A stretch of DNA of 64,000 nt from Micractinium sp. NFX-FRZ (taxonomy: Eukaryota > Chlorophyta > Trebouxiophyceae > Chlorellales > Chlorellaceae), in assembly GCA_029339195.1 (NCBI GenBank), contig JAPTJF010000087.1:100541-164540 (forward strand). Direction: 5' to 3'. This document shows positions 1-64,000 of the stretch, piece by piece. The notes under the pieces were generated by a model. That model saw only the letters and a program-made list of their open reading frames with translations, searched no databases and had not been told where the DNA came from. Position numbers and translations under genes: made by a program. Each line of letters starts with the position of its first letter. Positions within the stretch are counted from its first letter, which is position 1.

Positions 1-518
1 ACTGGCAATCAGACACGAACAAGGCGTCCACGCCTGGCGCTTTGATTGTGCTACACCACCACAAACAGGCTGCTTATGGCGAGCCTGCTGTGAGATATGC
101 TTGGTGACCACTCGGACGTGTGTTTCCCATCGTTTCTGTCATGCCAGAGCACCAGGGTGTCATTTTTATTGACATCCGTATTCATCACACATACATGAGC
201 AAGCACAATTGGGAAAGAAGTGAGGGGGAGCATGAAAGGATGAGGTGGGAGGCGAAGGGTGAGTTTTGAGGGAGGTACAGACAGAGAGAGAGGGACAGGG
301 AGTCGTCGGGTAGGCAGGCGCGCCTGCGGCAAGGGCGGGATGAGGAGGGCAGTACGCATGGGCAAGTAGAGGCGGTACCAAACAGAACTACTGCAATGGT
401 ATTCAGGGGGCGGCCGGGGGGTGTGCGGCACGTGGTGCATGCGTGAGGGTCCAAGGCGCACCACCACTGTGAGCATGGGAGCGGGTTTGAGGCTTTACCA
501 CCCGCTTGAGAACAGGTT
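1..518. other. 3' flank of the alpha/beta-hydrolase gene, no gene seen
   Basis: This stretch lies downstream of the minus-strand stop codon at 519-521 and runs off the window edge. It probably holds the 3' untranslated region of that gene. Open frames here are short, proline- and serine-rich and overlap on several strands, as expected by chance in GC-rich DNA. I found no TTACA (the complement of the algal TGTAA signal) in it. Confidence 0.5.
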
Positions 519-3500
519 TTAAGTCCGTGGGTAGTAGCGAGACATGCTGAGGCGAGCCAGGCGAGCCTGCCTGTACCGCGGCGCCAGCTTCCGCATGTTG
601 GCCCTCCCCTGGGACTCGAGCCAAATCAGGCTGCCCAGGAAGAAGTCTGCGAGGGGGGGGGGGGGGCAGGGAAGGGCACGTGGCCGGGGAGCAAGCAACA
701 AGTCGGGAGGGAGGGCAAGTGGTCGGGCAGGCCAGGCCACGGCTGCACCCGACCTCTGCACCCACCAACTTGTACACCCGCTTTCAAAGCTTTGGCCCCG
801 CCACGCCGACCACCCCCCGGTTCATCCGCCAACCCAATGCTGTCCCGTGGCAGCCATGGGCCGCAGGGCGGTCTGAAGGTCAAAGGGGCAGCCCGCCCCC
901 GCACCCACCCAGTCTTCGCCTGCCTCAGTTGGAGCGCCCCACTGCCACCCGCTCAAGCAACGTGCGGGTGGAACCAGCAGCACACACACATGCCGAGCTA
1001 CACCCACCTGACACGGTCTCGTGGTAGCCATACGCCACGTTCATTTCCTGGAAGATGAGCGAGTAGTTGATGTCCAGGCTGAAAGTGGGGTGCCTGCCCA
1101 GGGTCAGCCAGGGCACCTCCCTCACCAGCTTCTGGGGCCACTGGTAGGAGCGGGACCAGCGGTTCTGCAGGGAAGGAGCGTGGGGATGAAGGCGCGGGGG
1201 GATGAAGGGGCGGGAAGGGGCAGGGGAACGGTGGGGTGGGCAGAGGAGAAGAGGGTGCAGGGGAGGGGCATATTCCTGTCCTGCCCGAATCCGAGGTTGG
1301 AACTGCTGGTTGGGGGGCGGCTGGTGCCTGGCCTCTGGTGCCATCCGCCCTCCCACCTGCCCTCGCACCTGCACACCCATCGCCCTTCTTGTAATGAGAC
1401 ACGAACCCCTCCCAGTCTGGGAAAGAGGTCGCGCAAACTGAGCCCACCACCACCACCAAGTACCCACCCAGTTGCCGCCCGCCGCCGCACGCGCACAAAA
1501 GCGCACGCCGGTTAGGGGGAGAGTGAGACGCGGGCACCTCCCGCCACGCACACAAGACACACACAGACCCACACAGAGACACACCCACAGACAGACACCC
1601 CCCCACACACACACCTCGTGGTTCTTAGGGTTGTCCACCAGCCAGCCACGCCGGTCCAGCATCCCGATGCGCTTCAGCCCCGCCACGATCGCGATGCTCT
1701 GGGCGCGCGTCAGCGTGGGCACGCGGTCCGAAAAGAAGGTGGGGCTGACCTGGCGGGAGTGGGACTGCAGGGCAGGGCGGGGAGCGGGGGAAGGCAGAGC
1801 AGATGGGGGGGCAGGTGAGCGAGGGAATGGGGCGAAAGTCAGGGGCCTGGTGAGGGCGGTGTGGGCGGTGCAAGCGGGCCCAAGTGTGCCTGGGTAAGCC
1901 TGGGTGCCTGCCCGCCTCCCCAGCCTGGCACCAGCTGCCAACCACTTGGCCATGCACGGTGCCCATGCCAGTGCCTCCTCCCCTCCCCTTCCCCCTTGAA
2001 CCCACCACAACAATGGTGCTGCGCACGCGGTTGCGCGCCAGGACACCAACATTGACGGGAGCCTGCTTCATGCCCCACGTGTCGTTCTGCATGGAGGAGG
2101 GGGCAGGCAGGCAGGTGGGCAGGCAGGCAGGCAGGCAGGGCAGGCAGGCAGGCCGGTAGATGGCAGCCCTCAATGTCTGTGGAAGCATTGCCCCCCACCC
2201 CACCCCTGCAGCCCTACGCTTGCCCCCGTGCCAGCCCCGGGTGCAGCCCCTCACCGACATGGCCACCCACACAACGGGAGGGTAGGGCTTCACTGCTAGC
2301 GTGTTATCACGCTTGAAGATGCCCCAGTCGCGGGGCTCAGGTGTGGAACCCACTGCAGATGGGGGGGCAAGCACGTCGGAACAAGGCACAGCTTGTGAGG
2401 GGGGCAGGGGCAGGGCAGTCGCTGGGCTGGGGGCACGTGGCACGCAGTCGGGGCAGCTGCAGCACGCATGGCAGGGTTCCTGTTCCCCTTCGAGGCTGCC
2501 TGCAGGAGGGGGCCGCGTTCCCCAAGGACACCCTTCCCTTGAGGGGGGGAAGGGTGTGACGCCCCCCTGCCTTGACAAGCCGGTTTCCCAAAGACACAGC
2601 ACTGCGCGGCTACAGCTTGTGCCCTCGTCCCGCAAGGTTTAAAGGGCCGCACGGGTGCACACTGGAGTGGGGCAGGGCTCACCGGAGATCGTGCCCTTGA
2701 CCTGGCGCAGCAGCAGGCGCATCTTGGGGATGGAGGGCAGCTCCCAGCGCAGGTAGGGGTCGCGGCACGTCACCCGCGCGCCTGGTGTGGCCTGCTTGCT
2801 GCACACCCACCGGTCTGCATTGATGAATCGCCCCAGGTATCCGGGGATCTTCAGCGCAAACGTGGCGCCGCTCGAGGCCTGTGCAGGGGGTGTTTGGTTG
2901 GGGAGGGGAGGATAGTGTGCGTGGGTGCAACGGGGAGGGGCGGAGACCGGCTGAGAGTTGGGGCCCGGTTTGGGGGAGGTGTGCAGGAGCAGCAGCGGTG
3001 GGTCGCACCCAACAGGTGCACACCCGCACTGCCCTCCCCCCCAGCGTCCTGCTCACCCCCCACAGGTAGATGGGCTTGTTGTGCAGCCTGTGTTCGAGCA
3101 CAAAGTCGGCAATGATGGTCATCGCCTGGCGGGGGCGGGGTGGGGTGGGGTTGGGCAGGGTGGGGTGGCAGGGAGCGGGGTGGGGGCAGTGGTGCCGGTG
3201 TGGGCAGACAGGCAGGAAGTTGGGCAGGCACGGTGCAGCTGCTTTACAACAAGGCGGTGCAACAAGCGGTGGGCCGCGGCGTAGCGCAGCACGGCGCAGC
3301 GCAGCGCCTGCATCGAGCTTGAAGGAGATGAGGAGGCACCCACCTGTGCTTGGTCGTTCGTGCGGTAGTACCCCCCCGAGCTCCAGCACGAGTTTTGGGC
3401 CTTGGCGGTGGGGGTGAGCACGGCATAGCCCCGGGCAAGCGCCATCTTGGTTTGGGCCATCTCCTCCGGGAAGCCTGCAGCGGCACAATAGCCAATGCTG

Positions 3501-4492
3501 GGTCACGTTGCAGGCACACGTAGCAAGAGGGCGGCACCGCATGGCACCCGGGACAGTGATAGGGCTGGTGGCTGCTTGGGCTGCCCCCTGTCAAAAGCCT
3601 GCGGCTCCGTATATGCAGGTGGCGGAAGAGCAGTGGGCAGTTGGCTCTGGGCACCCCCCGCAAGCACCCTCGAGCATGGGGTGGCCCGCCCGCCCGCCTG
3701 CCTGCCTGCCTGCCTGCCAGCCCGTCCTCTGGCCATCACCCACCGACCCGTGGCCCGCCCTTTCCTCTGATGCTGCAGTGCTGCAGTTAGCGTGCCCCTG
3801 CCACCACCCCGCCCCTGCTCTCACCCTGGCACTCGGGGCATCTGACGGGGTGGTAGGGCCAAAAGGTGCGGGAGGAGCGGGCGCAGCCGGGGAAGAACAC
3901 GACCGTGCCCACGGGCTTCTCAGGCACCTGCTGGGGCGGTTGGGGGGGCGGGCAGCAAGCAGGGGCAGGTGTAAGGATGACGTGCACAATGCAGCAGCCG
4001 CCGCAGCAACAGCGGCACTGTCGCTCTTCTTGCCTGCTGGGGCGTTGGCCTGCAGGCGTCCGAATGCTGGTGCATGCCTCCACGGCGACCCACCCTACCA
4101 TAGCTGCCCTGTCACTACCTGCCCACCCGCCCGCCTGCCCGTTCCCTGGGTTTCCTTCCTGCCTAATTTCGCAAAGGTGCGCACCTGGTAGTAGTGTCTG
4201 CGTGTGTAAGCTGCGAATGGGATTGGGTCCAGGCCACGGTTTGCGGCCGAGTGGATGACGGGCACCTGCACTGCGGCGGTTCCGGCACGCTTGGCCTGCA
4301 GCACAGCGCAAAAGGTGTGTGCAAAGTGAGGTCGTTCTGCAGCTTTCCAGCAGCTCGCGGGATGGACGGGGCATGGGGAAAGCTCAGAGATGCGTCAGGG
4401 CTGGCTCGCACCTGTGCTGGCACAGCGGCTGACGCCAGCGTTGCCGCCAGCAGCAGCACCGCCTGCACTAGGCGCGCCGTTCCAGATTTCAT
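519..4492 (-). CDS. Secreted alpha/beta-hydrolase-like protein
   Basis: Eleven exons read on the minus strand from ATG 4490-4492 to TAA 519-521, roughly 4492-4412, 4299-4187, 3931-3826, 3475-3344, 3124-3057, 2878-2682, 2356-2258, 2087-2007, 1765-1615, 1164-1012 and 646-519. Exon 1 encodes a signal peptide (MKSGTARLVQAVLLLAATLA, then SAAVPAQ). Exon 3 has VVFFPGCARSSRTFWPYHP, which resembles the oxyanion-hole loop of alpha/beta hydrolases. Exons 5 and 6 join to give YLWGASSGATF, a GxSxG nucleophile elbow split by an intron. The Asp and His of a triad cannot be assigned by eye. A secreted or endomembrane esterase-like enzyme is the best reading; the substrate is unknown. Several cysteines (exons 3, 4 and 6) suggest disulphides, which fits secretion. 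The gene stands alone, head to tail with the glutamine-rich gene upstream of it. Confidence 0.72.
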
Positions 4493-4909
4493 GGCGCCGA
4501 TCCGGGACTGCAGGGGCCTCTGAGCGGTCTCCTGCAGGGCAGGGCGAACAGAGAGCGGCAGTCCGCAATCCAATCTGCTGAGGGAGATGCTCGGGATGTC
4601 GAGCCACGCGGACGGTCGATCCCCCTGCATGTCGCGTCTGTGCAGGGGCATGTTGTGGCAGGAGTGCCCGGGGGGCTTGGATGCGGGGGCATGTTCCAAA
4701 TTGCGCGCACCTCGAGCGCCCAGCGTCAGCCGTGAAGTCCGTGATAGCCGGCCCAAAGCTGTCCCCGAGCAACACCGCGTATATGAACACATCCCAGGGG
4801 CTCTCCGCCGCAACAATTCAGTCCAGCTCCCTGGCGGTGCCACGCGGGCGCCGCCAGGCGGGCCGACACTTGTGGCGCCACACTCCCTTTCATGACAACT
4901 GTGGATGGA

Positions 4910-4914
4910 TTACA
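4910..4914 (-). terminator. Candidate TGTAA polyadenylation signal
   Basis: TTACA on the plus strand reads TGTAA on the minus strand, the common green-algal poly(A) signal. It is the only one I found between the stop of the Q-rich gene (5877) and the start of the next gene. The distance from the stop is long, so the assignment is tentative. Confidence 0.35.
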
Positions 4915-5645
4915 CAACACTCTACTTGAATGGGGCTCTATACAAGGATGGCAGGGCAGAGAAACGTTGCGACGGGGGGACTGGACGGGGGAAGGGATGA
5001 GTGAGGAAGAACGTGGTGCGTAGCCTCATGCTGCGGTCTGCTTGGGTCGTAGGGGGAACAGGGTAGGGTAGCACTGAAGGGGAGCGGAAAGAACACGGGG
5101 TTGCACCGTCAATTGCGTACGGTGGGTTCCCAATGAATGGTGGGTGCAAGGGAGGGGGAGAAGAATCGGGAGAAGAGTGCCGCGGGGGAGGCTTGCGGGA
5201 AATCGAAGAGGGCTGGTGAGGGTGGGCAGGGGAAGGGTGCGCGCCCTGCAGATGCATACGCAAGGCTGCAAACAGGCAGAGCTGCCTGCTGGCGCGCGCC
5301 GTGGGAGGATTAAAAAACACTATATGTACAGAGACACAAAAGGCGGGGGAGGTGGACGACGGGGTGGCACAGGGGAAAAGGCGGGCAGTCAGGTGGGGGG
5401 TGGTGGCGAGGGTGTGGGAGCGCACGCAAGGGACGGCGCGATGAATGGGGCAATGCAGGGGCGAGGCGACGGGAGGAGGGGAGGGGTCAGACGCGTAAAA
5501 GGGGATGCGCAGGGGGTCCGGGGGGTGGGGGGCGGGCGAAGCCGGGGCAGGGTGCGGCGGCACCTGATGCCTGCGCCTCACTATGAAATGCTGCATAACC
5601 AACGATTGGGGGCTGATGGGACGGGGTGCATGGCACCAGGTAAAA

Positions 5646-5723
5646 ACCCGAGGGTGGGGCTAGGGTTTGGGCCACAAGCACACGACCCGAGGGTGGGACT
5701 AGGGTTGGGGCCACAAGCACAGG
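5646..5723. repeat. 39-bp direct repeat, two copies
   Basis: Two adjacent units (5646-5684 and 5685-5723) each begin ACCCGAGGGTGGG and end GGGCCACAAGCACA, with only a few differences. They lie in the presumed 3' UTR of the Q-rich gene and look like a recent tandem duplication without coding role. Confidence 0.85.
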
Positions 5724-5876
5724 GAGCGGCCGGCGGGAACAGTTTTGAAACAAAAGAGAAGGGATCTTCGGTTGTGGCAAGAGTGGGAAGCACGATGGGC
5801 ATGCAGGCATCACGGGCGCGGCTGCGCGGCGTTGCCGCGCACCGGCTTGGAACCGGCGGGCTGCCGCATGCCCCGC

Positions 5877-8800
5877 TCACAAGCTGCTCCCGGAGGCCAC
5901 CGGCACACCCTCAGAGGCGCAAGGGTGCGGGATGCTGACCACCGGGCCCATGGCTGCTGCCGCCTGCAGCGAGGCGGGGTCGCCTGCATGGGGAACAGGC
6001 AGAGAAGAGGCCTTCCTGTTTGCTTGCAAGGTGATCGGGCACGGGTGCTTGCGCCCAGGCAGAACGGGTGGTCACGCCTGGTGCTTCTGTCTGGCCGGGC
6101 AACGCTCTCTTGGCTGGCTGGCTGGCAGTGCACACAAACATCAAGCCAAGCGATGCCCCCACAGCAGCGCACAGCTAACCCGCCCGCCCGCCCGCACACA
6201 GCGGCACCACCATGCCTGCGTGCTCACACACCTGTGAGGGGCTGGTTGGTGGGCACAATGGCTTCGATGCCAGGTGGCAGGTCCAGCGGGCCTACTTGCG
6301 GCGTGAGGCCGGTGGACAGCTCCGGGCCGGGAGGCATGGCAGGCAGCGAGTGCAGCGTGGGCACCGGTGCAGGCTGCGCCGGCATGGCAGCTGGGCCTGG
6401 GAACCCGCCAGGCTGCAGAGGCAGGCAGGGAGGGGCGCGGGTGTAAGCTGGCTATGAGCGGGCGGGCCGCAGGCAGAGCTGGCGACTTGGCTGGCGGCAG
6501 CAACCACGGACACCCCACACACAGCGTGGCATGGACGCGGCATCAGCACAGCTCTCCTCACCATGGTGTCACGGCTGCCACGACTCAGAGCCACAGCCTC
6601 CATCAGTGCAGCTGCATTGCCACTGGAGGCCGGCATGCTGGAGGACCCCAGAGGCTCCATCTTGATGGGACCTGCATCAGAGAAGACGCCCGGGGAGAAG
6701 CAGACGCGGCTGAGGCGGTGCGCGGCAGCGGCCCGTGGGTGTAACGAGCTGGGAAGGCATGGCCTGATGCGGGAGGCGGAGTGGAGGGCCGGGCCCCCTG
6801 GCAGCTGCACGTGGGCAGCTCGCACAAACACATTGCAGGCCAGCGGCTTCCACTCACCCGTAGCACTCTGAGCCTTGTGCAGGCTGGGCGGCGTTGGCTG
6901 CAGCATGGCCGAGGCAGCAGCAGGCGCGGGGGTGGGAGCCACCGCGGCGGCAGCTGCTTGCAGGAACTGCTGCTGCTGCTGCTGCTGCGCTGTGGCCAAG
7001 TCGACTTGCACCACCTGCGGCGTCGACAGCACTTGCTGCAGCGGCGGCACAGCAATTGACTGCATCGCTGCTGCAGCAGCGACCATCTGGTTAAGCTGGT
7101 CCTGCTGCTGCTGGACGGCTGCCATCTGGTTTAGCTGCTCCTGCTGCTGCTGGGCGGCTGCCATCTGGTTTAGCTGCTCCTGCTGCTGCTGAGCGGCTGC
7201 CATCTGGTTTAGCTGCTCCTGCTGCTGCTGAGCGGCCGCCATTTGATTCATATGCTCCTGCTGCTGCTGGGCGGCGACCATCTGGTTTAGCTGCTCCTGC
7301 TGCTGCTGGGCGGCTGCCATCTGGTTTAGCTGCTCGTGCTGCTGCTGAGCGGCCGCCATCTGATTCATCTGCTCCTGCTGCTGCTGAGCGGCCGCCATCT
7401 GATTCATCTGCTCCTGCTGCTGGTGAGCAGCTACCATTTGGTTCATCTGCTCCTGCTGCTGCTGAGTGGCCGCCATATGATTCATCTGCTCGTGCTGCTG
7501 CTGGGCGGCTACCATTTGGTTCATCTGCTCTTGCTGCTGGTGAGCAGCTGCCATATGGTTGAGCTGCTCCTGCTGCTGGTGAGCGGCTACCATCTGGTTG
7601 ATCTGCTCCTGCTGCTGCTGAACAACCACCATATGGTGCAGCTCCTGCTGCTGCTGGACAGCCACAGCCACCTGCGTCTGCGCTACTGCTGCAGCCTGCT
7701 GCTGCAGGTGATGTTGCGCGACTGCAGCCTGTTGCTGCGCAGCCACAGCCTGTTGCTGCAGGTGCTGCTGCGCGGCGACTGCCTGCTGCAGCTGGTGTTG
7801 CGCTACAACAGCCTGCTGCTGAGCAGCAGCAGCTTGCTGCTGGGCAGCCGCGGCCAGCTGTTCCTGTGCCGCCGCCTGCTGCTGCTGCGCCGCCAGCTGT
7901 TGCTGCAGGCTGCCACTGGCAGCACGCTGAATTTGGAGGCTGCTGCCGCCACTGCGGCCGCTGAGGGCCTGCTGCTGCTGCTGCTGCTGTGGCTGCTGCT
8001 GCTGCTGCTGGACCTGCAATTGCTGCTGCTGCTGTTGTTGTTGCTGTTGTTGCTGCTGCTGCATCTGCAGTTGCTGCTGCAGGCTGACGCTGCCCTGCTG
8101 CAGGCTCATGCTGCCGTTCGCTGCTTGCTGGATCTGCTGAGACACCGCCATGGTGAGCTGCTCATGAGCAACAGCGGCAGCCGCTGCCTGCTGCTGGTTG
8201 TGGGCAATCACAAGCTGCTCCTGCACTGCCACCGCCGCTGCCTGGTGCTGTGCCGCGGCAACCGCAGCCTGCTGCTGCACAACTTGCTGCTGCGCCTGGG
8301 CATGCTGCAGGGCCACGAGCTGGTCCTGCAGCTGTGCAGTCTGCTGAGCCGCCACCGCCTGCTGCAGAGCAGCCGAGTCGCTGGGCTGTGCAGCTGCCTG
8401 GACCAGCGGCGCACCCATAGATGCATGCTGCTGCGCCGCCTGCTGCTGCGCCTGCGCCTGCTGCAGGGCTGCAAGCTCCTGTAATTGAGCATTCTGCTGC
8501 GCAGCGACTGCCTGCTGCAGAGCAGCCGGGTCGGCACTGGGCTGTGCCGCTGCTGCAAGTGCCGCCTGCTGCTGTGCCGCCTGCTGCTGTGCTGCCTGCT
8601 GCTGCACTTGCGCCTGCTGCAGGGCTGCCAGCTCCTGAAGCTGAGCGTGCTGCTGTGCCGCCACCGCCTGCTGCAGTGCCACCGAATCGACACTGGCCTG
8701 CGCCACGGACGGGGCTGCGGGTGCCACGCTGGGCTGCAGCACCGGCTGCTGGGGTAGCGGTGCAGGTGCGGCCACCACAGTGGGCATGGCGCCAGAGCCG

Positions 8801-11800
8801 GCGTGTGCCATCACCGGGGGGGACACCATCACCTGCACCGTCTGCCCATTCGGCAGCTGTGCTGGCATCGCAGCCGCCTGCTGGAGATGCTGCTGTGCCG
8901 CGGCCGCCGCCGCCGCCGCCGCTGCATCGGTGGGCGTGCCGGGCAGCAGCCCGCCAAGCTCTGCCATCACGACGTCTCCGGCCGACCGGCTGACGCTGCT
9001 GGCAGCAGGCTGCTGCACCTGCGCCTGCACGTGCAGTCCTGCTGCGGGCGCCACAGCCACAGGCGGTGGCAGGCTGGGAAGGGAGCCCGAGGCTACTTGG
9101 ATGGGCAGCAGCTCTCCAGACATGGCAGGCGCTGCCGCGGTGGCGGCAGGGGGCGGGCCCGACGTCGTCGTGCCCGTCGGTGGTGCCGTCTGCGTGCCCT
9201 GCTGTGCTGCCTCAATCTGCTGCACCGACACCTGCAGCGACTGCGCGTGCGCCTGCAGCATGTTGGCCTGCGCCATGGCCTTGGCCTGCTCCGCAGCGTG
9301 CACCTGCGCCTTCTCCTGCAGCTCACGCGCCTGGGCCACAGCCTGCAGGGCACAGCGCAGCGCAGCCAGGCGTGGGGTCGGTCACAGGTGCAAGCTGGGA
9401 CGGCTTACGGCAACTGGTGTGTGGGCCGGGGGAAGCAGACCATACTTTTGCACCAGAGGCTGCCTCCGCATTGGCACCTGCCTCTGCAGCTGGCACCTGC
9501 CACTTCTCTCTTTCTCCTTGTTTTAAGTGCTGAACTGGCGGCATCCCTACCTGCGTGGTGATGTCAGCATGCGCCTTGGCACGTTCCTCCAGGTTCTGCA
9601 CTGTGGCCACAGCATGCTGCGCCTGCTGCGTGTCTGGCAGGACTGCAGTGGCGCAAGGCGGGGAGGAACGATGTGGTACATCAGTCGTGAGCTGCTCGTG
9701 AACAGGCGTGCAGCGTGTGGTCACATACACCTGCGGCTGTGAGCGCAAGCTTCCCACGACCCAGCATTCCCTCCTCTCTGCACATGTACCACAACTGCCC
9801 CCACCCAGTCGCACCTGCCAGCGTCTGCTTCAACTGCTCAGCTTGCACTGCAGCCTGTACCGACGCCTGCGCGTGCAGCTGCGCCTGCGACGCCAGCTGC
9901 TGGGCCTGGCTGGTGGCCTGCGACTTTGCCTGGCCATGCAGCGACGCCTGCACGGTCAGGTGCTGCGCCTGCTGGTTCAGGTTTTGGGCAGCCTGGTCGG
10001 CCACCGCTGCCGCTGGCTCACTGCCTGGGCCAGACAGCTGTGGCTGTGCAGGTGCGGGCATCAGCGCCGGCTGCATACCGCCAACCTCTCCCGACAGAGC
10101 CTCTGACATGGTCGGCAGAGTGGGCTTGGCTGCCCCCAACGTGCCGCCAGACAGGTTGGTGGTTGTCGGCTGCGCTGCCATCATTGCGGGCTGCAGACCA
10201 CCGCTGGCGGTGTGCATCAGCACGGGCGCGCCGGCTGCCTGGGCCGGCATGCTCACCACCACAGCGGCCGGCTGCATGCCTGCCAGCGCGTGCGCGTGCG
10301 CCTGCTGCTGCTGCTGCTGGTGCTGCTGCGCCGCATCTGCCATTGCAAGCGTGGGCTGCATGCCAGCCAGACCTGCGGTGGTGGCCACGGGCGCGGCTGC
10401 CAGCGTGGGCATCGCCGCTGACGCCAGGTGTGCTGCAAGCCCCGCCGATTGCCCCGCCAGCACCAGTTGCGGCTGCTGGGGCGGCGGCGCTGGCACGCTG
10501 ACCAGCGTGGGCACCGGCAGGCTGGTGGGCATGGGCATGCTCATGCCGCCTGCTGCCGTTGCAGCTGCCAGAGCCAGGCTGACTGGTGCCGTGCCCGGCA
10601 TCGAGGTTGCCCGGTGCATGGCCTGCTCCGCGCCAGCCGCACGCTCCGCCATGGCAGCACCCTGGTTGAGCGCCGCGTGCAGCCGGTTGTTGGCGTTCGA
10701 CAGCCGCTGCTCCAGCTCAGCAATGGTGCGCTCGTGCGCCTGCAGCTCCCGCCGCAGCTGCGTGTTGTCGTCCTGCAGCCGGACCAGCTGCTGCCCGTCG
10801 CCATCCGACAGCAGCAGCAGCTTGGCACGCAGGTCCTGCGCCAGGCAGAAGGGGCAGGCAGGCAGACGGGAGGGTGAGGCAGGGAGCAAGAGGGGCAGGC
10901 AGGCAGGGAGGTGGCGGCAGTGCTGGCACCAGACAAGGCCAGCACTCAAGCAGGGGAAGCACCCACCGGTGCCCCCGCTCGCATCTGACCATCTGCCTCC
11001 CCTCTACCCTGGGCGCAAAGGGAGGCTGCAAACCGCCCGACCATCTGCCTCCCCGCCGTAACGGGACCTGGCAGGCTGCCCGCCAAGCACCCAGGCACCA
11101 ATGTGCTCCACCACGCACACACCAGCAGTGGACTCCCCAGCACCCACCAAGCCTCCCCGCCAGCACCCACCTGGCGCTCAGCATCCACCGCCTCCAGGTG
11201 CGCTCGCACTTGACCTGCCGCAATGGCCCGCACCAGCTTGGCCAGCGTGTGCAGGCTCTTCTCGCCGCGTGCCGCGCCGCCCAGAAGGGGCCCAATCAGG
11301 CGGCACTCAGCTGCCAGCCGCTTCTCGTCCTCCTTGGTGCCCAGCCGCCCGCTGAACCGGCCTTGCATGCCCTGCACCGGCGGGGGCGGGGCATGAGCGT
11401 GCATGAGTGGGTGATCAAGCATAGCGGCGGGCACGCGTGTCAGGCAGGGAGCTGAGTGGGTGCTATCAGGCTTCAACAGGCGACCCCATTTGTAACTCTT
11501 CCCCAAATGTAGGCCCTACAGCCATCAAGGGCCTGAGCACGCGGGTGCAGCGCACAGTCTGCAAATTGACTGCCTGCTGACCCCTGCGGATCTGCTAATC
11601 CACACTGGATGCATGCACGGCCATTCTGCGCAGCGAGCGGATTACGCCAGGTACGCGCCGGCTGGAAGCTGCGCGAGAAGGTGCCCCGAACGCCTCACAT
11701 CCCGACCCCTGCCGAGCCCCAAACATTGCCCTGCCCACCCACCGGCGTCGCATTGCGCTTGCCGCCTGCCTTGCCGGCCTTTTTGCGCTTCACCCCGCGG

Positions 11801-12548
11801 CCAGGGCGGCCCGAGCTGCCTGTCTCGTTGCCCTCCATGCCGCCCGCGCCGCCGGCCGCGCCGCCCTCATCCTCTCCCTCGTCATCCTCGTCATCCTCAT
11901 CCTGGTCAACCTCATCCTCTGACAGAGGCGCCGACGGCGGCGCTGCCCGCGCGCCCCGCGGCGCGCTGCAGTTGGTGTCTCGCACCTGGCTAGCCACATC
12001 GGGCTCGCCGGTCAGCAGGCCTGGCCAGTCGAGCCCCGCCAGCGGCGCGTGCCCGCCCAGCGCGTGGCCGTGCTGGTCCACCATGGGCAGCGAGGCGGCA
12101 TCTGCAAGGGGGAGGGAGGCAGGGTGGTGCGGCATGGGTGGGGCTGCTGCACCGAGCACCAAGATTGAGCAGTCGGGAGCGGGCGCGCCGGCGGCGGTCG
12201 GCGGGGGCAGCAGCGGCGGGGCGGCGCTCACCGGGCCGGCCGGGGATGGGCAGCAGGGAGCCCTGGCTGCCCCCTAGCACATCCTGGATGCCTTGCTGCA
12301 GGTCGTGGAGGTCTGCCGAGTGCGTCTGCAAGCGGGAAGGGGGTGGGGGATTTTTGCAGTCTTGAGCGCGGGCGCCTGGGCGGGCGAGCCTCCGGGGTTG
12401 CGTGCCGGAGCCTGCACGTGAGCACTAGCGCAGTGCATCTGCGGGAGGGCGAGTTTCGCTCGGCGCCAGTCAGCGGCAGGGGGAGATGGCGCCGGCAGCA
12501 TACCTGAGGCAGGCCCAGGCCTAAGGGCAGCTGGTTCGCGTGTTCCAT
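5877..12548 (-). CDS. Large glutamine-rich coiled-coil protein, probably nuclear
   Basis: About ten exons run from ATG 12546-12548 to TGA 5877-5879: near 12548-12504, 12331-12238, 12103-11739, 11370-11172, 10838-9817, 9650-9553, 9342-6858, 6690-6562, 6417-6235 and 5988-5877, giving roughly 1,570 residues. The N-terminal part has an acidic run (DEVDQDEDDEDDEGEDEGG) followed by a basic patch GVKRKKAGKAGGKR, a plausible nuclear localisation signal. A helical block with a short predicted coiled coil (LQDDNTQLRRELQAHERTIA) follows. The large exon is almost all Ala/Gln: long poly-Q, then about 14 units of a 13-residue repeat of the type NQMAAAQQQQEQL. The tail is Pro-rich. The composition resembles transcriptional co-activators, but I recognise no family. 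The frame stays open through 2.5 kb of repeats, which argues that it is translated. Confidence 0.7.
7084..7640 (-). repeat. 39-bp coding tandem repeat (13-residue NQM/Q-rich unit), about 14 copies
   Basis: Consecutive 39-bp units each encode a variant of NQMAAAQQQQEQL. Units differ by third-base changes and by a few replacements (N/H, L/M, A/V, Q/H), so the array is old enough to diverge but has kept its period and frame. Units toward 7084-7260 are the most alike, which suggests recent expansion at that end, the C-terminal side of the protein. Confidence 0.9.
7965..8090 (-). repeat. CAG-type trinucleotide tract encoding poly-glutamine
   Basis: Runs of CTG/TTG on the plus strand encode two near-pure Gln blocks of about 15 and 7 residues, separated by LQV and Pro. 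The mix of CAG and CAA codons would stabilise the tract against slippage. Confidence 0.9.
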
Positions 12549-15164
12549 ACCGCAGGACCGGAGCCCTGAGCCATGTCCAGCAGGAGGAGGGCTGCCAGTC
12601 CAGGCGCCTCTCCAGTCGTCTCTGCGCGCTGCAAGCTCTTAAAGGCGGGGCAGGGGGATCCCGCAGTCTGTGACAGTGCGTGATGCAGAGCAGAGGGTGC
12701 CGAACATGCCTGATTCTCAGCGCCTTTCTATTTGTTGTGCGGTGCTCAAGTTTGAGCGCTGAAACCGCGTTGCTGGCGCGTAGTGGGGCTGTCCCTCGAT
12801 TCCAGGGGAGTCCTGCAGCTTCAACGATGTGAATTGGGCCTGACAACCGCGGCGCAGGCACTCGGCTCCTCCCACCGACCGCCCACCCACTTTATTCCTT
12901 CGCCCCCCTGATCTCTCCTCCGGCGAGCGTAACACGATGCGCCTGATGCAAGCGTGCCGAATGGTGCAGGACATGCCAGCAAACCCCTGGGGGGTTTGCC
13001 TCCTGGCGGGTGCCGCCCACTTGCCTGCTGCACAGCTGTATGTGTGCTCCGCGCCTGCAGGCGCCGTGCCCTGCACCCCCATAGAGCAGCATGGCCCCCG
13101 GGTCGGTGTGACCTGCCAGCCGTGCCCTGTCTCCTGGCAGGCCTGCACGCGCCTTGCATGCGCGGGGCGGCTCTGTGCCGCTGGACAGCTTAGGGTGTCT
13201 GCAGCAAGCCTAGGGCAATGGAGTGCGCGTCCTCCCAAGCGCTCGTGCTGGCCCCCTAGCCAGGCCCACAGTACCTCATGACTTGGAATAGCACAGTCAC
13301 ATGGCTCAGTCAGAGACAGCATCGCTTGCTGTGCACGCGCAGCTACAGCACCCGCCCGTTGCATTCCTGGCAGTGGGGGCGGGCACCATCTCTTCATGTG
13401 CATGCCATCTGCCTGTGCAAGCAAATGGTGGCCCCCAAGTCCTTAGCCCACTGATCACCCAACTAGCCCAACCCCAAATGGGCAGGCAAGTGTGCAGCTT
13501 GACAGAGTGAGTGCCTTGGCGGCTCTGACTACTTTCCATTTGCAAAAAGCGGTAATCCATCGATGTGCCAGCAATCAGCGGAAACCAGCTTGCCCGCCCT
13601 TCCATGCCAAGGCTCCGCTGCTCAAGCACCCAATTTGACCCCAAGCCGCTGGTAGGCTGCCATGTCTGTGCTTCTGCATCACACATGTGTGCAGTCACGC
13701 TGTCGCAAGTGCTGAATGATTTCTCGCATTGAACACCTCTTCACACATTGACCGCTGACCTCCCCACAGCACGGTGCGGGCGGCGCGGAGGCACAACTTG
13801 CTCCGCGTCGAGACAGGATGAGGCCGCCAATGGCAGCCCTTTGTGATTGAAGACAAGGAGTCTATCACTGGGCGCGCTTTCATGTGCTGCTTAATTTGAC
13901 ATGAGCATCTGGACAGGGGCTGGAGGCTGCCACGTCCGGCGCAGCGTTGGGCGGCACGTCTTCCACCCCTCCCATCCTGCAGCACGGCCACCAAGCACTC
14001 CTTTCCTGCACTGCTTGAGCCACTGTCCCACTGTCCACAGGATTCACTGGCACTGCACACGACAGGCACAAAGCATACTGCGATCAAGAGCAAGCCGCAA
14101 AGCTTTCGAGCGGGAACTTCAGAGTCAAAACGGTGCCCAGCTTATTATTGGGTGGGCAGGCCCCGCAGAAGGGGGCGCGCCCCTGCAGCAGCAGAAGACA
14201 CTTGGAACGCACACACCGCCTTTGCACATGGGCCTGGGGGCATTGCTGGGGGTATTGCTCGCAGGGTGCCGCGTGAGACAGGGGCGGCCCACCATGGCAT
14301 GTGCGAGTGGTGTTCGTGACGACGAACCCCTGCGATTGGCAAGGCCTGAGCAGGGGCACCTCTCAACCAATTGGCTTTTGGAGAGCTCGCTGGGGGACTC
14401 GCCGTGCTGGGGCCGTGCTGGGGTCTAGCCTGGCTGCTCCAAGGCGGCCCTCCCAGCGGGCATCGCCCTCTTTTCGGCTCGTGGCGGTCAGGGAGGTGCG
14501 TGCACTTGCTTTCTGCCCGTCTGCCGCCGCCGCGCCGCCTGCCATGCACCGCTGCGTAGCAAGGGGAGCGCTGCGCTGCACGGCGCGCCAGTTGCAGCCT
14601 TGACGGGAGTAACAGCCCAGCCAGCAGGCAGCTGCGCCGCGGGGAACCAAGTTGACGGCAGCAGGCGGCATCAAGTCCTCCCAGCGGTCTGCCCCAGCCT
14701 CTCAAGGCTCGGAGCTCAAGGAGCCTGGTTGCCTGAAGCGACAGCAGTGAGCCGCGGCGGGGGCAGCTGGAGCATAAAGGGTGGCGGCGGCAGGGTGGCC
14801 GCCACCTTGCCGAAAGGGGACTGTTACGGAGGCAGCAGTGCGCGGTTACTCAGCAGCATTGGGGGCGGCAAACAACACAGATTGCTGGCCAGATGATATG
14901 GCATGACCCGGATTGCTGACAGCGCCGCGGGTGCAGCGCAGGGGACGGCACCGTTGGGCGCCGCCCTGGCGCAGTGGCCAGCGATGCAGGAGGCTGCAGC
15001 AGCTGCAGATCAGCACCCCGGGCTGCCGCCGCCGCCGCCAGCGCCACCGCTGGCATCCCAGCGTGCCGTCGATTGCTGCACCCGTCAGGGTGCCGCCGCC
15101 TGACTTATGCCTGCCCGCTTCTGCCCGCCCGCCCGCCTGCCCGCCTGCCCTGCAGAGCAACACG
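12549..15164. other. 2.6 kb divergent spacer without a recognisable gene
   Basis: This separates the divergent Q-rich gene (-) and ubiquitin-L40 gene (+). A minus-strand open frame at 12717-13424 (235 codons) and a plus-strand frame at 13901-14428 were read, but neither shows conserved blocks, domain motifs or splice logic. The middle (about 13300-14100) looks somewhat less GC-rich than the genes around it. Just before the ubiquitin ATG, a pyrimidine tract ending CCCTGCAG at 15148-15155 looks like a splice acceptor, so a 5'-UTR intron, common in plant ubiquitin genes, may lie here. Confidence 0.5.
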
Positions 15165-17085
<1,921 letters not shown>

Positions 17086-17213
17086 TCTGTTACACCGAGC
17101 TGAAGCGAGCTGAAGGCCGGACTGAGCGGCCAGGCGGCGGGCGGCCCCGGCGCCACGCGGCCGCCCGGGCAGCCTGCCACACGCTAGGACACACACATGC
17201 TTGCTTGCCTTTG

Positions 17214-17218
17214 TGTAA
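17214..17218 (+). terminator. TGTAA polyadenylation signal of the ubiquitin-L40 gene
   Basis: TGTAA stands 129 nt after the stop codon, a normal distance for green-algal 3' UTRs. Confidence 0.7.
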
Positions 17219-17731
17219 GCATCCCAACCAGCATCAAAACGCAGATAGAGAGAGGAGATGGGGCCTTTTGCAGTTTGGCGTGTGGGTTGGCATAGGCGAG
17301 GGCAAGAAGGGGTGGTTAAAGCACGCCTTTGCATTTGGCGGCGAAGTGGTTGATAGGAGGCGGCTTGAATGAGGAGGGGAGTTACCCCTGGGCCAAGAGG
17401 GGAATTCCCAAAGAAAATCAGGAGGGGAATTCCTCTGGGGCATGCTTAATGTATGCAGATGTGGTTGCCCATTCCGAAGTTTCATTACGACAATGGGGAG
17501 GTAGGGGGATGAGGGTGGACGCCCTCAGCCCAAGTCGCCCTCACGTATTGTGCCGCCCGCCCCACCTCATCACATGCCGTGACCATTCTTCACTTCAGCA
17601 TATATGTGTGGGCGCGAGGCACCCACACCTTTTGGAGCCATCGGTGGGGCTTACACCGCATCAACAGCTGGCCCAAAACAAACACAAACTAAGCAGCAGA
17701 AAGCCAAACGAGCATAGGAGAGAGCAGGCTT

Positions 17732-17736
17732 TACAG
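17732..17736 (-). terminator. Candidate TGTAA polyadenylation signal of SEY1
   Basis: TTACA on the plus strand lies about 95 nt past the SEY1 stop. A second candidate stands at 17651-17655. Confidence 0.5.
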
Positions 17737-17831
17737 GGAGGGCATGCGGAGCAGGGAGAGGACGCAGCTGGGGCCAGCAACAAGGGAGCAGGACAAGTGA
17801 GGGCCCGGCAGAAGGCCAGCAAAGTGGTGCT

Positions 17832-20800
17832 TCAGTCGTCCTTGCGGCTGCCAAGGGCCGCTGCCGCCATGTTGGCCTCAAACTGAGAGGTGCTGCTCGA
17901 GTCCAGGCTCCCTCCCTCTGACAGCTCCACCTCCCGCGCCTGCCTGCGGTTGCGCAGCCCCGCCGCCGCCGCCGCCGCTGCAGCGTCGTCTCCGCCGCGC
18001 CGGCGCCGCTCCCCCTCCCGGGCAGCCCCCGCGGGGTTGTTCCCGCCGGCGGGGGTGTCTGCCATGAAGGTTTTGGCCGACTCGAAGGTCTGTGCGGTCA
18101 CCTTCTTGAGGGCGGGCACAAACTTGGAGGAGAGGGAGATGGCGCCCGGCAGCAGCCCCCGCTGCATCTCGCCCTCAACGTCCATCTCCTGCGGCCAGGG
18201 GGGAGGGAGGGCGGGAGGCAGGGAGGGGAAGAGCGCGCACGTGAGGGAGGCAGGCAGGCAGGGGGAGCGGGGAGGGTGGTCGGGCGCAGGAACGAGGGCG
18301 GAGGGGTGCAGATTTTGGTTGGCAGGCGCAGGCGCCGGGCACTGCTCCCTCCGCCCCCAAAAGCTGGAGCCCTGGTCACCAACAAATGCTGCAGGCAGCG
18401 CGCACAGTAGCCGACCAGCCACAGCAGCTGCCCGCCGCTGCCCGCTCCGCCACCGCAACCGCGGCCACACTGCCCACCAGTCGGCCGCTGCCAGCTGGCC
18501 CTTCCTCCCAGGCGGGAAAGTCCCTCCGCCCTGGGTCCTGCCCCACCTGGTAGACGGTGCGCCCAAAGAGGAAGAGGAGCAGGAGGACGATGAGCCAGAG
18601 GGGGTTGTAGAGGACGGCCACAAACTCGTCAAAGCCCAGCACTGCCATGGCCACGATGGCCCACAGCGGGGGCAGCCGGTTCTGCGCCGCCCGGTTGGCC
18701 TCCTGCGTGGCCAGCGCCTGCACTTACGGGAGGGAGGGAGGGAGGGAGGGAGGGGGGAGGGGGGAGGAGGCAGGTATGGGGTGAGGCGTGGAGAATGCGA
18801 GGGAGGAGAGGAGGGGAGAGGTGGGGGGCGCGGGCTTGAGGAGGTGGGAGCAGTGACCTGGGGGAGGCAGGGCTGTGGTGCACTGAAGAGCGACAGCCAC
18901 GGTTGGGCAAGCTGATGGTGCTCACAACCCCCACCCACATGTTGCACGCTGCACAAGAAGATCCCTCCGCCACCTCCACGCTTGGCACACACAAGGTGGA
19001 GCCTGACATGAGGTGGCACCAACCAAGCCGCACAGCGGGGCGCCTGCTTGCCGCACGACACCATCAGCACCAACCCAACCCACTCGCACCTGCTGCACCG
19101 AGAAGGTTGAGTCAGACATGAACTGGCGCCAGATGGAGCGGCACTGGCCGGGGGGCAGCAGCACGTCTTCCTCCCCCACCCCCGGCCACTCTGCCGCCGA
19201 CAGCAGGTCAAACGCCGCTGCCCCGCCGCCGCCGCGCGCAGTGCCTGCGGCGCTGCTGCCCGGCCCGGGGCCCGCCGCTGCGTCGTCGGCCAGGCGGAGC
19301 ACCGCTGCTTCGGCGGCCGCACTGGCGGCGCTGGTGTTGGCGCCGGTGCCGGGGCTGCGCACGAAGCAGAGCTGGGAGAGCAGCTGGGCGGCGGCGCGGC
19401 GGCCCGAGGCGGTGACGGCGGTGATGTCGACAGAGGGCTGCCAGGTGCGGGGCATGCCGTGCTCGTCGCGCTGGAACACCTCGTTGAACCTGCGGGGTGG
19501 TGAGTGAGAAGAATGAGTAGGGTTGGGTGGGAGGATGGGCGCGGCGGGAAGTGGTGACAAGGGGAGAGGGGGGTGGCGGCTGGGGCGGGTGAGGTGGGAG
19601 TCGGGGGGGTGCAGGCGCATGCAGCGGTGACGCACGCAGCATGAGTGGGCCACGCTGCCTGCCCCCTGGGCAAGTGCCAAACCTGCTCTGCCCCCAAAGA
19701 TCCCACCTGCCCCGACCTGCCCCCACTCACCCACCCTCCCCATCTCCTCAACCCCCCACCCCACCTGTCCTTGACGCGGCTGAGCGCCGTGTTGGCGGCC
19801 TCCCGCGCATGCACCAGCATCTGCTGCCGCGCCGCCGCGCCCACCTTGCCCTCCACCTCAGCCTGCTCCTCCTCGGAGAGGCCGTACCCATCCACAGCCG
19901 CCCCCAGCTGCACGCACGCCTTGGCCGCAGCCTTGCTGACCACCTGCAAGGAATAACAGAGACTTGAGAAGCTCATGGATAGTAACAAAGGAAGAACGGC
20001 ATGGGCATGTGTGTTGCTGGCCACCTGCTGGGTGAGCGGGTGGGAGCCAGTGATGAACTTGAAAAGTGTTCCTGCCCCCGACAAGTGCCGCGCTCAATGC
20101 TCCTTTGTGCCGGCCGGCAGCTCTCAATCTCTGTGCCATCTCCCAACACCCAGTTGCACACCCCTTCCCACGCACACACCTTGCTGAGCCGCGGCCAGAG
20201 GTCTGTGGGCGGCGCCTCCAGCAGAGAGATGGAGGCTGCAGTGACCTCCTTGGAAGCCGCCTTCTGAGCCGCGGCCAGCGCCTCGCTCACGTGCTCCAGC
20301 CTGGGATGAGAGGGGGCCAGGGGAGGGCGGGAGGGTGAGCAGGCAGGGCGACGTGGGAGTGCAGCAGGCACGTGTGTTGCTGCAGCGCGCCACCTGCCCA
20401 CCAGCAGGGCACACCGCCCAGCCTGAGATGCCCCAGCTAGAGCCCTGCCTGCGCAGCTGGGCTGCCAGGCAACCCGACAGCAACTTCCCCCTGGCAGCGT
20501 GCCTGTGGGCGGCGCCGCCCCACTACAACCGCCTGGCCCGACCCGACCCCCAAACCACACAACCCAACCATGCCACATGCCATGCCCACAACACCAGAGG
20601 AGGCCGGGCACCAGAGCAAGCCCACCTGGCGGCGTGCACGTGCGCGGCGATGTCCCGCTCCAGCTGCACACGTGCCGGCCCCGCCTCCCAGTCTGTGTCG
20701 GGCACCACCACCTCCCCCAGCTGGCTGTCAAACTGCTCCAGGGCCTCGCCGGAGTAGCTGCGAGGGAGGGCAGGGAGGAAGGGAAGCAGAGGTGCTGGGG

Positions 20801-23800
20801 TGGGTGGGGCCTGGGAGTGTGCATGGAAAGCACGCGGCAAAGCTGCCATTGGAGGCCATCTTTCAGTGACAAAGTAGCCGTACCGGCAGCCACAGCGGCA
20901 GGCCCCATCGCACCCACCCCGCCAGCCCCAACCACTCAGTCCCACCCTGCCCCCGCCCCGCCACACAGCATGCTCACGCCCACGCCCACGCCATCCGCCT
21001 TCCCACTCCGCCCCCGGCCTCACCGCTGCGCGCGCGCCACGAACGGCTCCCCCGCCGGCCCGCCCATGCTCAGCTGCTGCTTGAACACGGTCAGCGCCAG
21101 CTCGCGCAGCAGCGCCAGCTGGCACTCAAACAGCGGGCGCACCAGCCCCTCCAGGCTCTCCACCAGCTCCTCACGCTTGGCCTCGCTCACCGCCTTGTCA
21201 AAGTAGCGCGCCTCCTCGTCGTACCCTGCACCAAACAGCAATATACGAGAGCCATGTTGTGCAATAAAGAAAGGAACGGACGCCTCCGTCGGCTCCTCGC
21301 GCTTCACCTTGCTCACACCCTTAGAGCCTGCACGACTCTGCCCCCGCTGGCTGTGGGAGCCTCATCCACCCTCCAGGCACACAAGTCCCCGAGGTCGGCC
21401 GCCCCCTACCCACACCACCTCCAGCCCTCAGTCGCAAATGGACACCCCCACACACCCAGCTTTTGCGCCTCACTCTCAGGCAGGAGATCCATCAGGTTGG
21501 CTGCCCGCTGGCCAGAGGAGGCCCTGCCAGGTCCTGCCAGGTGCTGCGTGGCCTCCTCCCCGCCCCTCAGCCCCCACCCCCCGGGCCCCCACACCAGCCC
21601 CACACCCACCCACCCTCCAGGCACGAGTCCATGAGGTCGGCTGCCCGCTGCCCAAAGGAGGTGGCCAGGTCCTGGGAGGCCTCCTCAGACAGGGTGGCCC
21701 AGGCGGCGTCCCGCCGGAACGCCTCCAGCTGCTCCTCCGCCAGCTCAGCGCACCGGATGTTGGCCACCATGACCTGAGGGGGAGGAGGAGCAGAGGGAGG
21801 AGGAAGGGGGGCGTGAATTGATCTGGAGGAAGAGGAACCCAAGGGGGTGTGTGAAGGCAGGGGGGCGCAGAGAGCTTCTAGAAAGCAAGGGGCTGCAGCG
21901 CGCTTGCACCACCTCCCGCACCCACTTCCTCCCCCTCTTGCTGCCGACTGCCGGCACCAACAACCAGGGCGCTGGCTGCCCGCTCGCTCACTCACCCGGT
22001 GTGCCGGCAGGTTGAGGTCCTTGTGCTCCCGCACCACCTCCCACACCTTGCCCATGCTCAGCGCCAGCGCGTGCCCCGGCAGCTTCTCGTCGCTCTGGCG
22101 CAGGAAGCTCTCCTCCTCATCTGGGGTGGCGTGTGGAGGTGTGCAGCAGGCGGTGGCGGGCGGTCGACGTGGGGCACGGCATGCATGCATCCATGTGACC
22201 ATGTGGGAGCAGCACTGCTCACAAGATGCCCACACGCACTCCACGCGGCACCAACGCCTCTTACATGCACATACACAACTCCTCGGCACACAATGCACCG
22301 CTCACCGGCCGGCATCAGCACTGACCTTGCATGGCGGCACAACAAACCCCCACCCCAGCCACAGCAGATGCTAAGCCGCTCACCCGCCCGCCCGCGTCCG
22401 TGCTGAACTTGCGGCGCGGCAGCACCGCCTCTGCCAGTCACCCCTCCCCCAGCATACAATTCTCACCCGCGTCCGCGCTGAACTTGCGGCGCAGGATGAC
22501 CGCCTCCGCTGCAAAGTCCTCCCCCCGATCCTCGTAGTTGGACAGGGCGGCGTACTGCAGCTCAAAGAAGTCGTGCAGGCTGCACCCCTCGTACTGCAGG
22601 GGGGGGGGGCAGAACACAGAAGAGTTGGATAAGTGTGCATGACTTGAGTGAGTGCTGTAGCTCCGTGAAGTCGTGCAGGCTGCATACTGCACTGGGCACA
22701 CAGTGGGGCGGGGCCCGAGGGCGGGTGCCCAGGAGACCCAGAGGCAGCAGAGCAAAGGAAGCAGGCAGGGCACGCAGACAGGCGGCACGGCGCGCCTCTT
22801 CTGGTCGCGATGCAAGCCGCAGAGACCAGGCGGTGCGCATGCACAAGTGAAAGCGCACACCCTCTCAGCTAGCCCCGGCAAATGTGCACAACACGCATGC
22901 ATCTGCGCACACAACCTCACACCTGCGGCGGCTTGGCGATGCCGTCCCACATGCGCCCCAGGTCCGCCTCCCACGTCTCACACAGCTTCTCCAGCGGCGT
23001 GCGCGTGCGGTCACGGAACACAAACAGGAGCACGGTGCGCCGCCGGTTGGGCGCGGGCTGCGGGCGGGGCGGGGACAGGCGGGGGGCAGGGAGTGGAAGT
23101 GGGAGCACAGCTGGGAGAAGCCGGACCACAGGCGCGTGGCCGTGCACCTTGCACCGAGTCCGAGCTCAGCCTGACAGCGAAGTGCTCTGCCATCCCGCCC
23201 CAACTGCGCACGCTCACGCACAGCATACACAGCACACATTTTCCCCACCCACCATTGGCGCCTGTCCTCCTCGGCTCCCCCTACTGTTCACAGAGAAGGC
23301 TGGAGGCTGACCTGGGAGATGGCCTTGAGCAGCCACCAATGCCCGCTCCCCACGTCACCATCCCACTCCCCTGGTTCACCCCTCCAGCACCCAAGCACAC
23401 AAACAAGCAAGCTGCTGTGCGAGGCCTGTCCTTCCCACCTGGAAGAGCTTGAGGTTGACCTGGAAGATGGTCTTGAGCAGCGGCTTGCCCGCGCCGCTCT
23501 CCCGCCCCACGTCCTTGGCCCACATGTTGACCAGCACGATGTCTGCCACCGCCAGCGCAAAGAGCGCGGACTGGCGCTCAAAGGAGGTGTCGTCCTCGCC
23601 CCGCTCCCGCCCATCCGACCCCTCCAGGTCCATCACCAGCGTGGTGGGTGCTGCCACCTTGGCGGAGCGCGCCAGCCAGATGCCGCGCGTCGTCTGGTGC
23701 CGCCCCGTCAGCGCGTCCATCTCCTCAAACCGAGTGCCAAACTGCAGGGGGTGGCAGGCACGGGGTTTCTGGGTGCCTGGGGTCTTTATGGGATTGTGTG

Positions 23801-24343
23801 TGTATATGCCAGCGCATCCATCTCCTCGAGCCGCGTGCCAAGCTGCAGGTGAGCACGGGCCCGGCAAGGGCAGCTGGTTTACTACTGAGGAGTAAAGGCA
23901 CATCTCTTCAACTGCACGTTAGATTAACGCACAGTACGAGGTCAGGGATGTTGGGGGTGGAGTGGTGGTGTGCCCTGGCCCAGCCGCAAGGCCGCTGTGG
24001 CCGCCAAACTCGTACCTCTGGCAGCTGGGTGCTGTCGCCCGGTCCTTCAAGCCCCGGCTCGGTCCTCGCTCTCCACAGCCCCTCCTTTCCTCTTGCACTC
24101 CCCCCGTTCCCCACCATCCCTTCCTCCTTCTCTTCCCACCAAGAACAGCAGATCGAATCCCCTCACCAGGTGGTTGAGCAGGGTGCTCTTGCCGGAGGAC
24201 TGGGGCCCCATGATGGCCACCACGGTGTACCCCACGCCAGAGCTCTCCACCCCCGTCTCCTTCACAAACGCATCCACGCCCTGCACGTTGAAGCTGCCGT
24301 CGCCGGAGACGACCTGCAGGATACCGTTGCTGTCGGCCGCCAT
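17832..24343 (-). CDS. SEY1: SEY1/RHD3-type dynamin-like GTPase of the endoplasmic reticulum
   Basis: Thirteen exons run from ATG 24341-24343 to TGA 17832-17834: about 24343-24167, 23741-23439, 23059-22923, 22596-22469, 22120-21998, 21776-21615, 21226-21023, 20759-20627, 20302-20178, 19943-19767, 19490-19090, 18717-18547 and 18190-17832 (about 865 residues). The protein fuses ER tubules by GTP-driven dimerisation. Seen: P-loop [14 protein letters not shown], switch motif [25 protein letters not shown], and the Arg-Asp base-recognition motif [16 protein letters not shown] typical of this family. A long helical bundle follows. Exon 12 carries the ER membrane hairpin ([17 protein letters not shown], then [16 protein letters not shown]). 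The tail is Ala- and Arg-rich with ERRRRGGDD. The gene diverges from NOP58. Five introns hold copies of neighbouring exon edges (see repeats). Confidence 0.95.
21477..21558 (-). repeat. Intronic copy of the end of SEY1 exon 6
   Basis: It resembles 21617-21685, the exon end encoding [11 protein letters not shown]. The stretch GGCTGCCCGCTG and the flanking CCAGGTCCTG and GGCCTCCTC blocks are shared, with small indels (about 85% in the first 44 bp). It lies in the next intron. Confidence 0.75.
22391..22435 (-). repeat. Intronic copy of the end of SEY1 exon 4
   Basis: It matches 22466-22510 at 38 of 45 positions by eye. The parent encodes the RRKFSADAG exon end; the copy would read RRKFSTDAG. 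Confidence 0.85.
22659..22684 (-). repeat. Intronic copy from the start of SEY1 exon 4
   Basis: It matches 22559-22584 at 23 of 26 positions, including the 17-bp block GAAGTCGTGCAGGCTGC. It lies in the intron just upstream of the exon. Confidence 0.75.
23301..23332 (-). repeat. Intronic copy of the end of SEY1 exon 2
   Basis: It matches 23449-23480 at 28 of 32 positions. The parent encodes [10 protein letters not shown]; the copy would read [10 protein letters not shown]. It lies in the following intron. Confidence 0.8.
23808..23848 (-). repeat. Intronic copy of the start of SEY1 exon 2, with acceptor
   Basis: It matches 23707-23747 at 35 of 41 positions, including the CTGCAG acceptor. The parent encodes [12 protein letters not shown]; the copy would read [12 protein letters not shown]. 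It lies about 100 bp upstream of the true acceptor in intron 1. Confidence 0.9.
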
Positions 24344-25391
24344 GCTTGCGGGGCTGGCGGCGGGGAGGTGCGGCGTGCGCCTCGGGGGAAGCAGCGGCGG
24401 GTGCTGGCGGTAGCGGCGGTGCTGGCGGTAGCGGTGGGTGCGGCAGAAAGCGGGCCGGGCTGCCTGCGATCCGCTGTAAGCAAGGCGGTGTGAGATGCGA
24501 GGCTGTCTGGAGCTGTAGGCCTGGCGAAGGGAGCCGGCTTCAAGCGGAGGCTTGAAGGGTGCGAGCCGAGGACCAATGCGGAATCAAGGGGCGGTTGCCA
24601 GGTGATCCCGATCCCCAGAGGAGCACGAGGACGCCAGCCAGCCGCGATCTGGCGCCACCAAGGCGGCAACTTGTGCCTCTGGGAAAGGGGACGACTGCAA
24701 CGCCGCTGAGGTTGCCAGAAACAGAGCACCGAGGCTTGGACTCACGGTGTCGGCCCGCCAATTGACGGCAACTTCTTTCACTCCGCCATCTCAGCACCGC
24801 CTCGCTGGCAAGTGGCCAACATTTCCCCCTGCCCCTTTGCGCCCAGCATCAAGCAACGGCGTGGTCAGGCTATCTAGACGGGTGTGGACAGCTCCCCAAG
24901 TAGCATCGCCCGCTCCACAACCCCTCGCTCAGCGGCGGCTCCACCGTTCCGGTGAGTGCTGCAGGCAGGCGCTGCGTGCGTCGAAGGATGCGTTTATGCG
25001 CGGCTCACGCTGGAAACAGCTTGCATGCTGCTGCGGGGTGCATGCATGGCGGCACGCTGCACCGCCTGTGCCCCTGCTTCCTGCGCGCAGCAGCTGTGCA
25101 GTCCTGCAATGGGAGGCGGGCAGGATGCGGCATGCATGCGATACAGCCCTTCCTGGCCCACGGCCACTGCCGCCCGCCTGTTTGCTGCCGTCGACACCTC
25201 TTGCGCCTGCTGCCAGCCTCAGCAGCCTGCCCAGCTCTGTTCCCTGGGCCTTCTCCCCATGCTGTCACACTGGTTCATTCCAGTGCAAGCCACCAGCTGC
25301 CTGCTTGTTCCCAGCCCACCTGCCGCTGACCCTGCTCTCCCCTGCCCTCGCTGCTGCTGCTGCAGCTCGTTCAGACACAGCAGCAGGCGCC
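24344..25391. other. Divergent promoter region of SEY1 and NOP58
   Basis: This is 1.05 kb between two opposed start codons. A long open frame crosses it on the plus strand (from 24747) but has no conserved content and runs through NOP58 introns, so it is taken as chance. CTGCTGCTGCTGCAG at 25353-25367, 24 bp before the NOP58 ATG, looks like a splice acceptor and may end a 5'-UTR intron. Confidence 0.5.
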
Positions 25392-28300
25392 ATGCTGCTT
25401 CTGTTTGAGAGCTCTGCGGGCTTTGCCCTGTTCAAGGTGCTGGATGAGGGGAAGCTGAAGCAGGCGGAGACGGAGGTGCGTGGGGCAGGACGCCGGGGCC
25501 GGAGCTACACAGGCTGCACCGAACGCCGCTGCTGCACTGTTCACGGCATGCGGGCTGGGTGGGGTTGCCGGCCACCCATGCCCGGATTGAAGCGCACACC
25601 ACGTGCTGCATGCATGCGTGCGTGGCACAGCAGTGTGCCGAGTTCTTGCCATGACCACGTCATGGCAACGTGGTCATGGCAACAGCTGCAGCCAAAACGG
25701 CATACCAAAGCTGCTCAGGCGCCAGCGGCGACTGCTCCCTGTCTGCCCGCCAGCCTGCGCTTCGCTCACATTTATGTGCCTGGACTGTTTGGCCTGCAGG
25801 ATGTGTGGACCGACTTTGAGACGCCGGAGAAGGCCTCCAAGGTGTGTGTGTGCGTTTGTGTGTGTTTGTGCACATGCCCGGCTGGGCAAGGAGCGGCAGC
25901 ACAGGCCGGACATGCGGCAGTCCTGGCAGCACGACGGCCGGGCACGTTGCAGCACAGGCCTCACCACCTGCTTCCTCACCATTGCCCTGTGCCCTCTGCC
26001 CGCACGGACCGGCCGCCGCCGCAGGTTGTGAAGCTCAAGGCGTTTAGCAAGTTTGAGAACACGACCGAGGCGCTGCAGGCGGCTGCCTCCCTGGTGGACT
26101 CCAAGATCAGCAAGGGTGGGTGCGGGGCGGGCGGGCGGAACGCAGCGAATGTTTGCTGGGCTGCTGTTGCTCAGGGAGGTCGGTTGGTGCAGGAAAGGCT
26201 GCACGGCTCGCGCATGCATATGGCAGGCCGCAGCACGCATCTCTGCCTCTGCTGCAGCCCAGCCTGCCGGCCTCCTCGGCAGACAGCAGCCCTCGCTGGC
26301 TGCCCTCCCTGCTGCCCGTCCCGCTCACACACCCACCGCAACCCCCTCCCTCTCCTGCCGCAGGCCTGAAGAAGTTCCTGAAGAAGCACGCCGAGGGCGA
26401 CACGCTTGCCGTGCTGGACGCCAAGCTGGGCAACGTGATCAAGGAGAAGCTGGGCATCAACTGCCTCTACAGCTCTGGCGTCATGGAGCTGACGCGCGGC
26501 ATCCGCAACCAGCTGACCTCCCTGGTGGCTGGGCTGAGCGCTCAGGACCTGCGCCCCATGTCCCTGGGCCTCTCCCACTCCCTCTCCCGCTACAAGCTCA
26601 AGTTCTCGCCCGACAAGGTGGACACAATGATTGTGCAGGTGAGAGGAAGCCTGGGTGGGACGGGGTAAAGGAAGTGAGAGAGGAGGTAGCAGGTTACGGC
26701 TGCAATTTTGCTTGGGTCGTGACGCATATGTGAAGCCGTGGGCACCATGCGTGTGTCCGCTCTCCATGCGTGCTCCCCACCACCCCTCCCCGCTCCAATG
26801 CACCCACCACCCCTCCCCGCTCCAATGCACCCACCCCCCCTCTTTTGACTCATCTGATCCCTCCCTCCCCCTCCCAGGCCATTGGCCTGCTGGATGACCT
26901 TGACAAGGAGCTCAACACGTACGCCATGCGTGTGCGCGAGTGGTACGGCTGGCACTTCCCCGAGATGACAAAGATTGTGTCCGACAACATCGCCTACGCC
27001 AAGACCGGTGCGTGGGTGTGCTGTGCGCCGTGGTGTGTTGTGTGTAAAGGCGGGTCGGGAGGGAGGGGGAGGCAGGAGGGGTTGCGCAGTTGCGTGGGGT
27101 GGGCAGGGCGGCGGCCCCTCACCTTTGTGCCTGGCCTGCCCACCTCCAGAACCCTCCCCCTCCCACGCAGCCAGCTGGCAGCCACGCACGGCACAGCCCG
27201 ACTCCCTTTGCTTGCCCTGCTTACCCGCCACCCACCCCACCCTTTCCCCCCTGCCCTGCCTCCGCTGCAGTCAAGCTGATGGGCACGCGCGACAAGGCTG
27301 CCGACATCGACTTCTCCGACTGCCTGGAGGAGGAGGCGGAGAGCCAGCTGAAGGAGGCGGGTGAGCGGGGCAGAGCGGGGTATCTTAGGTGGAAGCGCAA
27401 TGTGTTGAGCCCGGGAGGCGTCATGCATTTGGGCAGAGGGCTGCTAGACCGGGGATGTGTTTGAAGGCTGGGGTGGAGGGCCAGCTGAGGCGGGCCGGGC
27501 GGGTTGGGCATGGCGGGGCAAATCGTGTGGGGGCTACATGAGGCTGCAGGGAGGCGCAACAGAGGCAGGCTCTCTACCCGCTCTCCTGCCCAACCTCTCC
27601 ACCCTCTCCACCCTGTCTCCTGCCTCTCCTCCTCACTCTCGAAGTGCCCCCTGCCCTCCGCTGCTGCAGCCATGGTGTCCATGGGCACGGAGATCAGCGT
27701 GGACGACGTGAGCAACATCCACAACCTGTGCGACCAGGTCATCGCGCTGTCAGAGTACCGCGCGCAGGTCAGGAGGGGCCAGGCTGAGAGATGAGGCTTG
27801 GGGTTGGGGGCTGGGATGAGGGGTGAGGGCCGAGCCCGTGCCCCAGCAGCTCCATGACTACCTCAAGTCGCGCACGACGGCGGTGGCCCCCACCCCCTCA
27901 CGAACCCCTGCACCACTCTGCAACCTCCCACTCAGCGCTCTCTCCCTTTGCTTCCTTCCTCTCTACAGCTCTACGACTGCCTCGAGGCGCGCATGACGGC
28001 GGCGGCCCTCAACAATCATGTTTTCACTCACCAATGCTCTGTCCCTGCTCTCTCCCTTCCATCCTCCCTGCCTGCAGCTGTACGACTACCTCAAGTCGCG
28101 CATGATGGCCGTGGCCCCCAACCTGACGGTGCTGGTGGGCGAGCTGGTGGGCGCCCGCCTCATCGCCCACGTCGGCTCCCTCATCAACCTCGCCAAGGCC
28201 CCCGCCTCCACCATCCAGATCCTGGGAGCGGAGAAGGCGCTCTTCAGGTGGGCTGGGTGGGCTGTGCCTGTGCCTGTGCCTGTGGCTGCGTGTGGTGGGT

Positions 28301-30169
28301 GGCTGGGTGGTTGGCTGGGTGGGTGGGATCAAGGGGTGGCTCTGTGTGCAGCGTGTTTGGGACTGGGCGCGCGGCGAGCAGCGCTGCGCTGGCCCGCAGC
28401 CCGGCCCGCGAGCTCCCCCTGCGCAGGCAGCACGAGCGCCCCTGCGCCCCACCCTCTCCGCCGGCGCCACCCTCCCTGCCGCCCCTTTGTGCCCCACCCT
28501 AACCCGCGCTGTCCCCCCCCGGGTCTGCCCGCCCTCCTTGTGCTTTCACTTGCAGGGCGCTCAAGACCAAGCACGAGACCCCCAAGTACGGGCTCATCTA
28601 CCACGCCTCCCTCATCGGCCAGGCGCCGCCCAAGCTCAAGGGCAAGATCTCTCGCGTGCTGGCCGCCAAGTGCGCGCTGGGCGTGCGCGTGGATGCGCTT
28701 GGAGACGTCAGCGACGAGGGCGCGGTGGGGCTGGCGTCGCGCGCAAAGGTGGGCGCAACGCGGTCTTGTTGTTTTGGAGCCCGGTTCCATGTGCCGAGTT
28801 CTGGGGTGTGCGTGGCCGGGGGGCCACTTGGGGCAAGAGGCGCAGCAGGCTGCCTACCGAGCGCCCTGCCCCTGCTGCGGCCCCCGCTCCTGCCCTGCAC
28901 GCCCGCCCCTGCGCGCGCTCCTTCACCGCTTGCACCCCGGCCCGCATGCACTCTGCACACACGTGCACCACGCCCCTGGCAGAACTGGGCGCCTTGTTGC
29001 TAGGCGCAGACCAGATTTGAACGGGGGCCACAGCAGACCCAGGGTGCCCAACCTCCGTGGACGGGTAGAACAACGCATGCACCTGATCCCTCAATGCGGC
29101 ACCCACACCCCCTCCCATCTCTCTCCACATACACACACGCACACGGCACAACCACCTTGCGGGTTGTCCCTACCTCGCACCCCATTGCGGCCTCCTTGCT
29201 ACCTCGCCCTGCCTTGCCCACGCACCGCCTTGCCCCTCCCTCAACCACAGCCCCGCTCGGTACCGCACCCATTCCCACAGGTTGAGGCGCGGCTGCGGCA
29301 GCTGGAGGGCAAGCAGGTGGGCGGCGAGTCGGTGAAGCCGCGGGGGCTGCCGTCTGCTGAGAAGTACGAGGGGGCGCGGGCGACGGGCGGCAGCGACGGC
29401 GCGCTGCTGGGCAAGGGCAAGGCGTACGACGCGGGCGCTGACGTGGCGATGGGCGAGGCGGCAAACGGCGGCGAGAAGAAGAAGGAGAAGAAGGAGAAGA
29501 AGAAGAAGGTGGGCAGGGTTGTGTGTTGGAGTTGGTTTGCAGCAGTGGGTGGGGTGGAGGGGTGGGGGACCCTGGGAGCCACCTTTGTCTGGACAGCGCG
29601 CGCGCCTTTTGCCCCTGCAGACAAGCCAGGCCTGGCCGCCTCAAGTTGAGCCGTCCTGCCTGCGCCGGCGCCTGCAACTGCCTGTGCTGCTGCCGCTGCA
29701 CGCCTACCTGCCTCCCCTGCTGCCCCTCACCGAGTGCCTGCCTGCCCGCCTCATCCATCTTCCCTTCGTGCAGAAGGAGGAGGCGGCGGCAGAGGAGCCT
29801 GCGGTAGAGGAGGGGGAGAAGAAGAAGAAGAAGAAGAAGGCAGCGGCGGTGGAGGAGCCTGCGGCGGAGGAGGGAGAGAAGAAGAAGAAGAAGAAGCGGG
29901 CAGCGGAGGAGGAGGCGGCGGCAGACGGCGCAGCAGACGGCGAGAAGAAGGTGGGCGGGCTCGGGTCGCTGGCGGCTGCTTGCTGGCACTGCCGGTGCCG
30001 TGCATCTGCTTGTGGTGGCGGCAGCAGCAAGCCTGCATGCATGTGGGTGCTGGGAGAGGGAGGCACTTGTTATTGGGTCGCTGTGCTGGCCCAGGCCCTG
30101 ACCGTGTCCCTGTTTGCCCTGCCTGGCCTGCTGCAGAAGAAGAAGAAGAAGAAGAAGGCTGACGAGTGA
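25392..30169 (+). CDS. NOP58: NOP58, core protein of box C/D snoRNPs
   Basis: About a dozen exons run from ATG 25392 to TGA 30167-30169 (about 540 residues). NOP58 pairs with NOP56 on box C/D snoRNAs in the nucleolus and guides fibrillarin in rRNA 2'-O-methylation. The start [20 protein letters not shown] and the blocks [37 protein letters not shown] and [20 protein letters not shown] match plant NOP58 rather than NOP56. The Nop domain reads [19 protein letters not shown] and [20 protein letters not shown]. The tail is repeated K/E-rich blocks (GEKKKKKKK), as usual in this family, coded by GAA/GAG repeats at 29470-29520, 29760-29950 and 30136-30158. Intron 7 holds two partial copies of the next exon, and intron 1 holds a perfect hairpin. 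Confidence 0.96.
25646..25682. repeat. Perfect 15-bp inverted repeat with a 7-nt loop in NOP58 intron 1
   Basis: Arms TTGCCATGACCACGT (25646-25660) and its exact complement (25668-25682) flank the loop CATGGCA. It could fold in RNA or mark a small mobile-element remnant. No box C/D or H/ACA motif could be assigned. Confidence 0.85.
26780..26834. repeat. 27-bp tandem repeat in a NOP58 intron
   Basis: Two units of about 27 bp, each carrying CCACCCCTCCCCGCTCCAAT, form the pyrimidine-rich region just upstream of the acceptor of the exon that starts AIGLLDD. Confidence 0.7.
27850..27893 (+). repeat. First intronic copy of the NOP58 exon-8 start
   Basis: Compared with the true exon at 28078-28121, about 38 of 44 positions agree, with an AG just before it. 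The copy would read [14 protein letters not shown]; the real exon reads [14 protein letters not shown]. Confidence 0.9.
27969..28014 (+). repeat. Second intronic copy of the NOP58 exon-8 start
   Basis: About 38 of 46 positions agree with 28078-28123, preceded by its own CTACAG acceptor and pyrimidine tract. It would read [16 protein letters not shown]. With the first copy and the real exon it forms a row of three. Confidence 0.9.
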
Positions 30170-30935
30170 AGGCTGTTGACCGCGTGATCAGCCTTGTCTT
30201 GCTACCCTCTCCGTTGCTCCTTTCTCTCCGCTGTCCCTCTTCTTCCTGTCTTCCCTACCCCTTGTCAAGTGGGTGCATACGTGTGGCCTGCTCTGCCTCC
30301 AACCCTCCTCCCTCAAAGTTGCCTGTGCTCGTCGTCCCTGTTGAGCGTGCACGTATGCCTTGATCCCGCCACCCAACCCCTGCCCGTCCTTCGCTCATTG
30401 CGAGGCCGTGCCCGCTGATGCGGATTAAGAAACAAATTCATGTGTCGACCTGGGGCTCAGGCTGGGGCCAGGATGAGGTGCATCATGCGCAAAGGGGGAG
30501 GGGCTTAGCAGTGACATGGAGGGGACTTGCCAGCGCTCACTGCCCGCACCGGCCTGCAGCAGCACGGTCAGAATGTGTGTGGGCCTGGGTTCAACTGCTG
30601 AAGGAAGGTTGCCCTCACGTCAGCTGCGCTGAGGCCATCTCCAGGTTTTGCCCCTCTGCTGGCTGCACATTTCAAGTCGAAACATAGCCATGGCCAAATT
30701 GACTTGCTCTCGCTGCTTTGCCCTCTCTTTGGATTCAGGCCTATTGCTACAGGTTGATTCGTTTGTTTTGGAGCAGCAGATTGAGCATTGAATGGTGTGC
30801 CGAGCGGGCGGGGTAGCAAACAACAGCAGCAACTAAGTGGGGGCTGCCCAGAGACAGATACATCAACCCGACTCGACTTACTAAACTGTCACTAGCATCA
30901 TATTCGGGAGCAGAGACAATGATGGCGCCGCGCCC
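30170..30935. other. Convergent 3' spacer between NOP58 and the kinesin gene
   Basis: This contains the two 3' untranslated regions. I found no TGTAA in either orientation, no coding block and no RNA gene I can support. Confidence 0.5.
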
Positions 30936-33900
30936 TCATCCCAGCCGTGGCCGCGGGATACCGCGTGGTGCACCCGCGCTGGGCGGGATGCCAGGCTTGC
31001 GCTTGGCAGCGCCAGGGGCCAGGCTCATGCGCCGCACCTCGGCATCGCTCGGTGCCAGGGAGGGGCGCCCCGTCTGCTTAGCAGGGGATGTGGGGATGTG
31101 GGGTGGCACAGGGCTCAGTCATGTGCATGAAACTACGGATGCCCTTGGGACCCAAAAGGCAGTTCAGGGGTGGGGGTAACTGGGCTGGCAAGCAGCCAGG
31201 CAGTCTTGCAGGGTTCACCGCAACACTTGCACATGCCATAGCAGCATCCCTTGCAACCCTCCCAATCATTTGACAGCTCACCAGTGCAGCCACGCCGCTG
31301 CCCCACTCGGAGGCGCTGCTGCTGACGTGGCGCTGCGCGCCGCCCTTGGCCGCCGTCTCGCACTGGTTCACCTTGGCGGCAAACCGCAGCGAGCACAGCG
31401 TCTCCTGCAGCCAGGGGAAAAGCAAGGCAGGCGGGAGGGAAGGGCGTGTGAGAGCAGGTGGGCAGCCATGCAGGCAGGGGCCATGGACCGTTCGGGTCGC
31501 GGGAGCACTAAGCGCACCACCTGCTCCTGCCCGCCCATCCACCCGCCCCTCATCCACCCTCTGCTTCCCCCACCCACCTGAACTGACTCGGGCTCTGGGT
31601 TGATGTTGACAAACCTGCAGCCGAGTAGTTGAGCAGTGGGAGGGTCAGGTCATGGCAGGCATGAGGAAGCTGAGGAGCAGCAGGGGCGCCAGACCCGGCT
31701 GGTTGCTAGCGCAGCCGTGTGCTGGTACGGTGCAGATGCTTGCATGCATGCATGCGCCCCACCGCGGCCGCACATACATGAGCGTCTTGCCGCTGCCTCC
31801 CAGGCAGGGCTGCAGCAGGTGCGTGAGCTTGGAGTTGCGGTAGGGGATGTGGCCGCTCTTGGTGGCCAACGCCTGTAGCATGGGGGCACGGGGTGGGGAG
31901 CGGAGAGGTGAGCGTGTGCCTGGAATTCAGGGCCATGTATGAGCAAGCGGAACTGCCATGGGAGCAATCTGCTGCTGCCCTGGGGAGCAATCCAACAGTT
32001 CGGAGCGCACACATCTCCATGCTGCTCACCTGGAACACGTCTCCCAGGCTGGACAGGCTCTTGTTGATGTTGCAGGCCTCCTTGGCGCGCTGCCCCTCCG
32101 CCTGGCTGCGCGCCAGCCGCTCGCTGCAGCACAGCGTACCGCACACACAGGCAGCGGCAGCGGTGAGCCAGTGTTGCTGAGGCACAGCTTGGCCGCAGTG
32201 CCGCTGCTGACCAGCGAGCTGCAGCTGCAGCCTCTCCTCCACCGCTTGCCCCATTCCGCACACAGAGCAGCCAGCAGGCAGCCCAGAGGGGCACCTTGCC
32301 TGCCTCCCCTCCGTCCGCCCTCGACCCCTCCCTTGCCTCCCCCTGGTGGCCCACCTCATCCCTCCCTCCATCAGTGCTGCCCCACCCACCTGCCCGCCAG
32401 GTCCACCAGGTTCAGGCTGCCCTGCAGCACCGTGCCGCTGGCCTCGTGCCGCCCCGTGATGTACAGCATGAACACTGCAGCCAGAAGGGTGGGGAACAGG
32501 GACAGAGGAGGCAGGGGAGCGGGTGGTTGAGAGGGCAGGCCGGGAAGTGCCTGCATGCAAGGGCGAGTACGCCAGGTCACAATGCCTGCCAAGCATGCAT
32601 GCATTGAACTCCCCCTGCCTATCTGCCCATGCTTCCCTTCTGCAAACGCACACACACACCTGAGTGGCTGCGCGACGACACCGCATTCATGGCCGTCGCC
32701 TCAACCGCTCGTGCAGCCGACGCCTTGCGCGTCAAGGCCTCTGCATCTGCCTCGCTCTCAATGGGCACGCGATGCGCGCCCAGCACGACGGTGTGGCCGC
32801 CGTTGGGCTGGTGCTGGATCGCATTGTTCTCTGCGCACAAGCAGGGATCAAGGGCAGGGAGGGAAGGGTGGGTTCATACCGCACCCACACGGCAGAGGCC
32901 ACGCTTTGTGAGGGGCAACCCAAGCAGCCATTCATCGTGTTCCGGCAGCCTGCATCACCATGCAAACAACACAGAGCACTCTCTTGTCCTCACAGCCCTG
33001 ATGCACACCCCACGTGACACAAGCACACAACTGCAGCCAGGCTCCTTGCGCCACCCGACCCACCCCACCCGCTGCCCTCCCTCCCCACACCCTGCACCCA
33101 CCCTGAATCTTGCCCGCCTCCCGCCGCCCGGGCACCGTGTCTGCCAGCAGGTCGCGCAGCTGCTCGTTGTACACCTCGATGAAGGCGGCCTCCAGGCGGT
33201 ACTCCCACCCCTGGTCACGCAGCTTGCCCACAGACTCCAGGATCTGGGGAGGCGCAGGGTGAGGCAGGAGTGGCTGAGATGGCATGAGATGGACGGGGTG
33301 GGAGCTGAAGGTCGGATGAGGGGCTGCGGGTGCAAGACTGCCCCTCCTCAAAGCTGCCCTCTTGCCGATGCAGAACATACACCCCTTTCCAGTTCTTGCG
33401 CTCTTCCTCACTACGTCAGCGCCTCACTTCATCAGCACCGTGTCTTTAATGTAGCTCACCTTGGAGATGGCGCGCGGGATGATGCCCTGCCCCTCGAACG
33501 AGCGGCTGCCCTGCATCGTGTGCGTCTTGCCCGCGCCCGTCTGGCCGTAGCTGAACAGGCACACCTTGAAGCCGTCCAGCGCTGACTGTACCAGGTCGCT
33601 CACCTCCTCAAACACCGCCGCCTGCAGGCCGGGGCCGCGCAGGCAGTGATAGGAGAGGTGCAGGATGTGCATAGGGAGACAGGGGAAGGACACAGCACTG
33701 GGCAACCACAGGCGGCGACACAGGCCAGCAGCCCCCCGGGTCCCCACCTGCCCATGACACCACATCCACCAGTCCCTCTGCCTGCTCCCACTAACCTGCG
33801 AGGTCTCCGCTTTGAACACCTTGTCGTACGACAGGGTGTGTTCCTTGCCGTCGGGACCCGCCAGCCGCACGCTGACGCCGTCAGGCAGCGCCTGGATAGC

Positions 33901-36900
33901 CGAGCGTGGGTTGGGGCGGATGCGGCAGAACACGCGGATCTGCAGGGAGCTCGCGGTGGGGGTCCAGGTGTGAGAGGACGAGCAAGCAGCAGGACAGCAT
34001 TGCACTAATGTCCTGACGCTCATCACCAGTCCATCACCAATCAGTCACTGAAAAGCGTCTCGGGTGACTCCTTAGTAACAGACACAGTCTGTATTGCCCT
34101 CTCTCCACACCCCATGCACCAACTCACGTTGCCCTTGAGCTCCACCAGCTGGTTGTGCAGCTCACGGCGGCGCGCCTCCGCAGACGCCACCGCCGCCTCC
34201 AGCGCCGCAATCTTGCTCAGCATGCGCGTCAGCATCTCCTTCTGGTCTCCCGCGCCCAGCCCGATGGTGCACTCCTGCAGCGCCTCCAGCTCGTCTGCAG
34301 CAGGGCAGGAGCGCGGTGAGAAGCTGTGTGGATTCGTCCACCACACCCAGCTCAGAGCTTGCAAAGAGGTCATCAGAACAAGTGTTTTTGCAGCCTTTCA
34401 TGGTGCGTGCAGCATGTCAGCGAATGCACTGCTTCACCTCAGCCCCACACTGCTCTCGCGCTCCTCCACCCGGCCCACCACACACAATCACTGACCCACC
34501 ACCCACCCCACATAGGCGCTGCTTCACCCAACCACCCCAAACCACACACGCTCACTCTCTAGCCGCTCCAACTTGTCCGCCTTGTCCTTGGCCTCACGCT
34601 CTGCCGCCGACCGTGCCGACTGCTCCCCCTCCAGCAGCGCATTCAGCTGTGCCACCTGGGCGTTCGCACGCTCAAGCTCGGCCGTTAGGCTGGCCTGCAG
34701 GATGCAGGAGAAGGTAACGAAGAAGACATGGACAGTGGAAAAGGAGTGACCAGATGTGGGGGCCGCCTCAGGCAGGCCGTGCAGCATGGCAGGCAAGCCT
34801 GGCACAGCATGGCCCCGCATAGCAGCATGGGGCTGCCTAGAGTACTCGCTGCTCAGTCGTGCACGCAACTGGTCAAAGGCAGGTGTGCCCGCCCACCCAC
34901 CTGCTGGGTGCTGCCCTCTGCCACCTTCTGCTGCGCCGCCTGCATCTCTGCTGCAGCCTGCTGCACCAGGCCCTGCAGCTCGTCCCGCTCCTTGGTGGCC
35001 GCCTGCACTGCCGCCTTGAGCTGCACACACAGCACGAGCATAGGGAAGGAGCCAAAAGCGAGATTTGAGTCGGGATGCAGCCCCTCTTGCCTGCTGCACA
35101 GTGATGGCTGTCACTACCAGCACCAAGGCAGGCCAAGGGCTGATGAAGCACCCCTCCCCACCTGGGCCTTCTCCGCCAGCAGCGCCTCCTCCCGCTGCTG
35201 CGCTGCCGCACGGTCAGCCTGCGCAGCCGCGCGCTCCGCCGCCGCTTGCTTCTGAACATCTGTTTGCACCATTGTTGCGGCTGTCAGCTCGGACTGCGTG
35301 GCTGCATGCGCTGCCCGCTCCCGCTCCAGCTCTGCCAGCAGCGCCTCCGCCTTCTCCTGCCACCCCTGCAGGTCGCCCAGCATCACCGCGCTGTCCGCCA
35401 CCACCTGCTCGTGGCTGCGCTGCGCGGCAGAGTGCTGGTCTCGCAGCTGCAGGGGCAAGCAAGGCCGGCAGGAGAGGCAACGGTGTCAAGGGGGGCAGCA
35501 GAAGGCTTGTGGAGCTGCGCTAGGCGTGTGTGCACACATGGTCGGATGACACACACAAAAAACGCACACCCATGCCTTAGAGCACCTGCCCCACCACATT
35601 GCACCACACCCCTCACAAGCCCACCTTGTCGTGTGCCTCGCGCAACGCTGCGTGCTCCGCCTGCAGCTCTGCAAGCTGCCGCTCCAGCTTGGCAGCGGTG
35701 CGCTGCGCACCCTCCGCCACGCGTGCAGCACCCGCTGCCGCCTCCTCGAGCTCCACACACCGCGCCTGTGCTGCCGCCAGCGTCTCGCTCAGCTGCTGCT
35801 GCCGACGCTCCGCCGCCTCCCGGATCTCGTAGGCCGCCTGCTTGGCGCAGTTCTGCTCCAGCTTCAGCTCGCTCATCTCCTCCTTGGCCGCCTTACGCAG
35901 CTCCTTGATCTCCGCCTCCAACGACTGCTTGGAGGTCTCCAGCCTGGGCGGGCGGGTGGACAGGCACATGGCAGAGTAGTGTGAAGAAAGAGGTGGAGAA
36001 GCATGACTGTCAGATGCACGGGAAAGGGAGGCGGTGAGCAAGAAGGGTGGAGATGCGGGGGGTGGACAAGAGGGGAGAGCAAGAGGCACAGCAGAGACGC
36101 CGGATGCTGTGTGTCCATCCACGGGTGGTCACCTCGTCATCAGGCACTGTCATTCCAGACATAACCTGGCACTACCGGCACGCAACACCCAGCAGCCGCA
36201 CACTGCCTGGGCATGAACAGACAGGGACTCACTTGCGCGCATCCTCTCGCAGCCGCTCGCGCTCCCCCTCCACGCGCTCCATCTCTCGCCGCAGCCGGTT
36301 GGCCTCTCCCTTGTGCAGGTCCAGCTCGCCCTGCACAGGGAAACACCAGGCAGCCTCGAGCCAAGTTCACCACCCACTTTGCACGAATTCACATGCACCA
36401 TGCCAGCCAGCAGCACTGCTCACACTACGCAGGGGGGCGCGCATGCAACTGGCTGTGCTGCACACGTGGACAGACCTGCCAGTTGGCCAGGGCGTTTTTG
36501 AGCTGCGCCGCGGCGCCAGCCGCCTCTCTCCGCGAGTTGGCCAGCTCGACCTGCATGGTGCGCTTCTCGCTCTCACTCGACAGCTTCACCGCCTCCACCT
36601 GCACACGCCGGTGAGCAGCCAGGAGGGGGCACTCATGTTGGGCAGACTGGTGATGGTGCTCTGATACACATGAGAGCTCTGATGCCAACTGTGCAGTCAG
36701 GGACTGAAGCATGCGCAAGCGCGCTGCCCGCCCATGCACCGAAAAGCCCAACTGCCTGCAGCGCCCCCAGCCCAAGCATAGGCATGAATTTTGCACGCAC
36801 CTGCTGCCCAACATCCTTCTCAAACTTGCAGGCTGCCGCCACAAACTCATTGGTCTTGGTCTGTATCTCCTTCATGCCCCGCCGCAGCAGCTTCACGATG

Positions 36901-38118
36901 CCCGCCAGCTCCTGGATCTTGGTCTCAGCTGCAGGGGGAGGGGCAGGGCAGGGGAGGGCAGCAGGCACGCGTTCAGGTTGCCAGCAGCCAGGGCCAATCA
37001 AGCAGGGGCTTGCGACACAGCTCTGCGGCCACAGCATGAGTGGCACAGTTGCGATGATGGGCTTGCATCCCAACAACAGCAACTGCGTGCATTACACAGC
37101 ACCCAACCCCTGCCGAGCGCACCCCCCACACACCTGTGGCACCGTCCTTGCTGCGTGTCAGCTGCGCGCTCATGCCCTTGTCACACAGCTGGCGGAACTG
37201 CTCTTCATCAAACAGCTGGATGGCCAGCTTGGTCAGCGCCTGGCAGTCGAGGGGCGCCGCCGCCTCAAACACCACCCCTGCCATCGCCTGCCCGCCTGCC
37301 AGCGAGGGCCGCACGCTCTCCCGTTTGAGCGACTCTAGCCGCGCCGCCAGGCCGCCCACACCGACGCTACCTGGGCCGCTGGGCAACGGTAGGGAGGAGG
37401 CTGGTCCAGGCCCGGGCGCAGGGGCATCCTCGAGCACCATCGGCTCCTGGCTGCCGCTGCATGCCGGTACAGCACCTGCTGGTGCGGAGCCTTGAGCTGG
37501 TGCTGCCGGCGGTTCCGGTTCCGGCTGCTGCTGCTGCTGCTGCTGGCGTGGTGCCGCAGCCAGCGGCGGCCGAGTTGTGGTGGCCGTTGCTGCTGGCTGC
37601 GTGGCCCGTGCAGCCGCTGTCGCCGGCTCGGGCGCCGGCCGGCTGGTGGCGCACGCCTGCATGGCGGCCGAGCCGCGTGCTGCCGCCGCCGCTCCCACGC
37701 CGCCTGCGCCGCTGATGGAGGGGCGCATGCTCTCCCGCTTCAACGCCTGCAGCTTGCCCTGCAGCACGTCAAACTCCTGCAGCATCTCCTGCTGCTGCCC
37801 CCCGTGGGCAAAGGCCTTGCGGATGCTGTCTGGCGCGGGCGCCGCCGGCCCCGCCGCCCCGCCAACACCGCCTGCAAAGCCGCCGCCATGCCCTCCAACC
37901 GCGTTCTCCTTATCCACTGGCGCCGCCCTGGCGGCCAGGCGGGGAGGGAGGCCAGGAGCCGGCTTTGCAACTGCGGACAGCTGTTGACGGCTGCTGTTGC
38001 CATTTGTGTGCGCCTGGCCGCCCGCCAGAGGTGCTGGTCTGCCAGCTGCGGCCGCCTCTGCCGCTTTCTTGGCCTTCCAGGCCGCCAGGAGGCTTTCCCG
38101 GCTCGCTGCCGCCGACAT
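30936..38118 (-). CDS. Kinesin-14 with C-terminal motor domain
   Basis: About nineteen exons run from ATG 38116-38118 to TGA 30936-30938 (roughly 1,180 residues). It should be a minus-end-directed microtubule motor. The N-terminal third is low-complexity Ala/Pro/Gln with two similar motifs ([12 protein letters not shown] and [12 protein letters not shown]). Coiled coils coded by exons near 36930-34130 follow. The neck ends LVELKGN and joins the motor at [12 protein letters not shown], the layout of kinesin-14. Motor motifs are P-loop [10 protein letters not shown], switch [10 protein letters not shown], switch [12 protein letters not shown] (Ser split by an intron), then [20 protein letters not shown] and [10 protein letters not shown]. 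Motor residues are about 790-1130. A short basic tail with [15 protein letters not shown] and IPRPRLG follows. No MyTH4 or FERM domain was seen, so it is not KCBP. Confidence 0.94.
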
Positions 38119-38413
38119 CGCGCCAGGCTGTGACGCGTTGCAGGTCCGCCTGCTAGCAATCCATTGAAACCCGCACTGGATCACATTGGGACTGCCAGGG
38201 CAGGCAGGACAAGCAAAGAGGCCAGCAGGCTCAGCACGGCACACTTGGCAAAGCAGGCGCCTCACCCAGATGGCCCGGTCGCCTGTTGCATTGCTGCAGT
38301 GTTGTTGAGCCCGAAAGATTAATCGAGCGCCATCACGAACCATCCCGCTGGCACCTTGGAGGAGACTCCCGTTCCTGCGACACACGCATTTCCCCCGCGG
38401 CGCTGCCAGCGAG
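38119..38413. promoter_or_regulatory. Short divergent promoter of the kinesin and CCS1 genes
   Basis: Only 295 bp separate the two opposed start codons, so both promoters and both 5' UTRs must fit here. No TATA box or other named element was recognised. Confidence 0.5.
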
Positions 38414-41400
38414 ATGCAGCACTGCGGGGCGACACGCACACTGGCGCAACTAGCGCCAAGGGCGCCCCAGCCCACCTGCGCCCTGCTGCTGCCACCCTGC
38501 CGGCAGCCCGCGCTACCGTGGGCGGCCAGACGGCCTCAACTGGTCTGCTGGAGACGCCAGCAGCTGAACTGCCGCGCCGTGCAGGGTAGGTGCTGGCTGC
38601 CGCTGCTGCCGCCGCCGCCGCCTGCCGTCTGCCAGCCGCTTGCCCGTGCTGGTACGCGGGTGGAAGCGGGTGCTGGTCTGGAGGGCTACGCCTGCCCAGC
38701 ATGCCCCTACCAAACCGGATCTATGAGAGCAGCTGTTCTCAGCATCGCTGCATGCCCCCTCACACCCCCCCCCTGCTCTGTGCGCCCCGCTCCCGTACCT
38801 GCAGGCCCGGCGGCAGCGCCCAGCCTGTCGGATAACGAGGGCCCCAGCACCAGCGGGCGGCCCCCTCCAGGCTCGCCTCCCCCACGGCAGCCGCAGGGCC
38901 CCTCCCCGCTGCGCCAGCTGTCCAAGCGGGTGCTCAAGCAGCTGGCCAACCTGAAGCTGGCGGTGGCTGAGCTGGCGGTGATTGGCGCCCTGTCAGCGGT
39001 GGGCACCGTCATCAAGCAGGGGGAGCCGTACTCGTACTATGCAGAGGTGGGTGGGTGTGTTGATGTGGGTGGGTGCTGAGTGGATGAGCGGCTGAAGCGG
39101 GATGGCAGGGGTGGAGCAGCAGGGACGGGCGGGCGGGGGCCCCAAGGGTGGCGGACACTCGAGGGGGCGGGGACGTCATACTCCGCCATCGTCGCACATC
39201 AGCGCCCACCATGCAAACCTCCCCACCCCAATTCGCCCGCTTCACTTTTCAAACCGTCCCTCGCCCTCCCCTCCCCCCACCCACCCACAGAACTACCCAG
39301 AGGAGGGCCAAAAGGTGCTGGGCTTCCTGACGGGGCGCATCCTGTGGGCGCTGCAGTGGGACCACATCTACTCGGCAGACTACTTCCTCCTCCTGCTGGC
39401 CCTGCTGGGCGCCAGCCTGGCGGCCTGCACCGTCACCAACCAGCTGCCCGCCGTCAAGGTGGCGCGGCGCTGGCGGTTCAAGGCGGACGAGGCCAGCCTG
39501 GCGCGCTGCCAGGTGGCTGCCTCCCTGCCCAATGCCGCGCTGCGTGACCTGGCGGCAGCGCTGGTGGCGAGGCAGTACCAGGTGTGCGGGTTGTAGCGAG
39601 GAGGCATGGGTTGTGCTCTTGGAGGTGGGGTGTGGGTGTGGCGGCAAAAGATGGTCGGGCAGCATCCAGTGGGGGGCAGGTGGGGAGGTAATGGAGGGGA
39701 GGTGGACTGGCCAGGCATCGGTGCAGTATCTGGGAGATGCGTGCCTGTGAAGGCGTGCTGGCAGCGGCTGCTGAAGTGACGATGTGGAAGGATGCGTGAC
39801 ATTGTTCGGACTCTGCAGTTGCAGGTGTTCGAGACCCCCTCCCCCCCACCCCCCCACCCCCCCCCACACACACACACACAATTCTCTCCCTGACACTCCT
39901 TCCTCTGTCCGGACTGCAGGTGTTTGTGAAGGACGGGCAGCTGTACGGGTTCAAGGGGCTGGCGGGCAAGCTGGGACCAATCGGCGTGCACGTGTCCATG
40001 CTGCTGTGCATGCTGGGCTTCGCGACAGGGGCACGTGAGTGCCGCGGGCTGCTGCCTGCTGCTGCCCTGCTGCTGCTGCTGCTGCTGCTGGCGCCAGCTG
40101 CGCGCCTCAGGCTTGGTGGCTGTCTTTCCCCCATGCCCCCCCGACAGTGCTGGAGCCATCCCTCTCTCCCTAGCTAGCCTGCCTCTAATACTTGTGTTTG
40201 CAGTGGACAGACTTTGATGGCACAAGCATGGCGATGGCTTCAGCAGGCGCTCACCTGTCCCTCTGCCTCTGTCGCCCCTGTCCTCCCTCCCCAGTGTGTG
40301 CAGCGGGCGGGTTCACCGGCACTATCGGCGCTGCCACAGCTGTTCACTTCACCTCGCCTTGCGCCCCCCTTTTTGTGTGCCTCCGTGCAGTGGGCGGGTT
40401 CACCGGCACCATCATGGTCCCCGAGGGCGGCGACGTTGTGGTGGCCTCTGCGCTGCGCTCCGCCTCCCCGCTGGCAATCTACCCCTCGGGTGCGGAGGCG
40501 GTGCTGCACTGCGACGACTTCCGAATCGACTACCGGGAGGACGGCTCCATCAAGCAGTTTTACAGCGACATGACGGGTGCGCTGTGCTGGCCGCCGGGTG
40601 GTGGGGACATGAGAGGGCCTGATGCAAGGCCGACGGCATTCATGGCGCTGTGCCAGCGTGAGCGGCCGCCCCCTGGCCCTGTGCCCGTGACCGTCTTCTC
40701 CTGTCCCTCACGTTTTTTGGTGCGCAGCATGGGCGGCAAGCCAGCTGGCCTGCAAGTCCCAGACTGTGCGTCCCATTGCTTTCTTTCCTTTCTGCTTTTT
40801 GACGACCGCCCTTCCCCGCTCCGGCCTCACCCTTCACCCTATGCTTTGCAGTGCTCGACTTGGACGGCAAGCAGCTGGCCTCCAAGCAGGTCAGCGTGAA
40901 CGTTCCCCTCCGCTTTGGCGGGGTGACGGCCTACCAGACCGACTGGTCCATGTCGGGGCTGCAGCTGCGGGTGGAGGGCAACAAGGACCTGCCCGATGAC
41001 GTCACCATCCAGCTGCCCATGGCCAGCCTTGGCAAGAGTGAGTGGTGGGCGGGTGCGGGGCAAGGGGGAGGGTAGGAGGCTGGCCGGCCAGGGGCGGGGG
41101 CTGGAGGGCATCAAGGTTGCTGCTTGATGACAAAGGATGTGGGGTGGGCAGAGAAAGTTTGGGGCCAGGTGAAGGAGGCGGCGGCAGCTTGCGGTATGCT
41201 CGGCGGCGCTGCACGGCAGGCGGGTGGCGCTGCGGGGGTGCAGGCCGCCGCCTGCTCCTCTCCGCTCTGCTCTGCTCTCCGCCCCGCAAGCACCCAGGGA
41301 CAGCTTTCCGTCACCTGGATTGGATGTGCTACGCTGGTCTGATACGTACTCTGCTGTGGCCTCTCCCCCTCTACCAGGCAACAAGGACAAGCTGTATGCC

Positions 41401-42250
41401 ACGTTCCTGCCAGCGGAGGACCCGTCAGCGGCGCCAGCTGGCACCGCGCCACGTGGCGTCTCCATCCTGGCTCGCGACCTCCAGGTGGGCTGCCGCTACC
41501 GTCAACACTGGCAGCGGCTGCAGCAACACATCTATGGACGGCGCGCAGCGAGTGTGTGGGCAAGCATGCCCCTCTCTGCCTGCCACCCCCTCCCTGCCAC
41601 CCCCTCCCTGCCACCCCCTCCCGCACACCCCCTCCCTCCTGCTTCCTCCCCCCCTCCCCTTCTTCCCTCCCGTTGCAGCTGGTTACCTTTTACGACGCGC
41701 GCGGCGAGTTTGTGGGCGTGCGGCGGCTGGGCAGCGGCAAGGCCATCGAGGTGGAGGGGCTCAAGATCACTCCCGAGGCCATCGTGGCCAGCACGGGGCT
41801 GGAGCTCAAGGCGGACCCAGGGGTGCCCCTGGTGTATGCCGGCTTTGGAGGTGCACTGGGCTGGGCGGGGCGGGGATGGGCGGCAGCCAGCCTGTCGAAG
41901 CACTCACCCTATCCGCGCTCACAAGCAACGCCTGCTGACCGTCGCACCTGGCCACACGCGCCGCCACCTTGGCTGGAGGAAGCCTTGGATCGCAACCATA
42001 ACGCTGCCGCCCTCCCCCCCCTCTGCCCGCAGGCCTGTGCATCACCACCGTCGTCTCCTACCTCTCCCACTCCCAGGTGTGGGCGGCGCAGGCGGGCAGC
42101 AGCGTCATGGTGGGGGGCACCACCAACCGAGCCAAGATCTTTTTCGAGCAGGAGCTGGGGGAGGTGCTGGAGGCGGTGCCAGAGCTGCCAGCAGCGCCGC
42201 CGCTGGTGGGCGCCCAGCAGCAGCAGCAGCAGCAGCAGGGGGGGCAGTAG
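38414..42250 (+). CDS. CCS1: CCS1/ResB-like plastid cytochrome c synthesis protein
   Basis: Nine exons with agreeing phases (38414-38585, 38805-39046, 39291-39581, 39920-40034, 40391-40576, 40852-41037, 41378-41484, 41679-41850, 42033-42250) give 562 residues. CCS1, with CCSA, moves haem to apocytochromes c on the lumen side of thylakoids (System II). The N-terminus is Arg/Ala/Gln-rich and lacks acidic residues, like a chloroplast transit peptide. Membrane segments: AVAELAVIGALSAVGTVI, YFLLLLALLGASLAACTV, HVSMLLCMLGFATGA and, near the end, CITTVVSYLSHSQVW. The long region between the third and last, with GGFTGTIMVPEGG and AYQTDWSMSGLQLRVEG, fits the large lumenal loop of ResB proteins. The C-terminus has an 8-Gln run. 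Intron 4 holds an in-frame copy of the exon-5 start. Confidence 0.92.
40298..40326 (+). repeat. Intronic copy of the CCS1 exon-5 start, in frame
   Basis: It matches 40385-40413 at 27 of 29 positions, including GTGCAG and the codons for GGFTGTI. The spacing is 87 bp and the frame between is open, so splicing to the copy would insert 29 residues. Confidence 0.92.
41577..41635. repeat. Short tandem repeat in the pyrimidine tract of CCS1 intron 7
   Basis: Units of the type CCACCCCCTCCCTG recur four times just upstream of the exon-8 acceptor. The array itself forms much of the polypyrimidine tract. Confidence 0.75.
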
Positions 42251-42942
42251 CCGTGACCTGGGCGGCTGGACTGTTTGTTTGTCGCACTGCACCGGCTCGT
42301 TATTCCTACGTGCTGTTACTACGATTTACTACTACTTACTTGTATTCCTTCCTGAGAGTCCGAGCCTGACCCCTCATTGTCATGACATGCACACCCTGAC
42401 CATCCTGCCGCCAGGCTAGGCCAGCCGCTGCCGCATCCTGCGATCCAAGTGTTACGTCACGCGCAACTTGCAAGCAGAGAAAGGCAGGCTCTGCGGGACA
42501 CTTGTGGTTGGTGTGATTGGTGATTGGGTTTTGGTGTAAGGCAAGTGGCATCGTTGGCAGTGCTGGCGCGAGTGAGGCAGGCAGGGTGTCTGGGAGTGGG
42601 TGTGCATCACTCAGTCAGCGTGGCAGTGTCGGGTGGGAGGTGCAAGCAGCCTCAGTTGGGGAGGGTCTTGGGGTACAGCAGCGGGGGAGGAGGAAAGCAC
42701 ACACAGCAGCAGGGGTGCAGACCACAGCATGAGCAGCACAGAGAGGAGGCGGGTGACTGGGGCTAAGCACGGCACGCAACCAACAAGGGCGCTTGCGCTG
42801 CCAGGCCCCAGCAAAAGAGGAGGCAACAGGGGAGCACACAAGCGGGGAGGCAACACATCACATCTTACGTATCACAAACAAGGGAGCAGGCACAACAGGG
42901 GGGGCAGGCGCCGCACGCTGGGCTGCGGCGCGCCACGCTACG
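42251..42942. other. Convergent 3' spacer between CCS1 and the membrane-protein gene
   Basis: This holds the CCS1 3' UTR with TGTAA at 42535-42539 and the 3' UTR of the minus-strand neighbour. Open frames here are chance overlaps. Confidence 0.6.
42535..42539 (+). terminator. TGTAA polyadenylation signal of CCS1
   Basis: TGTAA stands about 285 nt after the CCS1 stop codon and is the first on that strand. Confidence 0.65.
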
Positions 42943-45900
42943 CTACGAGCGCTTTGCGCCGCCTGCGCCGCCCGCTTGTTGGCTGAGCAGCACTGATGTG
43001 ATCATGCCGGCGGTGCTGGTGCCCACAGCAAACCACAGGTTGCCGGTAACCGTCGTTTCCAGCGCCAGGTAGGCGCCAGCCAACGCCACGCGTGCGCAGA
43101 CGACCAGCCGCTCCTCGCCACTGATGGTGGTGGTCTCCAGGTTGCCCCAGGGCCCCTCCATCCACTCCTTGGCCTCCAGCTTCTCATCGCCCACGACGAT
43201 GCTGCAGTTAAGGTTGAGAAGGGTTTTAGGAGGGGTTGAATGATCTCGGGAGCAATCGTGGCGGACTCCCTGTTGCCCCAGGCGCCCCTCCAACCCAGTG
43301 TTGCCTCCAACCAACTTTTTCGTTGCCAAGGATGCTGCTGCAGGGCGGAGAAGTGAGCGGGGTTCAAGGGCGGGCAAGAAAGCAGGGCGGAGCAGGGCTG
43401 GGTAGCGCCAGGCGGCCACGACGCCTGGCAGCAGGGAGACAGGGAAGCAGGGCACGGGAAGCGCATGCGGGGGTGCACTCCCTTGTCCACCGCTTCGTCC
43501 TCGCCCACAACCAAGCCCTCCGTCCCTCCTCACTCCTCCTGCATCCCTGCTCACGTTGTGGAGGTGTCGCGCAGGGCCAGCGCCGAGTAGTACCACGCAG
43601 CTTCCAGGGTGCCGGTCAGTACCGCTGCCGAGGGAGCCACGAAGAAGGCGGGCAGGCGCCCGCCCACCAGGGTGCCCATGGCCGGCTGCTCAACAAGGGG
43701 GTCCAGCAGCGGGTCCCGCACGCCGCCCAGCAGCGCGGTGAACACGTCCTGCCACAGGCCCTGCAGGCGGTTCAACAGACCAGTGGGTGTGTGAGTGGCA
43801 GGGGGGTTGAGCTGTGTTGAGCGTGAAGAGGCAGTGTTGGCAAGAGCGTCGAGCAAGAGCGTCGGGGAGTCCCGCACGCCGCCTGGCAGGGCAGCGAAAG
43901 GCACTGTGGGTGGGCACGGAGTTGTGGGGCAGTGGGGCAGGAAGACATCCTGCCCTGAACCCCCCGCAGAGAAAGCCCACTGATCATCACATCCATCCAG
44001 CGCTGCGCAGCACGTGGCACGGCACGACACAGCGCAGCCAGCATGGCACAGCACAGCATGGCATGGCACAGTGCAGCACGCCTTGCCTGGTAGACGAGAC
44101 ACTGGCAGAAGGAGACGACGGCGGCGCAGGCGGCAAAGTTGAGGAGGGGCATCTTGCGGAAGAAGGTCTGCTGGTCGGCGGTGAGGGGGCGGAAGATGCT
44201 GCGGGAGGGGCAGGGGGGCCAGGGGGGCACGCATGAAGCGGGCTGTCCCAGCAGCAACTCGTGCGTGCACCTCGAGTCCATGCACATGCCGGCTCTGTGG
44301 GAAACAAGAATGCAGAGCGGCTGGTTGCAGGCCGCGCCATACCGGCACTGCCTCTGCTGCGTCTGCCTTGTGCCGGCACTGGCCGCAGAACACGGCACGG
44401 CTGCCTCTGCTGCTGATGGTGCTGCAACCAGCATCACAGTGCAGAGCACAGCTGCAGCTGCAGCGCGATGCAATGTGACGCGGCGCCAGCTCAGCCCTCT
44501 CACCTCTTGTTCAGCACGCCAGGGGCGGCAGTGTTGGCGGCTAGCGTGCCCAGCACGTAGGGTGCGGTCCAGCCCAGCCAGGTGGCCGCTGCCTCTGGGC
44601 TGGGCGCCTCGTGGAGCAGGCGGTAGGCGTCGTAGCCGGCCCACCCTCCCGCCAGGCCTGCCAGCCAAGCGGTGATCAGGCAGGAGGTGGCGCAGACCCA
44701 GAGGATTGAGTTGGGGCCGCCGCTGGAGTCGAGCGCCTCTCGCAGCTTGGCAGCCAGCTTTTCGGAGCCGCCCAGGTCAGTGCCGTCCTCCTGCAGGGTA
44801 TGGGGTACACGGCAAGATCCACAAGTGGAGGTGCGCTGGATGCGGATGCTAAGAATGTGACTGCCGGCTTCTCAGAGGGCCCCAGGCAAATGGGGCAGGT
44901 TGCTGGGGGCTGTGAGGGGCCGGGGGCGGCGGCAGGCGGGCAGGCACCTCTCTGCCCCACGCGCCACCACCCACCTGCGCCTGCGCCCAGGTGTACCCCG
45001 TCAGCGCCAGCACATCGGCGGTCATGTTATTCGGCAGCTTCCCTGGCACGCCGTCTGCCCCACCCTCGCTGCCCTCGCCGTCTGCCGTGCCCGTAACCGC
45101 TGCCTGCTGCGCCTGCTCTGCCTCCAGCTGGCGCAGCGCAGCGGCAAACTCGGCACGCGTTGCACGAAGCGCGTCGTACCGCTTCTGGCTCTCCGCCAGG
45201 CCCTGCTGCCCCAGCCGGCGGGACCACACGGCAATGTTGATGACCCAACCCGGCAGCACCCCGTCTGCCCGCATTTTGGTCAGCTCCGAATCGAGCTCCT
45301 GTGGAGAGAGAGGGGGCAAGGCAGGGTGGGGTGCACCGTGAGGGGTGGGGCAATAGCCAAGCCATGGATGGAGTGTACATATCTGTGCAGGGTATGAAAC
45401 TATCCAGGTTGGGATGAAGATTTGATTGCCAAGTTCTTGAGGGGCGACAAATTGTGCAGCCGCAAGTTGTTTGCCGCACAGCAGCGCAGGACAACCGCGT
45501 ATGGCTGCCACCCCAGAGAGGGCAGGTCAGGCGCACCTTCAGGCTCGTCCTGCCTTCCTCTACCGTCTTCAGGCTCTGGTCGATGAACCTGCAGCGGCAG
45601 TAGCAGCGGCGGCCACGGCAGCAGCGGTAGAAGTGTGAAGTGCGCCCCCCCGCCCAGAGGATGCGACACTCCAGCGCTGGTCACTGCCTTGCTCCACAAA
45701 CCACTGCTAACTTCTGCTGTCCCACTGTACACAGAGTTTCCTGCAGTTCCCCGCGTAAAATCAAAGCTCACTCACCCATCGTACTCCTGGAGGGCACGAG
45801 CAAAGATGTTCTCGCCGTCGCCGCCGCTGCTGCCGCCGCTGCTGCTGCCGCCGCTGTCCAAGGCCGCCAGCCGCAGCTGCCGATCCAGGCGACGTTGTTG

Positions 45901-46047
45901 CTTCTTTGATTGTGCAGTTGCAGCGGCTCCTCGTGCCGGCAGGCCGCCTAGAAGCAGCGGGCGGCGAGTGTAGGAGGAGGTGCTGCTGGCAGCAGGGGGT
46001 GCCGCCCGGTGCGCCAGCGGGCACCGCGCAGCTGCTGCCACAGACAT
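42943..46047 (-). CDS. Unrecognised multi-pass membrane protein, probably plastid
   Basis: Seven exons run from ATG 46045-46047 to TAG 42943-42945: about 46047-45778, 45590-45538, 45298-44976, 44790-44505, 44197-44085, 43762-43557 and 43203-42943. The first 60 residues are rich in Ala, Arg and Ser with almost no acids, like a chloroplast transit peptide (MSVAAAARCPLAHRAAP). A charged helical region follows (ELDSELTKMRADG to AALRQLEAEQAQQAA). Hydrophobic segments come next: ILWVCATSCLITAWLAGLAG, WLGWTAPYVLGTLAA, LLNFAACAAVVSFCQCLVY, FFVAPSAAVLTGTLEAAWYY and a C-terminal pair around AGAYLALETTV and GTSTAGMITSVLL. I do not recognise the family. Its plastid-gene neighbours (CCS1 and TL15) prove nothing about function in a eukaryote. 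Confidence 0.72.
43272..43343 (-). repeat. Intronic copy of the last-exon start of the membrane-protein gene
   Basis: It resembles 43141-43207, the exon start encoding SIVVGDEKLEAKEW and the residues that follow. The CTGCAG acceptor and both ends are well kept, the middle poorly (about 70% overall). Confidence 0.7.
43862..43955 (-). repeat. Weaker intronic copy of exon 6 of the membrane-protein gene
   Basis: The block GTCCCGCACGCCGCC and a GAAGACATCCTGCC segment echo 43712-43755 of the exon (GTCCCGCACGCCGCC and GAACACGTCCTGCC). The spacing between the blocks has grown in the intronic copy. Confidence 0.55.
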
Positions 46048-46484
46048 TCGGGCAATTGGTGCCGAGGGCGTGGGCGCTGGGTGCGGCTCAAGACTCCCGA
46101 GCAGGCTGCAGACTCGCGCGCTTCTTGCTGCGCAGCGGGAGCAGTGCTGAAGAGCTGACTTGAGGGCCAGGATGCCAGTTAATAGACGCGATCGCTGGGT
46201 TGGACGGCTAACGAGGTGCTGGCTTGTACCGCGCCACCAGTGCGCCGCCGCCAGGCCAGCCTCTGACACCAGGGCTGCCAGTCTTACAAAAATCCACACA
46301 CGCGGCAGACGGCCTCCAATAAACACAAACCCCAGGTCTCAGGAATAAGTTGCCAAAATTAAGTGCCCACAGTTGAACATGCACAGGCGAGAGCCAAGGC
46401 GCTCGGCGCTTGCGCCCGCTGCTCTCCGGCCGGCACAGCGGCGCTCCATCATCACTCCAGCCAGTCAGGCTGTGCAGGAACTCT
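46048..46484. other. Spacer: TL15 3' UTR and promoter of the membrane-protein gene
   Basis: Both flanking genes read on the minus strand. TTACA at 46284-46288 gives a TGTAA poly(A) signal for TL15 about 200 nt past its stop. The remaining 240 bp must hold the promoter and 5' UTR of the next gene. Confidence 0.6.
46284..46288 (-). terminator. TGTAA polyadenylation signal of the TL15-like gene
   Basis: TTACA on the plus strand lies about 200 nt downstream of the stop at 46485-46487. Confidence 0.6.
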
Positions 46485-48346
46485 TCAAGGGCACAGCAGG
46501 GAGTCCCGGGTGGCCACGCCCGTCGTGGGGTTGACGCCGTCTGCAGGGCAGGGCAGGTGGGCGGGAAGAGTGCAGGCACGGCTGTTGAGAGAGCAACTCC
46601 GGGGGCCGCGTACGGCAGCGCAGCCCCTGCAATTGCGCCTGCCTGCTCACCCCACACATGAGCCTTCGGACAGCTTGCAGAACCTCACCAGTGCATCGCA
46701 GCAGCATCGCACCCCACCCGGCACCCCACCCCAAGCCGAAGCAGGTCCCCCGCTCACCACCCACCCACCCACCCACCCACCCACCCGCGATTTTGCAGAG
46801 TCCCATAAGCACGTCCTTGCGCAGCACGACGTCGGTGAAGTCGGCGCCCTTGATGCTCTTCACGCGCCCAAACTGCGCGTTGGTCACCTGCAACCGCAGG
46901 GGGGGCGGGCGAAACGAGGGGACGGATGAGAGGTGAGCCGACAACTCCTCTGCTTGATGCTCGAGACGCACCCTCCAGCCGCCCCACCAACCAAGGGCAT
47001 CACCCCCGTTTTGAACCCGCAAAACTACAAAACCCAAGCAGCACCCACGTGCTGCAGCTCTGCCGGCAACAGCGCACTCACCGCAGCCCCCTCCATGACG
47101 GCGTTTGACAGGTCAGCGCCCTCCAGCTCCATCAGCTCCATGTCGGCAAACCGCAGGTTGGCGCCCGAGAAGTTGGAGTCGGTGGCCAGGGCGCCAAACA
47201 GGGACACGCCCTCCAGGTTGGAGTTGCTGCACCAACCACAGGCAGGGGGTGGCATCCCGAGGTTCTTTCATACATGCAAGGGTGGGCCGAATGTGGATGT
47301 GCAGCAGACTCACATGCACACCATCGGCACAACGCCTCGGGTGTGTGACACCGATTAGGCGCTGCAGAGAGGAGCACACGGTAGGTCGAGCTTGGCGACT
47401 GACTCACACCCCGCCACTGCTGTCCTGCAGCCGCAGGTCCGCCACGTGCCCAATGAGGCTGCCGGAATGAAGACACTCGTGACCCCACCACTCTGGCTGT
47501 GCTGCCGAGCTGAAGTGAGGCAGCAGCACAGACGCTCATGACCCCACAAGTCTGGTTGTGAAACCCTGGCAGCCCCCCCGCTGCTCCAGGGGTCTCTGCC
47601 GCACTTTGTTTGCGGAAGTCGGACTGTAACCCCCCAACAACAGATGCAAACCTCAAGTGCAGCCAGTGGCGGAGACACTCGTGACCCCACCACTCTGGTT
47701 CTGTAACATCAAGCGAAAGCAACACAGCAGGCAGCGCCCGCCCACCTCATGTTGGTGCCCCGCAGGTCTGCCTTCAGGTACTTGTTCTTCCTCAGGTCCT
47801 GACCAGACAGGTCCTTGAACGCCAGGCTGTTGCCGCCGCCTGCAAGGGGCACAGTGTGGGGTGCGAGAGAGAGAGGGGGACACGGCACGGTTGGTGGGGC
47901 CGGGAATCAGGAGTGGCTGGGGAGGCGAGTGCGGCGGTTGAATGGCTAAGCCATGCCCATGACCGCCTGGCGCCGTGCCTTCCGCGTTCACAATTTCTGC
48001 CTTGCCAGCTGTCATATCTGATGGTGGGACTCACCGCCGCCGCCGGAGACGGCCAAGGCGGGCATCGCCGGCAGCAGCAGGGTGGCCGCCGCCGCCGCGC
48101 CCAGCAGCGCTCCCGCCGCCCGCTTGCCGGCGTCCTCTGGGAGCAGCGACGCCTGCACCCTGCATCCCGTGCTGCGGCCGCGCTGCTGCTTGAAGCACTG
48201 CACAGACGGGGCGCAGCAGAGGGCGGGGGGTGAGGGACAGGCTGAGGTGTGAGAGGTGGGGTGTCGCCCCGCTCCGACCGATGTTCCTCGATTCTGCCAC
48301 TCGCCTGGCTGGGCATCAAGCCCCGAGAGCTGGCTGCCGTCTGCAT
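46485..48346 (-). CDS. TL15-like thylakoid lumen pentapeptide-repeat protein
   Basis: Seven exons (48346-48305, 48197-48035, 47839-47746, 47458-47408, 47226-47082, 46887-46785, 46540-46485) give 217 residues with phases that all agree. The N-terminus is a bipartite lumen signal: a transit-like stretch, then KRAAGALLGAAAAATLLLPA ending AMPALAV, a likely cleavage site. Pentapeptide repeats follow (LSGQDL, ADLRGTNM, ANLRFADMELMELEGADLSN, GADFTDVVL). The end CKIADGVNPTTGVATRDSLL closely matches the plant thylakoid lumen 15 kDa protein (Arabidopsis At2g44920 type). The biochemical role of that family is unclear. The start rests on the first ATG whose exon gives the right phase; this needs a GC donor at 48304-48303 (CAG, then GCGAGT). 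Intron 3 holds three short copies of an exon edge. Confidence 0.88.
47471..47703 (-). repeat. Three copies of a 31-bp unit in TL15 intron 3
   Basis: Units at 47471-47501, 47530-47560 and 47673-47703 share AGACACTCGTGACCCCACCA and CTCTGG with few differences. Read on the minus strand they give QSGGVTSV-like peptides, close to the SSGGV at the end of the adjacent exon (47408-47458). Confidence 0.85.
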
Positions 48347-49113
48347 TTTGCTAACACTTGCCGACACCGGGTATGCGCACTCCGCCAGTGGCGAGGGAAG
48401 CGGGGTGCGAAGGTGGTCGTGTGCAGTATTGGGGCGATCGGGCCGTGCGGATGGGCCAGCGATGGGCCCACCTGGCATGCACCTCCATCGCCGCCAGCCG
48501 GGCGGCCCGCCGCCACCCTCGTCTTGCCTCATTCATGGCCCCGCAAGCACGCGCAACACACGTTCTTCCTTGTGCTTCATCGTCTTCTGAGGTCTAATTC
48601 CAATCACAAGGTTCATACAATTGGAATGCTCTGTGCAGTAACTGCGAAGAACGAATTTGTTTTGTATGTAGGCGCGGCGCGTGTTGACGGGCGCGGCAGG
48701 AGGAGTGAAGGGGTGAGGTGTGGTCAGCTGGACAGATGATCGATGGGGGGCTTTGAAGGAGGAAATGGGACACAAAAGGGGCATGGATATCAAAGAATAG
48801 CAACGGCAACGGATCCAGGAGGGGTGCTTGCCTCAGAGAGGCATTCCATGGCATTCCACAGACAAACAAAAGGGTGGGGTGTGCATGGGCAGACAGTGAT
48901 GGGTTTGGGATGAAGTGCACAATACTGCCGCTGAAGGAGGGCTAACTGACAGCACAGGTGTGCTGGCCAGTGTGCATGCGTTCTTGGCATCGCCTGGTAT
49001 CAGGGCGTGAGGGGCAGGGGTGGGCCACCAGTGCGGGCTCCAAAGCCGCGCGCTGCACCCACCCTCACCACCTCGTCACGCGCAGCGCGGCTGACGAGCG
49101 GCGGCACACGCCA
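48347..49113. other. Spacer: TL15 promoter and 3' UTR of the pectate-lyase-fold gene
   Basis: No conserved coding block was seen. The stretch 48590-48680 is less GC-rich than its surroundings. No TTACA signal for the minus-strand gene upstream was found. Confidence 0.45.
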
Positions 49114-52100
49114 TCACGGGAGCCGCAACCGCGTGCGCCGCGTTGCCTGCATGGCTGCATGCAGATCCGCTGGCAGCAGGCGAGGCACTTGCTCCACATG
49201 CCACCTCACCCCTTGGCTGCAGTAGCCGAGCATGCGGGCAGTGACTGGTGCAGCGACAGCTGCCGCCGCGGCAGTCCTCTTGCCAGGCGGCGGCGCTCGG
49301 GTGCTGTTGCCGGCGGGCGGGGGGGGCGGGGCGGGGCGTATGGTGGTCACTCCGGAGCTCTTGGCGTCGGGTGGCCCCAGCTCTGGTCCAACAAAAATGA
49401 GCTGGGGGCCGTATGGGCAGGGCGGGATGTAGAGGACCGAGGGGTCCGCCTGGATGTTCCACCACGTGTTGTTGGCCGCTGCATGACAGGAAGGGGCCAC
49501 GATGGGGGGAGGGGGCAGGCGGGGCCACGATGGGAAGGGCAGGAGCCATGGAGCGGACTGGGCACGTGCTTGGTGCAAACAGGCAGGCTGGGCGGGGGCG
49601 CGCGCTGAGCACAGCACATCGCAGCACAGCTGCTGGTGTTGGGCATGCGGCGTGGTCACAGCGAGACGAGCGCAGCTGGAAGCAGCCAGCGGTGGCGCGC
49701 ATGTGGCAGCACTTGTTGCCTGCCTGCCTGCCTGCCTATCCGCTGCATGCTTGTTCGCTGCAAATCGCTGCCTGGCTGCCTGCCTGCCTGCCTGCCTGCT
49801 GGACTGTCCGCCCGCCCCCTCACCTGCGTGTGAGCCACGCATGGAGGAGCCGCTGCTGGCAAAGGGGCGCCTGCCCTTGCCCAGCTGGATGTTGGACCAC
49901 AAGTTGTTGTGGCACCCTGCAGCAGGACGGCAGGGGCGGGTCACACAAGGCACAATGCCAGTGTAAGCAGCAGGAGGGCATGGCGTGGCACGGGGTGGCT
50001 CTGCACCACCGCAGAACTGTGCCAATGGTCTGACCACCGGCTTGGTGCACGTCTGGGTTCGGCACTCTGCAAGTGCACATCATGCACTCCTAGGTAAGCC
50101 CCGCCCGCCATGTGTCGAGGAGTGAACACGCCAGCGATCCCGCCCGCCTCGGCCTCCCCTCCAGCCTCACCCTCCCCCCCCCTTCCTCCCACGCTGTCAT
50201 CCTCGCCCTCCCATTATGGAAACGCACGAGTTCAGGACCAGCCCCCTGCGACCGTCCAACACACTTGCACACTGCTCCACCCCATGCCACCCCTTGGGAG
50301 GCCCGCCCAGGTGCCCCACCTCCTCGGTGCATGTCCAGGTTCAAATCCAGCCCCTTGCTGTTCTTTATCACGCACTCCTGGGCCCACACGTCCATGGTGA
50401 GGTCGTGGATGAACGTGGTGGCCACCTCGATCCTGCACACAAGGGAAGGCAGCAAGGGGCGGGGGAGGATGAGATGCGCCTGTGCAGGCAGGGCAGTCGC
50501 AGGGGGGCAGGGTCGGCGCACCGATTGGCAACCAGATGAGACGTCAAACAAAAGGTGGCGGCATGGGATGCCGCGCCTGCCGTGCTGGCGGGAGCAGGAC
50601 CACATGGTCCCTCAGCGGGAAGCACACACACAGGCAAATGAGGCAGGCCACGTGCAGCGGGCAGGCCCTGGGGACTCACTGTGTGAGGAGCACGTTGCTG
50701 CTGTATGCCACCCACGCGCCGTGGTGCCCATTCCCGCGCTCCTGCACGGCTGGTCCCCCCCTGCAGTGCCGGGCGGGCAGGCAGGCGAGTGTGCCTTGCA
50801 CGCTGGTGAGGCAGTGTGAGGTGCCTTGCATGACGGTGCCAACCACTGGCTCAGCCCGACTGCCCTGGCGGCGTCTGTGGGACCCCCACTGCAGTGCTGC
50901 AGGCCGGGCATTGCCCAGCACAGAGGGCCATGCGGCCTGCGGGCCCGCCGGTACGGGCGCAGCAGGCTGTGCTGCCGTGCTGCACTCGGCATGCCCACGC
51001 ACACACAGGCACGTTGAACGTGCCGCGCATGCTGCGCATGCTGTGCCACACACCTGGGGCGCGTGTGGGTCAGCTTGATGTTGGCAAAGGTCACGAACTC
51101 GCTGTTGATTGCCTGCGCCCCTTGGTCCGCATTGATGATGTGCACCTGCGCGGGGGGGAGGAAAACAAGCAGGAGAGGGGGCTGGAAGGCGGATGATGCG
51201 CGGGGTCACGACATTGCCGCCTGCGGCGGCGTGCGCAGTCCTTGCAAGGCACAATCGTGCACAGTGCCCGCTACCAAGAAAGTGCAAGGGGCACAGGCCT
51301 ACCCACCACAAGCACAAGCACAACACAACAATACACACGCCTGCTCACGTTTCTGACCCAGCAATTGGCGGCTCCAGCTGTGTAGAAGCCGTTCATCCCC
51401 TCCACCACAAAGTGCGAGGGGTAGGGGGTCCAGGCAAACTCCACCGTGAAGTCCTCCCACCCGCTGTGCTGCACCTGCTGCTCAAACGAGTACACCGCTG
51501 GCTGCACGGAGTCCCAAGGAGGGGGGTGGTTGGGGGAGGGCCCGGGGCGGGCGAGGGAAGCGTGAGGTAGGGGATGCGCTGCCATCCGCAGAGCTGACGG
51601 CACATGAGCATCAAGGGTATGCTCATGCTGGCAGGCACAGCTGGATGAGGGGCGAGAAGAGGTCAAAGGAGGCCCTCCCTCCTTTGCACGCTGCCAGAGG
51701 GACCCCACCGCGCACAGCATTTCAACGGCAGCCGCAGCACCCAGCCCGCCCACTGGGCGGGTGGCACCCTCCCACCCATCACTCATGCTCTGCAGACACC
51801 CTTCCTCCCTTGGACTGCAGCCGTGCTGGTGTGAAGTGCACACTGTCTGCACAGATCGTGACCGCCACCCTGCTGAGGCACACATACAGAGGTGCCTCCC
51901 CCACCCACCCGCACACACCTGCCACTTGGTGCGCAAGTCGTAGGGAAGCGGGCGCTCCAGCTCAATCCAGTTGCGCCCTATCCTGGTTACCCTGCAGCAT
52001 TGCAGCCATGCGTGCATAAAACTTCATCTTCAAGTGAGCACCAGGTTGATTCAGTTGCGCGCAATCCTGACCACTTTGCAGTGTTGCAACAGGCACCCCA

Positions 52101-54829
52101 CAGTTACCTGGAAACGAAGCGGATGCGCTCTAGAGGAAAAGGGTCTGCAGCAAGCGGACAAGGAGGGGAAAATTGGAAGATCTGCTCATCAAACAGGCCG
52201 GCCGGCAGACTGCCCCGCCCCGCCTAGGCGCAAGCAGCGGCACACTCAGCATGGGCACTTTGCTAAGCACTACACTTCGACCTGGAGCCTGACCAGAGCG
52301 GCTAGGCATTGCAGCGTCCCCATAACATACCCACCCAGGAAGGGCCGTCCCACCCGGTGCAAGCCTTCTCCCGCCCCTTCTTCTTCATGGGGACTCCGCC
52401 ACACACGGCCGCCCTGGCCAGGCTACTCACAAGCCTGCTCCCCTCGCCCTCCCCCACAACCTCCCCCACTCACTGCTCCCGCTGGGCACGGCGTTCTCGC
52501 CGTAGATGTAGGCATCCAGGGTGCCCGCTTGTGAGGCAACCTGCACGCCGCCGCCCCCGCCAGAGGGCAGCACAGGCACCTCTGGCGTGCGCAGCCCCAG
52601 ATGCGCCGCCTGGCTCAGGGACTCCTCTGCCGCGGGTGAGAGGGGGAGGAAGCCGGCGGGGCCGGGGCCCTGCAGCCGCCTGCGCCCCTCGGTGGAAAGC
52701 CGCTGCTGTGCCTGCTGTGCGCGCTCTTCTGCGCCCAGCAGGCGCCGCCCCCGCCGGGTGGCGGCGGGGCGCGTGAGCTGCGGCGCCCGCGCAAAGATGC
52801 GCACCCACTGCCCCACGCGAATGCCGGCCGTCGTTGCCAGCACCAGGCGGCGCGCCCCCCTGACTGTGTCCTGTGTTATGTTGCTGATCAGGTACTGTGG
52901 GTGTGTGCTGTTGATCTCTGGACCCACAGTTGTGAGGAAGCCGCCCGACCACTGCCACTCCATTCTGTCGCCTGCACGCGAGGGAGGCGGGGGCAGGGGT
53001 GGGAAGCGCAGCGGGTGGGGGTGCCAGCATGTATGCACCACTCACTCTTTGCTGGCGTCCGTTGCTCGTTCGGAGTGATGTGCACACGCTAGCAGAGCGG
53101 AGCAAAAGCTTGCACTGCGGCGGCAGCGGCTGCCCTTGTCGTGCATTTGCAGAGGCGGCTGGGATAACCGAGCAAAGCATGCACAGCAGCAGGGCTGCTG
53201 CATACCGTAGCTGTGCACAGCAGGTTTGGCAAGGTTGCTGTGGCACAGCTCACCATAGATGCGTTTCAAGCCATGAGGGAAGAAGAGTGTCGTGCGATTC
53301 ATCTGTGGAAGGGTCAGAAGAAGCCAAGAGCGGGCCTTAGAGAGGGGCATGTGCCTCTTGAGGGTGGCCACTTAGCCACTGCCTTCTGCAGCAGCAGCAT
53401 GCTGCTGGCACAGCCACAGGCAGCGCACTGACCGGTAGGTGCTCCTGAGCTGTCACGGGTTCGACCAGCAACAGGCAGCAGGACAGCAAAGCCGGTGTGC
53501 TGAGGGCACACATCTCCCCGCAGCACCACACCAACAGGAGGTGCACCAACCGATGCTGCACTCACCCCCCGCCTGCCGCATCACCACATTGCTCTGCATG
53601 CCCAGATGAGCCCCGTGCTATACCTCCCCTCCTCACCACATTACACACTCACCCACACTTGTGCGCTGCATGACCGCCACATTGCTCTGTGCCAGCTCAG
53701 CCCTCCTCCACCTCCCTCCTTCCCCCTCCCCGCCTCCCTGCCCACACGGAAGCGCAGCAGTGTGTGCTCACCCCCGCGCCCTTCAACGCCACGTTGCTCT
53801 GCGTCAGCTCCAGCATCCGGGTGATCTTGTACAGCCCGGACGGCACAAATACAGTCACGCCCGCCCGCCCGTTGTTGCCAAAACCTGTGCCCCCGGGCTT
53901 CTGCACGTGGGGTGGGTGGACGGCGGGTGGACGGCGGGTGGGGGACGGGTGAGATGCGCTTGCGAGGGGATAGAGACGGCTACAGTTACGAGCGCAAGGG
54001 GGGTGGGGGCTGACTAGGGTGCCACGGGTACACGTTGCAAGTGCCCGCCCAGAGCAGCACAGCCAGAGCAGCAGAGCCAGGCCATCGCGCTTGGTTCCCA
54101 TCCAGCTCACAGCTGCCACTGCACACACCCGGCTTGCCCCCCTGGACTCCCACTGGGCAGCGCCCACAAGCCAGCCCTTACAGGAGCCACCCCAACCCTG
54201 AACACCACTTGGGCCCCCGCTCGCACCGGGCAGCGCCCGCGGGCCACCGGATTGATCGCGCTGGGGGGCGGCGGGTTGGGGCAGGGGTTGGTGGTGAGGT
54301 TGTAGGCGGCAGCCGAGGCGGCACGGATGGCGGCCAAGAAGGCTTTGCTGTCGTCGGTCACACCGTTGCCTGTGGCCCCGTAGCTCCGGACATCAAAGAC
54401 GGCCTGGGTGTAGCTGGGGAGGCGGGGGGAGCCGGCTGCACAGGAGGGTGGGGGGAGGGGAAAGGCGGTGGGGCGGGCGAGCGGGCGCGGGCTGCCAAGC
54501 GTGGGGGCGCAGAGAGCGGGCGCCGAGAGCTGAGCCAAACACAACCGCAGCGTGCTGCCTGAGCTGCCAGGCACAGGTCTGGAAACAAACCCACGTCCGA
54601 GCAAGCATGATAGGCCAGGGGCAGATGGAGGAGGCAGCGGCGGGAGGTACGCACCGCCGTAGCCGGCATAGCTCCAGTCCGCCAGGCGCCCGGTGGGCCT
54701 CCACAGCTCTCCATTCTGCCCCCACAGCCTGCTGGTCTGCGCAACACCGCTAGTGGGTGCAGCCAGCAGCAGTGCCGCCAGGAGGGCAACGGCCGCCGCC
54801 GGCAGTGCCGCCGCCAGGCGCCGGCACAT
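49114..54829 (-). CDS. Secreted pectate-lyase-fold (right-handed beta-helix) protein
   Basis: About thirteen exons run from ATG 54827-54829 to TGA 49114-49116. Residues 1-30 are a signal peptide (hydrophobic core AAAVALLAALLLAAP). Exon 2 reads AVFDVRSYGATGNGVTDDSK, the typical opening of Pectate_lyase_3 domains, and exon 3 gives GVTVFVPSGLYKITRMLEL then NVALKGAG. Later exons contain EWQWSGGFLTTVGPEINSTH, VEGMNGFYTAGAANCWVRN, VHIINADQGAQAINSEFVTF and repeated beta-helix turns ending NNLWSNIQ and NNTWWNIQ. A 160-residue Arg/Ala/Gly-rich insert lies in exon 5 (52972-52475), and the C-terminus is Pro-rich ([13 protein letters not shown]). Such proteins are often extracellular polysaccharide lyases or hydrolases, but I cannot assign catalytic residues. 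A wall or matrix role is inferred. Two introns hold exon-edge copies. Confidence 0.82.
52046..52090 (-). repeat. Intronic copy of the acceptor and start of the exon encoding VTRIGRNWIELE
   Basis: It resembles 51961-52005, which spans the true acceptor at 51994, at about 28 of 38 positions, with TCAGTTGCGC and TTTGCAG kept. It lies just upstream in the same intron. Confidence 0.65.
53585..53700 (-). repeat. Two intronic copies of the exon-3 end of the pectate-lyase-fold gene
   Basis: Copies at 53678-53700 and about 53585-53611 carry CCACATTGCTCTG, as in CCACGTTGCTCTG of the exon at 53789-53813. They would read QSNVAV and QSNVVM for the real QSNVAL, and each is followed by a GTGAG donor-like site, as in the parent. 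Confidence 0.75.
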
Positions 54830-55017
54830 GCCTAGGAGCTTCTGCTGCCTTGTTCGGCGGCAGGACAGGGTGGGATCGCTTTGATAATCGTCCGACCAGG
54901 CCTGAATAAGCGCTGCTGCAGGGAATTCGAAGAGGAGGACGCGGGAGGGTTCGGCCGCGCCCCCGAAGCAGCACTTGCGGCAGCTTGACAGCAGCAGTCA
55001 CACACTGCTTACTTTTA

Positions 55018-55039
55018 GGGGGGGGGGGGGGGGGGGGGG
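55018..55039 (+). repeat. Homopolymer of 22 G
   Basis: An uninterrupted G run at 55018-55039, about 190 bp upstream of the minus-strand start at 54829, could form a G-quadruplex. Its exact length may be affected by sequencing or assembly error. Confidence 0.8.
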
Positions 55040-55427
55040 CCTGAGGCCGAGTTTGGACGTGGGCACTTACGGCAGAAGCGCCCGCTCCTATGAGCTACCG
55101 TGTAGGAAGGAAGCGTGATCGGGAAGGAGCAGCAAACCTGGACGGGTACCCGCTCAAGGGAATACCCAGGACAAACTCGGGGGGTGGGTCGAACCTCCCC
55201 CTCATGGCTGCCAGCCTGGGTGAGCGCTGGCGGGAAGGTGCGCGCCAGCGAGTCACTTGGCACCCAGGGTGCCCCAATCCCTAGGATAACGGGTGAAGAA
55301 CACCAGGCCAGTGCATGGCGGATGCAGCTGGGCACATGAGCACTGTGTGTGGCAGGTAACCAGCAGGCAGGGATGCTAGCAGAGTTTTGGTGACGTGCGG
55401 CCTGCTGGCGGGACGGGCGCGGCTCCA

Positions 55428-55451
55428 GAGCATCGCCCCTGGGCGATGCTC
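55428..55451. repeat. Perfect 11-bp inverted repeat, 2-nt spacer
   Basis: GAGCATCGCCC, then CT, then GGGCGATGCTC. The two-base spacer makes it nearly a palindrome, so a dimeric DNA-binding site is as likely as an RNA hairpin. Confidence 0.85.
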
Positions 55452-55690
55452 TCAGTTGCAACAAACCCGCTGGAGCACACTGTGTGCAGCATGCGCAGCT
55501 GCACCGCATGGCACCAGCCAGCCTGCCTGCAGCGTTCCTCTTGTGTTCTGCCGTTCACCAAGCGGCACAGCGCTCGCTGCACGGTATCCGGCACGCAGCA
55601 GGCCTGCAGAAGAGGAGGCAGGGCAGTGTTGTGTTGCAAAGTGTGACACATAAACTGCAACAGCCGCCTCGCAGTGATGTCTGGTACACT

Positions 55691-55733
55691 GAAGGATGCT
55701 GGGGATGGAAAAAAATCCTCCCCAGCATCCTTC
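55691..55733. repeat. Perfect 15-bp inverted repeat with A-rich loop
   Basis: GAAGGATGCTGGGGA (55691-55705) and its exact complement (55719-55733) flank a 13-nt loop containing seven A. The loop can pair further (GGA with TCC). It lies about 170 bp upstream of the IMPL1 start. Confidence 0.88.
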
Positions 55734-55902
55734 CTCTTGCGCTATGCTGTGCCATGCTGGGACCCTAGGGGATGATAGACCAAACCGGGGGATTTGTTTG
55801 AGCATCGCACCTGGTATTATTAGCACGTGATAACCTGAAGCACCGCGTGGCTTGAGAAGCCTGAGTAGCTTGCGAACACTGAGCGGTGCCTTGCCGATCA
55901 AC

Positions 55903-58900
55903 ATGCAGGCAGCCGCGGTGTGCCAACGCCTTCAGGGGCGCGCCTCACATGTGCAGCACCGGCGCGCGGGCGGCAGCAGCGGTCGGCGGGCAGCGGCGGC
56001 GCGGCGGCAGGTGGCGGTGCTGGCCGACGCACGGGTTGCCAACAAGCAGCTGCTTGAAGTGGCTCAGACCGCAGCCGCCGCCGGAGCCAAGGTGAACAAT
56101 GGGACAAAATGTGTGTGCGTTACTGGGGTGTGCAGTCTGATACGCTGCCGTGCGTTGCCAGGAATGCACTGCGCCAGCGAGCGCCGGCACCGCTCCTTCC
56201 CAAGGGTGCCAACGCCCATGTGGCTGTTGCGTACTTCATAACGCACGACCCTTGCCATCCAAGTGCACATCTCGTGATGGAAGCCATCGACCATCCAGCT
56301 CAGTTCTGGGAACGGGCGCCACCAACTCGATGATTGCCGCCTAGGCATGCGCGCGCCCCCAGCCAGATGCCGACTCGTTCCCCGCTTCCCCCTCGCCTGC
56401 CCTGCTCAACCTGGTGTGCTGGCCGACTGCAGATCGTGATGGAGGCGGTGGACCGCCCGCGCACAGTGCAGTACAAGGGTGCCACTGACCTGGTCACTGA
56501 CACCGACACCGCCAGCGAGGCGGCCATCCTGGCGGCCATCCAGGCGGCCTTCCCGGGGCATGCCGTGCTGGGGGAGGAGGGCGGCGTGTCGGGTGAGCGG
56601 CGGGGGTGGGGGTTCAGCAGTATATGACGTGAATGTTCTAGGCTCGGGGTGGCACGCTGTGCTGGGGGAGGAGGGCGACGTGTCGGGTGAGCGGCGGGGG
56701 TGGGTGGATCAGCAGTTGTGGTGCCGTCAGGGTGTCCAGGTGGCCGGGTGTGTTCCGGGGGGCAGAGGGTGCTGGGGAGGGGGGCGGGGAGGCTGGCAAA
56801 TGAGCGCCATTCTGTTGTGCTTTGGGGTTGGTGCTACAGGCAGTGGAGGCAGGCGGCGTGGCGGGTGGTCAATTGCTGCAACATTGTGCATTTGATATGT
56901 GGCGTCAGGTGCTGGCAGGGGCACTCTGTGCTGGGGGAGGGGGGAGGGGCGGCGTGAGTGGGAGCAAGGCAGAGCGGGGCATGTGGGAGGCTGTGGTGGC
57001 AAAGCATCCCCCCGCACCGCCCACCTGCCTCCAAGTGCCTCACCCCTGCACCCAATCAACCGCCTGCCCTGCCCCAGGCGACACCAACAGCGAGTACCTC
57101 TGGTGTGTGGACCCCCTTGACGGCACCACCAACTTTGCCCATGGCTACCCCTCCTTCTCCGTCTCCGTCGCCGTGCTGCGCCACACCACACCCGTGGCCT
57201 CCACCGTCGTCGAGTTCTGCGGCGGCCCGGGCAGCTGGCAGACGCGTACCTACACAGCGGCGCGCAACGGAGGCGCCTACTGCAACGGCAACCCAATCCA
57301 GGTTCGGTGGGTGGTGGGGTGGTGGCAGTGGGCAGGCGGTGGGAGTCGCGGTGGCTGGATGGAAGGGGGTCAGAGGTCGAGGGCGTGCAGGGCAAGCGAC
57401 CCAGGACTGCGAGGGGGTGGGCAGGGCAGGCTGGAGGGGCCGAGGCCGGCTGGCGGCAGCGGCAGCAGCTGGTGCAGCGTGCGGTGCACTGGACGCACCT
57501 TCCCGCTCCCCCTTCCAATCCAGTTCTGCTCCAAGCTGCCCTTTGCTGCGGGTCTCCCACACCCATGATCTCCGGGGCTGACCGGGCAAGCTACTCTACT
57601 AATCCCACCCCTTTGCTTGTGTTCCCCCTGCTTGTGCCGTTCAACAGGTGTCCCACACCCACGACCTCCAAAAGTCGCTCCTGGTCACCGGCTTTGGCTA
57701 CGAGCACGACGAGTGCTGGGAGGCCAACCTGCGCCTGTTCAAGCACTTCACTGATGTCACCCAGGGCGTGCGGCGGCTGGGGTCGGCGGCCGTGGACATG
57801 TGCCACGTGGCCAGCGGTGTGTGCGTCACCTGAACCTGCTCATCTGTCTGCCTGCCTCAGTCTTCCTGTCGTGTGTGGGGTGTGGGCTGGGGTCGGCCGC
57901 TGCGGAACATGCGCCACGTGGCCAGCGGTGGGTGCATCACTCATCTCCACTTATCTTTTTGTCTGCCTCAGTCTTCCTTGTCATGATGGGGGCTGGGGTC
58001 GGTCGCTGTGGGACATGGGTGCAGCCTGCACCTCGTGACCAAGTGCTAGCATGCAATATCAGTGTTGGCAACTTGACATGTGCAGGCATGGTGGACGCGT
58101 TCTGGGAGTACCGCCTGAAGCCGTGGGACATGGCTGCCGGCGTGCTGGTGGTGGAGGAGGCGGGGGGCAGCGTCACCACCATGGACGGACGCGCTTTCTC
58201 GGGTGGGTGGGTGGGTGGGTGGGTGGGGTGCCGGGGGTGTGCGGCACCCGGCGCCTGCGCCGTGCAGAATGCTTGCCTGCTTGCATACATCGTACAGTGT
58301 ACGTGCCTGCCTGCCGGCCTGCCGGCCTGCGGCTGGCCGGGGTGCACTGCCGATGGGCACCAGCGTAGAAGGGCACAGAGCACCCACCCCGGCCTACTCC
58401 GCTCCAGCAGCATCCTGCACCCGGCCACCATGCTCCCCCATGTCCCGTCTACCCCTGGCCTTCGGTCTCCCTTTCCCTCCTGCAGTGTTTGACCGCAGCG
58501 TGCTCGTATCCAACGGCTTCCTGCACGAATCCATCATGGCCCAGACGGAGCCCGCCACCGCCAAGCTTCAGAAAGATGGCACCGACCTCTCCCAGTGGTT
58601 TGTGCCAAAGGTGGGTGCTGGCATGCCGCCAACGCAGGTCGCGGGCAGGCGGGGGGGGTGGGAGGTTAAGAAACGCGGTATCCTGCAACAATGGCTTGCG
58701 CCCAAGATGGAGGCTCTCGCCCTCTTGCTCTTCCTCTCGCCGTGCCTGCCTGCGTGTGTGGGGAGGTAGGTTGGCATGAGACAGGGGGGGACTTTGGCCT
58801 CTCCAATGGTGGGTGCCGCCAGTTGATGGGTGCTGACAAGTGGCATGCTTCCAGGCAGCAGGCCGGTGTGTGGGGGGAGTGTACACGTGTGGACACATGG

Positions 58901-59121
58901 TGGGCAGGTTCTAAGCCAAGGCGTGCAAGGGCCGCAGCACAGGTGGCTCCGAAGCTGTGTGCGTCCGGGATGGGTTGTGCAGGCTGTCACAAGGAGCCTC
59001 GGCTGGCAGCAGGCGCTGGCAGCTCGCGTTCGGACAGGGGCTGATGTTCAATCATTCTTTCCACCCACCCATTGGCGCTTTGCAGGGCTACCGCGTGCAC
59101 TCGGGCGCCCAGCTAGAGTGA
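55903..59121 (+). CDS. IMPL1: Plastid inositol monophosphatase family protein (IMPL1 type)
   Basis: Seven exons with agreeing phases (55903-56091, 56433-56592, 57078-57301, 57648-57816, 58086-58202, 58486-58610, 59086-59121) give 339 residues. ATG 55903 is the first in frame and opens an Arg/Ala/Ser-rich transit-like sequence of about 50 residues. Mg-dependent phosphatase motifs: KGATDLVTDTDT, the metal-binding LGEEGG, DPLDGTTNFAHGYP and KPWDMAAGVLVVEEAGG. The stretches VTGFGYEHD and VRRLGSAAVDMCHVASG match plant IMPL1 rather than the histidinol-phosphate phosphatase IMPL2. It is expected to dephosphorylate inositol or sugar monophosphates in the plastid. Introns 2, 3, 4 and 6 each contain copies of adjoining exon edges, the densest case in the window. 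Confidence 0.95.
56652..56716 (+). repeat. Intronic copy of the IMPL1 exon-2 end and donor
   Basis: Nearly identical to 56558-56620 (three substitutions over the first 55 bp), including the exon end, the GTGAGC donor and the start of the intron. The offset is 94 bp. A third, weaker echo is at 56920-56965. Confidence 0.95.
57551..57573 (+). repeat. Intronic copy of the IMPL1 exon-4 start
   Basis: About 20 of 23 positions agree with 57647-57669 (the codons for VSHTHDL), 96 bp upstream of the real acceptor. Confidence 0.8.
57778..58039 (+). repeat. Tandem array of about 110-bp units spanning the IMPL1 exon-4 end and intron 4
   Basis: Unit 1 (57778-57887) contains the real exon end (VDMCHVASG) and donor, unit 2 (57888-57993) is a diverged full copy, and unit 3 (57994-58039) is partial. 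All begin TGGGGTCGG. Units 1 and 2 share GCCACGTGGCCAGCGGTG and TCTGCCTCAGTCTTCCT, the latter in a similar place. Confidence 0.95.
58689..58715 (+). repeat. Intronic copy of the IMPL1 exon-6 end
   Basis: 20 of 27 positions agree with 58593-58619. The exon reads SQWFVPK; the copy would read QQWLAPK. It lies about 80 bp into the next intron. Confidence 0.75.
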
Positions 59122-59446
59122 CAGGCGCGCGCAGAGCACGGCGTGTTAAGCTTCCGGCCATCCGAGCACGGCCCGCCCGCCTGGGCTGAAGCGTGCTGCA
59201 CCACGTTGCCTCCCTGCTCCCTGCTCGTATTCTTTGTCAATACAATGTCAGTGTAACACTAATCCCACCGTTGTTGCACCAGCATCGGCTGAGCGCACCG
59301 CATGGAGTGGCCAGGTTGAGCATGTTCCCCCCGCCTTCAATCCCCCCGAGCCGCAGCCAGGTGTGCACAGTGCGGCACCTCCCCCTCCTCTTGCCTTCGA
59401 GCGCTCTGTCTTTATTGGTCACGCCAGGCTCTTCTATTTAATCAAC
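59122..59446. other. Spacer: IMPL1 3' UTR and promoter of the glycosyltransferase gene
   Basis: TGTAA at 59252-59256, 131 nt after the IMPL1 stop, is the likely poly(A) signal. The last 190 bp would hold the promoter and 5' UTR of the next plus-strand gene. Confidence 0.6.
59252..59256 (+). terminator. TGTAA polyadenylation signal of IMPL1
   Basis: First TGTAA after the IMPL1 stop, at the usual distance. Confidence 0.7.
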
Positions 59447-62400
59447 ATGCACGCCCCGCCGAGGGCCTCAGGCGGGCCCCTGCGGGCCTGGGCAGGGGGA
59501 CGGCGGGCACGGCAGCTGATGCTGCCGTTGCTGCTTCTTATACTGCTGTTGGTGATCAATTCGCGAAAGCCGCCGGCCCCCGTCAGGGGTACTGCACCGG
59601 CTTCAAAGGCTGGCACAGCGGCGGGGCTTACCGCGGCCGCATCGGGGCTTTTGACAAGCAGGAATGAGTCCGCATTGAGTGCAGGTAAGCGAAGCAGGGC
59701 AGGTCAGCTCCACCCACCAACTTCTGCTGCTGCCGCCGCCGTCGCTGCCAGCGGCAGCCGGTGTCGTGGTTCGCTGTCGGGTTGCCAATGCCAACCATCT
59801 TCCCTCCATTGTTTTGCAGAGATTCTTATATCCGCTGGCGATGAGGAGCACGAAGCAAAGCTGTGCCAGCCCTGTGCCACAACAGGGCCTGCAGCAGCGG
59901 CAGCGGTGGCAGGAGGAAGCATTGGCGGCGGTGGAATTAGCAGCGGCAGCAGTGCGGGGGTGGGCAGCTCTTATGCGCTAGAGGAGGCAGAGCGCCTGTG
60001 GCACCCTCCCCGCTACTCCACCCACACCTGCATCAACCAGAAGTTTTACGACAACTGGCATGCGTGAGCAGGGAGGGCGAAAATTGTGGGGCGGGAAAGG
60101 CGGGAAAGGGGCCCAACCAAAAGAGTTGCGGCCGTGATTAATGTATTGTTTCTGCGGAAGGGATCACCCATGCGCAGATGTGTGGGTGGGTCGTTGGAAG
60201 GCAAGCATGCTTGCGGCTGAGCAGCAGCTGCACGCTGCACGCTGCGCACACCCGCCTTGCCGCTCACCCACCCAGTGCCCCGATGTGCAGTGCCACCTGC
60301 AAGTTTGACAACCTCTGCCTGAATGCGTCCTCGGGGCAGTTCCAGTATTATGTCGACCCGGAGCTGCCAGGTGGGGCGGGGTAGGGTGGGTAGGTGGGTG
60401 AGGTGGGGGGATATGTGGGCTGGGGGTGAGTTTCCGGGGTGGTTTTTCTGGGCTTACTCTGAGGCTCTTGAGAATTGTGGGGGCAGTTTGGATGTTCATG
60501 AAAAAATCAGGGTTGCAGGTGCGGGAGGGAAACACTAACGTGTGTGCATGCATGTGACGACAACGTGTGTGTGTCATGTGGCGAGAGTGGAGGGGCCCGA
60601 GGTGCGCAGTACAGAGTGCGCTGGCCGGGGGGGTGGTTTGCTTGGGGCAGTACCACGTGGGCCTTGAGCTGCCAGGTGGCCACTCCTTGACGCCTCTGGC
60701 TCTGTGGCGGGCTTCCATTCCAAGCAGGGGCCCTACGCATAGTGTAAACTGCTGCCACGGCTGCGTGGGGACACGCCTGCCTGCTCCTCTTCCTCCCCCA
60801 CCCACCCCCCACCCCTCACTGCAAGGACGATCCCCGGCTCAGTGACCAGGCAGCCTGCCCAACGGCGCACGTGTCCCCTCCAACCACATGCTCTTGTAGG
60901 CTAATCTCTACTTTGCCTCCCCTCCCCTTGCTGCACCACCCCCGCCCTGCAGACATCCCCCTGTTGTACGACGCGGCAGGCCGCCCGATGGCAGAGTTCT
61001 CCAAGCATATGCTCAACACAGGTGGGGCTGGTGGGACTGCATGGTGGGTGCTGGGGGCACCAGTCAGTTGGAGGTCACCCGCTGGTCGTGCCACCATCAC
61101 GGACAAGCAACACCCATGTTGGCCATGTCTTCAAGAGCATCCACCGGCACATGGCCCCTGCACTCCCTCTTCGTCTGCTGAACCCACATCACCAACCGCC
61201 TGCTGTCCTTTGGCCCTTTGTTGGTTGCCCTCGCCCTGCGCAGGCCACGCCCACATGGACCTGGACCTTCACGTGGCCTGGCGCCCTCGGGTGGTGCGCG
61301 CCCCCTTCCCCCGCAAGGGGCGCGCCGTCAAGTGGGCGCCCACCCCGCAGGCCCTGCTCCAGTCCATACCCACCCCGCTGACCACCAACTTTGGGTGAGC
61401 ACGTGCCGCGCTGCGCTGCGCTGTGCGGTGCGGTGCTGTGCTGCGTCGTGCTGTGCTGCTGGGCACACCATGTCAGGAGGTGTGCGTCCCGCTCCCTGGC
61501 ACCCAGTCCCTGCCACCCGCCACCTCCCCCTTCTTCCCAGCCCCTTCGTGTTGTGCTCGCACACAAGCATGAGCTGGTCATGGTTGCAGGATACGCTGGT
61601 CCCGCTCCCTTGCACTCGTTGCCTGCAAACCCTGATCTCACTCCTGCTGCCCCCTGTCCCGCCCCCGCCCTGCCCGTGCGTGCAGCCACGTCATGTTTGA
61701 TGTGCTCGTCCCGCTCTTCAACATGCAGCACCTGTTTGGTGTCTACACCCCAAACGCTCAAGTGCTGATCCTCAAGGTCAGAGGGGGGAGGTGGGGGATT
61801 GAGGGGTCAACAGTGCTGTCCCCACTGCTGATCCTAAAGCTACGGTGGGTGGATGTGTAAGCAGGGGGACCGGGGGGGGGGCAGCTGTGTGGGGTGCCAC
61901 GTGGCAGCCATGCGCCCTACCTCGAGCCACCCCTTGGCGCTGCGTTGTTGCTGCCGTTTGCAGGCCTTGAACGGCACCGAGGCGGAGCTGCGTGCCGCCC
62001 TGCCCGCCCTCATCAACACCCCAAACCCCGACATGAGCCTGCTGCACCTGAGCTGGGACCACGATGCGCAGTGGGTGGGCGAGTACGCGCGGCGCCAGCT
62101 GGGCGGGCGCTCCGCGGGGCTGGTGTGCTTCAAGGTGCGGTGGGTGCCAGCCGGTGGAGGGGTGTGTGTGCGTTGGTGGGTGGGTGGGTGAGCGGCGAAG
62201 CGTGTGCGGTGCCAGCTGCGGGGGCGCTCAGAGAGGCAAGGTGCGAGCGGGCTGTCATGTCCAAGTTGGGTGCTGAACTGTCATCTCTTGGGTGCTGAGC
62301 TGCCATGTCCAAGTTGCTGCTCAGCCGCGTCGGCTGTCGCCCCCATGCTGTTTTGACTGAGAGGTCTGCACTGCATCAAGTTGCCCGCTGTTGGCGCGCA

Positions 62401-63778
62401 CCTGTACCGCACCCACATGCACCTGTGCACGCGTGCGGCCCCCGGCTCCTTGCAGTCTGTGCTGGCGGGCACTGGCTACCTGAACCGCCAGATGTCCCCG
62501 CTTGACGCGCTGCCCTACCGCACGGCCGTGGTGCGACATATCGGGCTGGAGGAGGCGCCACAGGCGCGCCCCGTCATCACAATCCTGAACAAAAAGGTGG
62601 GCCTCTCTCTTGCGGCTGCTGCCTGAGGTGTTTGCACACACACACACACACACGATTCTTGGTTTGTTGAATGCGTGAGAGCACCGCTGTGGGCTGAGGA
62701 GCTGCCGCACCTCACCTCGCCTGGACTCCTGGGTGTGCTGCAGCGCCGGTGCATAGTTGAGTACACCTTCACATCACGCCACCTGATTTCATGTCACCTC
62801 ACCGCACCCTCTTGCTTGCAAATAGCGAAGGGAAGGCGCACGGTTGAGGACAGCTCACGCCTTGCTTCAATTCACTTCACTTCCATGTCTCATCTAATGT
62901 TGTGTGTGTGTGTGTGCTGCAGGGTCGGCGCATGATTGAGAACAGCAGGGAGATCCAGGCGGCGCTGCAGGTGCGCACGGTTTTCAAACAAGTACACCAG
63001 AGCTGGTGGACGGTTTGTTTCCCAGAAATACGCGGTGTTCTCGGCTATGCATGCGTCTGCGGCGCACCTTGTCCAGCTCCTGCAGCCCTGCGCCGCGCTC
63101 TGCTTGCACAGCAGCGTGGGGTCAGGGGTGTGGTGTGAGCCAGCCCAGCGCCAGGGCTGCATCTGTTTTGTGGCTGTAGCTCTAGCTTACCCCCCACCTT
63201 AGCCGGACCCCCTCACACGTAGCGCCGCCGCTGCCCGCACACGCGTGCCCCCTCCCCTCCCTCCCTCCCTGCAGGCGCGCTTCCCCCTGGCCCGTGTCGA
63301 CATGTTCGACTTTGGGGAGCACCCAAACATGACCATGCCGGAGCAGGTGGGGGGTGGCAGGCTGCCTGCCCAGAGGGGCACGACGGTGGGAATCGTCCTG
63401 GGGTTGTGCTGAGGCACATGCCCGGCACCTTCATCATCCTGCTATGCCCGCCGCAAGCTCCCAAACCGCCAGGTTTCACCGCTTCCCATGATACAGCCAT
63501 GTCAATTCCACTCGCCGCAGGTCCAGCTGATGTCAGACACCTCCATCTTGGTCACCCCCGTGTGGCCACCTTGTTGTTTTGTACCTATCAACAACCTGCA
63601 CGCACCTGCCCCGCCGCAGGTCCAGCTGATGTCAGACACCTCCATCCTGGTCACCCCCTGCGGCGGCCTGGCCACCGTGCTGGCCTTCATGCGCCCCGGG
63701 GCCACCGCCATTGCCATGAACTACTGGCACACGGGCAACGGCAGGAGCATGCAGCTGGAGGACAACTATTACCAGTGA
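59447..63778 (+). CDS. GT61-type glycosyltransferase, type II membrane protein; 3' end uncertain
   Basis: At least eleven exons run from ATG 59447: about 59447-59683, 59819-60065, 60274-60370, 60952-61020, 61244-61394, 61686-61776, 61964-62133, 62455-62595, 62922-62969, 63275-63346 and 63620 onward. The N-terminus is basic, then LMLPLLLLILLLVI, a Golgi signal anchor. A Gly/Ser stem follows, then CSATCKFDNLCLNASSGQF, HVMFDVLVPLFNMQHLFGVY, SVLAGTGYLNRQM and, near the end, VQLMSDTSILVTPCGGLATV, which matches the acceptor/nucleotide region of the GT61 (DUF563) family. It probably adds a sugar to wall or secreted glycans. The last exon either ends at TGA 63776-63778 or splices at the overlapping CCAGTGAGCC into an exon outside the window. 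GT61 proteins usually run slightly further. Confidence 0.82.
61823..61839 (+). repeat. Short intronic copy of the GT61-gene exon-6 end
   Basis: About 14 of 17 positions agree with the exon end at 61760-61776 (the codons for VLILK). It stands about 45 bp into the intron. Confidence 0.6.
62206..62229 (+). repeat. Intronic copy from the exon-7 end of the GT61 gene
   Basis: 21 of 24 positions agree with 62089-62112 (the codons for RRQLGGRS). The following AGGTGCG echoes the real donor at 62133, with part of the exon end deleted between. Confidence 0.8.
62248..62328. repeat. Tandem repeat in GT61-gene intron 7
   Basis: GCTGTCATGTCCAAGTTGG and GCTGCCATGTCCAAGTTGC flank related TGGGTGCTGA blocks. 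This is a two-unit array of about 45 bp, purely intronic. Confidence 0.7.
62825..62853 (+). repeat. Intronic copy of the exon-9 start of the GT61 gene
   Basis: It resembles the exon start near 62921-62949 (the codons for GRRMIENS). The copy would read GRRTVEDS, with about 18 of 23 positions kept. The offset is about 100 bp. Confidence 0.65.
63513..63575 (+). repeat. Intronic copy of the last-exon start of the GT61 gene, in frame
   Basis: From CGCCGCAG onward 45 of the first 46 positions match 63612-63657; then a few bases are missing. The offset is 99 bp with no stop between, so use of the copy's acceptor would add 33 residues. Confidence 0.95.
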
Positions 63779-64000
63779 GCCTGCAGGGGGGGAGGGAAGG
63801 GGATGCAGGGTTTGATTTACTGCAGGACAAGTATTGATAGGGTTTTATCCTACCCTACAACCCTACCCCCAAACCATACACCCAAAACCCTATTGGAGGA
63901 CAATTACAGTAGGTGCTACCGGTGAGCCTGCCAGGGGGGGGGGAGGAGGGGAAGGGGGGGGGGGGGGCAGGCTTGACATTGCATGGCTGGAGGACAAGTA
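63779..64000. repeat. Degenerate repeats after the last visible GT61 exon
   Basis: Fragments like GGAGGACAA, GTGAGCCTGC and long G runs from the exon end (63755-63800) recur at 63819-63837, 63893-63935 and 63987-64000. A CCCTAC/CCCAAA-rich stretch at 63850-63890 separates them. Probably an intron or 3' UTR built of exon-end copies; it continues past the window. Confidence 0.6.

Follow-up and report, generated by a model that had tools for sequence, protein, structure and literature searches.

Among the closest described systems is the RdRp gene of potato, in which a tandem duplication crosses an intron-exon boundary (Ma, Lan and Niu, 2016; PMC4974935). The duplicate carries the 3' part of the intron and the 5' part of the exon with their splice signals, and the once-exonic part of the upstream copy is now intronic, both as in the alga described below; unlike here, the potato duplication gave a single gene an additional intron, with a cryptic donor. 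In the alga, it is existing introns, about one in eight, that appear to be lengthened, on the donor as well as the acceptor side.

A 2009 study by Gao and Lynch of internal gene duplication in eukaryotes reportedly describes duplications within genes, some holding exon-intron boundaries. As cited in PMC4974935, its duplicated segments contain entire introns; compared through that citation, the likeness to our case is that the duplications are intragenic, and the difference is that here the exon part turns intronic and decays. The model of Rogers (1989), as cited in the review PMC3443670, in which introns are gained by tandem genomic duplication involving AGGT, shares with our observations a local direct duplication involving exon sequence, but its signature is not above chance in the introns sampled here. 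Finally, small sequence-independent tandem duplications arise from breaks with complementary overhangs, as stated in PMC8355091, whose reference list also includes 'patch-mediated' duplications in rice. Such break-overhang duplication, which requires no pre-existing repeat, is by analogy a plausible source of the copies reported here, which are spaced by about 110 bp and have breakpoints mostly too old to read.

Results

Copies of exon edges in their own introns

The window is a stretch of 64,000 nucleotides from Micractinium sp. NFX-FRZ, in which a sequence-only reading had claimed that introns of at least eight genes carry diverged copies of adjoining exon edges. Together with 19 ten-kb stretches of the same GC-rich genome it forms a 254-kb sample with self-trained gene models. 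Nine of the ten window proteins tested have Pfam backing (the hydrolase and Q-rich proteins lie outside the tested set); the product of the membrane-protein gene matched no Pfam family. Each 50-nt exon-edge probe was compared with its own intron only by local alignment (match +1, mismatch -1), with a score of at least 17 as the main threshold. Low-complexity probes, probes shorter than 30 nt and end-of-stretch probes were left out before counting, leaving 842 edges from 500 introns.

At this threshold, same-strand copies of 65 of 842 exon edges lie in the adjoining intron, and 64 of 500 introns contain one. The same probes matched non-adjacent introns of the same gene in 34 of 7242 comparisons (0.47%), introns of other genes in 46 of 8211 (0.56%), the own intron in antisense in 5 of 842 (0.59%) and the own intron reversed in 1 of 842; inverted copies are at background level only. 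At a score of at least 22, the own-intron count is 31/842 versus 1/7242 (same gene), 1/8211 (other genes) and 0/842 each for antisense and reversed introns. This amounts to an excess over matched controls of about 14- to 16-fold at 17 and more than 200-fold at 22. Introners, mobile elements that generate introns, would leave similar sequence in introns of many genes; in this comparison of exon edges, each copied stretch resembles the exon next to it, and introns of other genes match the edges at the 0.56% rate only. At the weaker score of 15, own introns match at 99/842 versus a background of 2.5%, and about a fifth of these matches are background.

Copies adjoin 18 of 216 edges in the window and 47 of 626 in the 19 other stretches (at least 17), and were found in all 20 stretches in an earlier search (at least 18, 600-bp flanks); the rate varies somewhat between genes (simulated p = 0.025, 42 genes). 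The analysis confirms that the copies exist, and the window is no exception among the stretches sampled; about one intron in eight holds a decaying copy of a neighbouring exon's edge. No relative turned up when viral contigs were scanned.

Seven of the eight genes first named hold such copies, with the following numbers of edges at a score of at least 17: SEY1 6, NOP58 1 (two copies), CCS1 3, the membrane-protein gene 2, the pectate-lyase-fold gene 2, IMPL1 2 and GT61 2. The eighth, TL15, drops out, since none of its exon edges reached a score of 15 against its own intron; a TL15 intron does contain an intron-intron repeat (47471-47501, 94%, offset 202). The genes originally described as empty yielded 0/87 edges at 17 (kinesin 0/37, hydrolase model 0/28, Q-rich model 0/14, ubiquitin-L40 0/8). 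With the threshold lowered to 15, a level at which roughly one match in five is background, one Q-rich edge matches, and one kinesin edge does so with the low-complexity filter off. The gene models and copies in the window are:

17832..24343, minus strand: SEY1/RHD3 gene model, 13 exons, intronic copies of 6 counted edges
23810..23841, minus: SEY1, 5'-edge copy of exon 23439-23741, 28/32, ctgcag acceptor retained
23295..23333, minus: SEY1, 3'-edge copy of exon 23439-23741, score 29, outside the filtered list and counts
22652..22684, minus: SEY1, 5'-part copy of exon 22467-22593, 28/33, 9 nt inside the edge
22392..22434, minus: SEY1, 3'-edge copy of exon 22467-22593, 37/43, GC in place of donor GT
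21473..21521, minus: SEY1, 3'-edge copy of exon 21614-21773, 42/47
21370..21412, minus: SEY1, second 3'-edge copy of exon 21614-21773, score 26
20491..20532, minus: SEY1, 3'-edge copy of exon 20626-20757, 31/42
18985..19021, minus: SEY1, copy near the 3' edge of exon 19090-19489, 28/37
25392..30169, plus strand: NOP58 gene model, 12 exons
27856..27895, plus: NOP58, first 5'-part copy of exon 28078-28247, 36/40
27969..28013, plus: NOP58, second copy, 5' edge of exon 28078-28247, score 29, ctacag acceptor
40305..40326, plus: CCS1/ResB gene, 5'-edge copy of exon 40391-40576, 21/22, gtgcag acceptor retained
40721..40756, plus: CCS1, 5'-edge copy of exon 40852-41037, 29/35
41537..41561, plus: CCS1, 5'-part copy of exon 41679-41850, 22/24, 15 nt inside the edge
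43869..43898, minus: membrane-protein gene, 5'-part copy of exon 43555-43760, 25/30, 18 nt inside the edge
43476..43511, minus: membrane-protein gene, 5'-edge copy of exon 42943-43201, 30/35
52038..52069, minus: pectate-lyase-fold gene, 5'-part copy of exon 51919-51991, 25/32
53663..53701, minus: pectate-lyase-fold gene, 3'-edge copy of exon 53772-53900, 31/39
56651..56686, plus: IMPL1, 3'-edge copy of exon 56433-56592, 33/36, copy also takes in the gtgagc donor and 25 nt or more of intron
56918..56956, plus: IMPL1, further 3'-edge copy of exon 56433-56592, score 21
56753..56787, plus: IMPL1, another 3'-edge copy of exon 56433-56592, score 18
57885..57927, plus: IMPL1, 3'-edge copy of exon 57648-57816, 38/42, donor GT retained, intron-side homology up to 90 nt
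57988..58017, plus: IMPL1, second 3'-edge copy of exon 57648-57816, score 19
62206..62243, plus: GT61, 3'-part copy of exon 61964-62134, 30/37
63521..63571, plus: GT61, 5'-edge copy of exon 63620-63774, 46/50, ccgcag acceptor retained, 8 nt only of intron-side homology

Units are repeated at four junctions (SEY1 21613, NOP58 28077, IMPL1 56592 and IMPL1 57816). The placement noticed earlier is borne out: copies are direct, those of 5' edges lying upstream and those of 3' edges downstream, and splice signals are present in many of them. Identity runs from 27/27 (L013) and 46/50 (GT61) down to the detection limit, in line with the proposal of a continuing process followed by decay.

Pair counts fit duplication without junction targeting

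The offsets of 44 edge-anchored copies have a median of 109 (quartiles 88 and 134). Copies of exon edges are about twice as frequent as copies of random intron points (57/780 versus 62/1690 at a score of at least 17), where 780 of 881 edges were retained after the same probe filters. The ratio of edge to intron interior climbs with score, from about 2 at 17 to 2.3 at 19 and 2.9 at 22; a factor of about two is expected when only one member of a pair decays.

An all-pairs repeat scan, in which adjacency of exon and intron was no condition, gave 1790 raw pairs, reduced to 482 by a low-complexity filter and to 362 by merging. At offsets of 60-300, 71 exon-intron pairs were observed versus 73.6 expected from intron and exon lengths and the factor of two, which is assumed rather than fitted (61.8 expected without it). 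This count model omits 208 exon-exon pairs, 11 intergenic pairs and offsets above 300, and it misfits at 200-300 bp (7 exon-intron versus 5 intron pairs). The numbers of copies fit duplications landing anywhere in genes, and targeting to splice junctions, which we considered and rejected, is not needed.

Our preferred explanation, to which we give a probability of roughly 0.78, is that the copies derive from frequent local direct duplications straddling existing splice junctions. Such duplications would occur anywhere in genes, leaving copies mostly about 90-130 bp apart. Where one straddles a junction, the outer junction would still be used and the inner exon-edge copy would end up inside the intron, leaving the protein unchanged and the intron longer; the intronic copy, presumably neutral, would then decay without constraint. 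Because the source exon is held by selection, exon-edge copies would be recognisable about twice as long as intron-only duplications, and so stand out. The founding event was probably a head-to-tail duplication, by slippage or by end joining of staggered breaks with fill-in.

Homology on the intron side of the junction

The earlier edge search gave 94 rows, among them kinesin rows 36232, 35624 and 34294, which the own-intron test dropped because their offsets exceed the intron lengths. From this list, 39 rows with a score of at least 20, identity of at least 0.8 and no more than 3 nt from the edge were examined for homology on the intron side. It extends there in 18 of 39 cases (p < 0.05 versus random junction pairs), for example at 57816, 56592, L016 3890, L018 5129 and L009 9136, or in 17 of 36 without three poor rows: 8480, from a spurious gene model on the strand opposite the Q-rich gene, and 27882 and 27968, which compare copy with copy. 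It covers the whole offset at 57816 and most of it at L016 3890. One L015 intron (5472) holds an 88-bp duplication of intron sequence only, with units exactly abutting and 91% identical.

Simulated head-to-tail duplication predicts intron-side homology in 73%, more than observed, and the 21 of 39 strong cases without significant homology exceed the simulated level. GT61 63521 and L013 3126 are among the freshest copies, yet their contiguous intron-side match is just 8 nt and 5 nt long, respectively (p = 0.52 and 0.30 for gapped extension), and homology does not cover the offset in either. Being nearly exon-only, they suggest that some events may be spaced insertions, in which template switching or templated end joining places a copied junction fragment tens of bases from its source, rather than head to tail. 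Polymerase-theta-like templated insertion is expected to give inverted as well as direct copies. With inverted copies at the control level and long intron-side homology in several cases, we consider spaced copying unlikely as the general explanation, at perhaps one chance in a handful.

Absence of coding constraint

The copies might instead be functional, as alternative or mutually exclusive exon ends or as splicing regulators. Some retain reading frame and splice signals, and the gene finder took four in the window as exons (21456-21500, 27850-27882, 27969-28019 and 63521-63559). Against this, offsets show no frame preference (17/15/12 modulo 3 in the 44 edge-anchored copies), and identity per codon position in 36 cases is.877/.850/.844, mismatches having no third-position bias; with neither bias present, a coding role was rejected. 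No more than 10 of 25 edge-anchored copies retain the donor GT, and 11 of 19 the acceptor AG, versus 70% (p = 0.002) and 74% (p = 0.10) expected from the base-matched exon side. Since alignments ending up to 3 nt from the edge may miss the splice site, we do not rely on either deficit as a sign of selection against decoy donors.

The GT61 paralogue also has no counterpart of the 63521 copy. In one shared GT61 intron, the copy lies on the acceptor side in the window gene but on the donor side in the paralogue; in a second, both genes have donor-side copies, matching their own exons at 30/37 and 45/53 and each other with a score of 8. Since each resembles its own exon much more than it does its counterpart, these two look independent, and copies in shared introns are specific to each paralogue. 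A NOP58 relative on C497, which by its sequence we take to be NOP56, has two donor-side copies of its own and was not used as a same-intron comparison because its intron sits at a different codon. Overall, functional copies are improbable.

Proposed intron gain by AGGT duplication

The sequence-only reading had linked the copies to intron birth through tandem duplication of AGGT-bearing exon sequence. This model is an established one (PMC3443670), and direct exon-derived repeats do occur in this genome. Its signature, a match between donor-flank and acceptor-flank sequences lying one intron length apart, was found at a score of at least 16 in 0 of 495 introns (0.4 expected), with 1 at 14 (0.4 expected), 4 at 12 (2.2) and 15 at 10 (10.4). 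Moreover, the copied junctions existed beforehand, and because an existing junction is carried into an existing intron, the copies lengthen introns. Intron birth by this route is rejected for recent events, though older births, no longer recognisable, may have taken place, and it is very improbable as an account of the copies.

An origin of the matches in chance or in low-complexity sequence of this GC-rich DNA, for which the background share at score 15 could speak, is refuted by a match rate to own exons far above that to unrelated ones, and with graded divergence and copies in every stretch arguing against assembly error, such artefacts have next to no likelihood.

Discussion

The genome-wide density of junction-crossing duplications seems to be new, one such duplication having been published for potato (PMC4974935). 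A further conjecture, which we hold only tentatively and think somewhat doubtful, is that size-restricted duplication of about 110 bp is so frequent here as to be a main source of intron length, repeatedly duplicating real splice junctions, with the exon halves as a natural clock. If true, a single genome would reveal how fast duplications arise, how they decay and how decoy splice sites are selected against. Inferences on intron lengthening and on the survival of genes after splice-site duplication usually draw on rare individual examples; in this sample, a straddling copy of measurable divergence is visible at about 8% of tested splice junctions, so that the constrained exon half may provide a one-sided clock and intron-only duplications the two-sided comparison.

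Sample and gene models

The window (G000:C87:100541-164540, where C87 is contig JAPTJF010000087.1; about 66% G+C) comes from an assembly of 66.07 Mb in 838 contigs. Beyond it, we sampled bases 20001-30000 from 19 contigs chosen by number, the window's contig among them (190 kb), for a total of 254 kb analysed. Genes were predicted with a hidden Markov model covering both strands, which was seeded with the hand-read NOP58 and trained on the 254 kb to convergence; it returned 57 gene models with 561 exons and 504 introns (median intron length 238). Four window copies, that is, diverged same-strand duplicates of an exon edge inside the adjoining intron, were called exons by the gene finder:

21456-21500, copy called an exon
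27850-27882, copy called an exon
27969-28019, copy called an exon
63521-63559, copy called an exon

These four were masked and the window was decoded again, which left 500 introns. The models are ab initio predictions, and some adjacent genes are fused. Of the ten window proteins tested, all but the membrane protein have a fitting Pfam family, the families including RHD3/Sey1, Nop, ResB, Inositol_P, Glyco_transf_61, Kinesin and ubiquitin-L40e. Introns of at least 140 bp in the window and the 19 stretches are skewed in base composition (60-nt zones), with 40% G and 26% C at the donor end and 20% G and 44% C at the acceptor end.

Exon edges recur in their own introns

The 50 nt of exon beside each junction were aligned locally to the adjoining intron only (match +1, mismatch -1), low-complexity probes being removed. 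At a score of at least 17, 65 of 842 edges (7.7%) matched their own adjoining intron, against a background expectation of about 4 or 5, and 64 of the 500 introns carried at least one copy. The sequence-only reading had taken equal match rates for own and unrelated pairs as the mark of chance, and the rates are not equal: non-adjacent introns of the same gene gave 34/7242 (0.47%), introns of other genes 46/8211 (0.56%), own introns in antisense 5/842 (0.59%) and own introns reversed 1/842. At a score of at least 22 the contrast is 31/842 for own introns versus 1/7242 and 1/8211 for non-adjacent same-gene and other-gene introns. An earlier form of the test, which used 600-bp flanks, points the same way at a score of at least 20 (66/909, versus about 0.35% for other genes and 4/909 in antisense).

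Copy density at a score of at least 17 is roughly alike in the window (18/216 edges) and in the 19 other stretches (47/626). The rate varies between genes (simulated p = 0.025 over 42 genes), and there are indeed no copies at this score at the 87 edges tested in the genes where the sequence-only reading had seen none (kinesin, hydrolase, Q-rich and ubiquitin-L40; 519-17085 and 30936-37785). The richest stretch, C8:20001-30000 on another contig, has copies at 10 of 31 edges at a score of at least 18 with 600-bp flanks; repeats within its genes may contribute to this high count.

Appearance of the copies

Of the 65 matches, 44 are edge-anchored, starting no more than 3 nt from the exon edge, and lie a median of 109 bp from the original (quartiles 88 and 134). 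Several edges recur stepwise, with at least two copies each: SEY1 21613, NOP58 28077, IMPL1 56592 and IMPL1 57816. The splice signals (ctgcag, gtgagc) are duplicated too in many alignments, and in some copies homology extends into the intron side, for example at IMPL1 57816, IMPL1 56592 and, in three sampled stretches, L016 3890, L018 5129 and L009 9136.

Of 39 strong cases, 18 have significant intron-side homology, versus 73% (1240/1690 detected) when head-to-tail duplication with neutral decay is simulated. Given this difference, some copies may consist of no more than the exon edge and its splice signal, or the intron side may be lost faster than simulated. The clearest nearly exon-only copies are GT61 63521 (46/50) and, in another sampled stretch, L013 3126 (27/27), with 8 and 5 contiguous intron-side nucleotides, respectively. 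In the region 63774-64000, which breaks off where window and contig end, the last GT61 donor seems to have further degenerate copies, one near 63894 (score 11) and one near 63965 (score 17). At 47471-47703 a TL15 intron has a repeat between two intronic segments (31 nt, 94%, offset 202) rather than a copy of an exon edge.

The window also contains repeats of other kinds. The Q-rich gene has a minisatellite at 7067-7656 (39-bp units, about 15 copies), and tandem arrays lie in introns of NOP58 (26776-26842; 27-bp unit, 2.5 copies, 97%) and CCS1 (41579-41637; 14-bp unit, 4.2 copies). At 61403-61459 an intron of GT61 contains a dispersed simple repeat of GCTGTGC type, which is responsible for 43 of the 48 listed query matches, on many contigs, at 76-90%.

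Duplications at junctions and elsewhere

At a score of at least 17, copies were found for 57 of 780 exon edges, for 62 of 1690 random intron-interior points (half the rate) and for 20 of 772 exon-interior points, with an other-gene control of about 0.2%. A twofold ratio is the expectation for duplications falling anywhere, because an intron-only pair decays in both members and an exon-intron pair in one. The ratio grows with the threshold (41/780 versus 39/1690 at a score of at least 19; 29/780 versus 22/1690 at 22).

A second scan, for every local direct repeat, agrees with untargeted duplication. At offsets of 60-300 bp it yielded 71 exon-intron pairs and 23 within one intron; from the real intron and exon lengths, 73.6 exon-intron pairs are expected with twofold persistence and 61.8 without. 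The count model fits at offsets between 60 and 200 bp and misfits the 200-300 bp bin. Offsets of 20-60 bp hold mostly intron-only pairs (21/24).

Intron growth and intron birth

The sequence-only reading had invoked intron gain by duplication of exonic sequence bearing AGGT, which would leave the donor and acceptor flanks of an intron similar to each other at a spacing equal to the intron length. The 495 introns examined do not support this proposal: the signature occurs in none at a score of at least 16 (0.4 expected), in 4 at 12 (2.2 expected) and in 15 at 10 (10.4 expected). The arrangement found is a pre-existing junction copied into a pre-existing intron.

The nearest precedent found is a case in potato (PMC4974935), where the duplication likewise spans an intron-exon boundary but a new intron resulted. 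We found no title or abstract on exon-edge copies across a genome's introns, in a literature search that covered older papers incompletely, and the pattern may have been reported.

Paralogue comparison

A search of the genome's own contigs found a GT61 paralogue (contig C6) and a relative of NOP58 (contig C497), which we take to be NOP56. The GT61 intron with the 63521 copy is present at the identical codon in the paralogue. In the window gene this intron has a copy on the acceptor side (score 40) but none on the donor side (9); in the paralogue it is the reverse, with a copy on the donor side (26) and none on the acceptor side (11). The exon heads beside this intron are identical at 69 of 86 positions. 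In a second common intron (donors at window 62134 and paralogue 1929), donor-side copies are present in the two genes. Each fits its own exon (30/37 in the window, 45/53 in the paralogue) and the two match each other only at a score of 8, and they therefore look like independent events, not one inherited. Judged from these alignments, the duplications appear specific to each GT61 gene copy.

Decay and rate

Identity between copy and exon at codon positions 1, 2 and 3 is.877,.850 and.844 (36 cases), with no real third-position excess, and offsets modulo 3 of the 44 edge-anchored copies number 17, 15 and 12; accordingly, nothing suggests that the copies are maintained as coding sequence. Edge-anchored copies retain the donor GT in 10 of 25 cases and the acceptor AG in 11 of 19. 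Donor retention is lower than expected from base-matched positions (p = 0.002). This hints at selection against decoy donors, which we consider unproven because of alignment ends.

From exon-intron pair counts divided by available positions in each offset bin, we infer about one 60-300 bp duplication for every 1000 start positions during the time that a copy stays visible. If that time corresponds to about 0.2-0.3 substitutions per site, as assumed from the score threshold, one such duplication would occur for roughly every 200-300 substitutions, and gene length would rise by about a tenth over the same time, unless offset by deletions.
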